Source of the DNA: a virus
Strand: one strand, 5' to 3'
DNA length: 21,549 bases
IMG/VR virus record: IMGVR_UViG_3300030328_003234
Location: 1-21,549 of that record
Shown one piece after another: positions 1-21,549 of the stretch. Position 1 is the first letter of the stretch. Every line of letters begins with the position of its first letter. A model generated the notes under the pieces. The model was not told the DNA's origin, made no database searches, and was given only the letters and a program-made list of their open reading frames with translations. Both the position numbers and the translations under genes were made by a program.

Positions 1-223
1 TATTTCCCTTATTATCTGTACCTGATTGTGTTCTTGTAAATGTAGCTTTACTTACAGCACTATATCCTGCATCTAATAAATCTTTTAACTCTACATTGCT
101 TCCTGCTGTTCTTGTATTGCCTTCGTTATCTGTTAAATAAACTACAGTATCAAATGCACTACCCGGTTCATCTGTATAAATAAATTGACTATCTACATCT
201 TCATTAGTTATTGGACTTGCCAT
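1..223 (-). CDS. Partial virion-region protein, N-terminal 74 codons
   Basis: The gene starts at an ATG whose A is base 223 and is cut by the left window edge. The stop of the preceding 436-residue gene overlaps this start (TAATG), and a good ribosome binding site, GAGGAG, lies about 8 bases upstream, so the start is well supported. The visible protein begins MASPITNEDVDSQF and is rich in Thr, Asp, Gly and Val (for example TDEPGSAFDTVVYLTDNEG), which suggests short beta strands typical of phage structural or decoration proteins. That is only an impression. Being last in the visible virion operon, it could be a fibre, decoration or head protein. No family is recognised. Confidence 0.85.
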   Translation of the reverse strand, partial: MASPITNEDVDSQFIYTDEPGSAFDTVVYLTDNEGNTRTAGSNVELKDLLDAGYSAVSKATFTRTQSGTDNKGN

Positions 224-1533
224 TAAAATTTCTCCTCGTATTTACTGTCGCCTAGTTTTCTACCTATAGCTTGATTTAATATATTCTTAGTATATTGATT
301 ACCTTCTTCTATACCTTCTTTTCTAGATTGAGATAACATATCTCCATAGCTTAAATATTTATATGAATCAAATTTACTATTTGATATAGGCATTTGTCTA
401 CCTTGATTAGTTAACATAGCTTGATTAAATTGTAGATACTGAGTATAAGAATTGCTACCTTTTAATTCATCAGGAGCACCTGCATCCCATATCTGTTGTA
501 ACTCATCTTTAACTTTTGCTTTACCTTCTGCTGTATCATACATACTTTGAAACTCTAACATTTTAGTTTTGTCATTTTTAATTTGCTGTCCGGCAAATCC
601 ACCAACAATATTATCTATTTGAGTATTAACATCTGCTGCATTTTTTGTTACCTCTGCAAGGAAAGTAGTGTTATTACCATAGATATCACCTTTAATACTA
701 TCAAAGTATTCATTAAAGTCTGAACCTAAATCTTTATCCATAAACATTTTTTCTACTATGTTTTTTAATATCGCTTCGTTTTGTATATTACCTTCAACCC
801 ATAATGCTTTTATATTTGCATATATATCAGGGTTATCAAATTTAAAATTACCTGCATAATCTGCTAACACAGAATCTAATATTGTTTCTTGTGAATCTTC
901 CCATGCTGCTAATGCACCCGGACCTGTTAGTTTTGCGTTAGTGTAATCTAATAAATTAAAATTAAACTCTGTACCCGGAGGTAATGCATCTTGTATTGAT
1001 TGTCTATTAATCTCTTTACCTGCAATTGCAGATTGAAATACTATATCTAATACCGCATCATACTCAGGAGTAAGATACTGTCCCCATTTCTTTATAAACT
1101 TTTCTGCTTGTACATTCATTAAATCAAATGGGTCAAAACCTCTTTGATTTAAATATGCTGACGGTAACTCATTCATTCTTCCTAAGTTAATTGAAGATGC
1201 TATAAAGTCATCACTTAAACTACTACCATCAAATACTTTTAAAGATTGTACCATTGATGCTGTGCCATCTTGGAATTGTACTTCTTCACCTACAGCAGGA
1301 CCATTAGGGTCTGTGTATTCAAAGAATGCAGCTACCTCTGTACCTTCTATAGTTGTTGTAAATACAACATAAAACACGTTACCTTTTCTATACAAAATAC
1401 TATTAGGATTAGTAGGTGTCTTACTTAATACAGGATGATATCCACTCTTACCTACATTAGGGTCCTTAGTTGGTGGTGCTGTATGTCCATCTATCATAGG
1501 TCCTTTGTACATTAAAGGAAATTTCTTTTTCAT
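223..1533 (-). CDS. Unknown virion-region protein, 436 aa
   Basis: Not recognised. The ATG overlaps the TGA of the 2551-residue gene (ATGA) and has a GGGAGG ribosome binding site a few bases upstream. The first ~100 residues look beta-rich (RKGNVFYVVFTTTIEGTEVA, residues ~49-68). The rest looks helical and acidic, with a charged C-terminus ending KYEEKF. There is no signal peptide, no membrane segment and no catalytic motif that I can name. Position after two giant virion-type genes and before another structural-looking gene suggests a head, neck or internal virion component. Length would fit a capsid protein, but the predicted mostly helical body does not look like an HK97-type capsid fold, so I do not call it one. 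Confidence 0.8.
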   Translation of the reverse strand: MKKKFPLMYKGPMIDGHTAPPTKDPNVGKSGYHPVLSKTPTNPNSILYRKGNVFYVVFTTTIEGTEVAAFFEYTDPNGPAVGEEVQFQDGTASMVQSLKVFDGSSLSDDFIASSINLGRMNELPSAYLNQRGFDPFDLMNVQAEKFIKKWGQYLTPEYDAVLDIVFQSAIAGKEINRQSIQDALPPGTEFNFNLLDYTNAKLTGPGALAAWEDSQETILDSVLADYAGNFKFDNPDIYANIKALWVEGNIQNEAILKNIVEKMFMDKDLGSDFNEYFDSIKGDIYGNNTTFLAEVTKNAADVNTQIDNIVGGFAGQQIKNDKTKMLEFQSMYDTAEGKAKVKDELQQIWDAGAPDELKGSNSYTQYLQFNQAMLTNQGRQMPISNSKFDSYKYLSYGDMLSQSRKEGIEEGNQYTKNILNQAIGRKLGDSKYEEKF

Positions 1534-4500
1534 TTAAGACCTCCCGGTATTGTATATATATCACGTGCACTTTCAAACTCATACTCTGTATCATCTAAAC
1601 GTGCATCTTTATCTTTGTTAAACATATCTAATTTACGCATCATTCTATTAACGAACCTTCTACCTCCACTATACCAATCTTGACTATAATTATAAGTCAT
1701 GTGTTTAGTATTTGCTAGGTCTGTGTAGCTTTTCTGTATGTTAGCTAACCATTCTTCTTCTGTTTCTGCTTTATAATTTTCTGCAATTAACTCGCTAGAT
1801 TGTCTTGCTTGTTCTAATTGCCTACCAATATTTCTTGGACCACCTTCCATAAGACCTTCAAAAATATTACCAACAACTCTAACTATATTTTCAGAACTTG
1901 TGTATTGTTCTTCTGCTGTATTGTATACGGCACTTTTAGTATTGTATGTAGCTTGATTTATAACGCCACTATTTAAATCTTGTTCTAGTTTTAATCTTTT
2001 CTTTTGTAAATTTTCTTTTGCTTTAGTTGGTGATTCCATAATTTTTTGTATAGGATAAAATATTTTATGTATTATTTCTTGTCCGGGTTGTGTGTATGCA
2101 TGCTCAATAAATTCTTCGTATGACATACCTACAGTATCTTTACCGTATGCATTAAAAGCATACACTATATCTGCTGCAAAGGCAGCGTGCATAAGTTTAC
2201 GGTAAGCTTGTTTAGGTCTAGCTACTAAGTTTTGTTTTAAGTATTGTGTTTTAGTATTTCTATACCAATCCTCAAAATCTGCTGCGTTAAATTCAACTCC
2301 CGGTTTTACAGGCATACCTAATACTTTCCATTTTCTTTGTTTAATTACTTTAGGGTCAGTATCAGATGCATAAACAGGTGCTGATAAATAATAACCAACA
2401 TACATTCTTGGACCTGCTTTACCTGCATGCTTATTATAAAAGTACGGTAACTCAGTAAGTGTTCTTAAATTTCTAAAATATCTTTTAAAAGGATTTATTT
2501 TTTCATAAGGAACTATAGATGATTGAGGACCTGCACCTGTATAATGTGTTAATTGCTTACCTCTACCTGTATTCCATTGATACTTAGCTCTACTATATCT
2601 AACGTTCCGTGCTCCATCTACTATGTTTTTTAACACACGAAAGTCTCTTGGTTGTTTTACTTTTTTAAATGGTGCACCTCTAAATGCATCTTTAAATGGG
2701 TCACCTTCACCAAAGTTAGGACCTCTAACTAATGCAGGTTTACTATCGTCATACAATAAAGAAAACTTATTACGTAACACTAAGTCACTTGGACCTTTAG
2801 GCGGACCTAACCGTATTGGTTCACCCTTAGGTTGTATTGTTTGCCAACCTACAGGTCCACGGTTTGCTAATTCTTTACCAATATATGGAACAATTTCTGA
2901 ACCCGGAATGTTTAATTTTCTTAAATGAGAAGTTATTTGTTGCATTTCTCTAGCGTATGTTCGTTCTATTCCTGTTCCCTGATACAAATCGTTTATTAAT
3001 CCTTCTTGTGAATCTTTAGCAAATTGCATTAAGAACATTCCACCAAAGTCTTTAAAGTTAGTAGCGTCTGCAGGTCCTATTGGAGGTGTAACTGACCTAT
3101 CATTTATTATTTTATATTTCTCTATAGTGTCATCCCACCATTGTCCTATAGTTCCATTATTGTAAAACTCGTCAGCTCTCATGTCATTAAATGTAGATTC
3201 ATATATGTTATAAGTACCTTGAAAAAATTCCTGTAATTGTTTGTTATCAGGAGTATTAGGTATCTGTGGTAAGTTTGCTATATTAATACCTTGGTCAAAT
3301 TTATGTTTCATATTAATAAAATGTAATTCATCCATCCCTTTTAATATTTGAAATTCTTTACTCTCAACTTTTGCAGGGTTAAACAAACCATCATCTTTGT
3401 CAAAAAATATAGTATCGTATAATTCATTAGCAAATTGCAACGCATTGTCTATTGTTTTCCTACCAAGTTTAGGTTCTGTTAAATCTAATAACACATCTAC
3501 ATATTGTGCTATTTCAAAGTTAACACCTTTTTTATTTAATACTTCTTGTATTTGCTTCATGTCTTCTATATCTAAAGATTTATTTCTAAGTTGGATAGGG
3601 GCAATAAAGGTAGTAATTAAAGCTGCGTTATCTAATTTTGCTTTTCCACCAAGTAATAATTTTTTATCTATCTTTAATTTTGCTAATGGGAAAGCACCAG
3701 CATCATCTAATCCATAGAAAGTTTTAGTTCCTTTTTCTGCTACAAACTCTCTTCCATATGATAACGCTCTAGCATTAGCCATCTTGAATGATTCTTCTAA
3801 ACCATTTTCTAAATACTCAAATGTAATTTCTAGTTTTCTTATATCTTCAGGTGCTGCATTAGCTAATGTTTCTTGTTTAATTTTTTGAAAGTATACTCTT
3901 GTACTTTCTATTTCTAATTGCATTTCTTTTAATAAAGCTTCCATATTTATATCTTCACTTAATGCGTCAGCATATAGATATGAATTTAAAAACCCGTTAC
4001 GTAACGTACTGTTACTGTGATTACCATCAAGACCTGTATTGTTTACAAAGTTTGTAGGTTGCTCTACTTCTAGTAAATGTGTTATAGCCATAGCTACTTC
4101 TTTAGACATAACCTCAGCTAATGATACATTCTTGTCTGCTAATACTAACTCTATATGATAGAAAGCATCTGCTCCTTTTGAAGGTGCAACAACAAATGGA
4201 TTAAAGTTTTTACCTTGGTTAGCTTTCACATCCCATTTGTCAGGAATATTAGATACTAATTTAAATTGTACACCTGTACCACGCATCATTCTGTTGTATT
4301 CAAATACTAAATCACTTAATCTTTTCTTTGATGTGTTTTTAATTTCGCTTACTCTTTCAGGCATTATCTCAAATGTATCGCCTGTGCCTGTCAACAATTT
4401 AAATACATTACCTTTAGTTATCTTGTTTTTAAATTCTTGCCAATTAAATTCTTCACCTATTCCTAATTTTGCTAGTTCTGCATTAAATACTTTTTCTATA

Positions 4501-7500
4501 TTTTCAGGACGAAATGCTAATCTTTTTAAATTACTTTCAAGAACAATCATCATCCAATCCATACTCCAAGTGTCTGCTGTCATTACTCTCCACAATTCAG
4601 GATAATCATTTTCAGGAAATACTTCTTTTATAGCCTTAGACATTTCTCCTTTATCTACATTTGGTACTGCTTCTCCTGATAATAGTTGGTCTGATACTTC
4701 TGTTATATACTTTCTAAGACTATTAGTATTGTTAAAATCTACTTCAGGTGGTACACCTTTATCTGTTAATCTATATACTTCATCTATTAATAATTTAAAT
4801 GTATTGTTGTCTACGAAAGATGCTTGAGCTATTAAAGGTAGTATTGTTTGCATACTGTTCTTCATTGCTTTATTGTTTATTACAATTGCACCATACTCAT
4901 CTGTAAATGCTTTTATAAATTTATCCTGAATAGCAGGATTTATATTTGTATCATTCATCATTAACGCTTGTAATGCTGTAGGAGATGAAGCAAAAAAGTT
5001 TTCTAATCCGTCTTTAAATATATGTGGTAATAAATTAGATGCAAATTCTTCAGTAAGCATTCTTGATTTATATAATTCATCACCATAATTTTCTATTTCA
5101 TTACCCATATAATGAACATTATCTTCTGCACCAAATAGATTATCTATCCTTAAATAATTTTCACCTAAATAAAAACCTGACCATTCATATAATATTCTTT
5201 GTAGTCCGGCAAAAGCGTCTACTGCATTGTCAGTAAATATTCCCATATTTTTAAATATCTTTCTTTGTGCAATAGCAGATTCAAGTACGTTCTTATAAAA
5301 ATTTTCAGGAATATCATCAGCCATAGAATCCATTACATCTTTTAAACTTTTTTCAAAAGTTTTTGCTTCAGGTTTTTTAGCATGATTTTCTAATCTTTCC
5401 ATTTGGTCAAGTAAATAATTATCTTCATCCGGTGTTAAATTACGTGGAGAACGTCCTTGCATTTCAGACTTTGTAAATTGCATTTCTATATCATTAACAA
5501 GCTCAGCAAATTCTTTTATCCATTTGTATTTAAGCCTGTTCTCACCATACTTAACAACTTCGTCTCCCCATTCTGTAAAAGTTTCTTGCAACCCTTCATA
5601 AAACTCTAGCAAGTCTGCTGCATCTGCACCTGTTATACCTTCAAATGATTTAAGTAATGCATCAAATAAATCTTCATTTGCACTAACTTTTGCTTCAGCC
5701 ATTCTTTCCAACGTGTCTACAAACTCTTCAGGTTCTAAACCTACCGGCATATCTGCATCTTCAAATTGTCCTGTAATTTTATCTATAGCTCTTAACAACT
5801 TGTAAGGTTCTGTTGCTTCTGGAAACTTAGACAACATTTCGTATTCTGCCATGTGTAATGCATTTATAGTTTCATATATCTTACTTGCTAACACTTCTTG
5901 ATGATTACCTAAAGTTGAGTTCATAATTTCTTCTAGCTTTTTATTATTTTTTAAATCATCTAAAGTAGATATTTCTTCCATGAATTGTTGTACTTGTTCC
6001 ATGCTTGATTGTAAGTTGTAACCTCTACTTGCTAATTCTTGTGCAATGTTTAATGTTAACGCATTTAATACTGCGTTATGATGTCCCATTGTTTTATAAA
6101 ACATAGCTAATTTTCCTAAGAAGTTATTCTTTCTAGCTATTTCTAGTTGCTTCATGTCTATTGGTTTTACTGCATTAGTAAGACCGTTATCATCAGCAAG
6201 TAATGCATTAACTATTTCCTGTAAAGATTCAGCCATGTATACATCTGAATTTAAATTAGCCATTAATCTTTCCATACTGAAATCTCTTGGACCAAATTCA
6301 TATGAAGTTAAGAATGCATACAAATCTATAAACAAAGGTTCTAATGCAGGGGCTACTATAAAAAGGTTTTGAACTGATGCAGGATAGTTTTGTTTACCTA
6401 TACGTGTTAGAGCTTTAGGGTCTTGACCATATGACCAATATCTTGAATTAAGTAATTGTGATTCTTCTATTGCACGTAATGATTCGTTAATAGCTTCTGC
6501 TTTTTTAGCTGCAGGACTTAGTACTTCTCCTACTTCTAATAGCCAAAATGGTTTTGGTTCTATTTTATTTTTAAACTTATCGTATCTAACCTTACCTTGA
6601 TTAAGTATATACTCTATTTGTCCTTGAGCTTCATATACTTTTTCCGGACCTTTTTCCCACAGGTTAGTTGTTGGATTTAATTTTGCAGATTTTTTAAATG
6701 TAGCAGTAGGGTTACCTAATAACTCCGTATAACGTTTTATAAAATCTTCTTTAGGATTAACTAATTTAAAGTTACCATCTTTCATTCTTTCTGTTTCACC
6801 AAACTTATATGGTTCTAATTTATCCCAACCTACAATATTTACTTTAGTTTCTTGACCTGCATCAAAGTTAGTTAATCTTAATTCAGGATTTGTTTCTAAT
6901 ATTTTTAAAGCTTCTGCCACAGTAGGAACATTCAATTTCTTTAACAGGTCTGCTTCTCTTATTAAGAAACCTTTTTGATTACCGTTACGTATTTGTTCTA
7001 CTTGTGATACTACATTTGGATTATTGTAATCAGGTCTCATAGTTGAACCATCTTTAACTGTCATAACCTTTTCCATAGGTTCATTATTTATAACATTGTA
7101 ATCATTTATAGCAACAGGAGATTTGGTATAGTCAGCTTTTACAGGACCACCTGTCATATTCTGTTTCATTATCTGTGGTTTAGCTAACTGTTCATAATAC
7201 AAATCAGGACTAATTAATGCTTGCACAATTCTTTGTGCTAAGTCTTTATAGTATCCACCAATAATATTGGTATCACCTGTTACGTGTATTTTATATGAGC
7301 TATCTGAAGGAAATAATTGACTAGCGTTTGTATCTTTATTTACAATTGTAAGTTGTCCATCTACTTTAGTTATAACATAACCTTTACCTAAAAGTTCTTG
7401 TACATATTCTTCCATAGCGTTTCCAAAAGTCTGATGATTAAAAGTAGCTAAGTCAATTACATAAGTATTGTTCCTTCCACCTTGTCCTTTTATTTCCCAA

Positions 7501-9185
7501 TTGTTTACATACAAATCATTTTCTGATATTAAATTTTTCTTTGCTGCAATTTGTTTATCTGCTGCTGCTTCCCAATATTCTAAAGGTCTTTTTAATGTAG
7601 ATTTTCTTCTTAGATTATCAATTAACTTTTCTCTATCTATTAAACCTACATCAAAACTTTTAATAACATTATCTACACCACCTGCATATTTACCTAATAA
7701 ATTTCTTGGTAATTTAAATTCACCATACATTGCATACATTGCAGTTTTTAATGACAACTCATCTATGTTGTTACTGTTAATCATAATTACATTTAAATCT
7801 GCTGCATCTACATTTATTTGTTTAGATAATGAAAACTCTGCTGCTTTACCTTTTTTAACAGAAAAACCTTTTTGATATTCTACATTGCCTGATATATCTT
7901 TAGGCAACGGTTTAGCAAATATATAAGTTTCAGCAAGCTTTAACATTACGTCATCGTAACCCATAGCAGATAACTTGTTTATATGATTTTTAAAATCATC
8001 ACTAGCATTTTCATAAATATATTTATAAACTTCTGCACTATCTATTTTATCTCCCGGTGTAACGCCTTCGTTTTTATATAGTGGTGTTAAATTATATTCT
8101 TTTCCTTTTTGTGGAAATACTTTAGGATTACTTACAGGGTTATTAATAAATCCGGCAGGTGCAGTACCACCTGTATTGTAACCTTTTCTATTATGTATTT
8201 CTAATGCTGCTTCTTCTACACCCATTTGCCCTGAGTTAATTACTGTTGGCGTATTTCCAAACCATGAATCAGGTTGTGAAGCTTTCCATTCTTTCAAAGC
8301 ATTAATCATGCCTTGACCTTTAACATCTAATACAGGTTTATTTTTTGTTTCTGCTTTTAATTTATCTATTTCTTTTTTTAATTCATTATTTAATTTTGCT
8401 AATACTTCAGGGTCTAATAAATCTTGCCATCCATATTTTTTCATAAGCTCTGCATCAGATAACACAACGTATAATATTCTTGAAATATCATTATATCTAT
8501 CAAGAGTCATTTTAAATTTATCTATTTCACCACTAGGATTGACTACCTTTAAACCATAAAAATCTGCTGCAGCTTCTGCTGATTTAATAAACAAATCAGA
8601 TTGTGATTCATTAATAACATTCTTTCCACCTATAGTGTTAATAACTTTACGATAAGGTACTGCTCCAATGTAACCTTTTTGCATTGCAGCAATTGCTGCT
8701 AATACATTTGTATAAGCAGGTACAAAACCTGTAGGACCATCAGGCATACGTCTTGTTCTACCTACTACATCTAAATCTTGTAGTGTTTGATTTAAATCCA
8801 TATTTGTTTCAGGTCCTGAATTAACCATGTTTCTATGTAAACCTTTATAACTAGGTGAATATACAAGCTGTAATATTTTTGATAATCTTTCTGCTGTTGG
8901 TTTACTTTTATCTAGTATTAAAGAAGATAACTGTAAATCTCCTCCTGTTTCTACAATTGATTTATATAAACCTTTAACAAGCTTATCGTTTATTCTTCCT
9001 GTCTTTTGTGCTTTCTCAATAATTAACTTTAATGTTTTAAGTTGTGCATTAGGAATACCAACTGTTTTACCTACAACAGATAACAAAGAGTTTGTATCAT
9101 ACACCATTAATGGATTTTTATAACTTACACCTAATGTGTGATTAAAAAACTTTTCTAATATTTGTCTTAATTCTTCTTCATTCAT
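1530..9185 (-). CDS. Giant putative internal virion protein, 2551 aa
   Basis: An uninterrupted 7.6-kb frame. Its ATG overlaps the TGA of the upstream lysozyme-like gene (ATGA), with no obvious ribosome binding site, so translation is probably coupled; a second ATG two codons in is an alternative start. No known domain is recognised across its length. Most of the protein is acidic and looks helical, with no membrane segment seen. Residues ~2118-2245 form a strongly basic Lys/Arg/Gly/Pro-rich stretch (for example GAPFKKVKQPRDFRVLKN) that could bind DNA. Residues 2523-2534 (NKDKDARLDDTE) fit an EF-hand calcium loop. Size and place beside a lysozyme-like gene suggest an injected internal virion protein, like T7 gp16 or the N4 virion RNA polymerase in size class only. 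I looked for the single-subunit polymerase motif RxxxKx(6-7)YG and did not find it. Confidence 0.85.
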   Translation of the reverse strand: MNEEELRQILEKFFNHTLGVSYKNPLMVYDTNSLLSVVGKTVGIPNAQLKTLKLIIEKAQKTGRINDKLVKGLYKSIVETGGDLQLSSLILDKSKPTAERLSKILQLVYSPSYKGLHRNMVNSGPETNMDLNQTLQDLDVVGRTRRMPDGPTGFVPAYTNVLAAIAAMQKGYIGAVPYRKVINTIGGKNVINESQSDLFIKSAEAAADFYGLKVVNPSGEIDKFKMTLDRYNDISRILYVVLSDAELMKKYGWQDLLDPEVLAKLNNELKKEIDKLKAETKNKPVLDVKGQGMINALKEWKASQPDSWFGNTPTVINSGQMGVEEAALEIHNRKGYNTGGTAPAGFINNPVSNPKVFPQKGKEYNLTPLYKNEGVTPGDKIDSAEVYKYIYENASDDFKNHINKLSAMGYDDVMLKLAETYIFAKPLPKDISGNVEYQKGFSVKKGKAAEFSLSKQINVDAADLNVIMINSNNIDELSLKTAMYAMYGEFKLPRNLLGKYAGGVDNVIKSFDVGLIDREKLIDNLRRKSTLKRPLEYWEAAADKQIAAKKNLISENDLYVNNWEIKGQGGRNNTYVIDLATFNHQTFGNAMEEYVQELLGKGYVITKVDGQLTIVNKDTNASQLFPSDSSYKIHVTGDTNIIGGYYKDLAQRIVQALISPDLYYEQLAKPQIMKQNMTGGPVKADYTKSPVAINDYNVINNEPMEKVMTVKDGSTMRPDYNNPNVVSQVEQIRNGNQKGFLIREADLLKKLNVPTVAEALKILETNPELRLTNFDAGQETKVNIVGWDKLEPYKFGETERMKDGNFKLVNPKEDFIKRYTELLGNPTATFKKSAKLNPTTNLWEKGPEKVYEAQGQIEYILNQGKVRYDKFKNKIEPKPFWLLEVGEVLSPAAKKAEAINESLRAIEESQLLNSRYWSYGQDPKALTRIGKQNYPASVQNLFIVAPALEPLFIDLYAFLTSYEFGPRDFSMERLMANLNSDVYMAESLQEIVNALLADDNGLTNAVKPIDMKQLEIARKNNFLGKLAMFYKTMGHHNAVLNALTLNIAQELASRGYNLQSSMEQVQQFMEEISTLDDLKNNKKLEEIMNSTLGNHQEVLASKIYETINALHMAEYEMLSKFPEATEPYKLLRAIDKITGQFEDADMPVGLEPEEFVDTLERMAEAKVSANEDLFDALLKSFEGITGADAADLLEFYEGLQETFTEWGDEVVKYGENRLKYKWIKEFAELVNDIEMQFTKSEMQGRSPRNLTPDEDNYLLDQMERLENHAKKPEAKTFEKSLKDVMDSMADDIPENFYKNVLESAIAQRKIFKNMGIFTDNAVDAFAGLQRILYEWSGFYLGENYLRIDNLFGAEDNVHYMGNEIENYGDELYKSRMLTEEFASNLLPHIFKDGLENFFASSPTALQALMMNDTNINPAIQDKFIKAFTDEYGAIVINNKAMKNSMQTILPLIAQASFVDNNTFKLLIDEVYRLTDKGVPPEVDFNNTNSLRKYITEVSDQLLSGEAVPNVDKGEMSKAIKEVFPENDYPELWRVMTADTWSMDWMMIVLESNLKRLAFRPENIEKVFNAELAKLGIGEEFNWQEFKNKITKGNVFKLLTGTGDTFEIMPERVSEIKNTSKKRLSDLVFEYNRMMRGTGVQFKLVSNIPDKWDVKANQGKNFNPFVVAPSKGADAFYHIELVLADKNVSLAEVMSKEVAMAITHLLEVEQPTNFVNNTGLDGNHSNSTLRNGFLNSYLYADALSEDINMEALLKEMQLEIESTRVYFQKIKQETLANAAPEDIRKLEITFEYLENGLEESFKMANARALSYGREFVAEKGTKTFYGLDDAGAFPLAKLKIDKKLLLGGKAKLDNAALITTFIAPIQLRNKSLDIEDMKQIQEVLNKKGVNFEIAQYVDVLLDLTEPKLGRKTIDNALQFANELYDTIFFDKDDGLFNPAKVESKEFQILKGMDELHFINMKHKFDQGINIANLPQIPNTPDNKQLQEFFQGTYNIYESTFNDMRADEFYNNGTIGQWWDDTIEKYKIINDRSVTPPIGPADATNFKDFGGMFLMQFAKDSQEGLINDLYQGTGIERTYAREMQQITSHLRKLNIPGSEIVPYIGKELANRGPVGWQTIQPKGEPIRLGPPKGPSDLVLRNKFSLLYDDSKPALVRGPNFGEGDPFKDAFRGAPFKKVKQPRDFRVLKNIVDGARNVRYSRAKYQWNTGRGKQLTHYTGAGPQSSIVPYEKINPFKRYFRNLRTLTELPYFYNKHAGKAGPRMYVGYYLSAPVYASDTDPKVIKQRKWKVLGMPVKPGVEFNAADFEDWYRNTKTQYLKQNLVARPKQAYRKLMHAAFAADIVYAFNAYGKDTVGMSYEEFIEHAYTQPGQEIIHKIFYPIQKIMESPTKAKENLQKKRLKLEQDLNSGVINQATYNTKSAVYNTAEEQYTSSENIVRVVGNIFEGLMEGGPRNIGRQLEQARQSSELIAENYKAETEEEWLANIQKSYTDLANTKHMTYNYSQDWYSGGRRFVNRMMRKLDMFNKDKDARLDDTEYEFESARDIYTIPGGLK

Positions 9186-9922
9186 TGTCTGAGTAATCCA
9201 TCTAATATTGATTTTTCTTTAAGTTCTCTACCATCTTCTAAATTCATTGTATCAGTAGCTACACCATGTAAGAATGGTTGGTCCCCTTTTGTGAAGCCAT
9301 ACTGTTGTTCTAATACATTATGACCTTTATCTATTTGACCATACTTATAACTATCCCAAGCTTCACCACCATATACACCTTGTTTCTCTCTATCCATAAA
9401 AGCTTCTTGAGCTATCTTTACTTGTAAGTCATATGTGTTTGGGTCTTGAGCCCATGACAATATAGCATTTAAATTTTCAGGCATTTGCATCCACATTACT
9501 GCTGCATCAAAATTTCTTTTCTTTCTTTCTAAGTCAGGGTCATTTGCTTTCCAATCATTTCTCTTTACTTTTAAAAATGTAGGACTAAAACTAAAATCAT
9601 CTGTGTAACCTAAGTCTATCATGCTACGCATTATTTGGTCACCCCAATGTCTAACGTCTAATTGAAATACACCGAGTGCTAATAAATCACCATCTTTTAA
9701 AGTATGTGCTTTAGGATTAAATGGTGTTTTGTTCCACCCTTCACTACCAATACCATCTTTGTCTGCAAAAGATTCCCAAGCTAAAGCACCAAACATATTC
9801 CATGCTTCTTCGTAAGGAACTCCTCCATAAGCAGTATTGCTAATAATATCTAATATAGATTCATATACTTTCTCAGGTTCTATGTGTGGGATGACATTGT
9901 CTTCATGAAAGTTATATGACAT
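9182..9922 (-). CDS. Putative virion lysozyme-like (transglycosylase) protein, 246 aa
   Basis: The frame is open from an ATG at 9964, but I choose the ATG at 9922 (protein starts MSYNFHED). It sits 1 base after the TAG of the 456-residue gene (TAGTATG), as at other junctions here, whereas the upstream ATG would overlap that gene by 41 bases. In this numbering Glu50 in LAWESF resembles the catalytic Glu of SLT-type lytic transglycosylases, and LALGVFQLDV (Gln87) resembles the downstream G-x-x-Q motif (GLFQ/GLMQ) of that fold. The Ser usually found before the second motif is Leu. Such domains in tailed phages help breach the cell wall during DNA entry. Its place between giant virion proteins fits that role. 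The match is by motif only; the family call is tentative, the gene is secure. Confidence 0.68.
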   Translation of the reverse strand: MSYNFHEDNVIPHIEPEKVYESILDIISNTAYGGVPYEEAWNMFGALAWESFADKDGIGSEGWNKTPFNPKAHTLKDGDLLALGVFQLDVRHWGDQIMRSMIDLGYTDDFSFSPTFLKVKRNDWKANDPDLERKKRNFDAAVMWMQMPENLNAILSWAQDPNTYDLQVKIAQEAFMDREKQGVYGGEAWDSYKYGQIDKGHNVLEQQYGFTKGDQPFLHGVATDTMNLEDGRELKEKSILDGLLRQ

Positions 9923-9923
9923 A

Positions 9924-11294
9924 CTAACCCAAATTACTAAGAATAGCCCATAGATTTGTACCATAATTTCTTTGCATGTTTCCTTCTGCGTAAGCTGCGT
10001 TATCTTCTACTGCCATTTTAGTTATGCTTTCTGATATTTTTTGTTCTATAAAATCTAATGGGTTAGACATAGGTTTAACAACACTAGAGGGTGCGTTACC
10101 TGTAATTCTATCTTGTTGTGCTTTCTTATAAATACTATTTGCTGTGCCATATTGGCTCATGTATTTACCTTCAGATAATTGTACGTCTTCATATATCTGA
10201 CCTATTTCTTTTGCTGCTACTGCTGCTAAATACGGATTCATCATACTACCTGTTATTGATTGCCATGTAGTTTTAGCATCAGCTATTCTTGATTGGAAAG
10301 AAGGTGTAACAATAATTTGCATATCTGCACCTAATTTTCTTTTTTCTTTAATTAAATTATCTGCACCTGTAACAAGGTAATTATGAAATATAGATTTCAT
10401 TTCAGGACTTGCTGCTACATCAGATAAATATGCAGCTATTGCTGATGTGTCATTAGATGCAAGTGCTTTTTCTAATCCACCAATATCTAAACCTGCTTCT
10501 TTAAAATCAGATAACAATGTCTGTGCTGCAGGTAAGTATTGTCCACCTCTGTTTAGTGTAGACATTAAATCTCGTAAACCACGAATAGTTGCTTGGTCTA
10601 GTTGATTAGGAGTAAATATAGTTCTATCTTCATCTCCTATATAATCTCCTAATAAACCTAACTCTACTAATCTTAGTTGTATATCTTGTAACCATGTTTG
10701 TCCACTTGCTTGTATGTGTGGGTCTGAATAAAGATTAGTTTCTACACCTACTTGAAATATAGGTACTGAACCATTGCCTGTAAGAGTTCTAGCTCCTATT
10801 GTTGGATTACCTGCAATACCATAAAATTCACCTGACATCATATTACCTATTATTCCTGTCATAGTTTTTTGATTTAAATCATCACCTAACATTTCATTTA
10901 ATGCTCTTTGTGACTCTTCCCATTCTGCATATTCTCTTTCGGCATCTGTCATTCTGCTTTGGTCAAGTATATCTCTCCACAAATCAGGTGCTTCTTGTAC
11001 CATTGTTGGTAACACCATTGCTAATTCTTCTTTACGTACTGTTAAAGCATTTATATTTCCGTCATAATAATTAAACAATTCTGTGCCTTGTTCCATTAAC
11101 ATTTGTTTTAATGCTGCCGCATCAGATGCTGATAAACCATGTGGGTTAGAATCAACTAAAAAATTTACTTGATTTTCTACTTGACCTACATTTCCAAGTG
11201 CTATTTCTTTAGTTCCATACGCTGTAAATAATTCTACAACAATAGCATACTCAAGCCATGGTACTATTTTGTTATAAGCTTCTTGTATTGTCAT
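9924..11294 (-). CDS. Putative internal virion protein, 456 aa
   Basis: The ATG overlaps the TGA of the 1721-residue gene (ATGA). Not assigned to a family. It is predominantly helical and Ala/Gln/Met-rich. Residues ~199-240 carry WLQDIQLRLVELGLLGDYIG followed by a Thr-Pro and a helix, loosely recalling the L-Q-x-x-L-x-x-L-G pattern of peptidoglycan-binding domains. The resemblance is weak, but it is suggestive next to a lysozyme-like gene. The C-terminal ~100 residues (SMMNPYLAAVAAKEIGQIYE onward) are helical with polar, Asn/Gln-rich linkers. No signal peptide or membrane segment. Position between the two giant genes suggests it is part of the same ejection complex. A tail or neck component is the alternative. 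Confidence 0.82.
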   Translation of the reverse strand: MTIQEAYNKIVPWLEYAIVVELFTAYGTKEIALGNVGQVENQVNFLVDSNPHGLSASDAAALKQMLMEQGTELFNYYDGNINALTVRKEELAMVLPTMVQEAPDLWRDILDQSRMTDAEREYAEWEESQRALNEMLGDDLNQKTMTGIIGNMMSGEFYGIAGNPTIGARTLTGNGSVPIFQVGVETNLYSDPHIQASGQTWLQDIQLRLVELGLLGDYIGDEDRTIFTPNQLDQATIRGLRDLMSTLNRGGQYLPAAQTLLSDFKEAGLDIGGLEKALASNDTSAIAAYLSDVAASPEMKSIFHNYLVTGADNLIKEKRKLGADMQIIVTPSFQSRIADAKTTWQSITGSMMNPYLAAVAAKEIGQIYEDVQLSEGKYMSQYGTANSIYKKAQQDRITGNAPSSVVKPMSNPLDFIEQKISESITKMAVEDNAAYAEGNMQRNYGTNLWAILSNLG

Positions 11295-14200
11295 AATTCA
11301 AATCCGTCAAATAATGGTAATTCCATTGTATCAGTATCTCTAAATTCTCGCACACCTACATTATAAAACCAAAAATAAAATTCAGGGGATATACGGATAA
11401 GTTTATCTGCAACTTCTTGTAATAAAGCACGTTCTTGTTGTGCATCAGCTCTAGCTAATGATGCAGTTGTATCTCCTGTTCTGAATTGTAAACCACCTAA
11501 CATTAAATCTCTTTGTTGTAAGTAAGCATTTAATGCATTTGTTATAGGTAAGTCTTTTACTTTAGAAGAAGTACCATTAGGTAATTTAACTACAGTATCT
11601 GCTTCAGTTACTAACATACGTTTTAATTCCTCCATTTGAGAACTTACAGGCACAGCACTTATAGATGGATACTCTTTTATCTCATATACGTCTGCTAGCT
11701 CTATAACGCCCATTTTATACATATTATCTCTACCTGCGGCATCTAGTGCCATGTTTGGATTTTCGTATAAATTACGTCTTAAATTTTCTTTTGCTAAATT
11801 AAACAATGCTGTTTTATATCCATCTTCATACCATTCATCTAAGTCTCTAGCTTTTCTAGCACCTGTAATAAAACTGTTAGTATATGCAGTTAAATAAAAT
11901 TCATCAGTAGGTGCATCAGGAAACAACCAATAAGCAGTATTAGGATTACGTTCAAATAACTCAGGATTAGCTGCGGCAAAGAATGTACCTTCTTCTGTAT
12001 AAGATGTAGGTATAGTTTCTTTAGATTTAGAAGTAGTTAATGCTACAGGATTAAATCCAAATTGTTTAACAAACCAATCTGTAGCTCTTAATTCATCACC
12101 ATCAAATCTAGCTAATGCTCTGTAGTATGCGTCACTAAACAAAGTAGTTTCAAACCAAGCAGGGTTTTCTTCTATTTGGTCAGGAGTTAAATGTAATGCA
12201 GCACCGGGTACAGAAGTTTTGTATTCATACTTTACAAATGCTTGTGTAGGTAATACACCCTGTGTTACAGCTCTATACGTAACAATAGCTGTTGCACCTT
12301 TTTTAATTCTATCTAATGATTTAGCTTGTAACTCAGGAGTAGAATCATCATACAAACCTATATCTATATGAACTTTCATTACGTCAATTAAAGTATCTTC
12401 ATATAGTTTTCTTTTTTGTGGGTCATCGCTCATTATAGATTGTAATTTTCTAACCCAACCCGGTAAGAATTGGTCTTGTAATTCGTCAGGTCTACCAAAA
12501 GGAAATATTAATTTTTCTACTTGTGGTTCTAAATCTCCGGGTGGCAATATGTAATTTATAGGTACTGTACCTATAGGACCTAATCCTAAACCAATACCAC
12601 CTGTAATCATGTTTAATCCTTCTAATCTAGAAGGTGTTTGTACTCTAGCTTGTACATCTCCTACTTGTTCCTCTGCTGTACCTACAGACCATTTAGTTAA
12701 TAACTTATCGCCAAATTGTGAAAAGTTATAAAACTCTTCTCCTGTTTGTGGGTCTGTATATACAAAACCGCTTTTCTTTGCACCGTCAATACCCATTTGT
12801 GCATACCTAGGTATTGCAGGATTAGCTGATAATAATCTTTTCCATGTTCCTAATACTTCAATATATACTTCTGCGAATGGAATTATATTACGTAGTATCT
12901 CAGAAGTAACATGCCTTTTGTTTAAGTCATACAATAGTTCTTGTGTCTTAGTTAACGCTGTAGCTTTAGCTAACTCATCTACTTGTACAATATCAGCATC
13001 TCTTAATGTGCGTGTATAGTTACCTGTCTTTTGTTCTTTAATAGCATTTTTAATTTTTTTACCTAATGAACCTTTCATGACATTAGATGCGTAAGCTTGT
13101 TTAGTTACTTGGTCACGTAATACATTATCCATATGTGGTAATAGGTCTGCTATTTCGTCCCAATAAAATTGTCTAAATGCAGGTGAACGTGACAATTGAT
13201 TAGTAGGTCTAGACATAAACATATCAAATAAATTTTCTAATGTACTATCTAAAGATGAACCCCATTCATGTGATACATCAAATCTTTGTGCTTTAACTGT
13301 TGGTGGTCTATTAGGAATTTTTTTTGTACCTAACCATTTTGAAAATTGTAACCACGCTTCTTGTGATTCGCCTTCACCAAGATATATAATTCTATCTTTC
13401 TTTGTTACAGGATTAACTATACCTCTTAATGTAAATTGTGATATCTGTCCACCTTCTCTAGGTACAGCACCTAAGAAATCTTGTATAAGTTCTGTATCAC
13501 CTTGTTTAGTTATACGATATGTAAAAGCATCATTAATCCATTCTTCAGGATTTATTTCATCACCCATTCCATAAACACGTCCTGTATTTTTATTTATTAC
13601 TTCATATGCACCACCTGTTTCATAATGTACACGTGCATATACTGATTCAACATACTCTCTAGCTTTTTGGTCAGATTCCAAAATTATTTTTTTACTATTA
13701 ACAAACGCATCATCTACATTTCCTGCAAAGGATTCTCTTATGTAACGTAAGTCACCATTTACAAATCTCTCTACTATTTCATCTAAACTTGCTTGTGTCA
13801 TACCCGGTCTATGAAATTTTGCTAATTCTTTAACTAATGCATCTTTTTCTAATATAAATAAACCTCTAGCCCAACCTTTATCAAATCCTTCTATATCAGG
13901 TCCTTTTGGTCTGTTAACATATTTCCAATATCTAGAACGTTCAGGGTCTACACCTAACCAACCACCATGTCCCATAGACATAGCACCTATATGGTCATAA
14001 TGATGAGAAGTAACATTGCCTGTAATGTCATACATACCTTTACCAAACTTATCTTTAAATGCTGTTAACTTAGTTACAGCTAACTCTTCATCACCTGTAA
14101 ATCTTGTATATAGTTTTAATAACTTACTTCTTTCCGCAGGTGTTCTACCTAGTACCCAACCAAACCATGAAGTAGGGTGATAAAATACTGAATCCATATT

Positions 14201-16456
14201 TGCTGAAGCCATACGTAATTGTTCTTCACCTATAACACGTGCTGTCCATGCAGGTCTTAATAACACTAAAGGTTTCCATATTTTCTGCATAACACCACTA
14301 GCTAATCTTGTAATTGCTGCTTCTTGTAGCTGTATAGCGTCATCTATAAACTCACCACGTTTAGTTACTCTTGTAGCTTTAGCAACAAAACCTTTATAAA
14401 ATAAATCTTCTATTGCTTCTAGTCCTGTTAATGAACCATGAGCTACGTCATCTAATTCTCTTTTTACTCCTAGTTCAATAGAACGTGCTAAAGGTTTAGT
14501 CATAAATCTTTGTACACTAGCAGTATCTGCTATACCTAAAGTTAATACTTTTCCTACAAATGTACGTAATGGTCCTACAAGTTTTACAAATGTTCTAATA
14601 TCAGGCATTGGTATAAAACCTTCAGCTACATATTCTGATATAAGCTGTGCTGTTGGTTGTGATAAAAATACTTCTTCTCCATTTACTTTTAATGATTTAA
14701 ATTTTTGTCCGGGTATTATCTGACCTGTATTAATACCTACACCTTCTTTTTGTCCTAATGTAACGAAATACTTTCTTGTTTCATCTACAGATGCCCACCA
14801 TTTTTCTACACCTTTAAGAACTGCTTCAGGTATACCTGCTTCTTTTAAACTGCTTGTAATATCATTTAATACACCTGTACCTGCAGGGTTATTCCAAATA
14901 TCTACAATAGTATTAAAGTTATTTACAAAATCTAAATCGTCTGTTGTAGCTTGCCTTGCTGCCATTTCAGCTATCCTATCTAATACTTCATCTTGTTTTT
15001 TAACAGATACATTTGCAAACTTCATCCACTCTGCTAATTGTTTATATGTTCTATCTAAGTTTCTAACTTCTAATTTTTCTACAGGAAATGCTGATGCTAG
15101 CATTTGTCCTAATGCTGTACCATCTGCACCTAAAGACCTAACTGCAGTAGCTGAACCTACATCAAAACCAAATTGAAAACCTTTACCTTTTGCTGCAGAG
15201 TACAATCCACCTGCAACTCTAGTAGGAACTGCACGTGTTAATAAAGAAGTTTTATCTAATCTATGTTTAATAGAAGTACCCATATGTGGTACTAACAAAT
15301 CAATTACAGCTTCAGGTGTCTTAGCTTTTTTAATTGCACCGTACAAAGCTGCAGTACCTTCATAATTTAATAATGCTTGTATTTCTTTATGAGTTGTAGC
15401 ATTAGATAAATATTCAGCAATACGATAACCTGATTCTGATTTTCTAAAGTAATCTTGTAATGCAGGTTTGTTTATTACACGTCTATACATAGTGTCTACT
15501 AATCCTGCAGAACGTGCTGCACCTAATGCTTCATTACTTTTTATTACATCTTTTGTATATATAGAAGGAGCTTTTTTAACTGACTTAGCTAATTTACCAT
15601 ATGCACTACCTGCCCATAAAGCAGGGTCTGTGCCTAATCTCCATGCACCATCAAATATTGTAGACATTAATTTAAACTGCCAATCATCAGGTTCAAATAA
15701 TTCTACTGCTATATTTCTACCAATAGATAAAGGAACTGTTCCATTGTTAGTTGTATAACTACCAAAGTTAGCTACCTCTTCTCTATAATTACTTGTTATC
15801 GGCTCACCCAACTCTTCTTGTAATCTTTGTCCTACAATTGCAGGGTCAGCACCCATACCAACTAATTCTTGATATATTTCTGTTTCTTCAGCTTTTGTAC
15901 TTTCTCCTAATACTCCATCACCTAAATTAACTTTTTCATTATTTTTCATTTTGTTAATTGCTTGTACAAATGGTGTATCAGGTTGTGCTCTATAATAATT
16001 CATAACATCATCAGCATATGTAGGGTCTATAGTAGACATAGCACCCCAAGCAACAATGTTCCAAGGTTTCATACCTCTATCCATTAATGCCTGTGCATTA
16101 GCTTTATATGTTTTATCTATAGAGTCAGCCATAGATTGTAAACCTGTAAAAGCCATACGTAATGCCGCCTTACCTGCTTCTTTAAATTTACTTTGTTCTT
16201 CTGCTTCGTTTTGTAACCACTTGTCTACTATGGCATCCCACTCAGGTCTACTTGGGTCTAATCCATATAATGAGGCACCTACAATAGTATCGGTAGGTAA
16301 GAAACCAAATGCTACAGAATTTTCTTGTAACGAAGAAGTAAACTGTGGATTTTGTGCAACGTAGTTTCTAAACGCTAAACGTTTCTGATGAGTAGCTTCT
16401 GCTTGTTTAGAAGCTTTATCTTCCATCCAAGGAGGCATATGATAAAATAATGCCAT
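11291..16456 (-). CDS. Giant putative internal virion protein, 1721 aa
   Basis: An uninterrupted 5.2-kb frame whose ATG shares its A with the last base of the upstream stop (TAATG). It starts MALFYHMPPWMED. No enzyme domain is recognised. Notable segments: a Trp/Arg-rich patch LLRPAWTARVIGEEQLR (732-748); a His cluster HHYDHIGAMSMGHGG (818-832); an aromatic helix IIPFAEVYIEVLGTW (1191-1205); a Gly-rich hydrophobic stretch with no charge at 1281-1307 (LNMITGGIGLGLGPIG and following) that could insert in a membrane; and an aromatic-rich C-terminus (EFYFWFYNVGVREF, 1692-1705). Size, helix-rich composition and location after the portal suit a podovirus-type internal virion or ejection protein. 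A tape-measure role is possible, but no repeats or long coiled coil are seen and no tail genes are adjacent. Confidence 0.85.
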   Translation of the reverse strand: MALFYHMPPWMEDKASKQAEATHQKRLAFRNYVAQNPQFTSSLQENSVAFGFLPTDTIVGASLYGLDPSRPEWDAIVDKWLQNEAEEQSKFKEAGKAALRMAFTGLQSMADSIDKTYKANAQALMDRGMKPWNIVAWGAMSTIDPTYADDVMNYYRAQPDTPFVQAINKMKNNEKVNLGDGVLGESTKAEETEIYQELVGMGADPAIVGQRLQEELGEPITSNYREEVANFGSYTTNNGTVPLSIGRNIAVELFEPDDWQFKLMSTIFDGAWRLGTDPALWAGSAYGKLAKSVKKAPSIYTKDVIKSNEALGAARSAGLVDTMYRRVINKPALQDYFRKSESGYRIAEYLSNATTHKEIQALLNYEGTAALYGAIKKAKTPEAVIDLLVPHMGTSIKHRLDKTSLLTRAVPTRVAGGLYSAAKGKGFQFGFDVGSATAVRSLGADGTALGQMLASAFPVEKLEVRNLDRTYKQLAEWMKFANVSVKKQDEVLDRIAEMAARQATTDDLDFVNNFNTIVDIWNNPAGTGVLNDITSSLKEAGIPEAVLKGVEKWWASVDETRKYFVTLGQKEGVGINTGQIIPGQKFKSLKVNGEEVFLSQPTAQLISEYVAEGFIPMPDIRTFVKLVGPLRTFVGKVLTLGIADTASVQRFMTKPLARSIELGVKRELDDVAHGSLTGLEAIEDLFYKGFVAKATRVTKRGEFIDDAIQLQEAAITRLASGVMQKIWKPLVLLRPAWTARVIGEEQLRMASANMDSVFYHPTSWFGWVLGRTPAERSKLLKLYTRFTGDEELAVTKLTAFKDKFGKGMYDITGNVTSHHYDHIGAMSMGHGGWLGVDPERSRYWKYVNRPKGPDIEGFDKGWARGLFILEKDALVKELAKFHRPGMTQASLDEIVERFVNGDLRYIRESFAGNVDDAFVNSKKIILESDQKAREYVESVYARVHYETGGAYEVINKNTGRVYGMGDEINPEEWINDAFTYRITKQGDTELIQDFLGAVPREGGQISQFTLRGIVNPVTKKDRIIYLGEGESQEAWLQFSKWLGTKKIPNRPPTVKAQRFDVSHEWGSSLDSTLENLFDMFMSRPTNQLSRSPAFRQFYWDEIADLLPHMDNVLRDQVTKQAYASNVMKGSLGKKIKNAIKEQKTGNYTRTLRDADIVQVDELAKATALTKTQELLYDLNKRHVTSEILRNIIPFAEVYIEVLGTWKRLLSANPAIPRYAQMGIDGAKKSGFVYTDPQTGEEFYNFSQFGDKLLTKWSVGTAEEQVGDVQARVQTPSRLEGLNMITGGIGLGLGPIGTVPINYILPPGDLEPQVEKLIFPFGRPDELQDQFLPGWVRKLQSIMSDDPQKRKLYEDTLIDVMKVHIDIGLYDDSTPELQAKSLDRIKKGATAIVTYRAVTQGVLPTQAFVKYEYKTSVPGAALHLTPDQIEENPAWFETTLFSDAYYRALARFDGDELRATDWFVKQFGFNPVALTTSKSKETIPTSYTEEGTFFAAANPELFERNPNTAYWLFPDAPTDEFYLTAYTNSFITGARKARDLDEWYEDGYKTALFNLAKENLRRNLYENPNMALDAAGRDNMYKMGVIELADVYEIKEYPSISAVPVSSQMEELKRMLVTEADTVVKLPNGTSSKVKDLPITNALNAYLQQRDLMLGGLQFRTGDTTASLARADAQQERALLQEVADKLIRISPEFYFWFYNVGVREFRDTDTMELPLFDGFEL

Positions 16457-16872
16457 TAGGGTTGCTCTTGACTAGATACTTGTCCTCGTCTAATTAGTGC
16501 GGCTGTTTCGTAACTTGGAACTATTCCATTAATTTCTTCTAACAATAAATCTACATCATCTCTAGTCAATCCATTAGACATAGATAATGCAGGACCAATA
16601 GCAGGCATACTATTGTTTATTGGTATGTTACCACCACCCGGACCAAAAGCATCGGGTAAACTCATTGGTGCATTGTTTTGTTGTTGACTAGCATCAGCTC
16701 CTAATTCTGCTTCTCTAGCCATTGGTGCACCTTGTTGTTGATTTAATAAATCTGTACTTTGACCTGTAGGGTCACCGGGAGCACGAGGTATATTTTTTAC
16801 AGGTGCTTCATCATAAGAAGGTCTACCACCTGCAACAGGATTTTTTTCTACTCTAGTACGTCTCTTCGACAT
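16456..16872 (-). CDS. Small disordered Gln/Pro-rich virion-region protein, 138 aa
   Basis: The frame can be opened further upstream with a TTG at 16890, but the ATG at 16872 (MSKRRTRVEKNP) has a strong GGAGGA ribosome binding site 5 bases before it, so I use that start. It overlaps the 68-residue gene by 20 bases, and its TAA overlaps the next ATG. The N-terminus is very basic (SKRRTR). The middle (~25-100) is Pro/Gln/Asn/Gly/Ala-rich and probably disordered (for example LLNQQQGAPMAREAEL). The last ~35 residues look like one acidic helix (LTRDDVDLLLEEINGIV). Placement shortly after the portal and this composition would fit a scaffold or capsid-assembly factor, but no homology is recognised. 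Confidence 0.78.
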   Translation of the reverse strand: MSKRRTRVEKNPVAGGRPSYDEAPVKNIPRAPGDPTGQSTDLLNQQQGAPMAREAELGADASQQQNNAPMSLPDAFGPGGGNIPINNSMPAIGPALSMSNGLTRDDVDLLLEEINGIVPSYETAALIRRGQVSSQEQP

Positions 16873-17059
16873 CGGGTTCCTCCGGTACAAATTCTATTCT
16901 TAAAAATCCTAAACCCGGAAAATATATCTCAGGCATAGCTAATGTCTCATTTACTTCGTTGTATGTTTCTATTTTATGCATATGTCTTTCACGCAACGTT
17001 TCTGCTACACTAACGTCATAATTAAATTCTTTCCATATAATTTCTTTAAACTCTTCCAT
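16853..17059 (-). CDS. Small acidic virion-region protein, 68 aa
   Basis: The ATG overlaps the portal stop (TAATG), and GGAGG lies upstream inside the portal's last codons. The 68 residues begin MEEFKEIIWKEFNYDVSVAE. The first half looks helical, followed by a short beta-like hydrophobic segment (MPEIYFPGLGFLRIEFV, 42-58) and an acidic tail (PEEPDVEETY). The 3' end overlaps the next gene by 20 bases, with that gene's ribosome binding site inside this coding sequence. No family recognised. Tight placement between the portal and the next gene, and the conserved-looking reading frame, make it a probable real gene, perhaps a portal or head-assembly partner. Confidence 0.75.
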   Translation of the reverse strand: MEEFKEIIWKEFNYDVSVAETLRERHMHKIETYNEVNETLAMPEIYFPGLGFLRIEFVPEEPDVEETY

Positions 17060-18789
17060 TAACCCATTCCTCCAAATGCTTGAGCAACACTTGGCATACC
17101 ACCTTGTTGTTGCATCATCATAGCTTGTGCAGCAGCTTGTTGTTCTTCTTGTTCATCTTGTGCTTGTTCAAAAAAGTTTTCTAATATAGTTACCATATCT
17201 TTTGGAGATTTATATATAGAACTTAATGCTGACATAGCCTGCATGTTACCTTGTTGTGCTTGTGCAAGTAAAGAATCAAACAACACTCTTTCTGCTTTTT
17301 CTTTTGTAATTCTATCATTAATAGATTGTAAGTTGTCTAAACCATCCATTTCTTCTTGCATAGTTTGTTTGTCTATAATACCTGCTTGTAATAACTGTAA
17401 GCCTGTTACAATTTTTTGAGGTTCATCAAAAGATGCCATAGCTCCATACTTACGTATTGTTTTATATGCACCTTTAATATCTACATCAGGTTTATAACTT
17501 TCTTCAAAAACACTACCTCTATAGACACCGGATATAGAACGTTTAACATTACCATGAACTAATTCATCATACTCTAATCTTTTGTAATCTACTTCTTGTA
17601 AAGCTGTAGTTAATATTGTGTGATACTCTCTAACCATTTGACCAACACCGCTATTTAATTCCTCTAGTCCTCTACCGGTAACAAAAGAGTTAGGAGATAT
17701 AGCATCATCTTGTACAGGGTATCCTGCAACAACACGTAGGTGTCTTTCTAATCTAGATACTTGGTCAAACAATTGATAAGGTAAATTAGTTACAGGTTTT
17801 ACAACTTGTGTACCCGGAGACAAATAATTTACAGAGTGTCTACCTTTTCTATATTTGCCTGATTCTAATTCACCAACAATGTTTGTTTCTGTAAATACTG
17901 CATCTTCCATAGCAATAACTGACATAATATTTATTTTTGCCATAGCTGACATTAAACCTATAACTTGGTCAAACTGTCCTTGTAATGCATCGAAAGAAAA
18001 TCTTTTTGCTACAACAAATGCAGGTCCTGATTTTAATGGGTTAGGTACAAAGTCTACAATTTTTCTACTAGCTACATGTACAACATGTGTTCCTAGTTCG
18101 TTCATGTATTCTACTATTACTTCACCACCACGTGAACTTTCCCATCTCTCTGCATCAGGAGATGATATAGATGCTGTACCTGTTATAGGTACGCCACCCG
18201 GTGCTTTTCTTTTATTCTTAGTATTGAAATAACCTTTTAGTTCAGGATACATTTGTATTAAATCTGCTTCAGGTATTCTACGTATAACTCCTAGTTCATC
18301 AGGTTGTTGTGCTGTACCGTAGTAACCCGGATAACAATCGTATGGGTCTCTTAATACGGCACAAGGATATGGTTTACCTGTAGGGTCGTATTTAGTTTGT
18401 ATAGTCCAAACAACAAATCCATAACCCGGTAACCATCTACCTATCTGTGGTAATTGCATATGTAAATCTTGATGGTCATCATATGCGTGTATAATTCTTT
18501 CTAGCTTGTCTCTTCTATCTTTAGCTCTAACGCTATCTTTATTTACAGACAATGGTATTTCTAAGTTAGGTACCCTACCAATTTTTTGTGCAATCCTGTC
18601 TAATGCAGATAATAATAAGTTAGGTGCGGGTAAATCAGAATCAGCCATAGCAGCATTAGCACCTAGTAATGCTTGTATTCCTTCTGTACCACCGTTAATA
18701 ATTCTTCTAAATTTATCTCTATCAGGTATTGCTTTATCGTGTAGTGCTTTTAATTCCACTACTCTATCTATAATGTTGTCTACTTTCAT
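17059..18789 (-). CDS. Portal protein, 576 aa
   Basis: The portal is the dodecameric ring at the capsid vertex through which DNA is packaged and ejected. The call rests on position directly after the large terminase (1-base gap), a length typical of the family, and portal-like sequence. That includes the RDPYDCYPGYYG segment (147-158), a central helical region with VIGLMSAMAKINIM (276-289), and SPNSFVTGRGLEEL (365-378), a pattern common in this group just before the stem and wing helices. The C-terminal ~36 residues are Gln/Ala/Met/Gly-rich (EEQQAAAQAMMMQQQGG) and likely disordered or a short barrel. The ATG follows the terminase TGA after one T. I am confident of portal function, less so of the precise subfamily. 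Confidence 0.9.
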   Translation of the reverse strand: MKVDNIIDRVVELKALHDKAIPDRDKFRRIINGGTEGIQALLGANAAMADSDLPAPNLLLSALDRIAQKIGRVPNLEIPLSVNKDSVRAKDRRDKLERIIHAYDDHQDLHMQLPQIGRWLPGYGFVVWTIQTKYDPTGKPYPCAVLRDPYDCYPGYYGTAQQPDELGVIRRIPEADLIQMYPELKGYFNTKNKRKAPGGVPITGTASISSPDAERWESSRGGEVIVEYMNELGTHVVHVASRKIVDFVPNPLKSGPAFVVAKRFSFDALQGQFDQVIGLMSAMAKINIMSVIAMEDAVFTETNIVGELESGKYRKGRHSVNYLSPGTQVVKPVTNLPYQLFDQVSRLERHLRVVAGYPVQDDAISPNSFVTGRGLEELNSGVGQMVREYHTILTTALQEVDYKRLEYDELVHGNVKRSISGVYRGSVFEESYKPDVDIKGAYKTIRKYGAMASFDEPQKIVTGLQLLQAGIIDKQTMQEEMDGLDNLQSINDRITKEKAERVLFDSLLAQAQQGNMQAMSALSSIYKSPKDMVTILENFFEQAQDEQEEQQAAAQAMMMQQQGGMPSVAQAFGGMG

Positions 18790-18790
18790 A

Positions 18791-20716
18791 TCACCACGGT
18801 GCTTCGTTCATATCTGTTTCTTCAAACCCATAATAGCTAGGTTCGTAATCATATTCCATACTAGCATAAGATGTCTTACTTATACGCCTTATAACTTTCA
18901 TTGGAAACCAACTAGCCATAACAATGTCACTTACAGTTTTATTTTTCTTTTGTCCTTTAGAAGCAAAATAAATTAATTGTTTTTTGTATTGGTCTATCTT
19001 AACTTGTGATTCAGGATTACCGTATGGTAAGACTATTTTGTTCTCTTCAAACAAACTAGCCATAGCTGTAACACCAAACTGTGGGTCCCATTTATTTTTA
19101 TAAGTTTCATGTCCTTCTAGTATTACACCGTTCATATTACAGAACTCTTTAATTCTTGTGTCCTGTCTAATAGCTTTTTGAAAGTTGTTCTCTTCTATAA
19201 CCCAATGATATAAATCATATCTCTGTTTCCATTCCTGTATAACTCTTAATGCTTGGTCTATACCTCCACCGTGTTGATTATCTATATCTACTAAAACCAT
19301 AGCAAAAGGGTCAAACGTAACTGCCCATAAAACTGCAGCTTGATAACCTGTAGCTGCCGGGTCAAGTCCTGCTACTAAATAAGAATTACTAGGAACTACA
19401 CCAATAGCTGCATCATACTTTTTACATGCCTCTATAGATTCAGGATTAAAAATTTGTAACCCACCTGCTATAGCTTTATTAAGATATACCATCTCATATC
19501 TCTGTAAACCACCTGTTGTCATAGAGTCTTGTCTTCTTGACTCTAACCATTTGAAAGTTCTAAATCCTGACCACAACATACAATCATAATGTTCTTCTAC
19601 ATTTGCTTCAGGTATTGAACAACTACTATCGTGTGCTTCTTCTACTATATTTTCCCATGCTTGATTATCAAGTAATGAACTATATAAATCTTCAGGATGC
19701 TGTCTAGAACCAATAACAACAATAGCTGTATGTTCCTCTTTACGTGAACCTAAAGTTGTTGTCCACCAATTCTTTGTATGTTCTCTAGCAGAAGGTTGTA
19801 CAGTAGAACTATGGTCCTCAATGTCATCTGCAATAATTAAGTCACAGTCTCTTGATAGAATTTTACCGCCTCTACCAATACCAACCATAGTTGGAGATTT
19901 AATTCCTGATACTGTTCTAGTAGCTACAGTAAAACCTGTTTGTGACCATGACTTACCTGTACGTGTAGCAGGTTTAAAAGTACCACCCGGTCCAACAAAA
20001 TCCTCTGCTAACTTTTCATTTGTCTCTAATTGGTCAAGTACAGATGCTACAGAGTTCTTAGCAATATCTTCGTTACCACCTACCCACATAATACGTATGT
20101 TAGGATTTTTACATATTTCCCAAATACAAAAGTGTATTAGTAGTTCTGTCTTGCCGTGTCTAGGAGGACTTAGTATTTGTAACTGCCCACCTTCTTTGAT
20201 AGCCTTAAGTATGTTTTTAATCCAATTTGTATGGAAAGGTGCTGTCTGAAATGGTACGCCCTTCTCTGTTAAGAAATAACGTTTACGAAACTTGGAAAAA
20301 GATTTTAATGATTTTTTTGCTTCTTCAGGTATTGACCATTCAGCCTGCTCCATCTCACGAGCCATATCCTCTTTATAAGCAGCAAACATTCGAGATACAT
20401 GAGCCACAGTACATTTCATGTCTTCTGATACTTCTGCCTGTTCAATGCGTTCTTCAGCTAAATCCCTTGCATAACCAAGCGATATAAATTTTTCATAGAG
20501 AGGTCCACGTCTTGGTGAGGTCCTACCTTCTTTATCTTTAGAGTAAGTAGGGGATTTATTAATTTCTTTTTTTTCTATTAAGTATTCTTTACCTTCTTCT
20601 TTAGCACGTTGTACACGCTTATCCCTATTCCATTTACATTGTTTAGAACAATATTTTCTTTGTCCTTTAGGTAGCTTATTATTACAGTCGGGTAGCTCAC
20701 ATACTATATTTGGCAT
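18791..20716 (-). CDS. terL: Terminase large subunit, 641 aa
   Basis: This is the ATPase and nuclease that drives DNA into the prohead. The Walker A motif is SPPRHGKT (183-190) and Walker B is CDLIIADDIED (291-301). The C-terminal RNase-H-like nuclease carries Asp452 (AGLDPAATG), acidic VIEENN (506-511) and Asp597 (VSDIVMASW). Residues 1-30 add a Cys4 set (C6, C11, C23, C27; CELPDC and YCSKQCKW) that resembles a small zinc finger, followed by a Lys/Arg-rich linker. This makes the protein longer than many terminases. The ATG at 20716 has no ribosome binding site; the preceding bases are TCTATAAT. The frame is open upstream only to a TAA near 20781, with no other usual start codon. A separate small terminase gene is not seen in the window. 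It heads the visible virion operon. Confidence 0.97.
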   Translation of the reverse strand: MPNIVCELPDCNNKLPKGQRKYCSKQCKWNRDKRVQRAKEEGKEYLIEKKEINKSPTYSKDKEGRTSPRRGPLYEKFISLGYARDLAEERIEQAEVSEDMKCTVAHVSRMFAAYKEDMAREMEQAEWSIPEEAKKSLKSFSKFRKRYFLTEKGVPFQTAPFHTNWIKNILKAIKEGGQLQILSPPRHGKTELLIHFCIWEICKNPNIRIMWVGGNEDIAKNSVASVLDQLETNEKLAEDFVGPGGTFKPATRTGKSWSQTGFTVATRTVSGIKSPTMVGIGRGGKILSRDCDLIIADDIEDHSSTVQPSAREHTKNWWTTTLGSRKEEHTAIVVIGSRQHPEDLYSSLLDNQAWENIVEEAHDSSCSIPEANVEEHYDCMLWSGFRTFKWLESRRQDSMTTGGLQRYEMVYLNKAIAGGLQIFNPESIEACKKYDAAIGVVPSNSYLVAGLDPAATGYQAAVLWAVTFDPFAMVLVDIDNQHGGGIDQALRVIQEWKQRYDLYHWVIEENNFQKAIRQDTRIKEFCNMNGVILEGHETYKNKWDPQFGVTAMASLFEENKIVLPYGNPESQVKIDQYKKQLIYFASKGQKKNKTVSDIVMASWFPMKVIRRISKTSYASMEYDYEPSYYGFEETDMNEAPW

Positions 20717-20748
20717 ATTATAGAAATATACTACAACATATTGTGTAT

Positions 20749-20784
20749 TTATGCTATAGTTATAGCAGGATATTTCTTATTCAT
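20749..20784 (-). CDS. Putative 11-residue leader peptide before terL
   Basis: The ORF encodes MNKKYPAITIA and stops 32 bases before the terL ATG. It has the best ribosome binding site of the region (AAAGGAGG, 20791-20798 read on the minus strand) with a 6-base spacer to its ATG, whereas terL itself has none. Ribosomes recruited here may reinitiate at terL, or the peptide may be regulatory. It lies in a different frame from terL. An alternative is that a single-base error or a frameshift makes this the true terL start, adding about 20 residues. Function unknown. Confidence 0.45.
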   Translation of the reverse strand: MNKKYPAITIA

Positions 20785-20793
20785 GGTTATCCT

Positions 20794-20807
20794 CCTTTCG
20801 GCAAAGG
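20794..20807 (-). promoter_or_regulatory. Small hairpin overlapping the leader ribosome binding site
   Basis: Read on the minus strand, CCTTTGCCGAAAGG folds as a 5-bp stem with a 4-base loop, and its 3' arm is the start of the AAAGGAGG ribosome binding site. Pairing would partly mask that site. It abuts the larger 7-bp hairpin at 20808-20825, so the two could stack. Whether this regulates translation or only protects the mRNA is unknown. Confidence 0.4.
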
Positions 20808-20832
20808 GTCTCACGCAAGTGAGACTTTTTGC
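20801..20832 (+). terminator. Intrinsic terminator hairpin, plus strand
   Basis: GTCTCAC-GCAA-GTGAGAC (20808-20825) is a perfect 7-bp stem with a GNRA tetraloop followed by TTTTT. The stem can extend through two G-U pairs and GCAAA/TTTGC to 14 bp, and those G-U pairs form only in plus-strand RNA. This is a textbook Rho-independent terminator for plus-strand transcripts. On the minus strand the hairpin is followed by CCTTTGCC, a poor terminator. All genes to its left run on the minus strand, so it would end an antisense RNA over the terL start or block read-through to the right. Confidence 0.7.
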
Positions 20833-20880
20833 TTTATTCTGTAAGTATGCTAAGGTAAGTAGACAAATACTAATTATCAA
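20833..20880. other. AT-rich spacer, no gene
   Basis: A short AT-rich stretch between the terminator hairpin and the candidate structured RNA. It would have to hold the plus-strand promoter of that RNA, but no clear -35/-10 pair is seen. On the minus strand TTGATA (20875-20880) is -35-like but lacks a well-spaced -10. Confidence 0.4.
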
Positions 20881-21109
20881 GTAAAAGGAACAGGTAAAGG
20901 AGAGACCGGGACTCTAAAAGCTGAGGATACGTGGCAGTATAAACTAGAAAGGCAAACTCAGTACCCAAGACCTTTAAACAATAATTTTTCAAGCCGACCC
21001 CTCTCTATGCCCGCTCACGCCAAACACGAGAACACAGGACAAGGACTTTAGTTGTAGTTCCTTTTACTCTCTCTTTCTATTACTGCTGAAGTCCTTACCC
21101 TGTCTTTTT
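20881..21109 (+). ncRNA. Candidate structured RNA with pseudoknot-type pairing
   Basis: No ORF occupies this stretch, which looks richer in G and C than its surroundings. Helix 1 is a perfect 11-bp long-range pairing of 20881-20891 (GTAAAAGGAAC) with 21057-21067. Nested inside are AAAGG/CCTTT (20896-20900 with 20971-20975), GGGA/T-CCC with one bulged A (20908-20911 with 20962-20966), and CTGAG/CTCAG (20921-20925 with 20957-20961). Helix 2 pairs 21034-21048 (ACAGGACAAGGACTT) with 21089-21103, 13 of 15 positions matching. One arm of helix 1 lies in its loop, giving an H-type pseudoknot or a switch. Helix 2 is followed by CTTTTT, which favours the plus strand. I do not recognise the class. It could instead belong to the minus-strand terL leader, since most pairs also form there. 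Confidence 0.38.
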
Positions 21110-21303
21110 ATAAGAGAGATATTTACCAATAATATTCTAAGGTATAACGTTACATAAGAAGTCCCACCCCATGTTAAACCCCAACTTTACCTGCCCATGA
21201 TATACGTGCGGTGCAAGGCTTACAGGATTTGCGTATGTGTTGTTGTTATCTTATATTCGTTACATGTGTTGTGTTGTGCTGTGTGTATATGTCTTCGTTT
21301 GTT
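21110..21303. other. Non-coding low-complexity stretch, GT-rich on plus strand
   Basis: About 190 bases with no convincing gene. From ~21230 the plus strand is a run of TG/TTG words and the minus strand is AC-rich and purine-poor in structure, as seen in unstructured mRNA leaders. A plus-strand frame crosses it (21197-21454), but it encodes only Cys/Val/Leu low-complexity sequence. AACGTT at ~21146-21151 is a short palindrome. Confidence 0.5.
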
Positions 21304-21435
21304 CTATCCCCCCCCTTTGTTGATATTGTATGTCTTGTTATGTCTTATGTTTGTGTTCCCTAGTCGTGTATCGTTGCAAAGAGTATCCACCATTGATATT
21401 CCTAATCTTATAGTGTTGAATAGAACTTCGTTCAT
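21304..21435 (-). CDS. Doubtful small ORF, 43 aa, ending at a G8 run
   Basis: An ATG at 21435 opens 43 codons (starts MNEVLFNTIRLGISMVDTLC) ending in GGG GGG GGA TAG. The terminal G8 tract (plus-strand C8, 21308-21315) means that a one-base slip or sequencing error would extend the product by about 17-23 residues. There is no ribosome binding site. The ATG lies about 13 bases from the start expected for the promoter at 21455-21481, so it would be nearly leaderless. The composition is Asn/Thr/Arg-rich and matches no family. Probably chance; listed because it follows a good promoter. Confidence 0.18.
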   Translation of the reverse strand: MNEVLFNTIRLGISMVDTLCNDTRLGNTNIRHNKTYNINKGGG

Positions 21436-21445
21436 TGGATATATA
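21416..21445 (+). promoter_or_regulatory. Weak plus-strand promoter candidate
   Basis: TTGAAT (21416-21421), an 18-base spacer and TATATA (21440-21445) make a fair sigma70-type match on the plus strand. It would be divergent to, and face into, the stronger minus-strand promoter beside it. No plus-strand gene is visible before the window edge, and AT-rich DNA yields such matches by chance. Confidence 0.2.
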
Positions 21446-21549
21446 GTTGCGTGAATGATAGCATAATTTCTAACTTGTCAATCTCCTTAGGTTCCCCCCT
21501 AAAGGCACCCCCCAACTCAATATGACAACCCCATAAATCACGCTTTGAT
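21432..21549 (-). CDS. Doubtful 3' end of an upstream gene, 38 codons
   Basis: One minus-strand frame is open from the right window edge to a TGA at 21432, ending KLEIMLSFTQLYIQ. Its stop overlaps the ATG of the 43-codon ORF in an ATGA pattern like the junctions of the main operon. Against it: GGG and AGG codons and a high third-position GC unlike the real genes here, G-runs in the sequence, a second frame also open to the edge, and a good promoter lying inside it. Confidence 0.2.
   Translation of the reverse strand, partial: SKRDLWGCHIELGGAFRGEPKEIDKLEIMLSFTQLYIQ
21455..21481 (-). promoter_or_regulatory. Putative sigma70-type promoter for the terL operon
   Basis: On the minus strand TTGACA (21476-21481, a perfect -35) is followed after 15 bases by TATCAT (21455-21460) preceded by TGC, an extended -10. 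The short spacer is compensated by the TGn element. Transcription would start near 21448 and give terL a leader of roughly 660-730 bases crossing the candidate structured region. This is the best promoter seen in the window. Confidence 0.5.
21485..21505. repeat. Inverted repeat beside the promoter
   Basis: CCTTAGG (21485-21491) and CCTAAAGG (21498-21505) can pair with one bulged A around a C-rich 6-base loop. The repeat lies 3 bases from the -35 of the minus-strand promoter, so it could be an operator or the end of an upstream transcript. There is no T-run, so it is not a clear terminator. Confidence 0.3.

What the first reader, a model, noticed from the sequence alone, without database searches (positions are those of the whole stretch)
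1..21549. No GATC anywhere in the window; Asp codons appear to be chosen to avoid it
Reading the whole window I found no GATC, although at about one-third GC some 60 would be expected. The codons show selection: Asp is often GAT, but where the next codon begins with C it is GAC in every case checked (terminase LDPAATG, FDPFA, WDPQF; portal RDPYD, YDPTG; Asp-Gln and Asp-His pairs too). GANTC, TCGA, CCGG, CATG and GTAC sites remain, so the loss is specific. This is the known signature of escape from a GATC-cutting restriction system (Sau3AI, DpnII or MboI type) or from GATC methylation control, and gives a clue to the host.
Basis: partly seen in the sequence, partly recalled or inferred. Interest (0 to 1): 0.62.

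Follow-up and report, generated by a model that had tools for sequence, protein, structure and literature searches.

The report
Marine phage stripped of restriction sites
This piece of an uncultured marine phage genome contains no GATC at all and almost no CCAG/CTGG, and dozens of its relatives share the GATC loss but differ in which other short words are missing; this is the known trace left by host DNA-cutting defence enzymes, here unusually strict and readable lineage by lineage.

Summary
GATC occurs 0 times where 43-63 are expected (47 ± 4.6 from synonymous-codon shuffles). Asp before a C-starting codon is GAC in 45 of 45 cases. But the loss is not specific to GATC: CCAG/CTGG is missing just as strongly (2 against 87 expected). 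CCGG, cited as a retained control, is raised because CCG is the escape codon for Pro-Gly.

The window is the structural module of a roughly 44-kb uncultured tailed phage. In 82 related contigs (1.14 Mb) GATC occurs 0 times against about 3,060 expected. Other words are on or off by lineage: CCAG is missing only near the window, CCGG almost everywhere else, and CATG, GGCC, GCGC, GCGG, GGATG, CAGTG and some six-base palindromes in particular branches. Many are known restriction-modification (R-M) specificities. Two outgroup relatives keep GATC. The searched relatives carry no N6/N4 or Dam-type methyltransferase; one divergent member does.

Best reading: site elimination under restriction by hosts with differing repertoires. 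Host and enzymes were not identified; an Actinomarinales-like host is only weakly indicated. The phenomenon is well known; the strictness, the asymmetric CCAG target and the CCGG/CCAG exchange are notable.

The parts
1..21549 (.). Whole window: 0 GATC; 2 CCAG/CTGG in all
18791..20716 (-). Terminase large subunit, 641 aa
   Evidence: PHROG 38, E = 1.6e-61
17059..18789 (-). Portal protein, 576 aa
   Evidence: tblastn to Streptomyces phage portal proteins, 23-24% identity over about 90%
11291..16456 (-). 1721-aa protein, conserved in all 16 contigs compared; probably virion-associated (inference)
1530..9185 (-). 2551-aa protein, found in the window's clade and G007; probably virion-associated (inference)
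3697..3700 (+). One of two residual CCAG sites (CCAGC)
5819..5822 (-). Second residual CCAG site (CCAGA on the minus strand, CTGG on plus)

Best explanation
The phage lineage has lost the target sites of restriction endonucleases met in its hosts. Each unmodified GATC in an infecting genome risks cleavage; variants without the site survive, and nearly every GATC can be removed by a synonymous change (Asp GAT to GAC before C; Arg/Gly codons ending GA before TC). GATC restriction (DpnII/MboI/Sau3AI type, perhaps alternating with DpnI-type enzymes that cut methylated GATC) has been met by the whole family for a long time. Other specificities (CCAG or CCGG, CATG, GGCC, GCGC, GCGG, GGATG, CAGTG, HindIII/PvuII/MfeI/XbaI-type sites) are met by particular lineages, which lose those sites and regain others when the pressure ends. 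Shown: the absences, the codon route, the family-wide and lineage-specific pattern, and the lack of N6/N4 and Dam-type methyltransferases in the searched relatives. Inferred: that host endonucleases are the cause, and which ones.
For: GATC 0 in 1,138,141 bp of 82 family contigs against about 3,060 expected. Escape is by codon choice. Other words are near zero in some lineages and normal in others, for example CCAG 0/161 in G005 and 118/138 in G007, GGCC 0/12 in G019 and 48/19 in G010; CCGG 5 in 643 kb outside the window's clade and 150 in 125 kb inside it. Palindromes are strongly enriched among missing 4-mers and 6-mers. CCAG and CCAGA are known methyltransferase/R-M specificities (PMC10689673; PMC7973814). 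No PF01555 or PF02086 gene in 36 family records. Outgroup relatives L122 and L078 keep GATC.
Against: No host is proven and no cognate endonuclease was found. The actinobacterial order weakly linked to the family has few Dam-like (6 of 42) or cytosine-5 (9 of 42) methyltransferases. A large survey found almost no avoidance of type III and IIG sites, so the missing asymmetric words need orthodox type IIS-like or unusual systems. One member with its own methyltransferase also lacks GATC.
Confidence: 0.87

Rival explanations
1. The phage itself encodes a GATC-specific nuclease used to degrade host DNA, and has purged its own genome of the site.
For: Loss is absolute across the family whatever the lineage; many early genes have no known function; a calcineurin-like exonuclease homologue is conserved in most of the larger contigs.
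Against: No known sequence-specific endonuclease family among 90 representative proteins. Many different words are missing in different lineages, which would need a different nuclease each time.
Confidence: 0.05
2. GATC is lost to escape Dam-directed mismatch repair (MutH nicking) or Dam-dependent control, as proposed for phiX174.
For: phiX174 has no GATC and this has been linked to mismatch repair (PMC5014478, abstract).
Against: Does not explain CCAG, CCGG, CATG, GGCC and other missing words. The host group weakly indicated has few Dam-like genes.
Confidence: 0.05
3. Chance, mutational or codon-usage bias, or an assembly artefact.
For: GC is only 33% and codon use is strongly skewed.
Against: Synonymous-codon shuffles keep codon use and still predict 47. 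The pattern recurs in contigs from many metagenomes. Contig G038:C36 carries the terminase gene at both ends about 44 kb apart, i.e. a full genome length, and has 0 GATC. The apparent exception L028 is probably chimeric or recombinant.
Confidence: 0.01

Closest known systems
Recognition-site avoidance in phages (Rusinov et al. 2018, PMC6286503)
   Same: Complete or near-complete loss of R-M sites; GATC among the sites most consistently avoided.
   Different: That survey used phages with known hosts and found avoidance mostly for orthodox type II sites. Here the host is unknown, loss is absolute over a family, and asymmetric 4-5 base words (CCAG, CCAGA, CCAGC, CGATG, CAGTG) are also missing.
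phiX174, a phage without GATC (PMC5014478)
   Same: No GATC in the genome.
   Different: Small ssDNA phage; linked there to mismatch repair. The present phage also lacks other words.
H. pylori A45 R-M repertoire (PMC10689673)
   Same: Methylates GATC, CATG, CCAG, GCGC, GGCC and TCGA, words missing in one or another member of this family.
   Different: A bacterial repertoire, not a phage; no suggestion that Helicobacter is the host.
Streptomyces phages such as Immanuel3 and WRightOn
   Same: Related terminase (27-28%) and portal (23-24%) proteins.
   Different: Distant; different hosts; their site content was not examined here.

Membership tests
R-M recognition-site avoidance in a phage | Site far below expectation under a composition- and codon-preserving null | tested here: met
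   0 against 47 +/- 4.6; family 0 against about 3,060
R-M recognition-site avoidance in a phage | Removal by synonymous choices in coding sequence | tested here: met
   GAC before C 45/45; xGA before TC 0/18
R-M recognition-site avoidance in a phage | Missing words resemble R-M targets (palindromes, known specificities), not arbitrary words | tested here: met
   Palindrome odds ratios 62 and 109 (genomes are related); CCAG and CCAGA known
R-M recognition-site avoidance in a phage | Phage does not rely on its own methylation of the site | tested here: met
   No PF01555/PF02086 in 36 records; exception G038:C30; cytosine-5 type checked only in 90 representative proteins
R-M recognition-site avoidance in a phage | Host encodes the cognate endonuclease | tested here: inconclusive
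   Host unknown; the weakly linked order has a Dam-like methyltransferase in 6 of 42 genomes
Escape from Dam-directed mismatch repair (phiX174-like) | GATC alone is missing | tested here: not met
   CCAG/CTGG equally missing in the window
Tailed phage (Caudoviricetes) | Terminase, portal and major capsid genes | tested here: met
   Terminase and portal in the window; SU10-type capsid in relatives

The most novel reading that the evidence does not exclude
The missing-word set of each lineage is a readable record of the restriction enzymes of its uncultivated host. The family shows exchange of targets, with CCGG regained where CCAG is lost, and CCAG pressure implies a host system that fully restricts at an asymmetric four-base word.
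Probability: 0.5. Interest if true: 0.58.

Novelty: new member of a known kind. Interest (0 to 1): 0.45.

Why it matters
Restriction-site loss in phages is old knowledge, mostly from isolates with known hosts. Here an uncultured marine family shows absolute loss of one site and clear lineage-by-lineage gain and loss of others. That would allow the R-M repertoires of unknown hosts to be inferred from phage sequence, host guesses to be tested, and the rate at which sites are lost and regained to be measured. It also points to CCAG-specific restriction as worth looking for in marine bacteria.

Tried and rejected
Loss of GATC alone: rejected, CCAG/CTGG is as depleted. L028 as a GATC-bearing relative: rejected, its 7 GATC lie outside the homologous stretch 705-3175, probably a chimera or recombinant. 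WhiB as an actinophage marker: absent in all 37 records. MAG RS345 as proof of host: weak; it holds two family phage contigs of about full length or more, and only 1 of 42 genomes of its order has a terminase match. Order-wide conserved N6/N4 methyltransferase as a GATC R-M system: no evident endonuclease beside it in three loci (read by eye), and its specificity cannot be read from homology. GATC depletion in candidate host genomes: only slight, for example 212 of 254. tRNA genes as a host link: none found. The conserved 638-aa early protein gave no match in isolate phages.

Full report
Check of the observation. The window (21,549 bp, 33% GC) has no GATC. Expectations are 63 from base composition, 43.5 from a maximum-order Markov model and 47.0 ± 4.6 from shuffles that exchange synonymous codons within each gene. 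The codon claim holds exactly: Asp before a C-starting codon is GAC in 45 of 45 cases, against 73 of 389 elsewhere. Arg/Gly codons ending GA never precede TC (0 of 18, against 334 of 758 elsewhere).

CCAG and its complement CTGG are missing just as strongly: 2 against 87 ± 6.4. The same codon logic applies: CCA before G is 1 of 124 against 82 of 188 elsewhere, and xCT before GG is 1 of 301. CCGG, quoted as a retained control, is in fact raised. Pro before Gly is 16 CCG and 5 CCC, never CCA or CCT, because those would make CCAG or CTGG. So the specificity argument fails, but the selection argument is strengthened.

What the sequence is. All main genes lie on the minus strand: terminase, portal, a 1721-aa and a 2551-aa protein, and others. 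It is a virus record with relatives of up to 41-45 kb in IMG/VR. The nearest isolates are distant: terminase 27-28% and portal 23-24% to Streptomyces phages, and the relatives' major capsid 27-30% to Mycobacterium phages.

The family. Eighty viral loci were fetched with the terminase, and fifteen contigs of 23-45 kb were read whole or nearly so. Over 82 contigs and 1,138,141 bp there is no GATC where about 3,060 are expected; many of these contigs are close relatives, so they are not independent draws. L028 seemed an exception, but its GATC sites all lie outside the stretch it shares with its near-identical relatives. Two more distant relatives, L122 and L078, do contain GATC, so the loss is a property of this branch and not of the gene set.

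Lineage-specific words. With the synonymous-codon shuffle as expectation, relatives lack further words, each close to zero in some lineages and normal in others. CCAG: 0 of 144 and 0 of 161 in G003 and G005, but 118 of 138 in G007, which sits inside the same clade. CCGG: 5 copies in 643 kb outside the window's clade, 150 in 125 kb inside it. CATG: 0 of 61 in G010, 112 against 88 expected in G028. GGCC: 0 of 12 in G019, 48 against 19 in G010. GCGG (counted as CCGC): 0 of 14 and 0 of 21 in G017 and G022. GGATG: 0 of 30 in G033. CAGTG: 0 of 34 in G005. In the sister clade CCAGA and CCAGC are missing while CCAGG and CCAGT are near expectation. L008, which falls within the window's clade on a branch of its own, has six CCAG, all followed by G or T, so it looks intermediate. 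Six-base palindromes AAGCTT, CAGCTG, CAATTG and TCTAGA are missing in several lineages. Palindromes are strongly enriched among missing words (odds ratios 62 for 4-mers and 109 for 6-mers; the genomes are related, so the p-values are overstated). On the terminase tree CATG needs 4 changes, GGCC 5, GCGC 4, CCGG 2 and CCAG 2 (a quick tree, and the states were set by thresholds).

Mechanism. This is what escape from a changing set of restriction enzymes would leave. Many of the words are known specificities. A CCAG methyltransferase is confirmed in H. pylori A45, which also methylates GATC, CATG, GCGC, GGCC and TCGA (PMC10689673), and CCAGA is a type IIS system in N. meningitidis (PMC7973814). 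HindIII, PvuII, MfeI, XbaI, NlaIII, FokI and AciI match other words (own knowledge of enzyme specificities). The window's relatives do not appear to protect themselves by methylation: no PF01555 or PF02086 gene in 36 records and no methyltransferase family listed for 90 representative proteins (the 25 best of 30 families were shown). One divergent member, G038:C30, does carry such a gene and still has no GATC. GATC may be lost so completely because hosts of both DpnII type (cut unmethylated) and DpnI type (cut methylated) exist, so that methylation cannot help; this is inference.

Host. Weak hints point to low-GC marine actinobacteria. The nearest structural proteins are from actinophages, and two family phages of about full length were binned in a 1.1-Mb Actinomycetota MAG, with base composition near that of its order among the few genomes compared. 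The order is taken to be Actinomarinales from genome size, GC and title; no name was given by the tools. Against this, WhiB is absent, only 6 of 42 genomes of that order have a clear Dam-like methyltransferase, 9 of 42 a cytosine-5 one, and a paper on Actinomarinales mentions R-M systems only in some genera's flexible islands (PMC7771536). A methyltransferase of the N6/N4 family is conserved in about 36 of 42 genomes, but in the three loci read it stands among housekeeping genes with no evident endonuclease beside it, and its target is unknown. The host is therefore open.

Comparison with the known. Site avoidance is a well documented anti-restriction strategy, complete or almost complete in about a tenth of phage genomes, and GATC was under-represented in all 46 phages whose hosts encode the type IIM enzyme (PMC6286503). 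phiX174 also lacks GATC and has been linked to mismatch repair (PMC5014478), but that cannot account for the other missing words here. What is unusual is the absolute loss over a family whose terminases are as little as 55% identical to the window's, the loss of asymmetric 4-5 base words, and the visible exchange of CCGG for CCAG. This is a new and informative member of a known kind.

Noticed in passing
G038:C30:9920-10678 (locus L173:9920-10678): A divergent phage of the family encodes its own N6/N4 DNA methyltransferase (252 aa), the only one seen in the family, and still has no GATC.
   Followed up: partly
L168:7161-7997 and orthologues in about 36 of 42 genomes of the order of G038: Conserved N6/N4 DNA methyltransferase (about 280 aa) among housekeeping genes (near the SufB gene), with no evident endonuclease beside it; a possible orphan regulator of unknown target.
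   Followed up: partly
L081 (OX376641.1, Caudovirales sp. ct2KA10): In 11.5 kb AGCT, CATG, GATC, GGCC and CCGG are all 0 (expected 15-42 each): another phage with several missing four-base palindromes.
   Followed up: no
L137 (JAAFIV010000024.1, Ignavibacteria MAG): In 20.5 kb GATC 0 of 57, GGCC 0 of 52 and CCGG 4 of 67 expected, on a contig with a distant terminase match.
   Followed up: no
L109:2215-3327 (G005): Tryptophan halogenase gene in one relative of the window, 44% identical to a gene of cyanophage S-RIM4.
   Followed up: partly
L145:1465-3323 (G057): Dam-family methyltransferase next to a gene that reads like a GIY-YIG nuclease (by eye, not searched) and near a second methyltransferase: a possible R-M system of the weakly linked host order.
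   Followed up: no
L028 (IMGVR_UViG_3300032087_003315): Contig appears chimeric or recombinant: only 705-3175 matches the family, and a 304-bp segment (78% identical) is present at both 119-422 and 650-953.
   Followed up: yes
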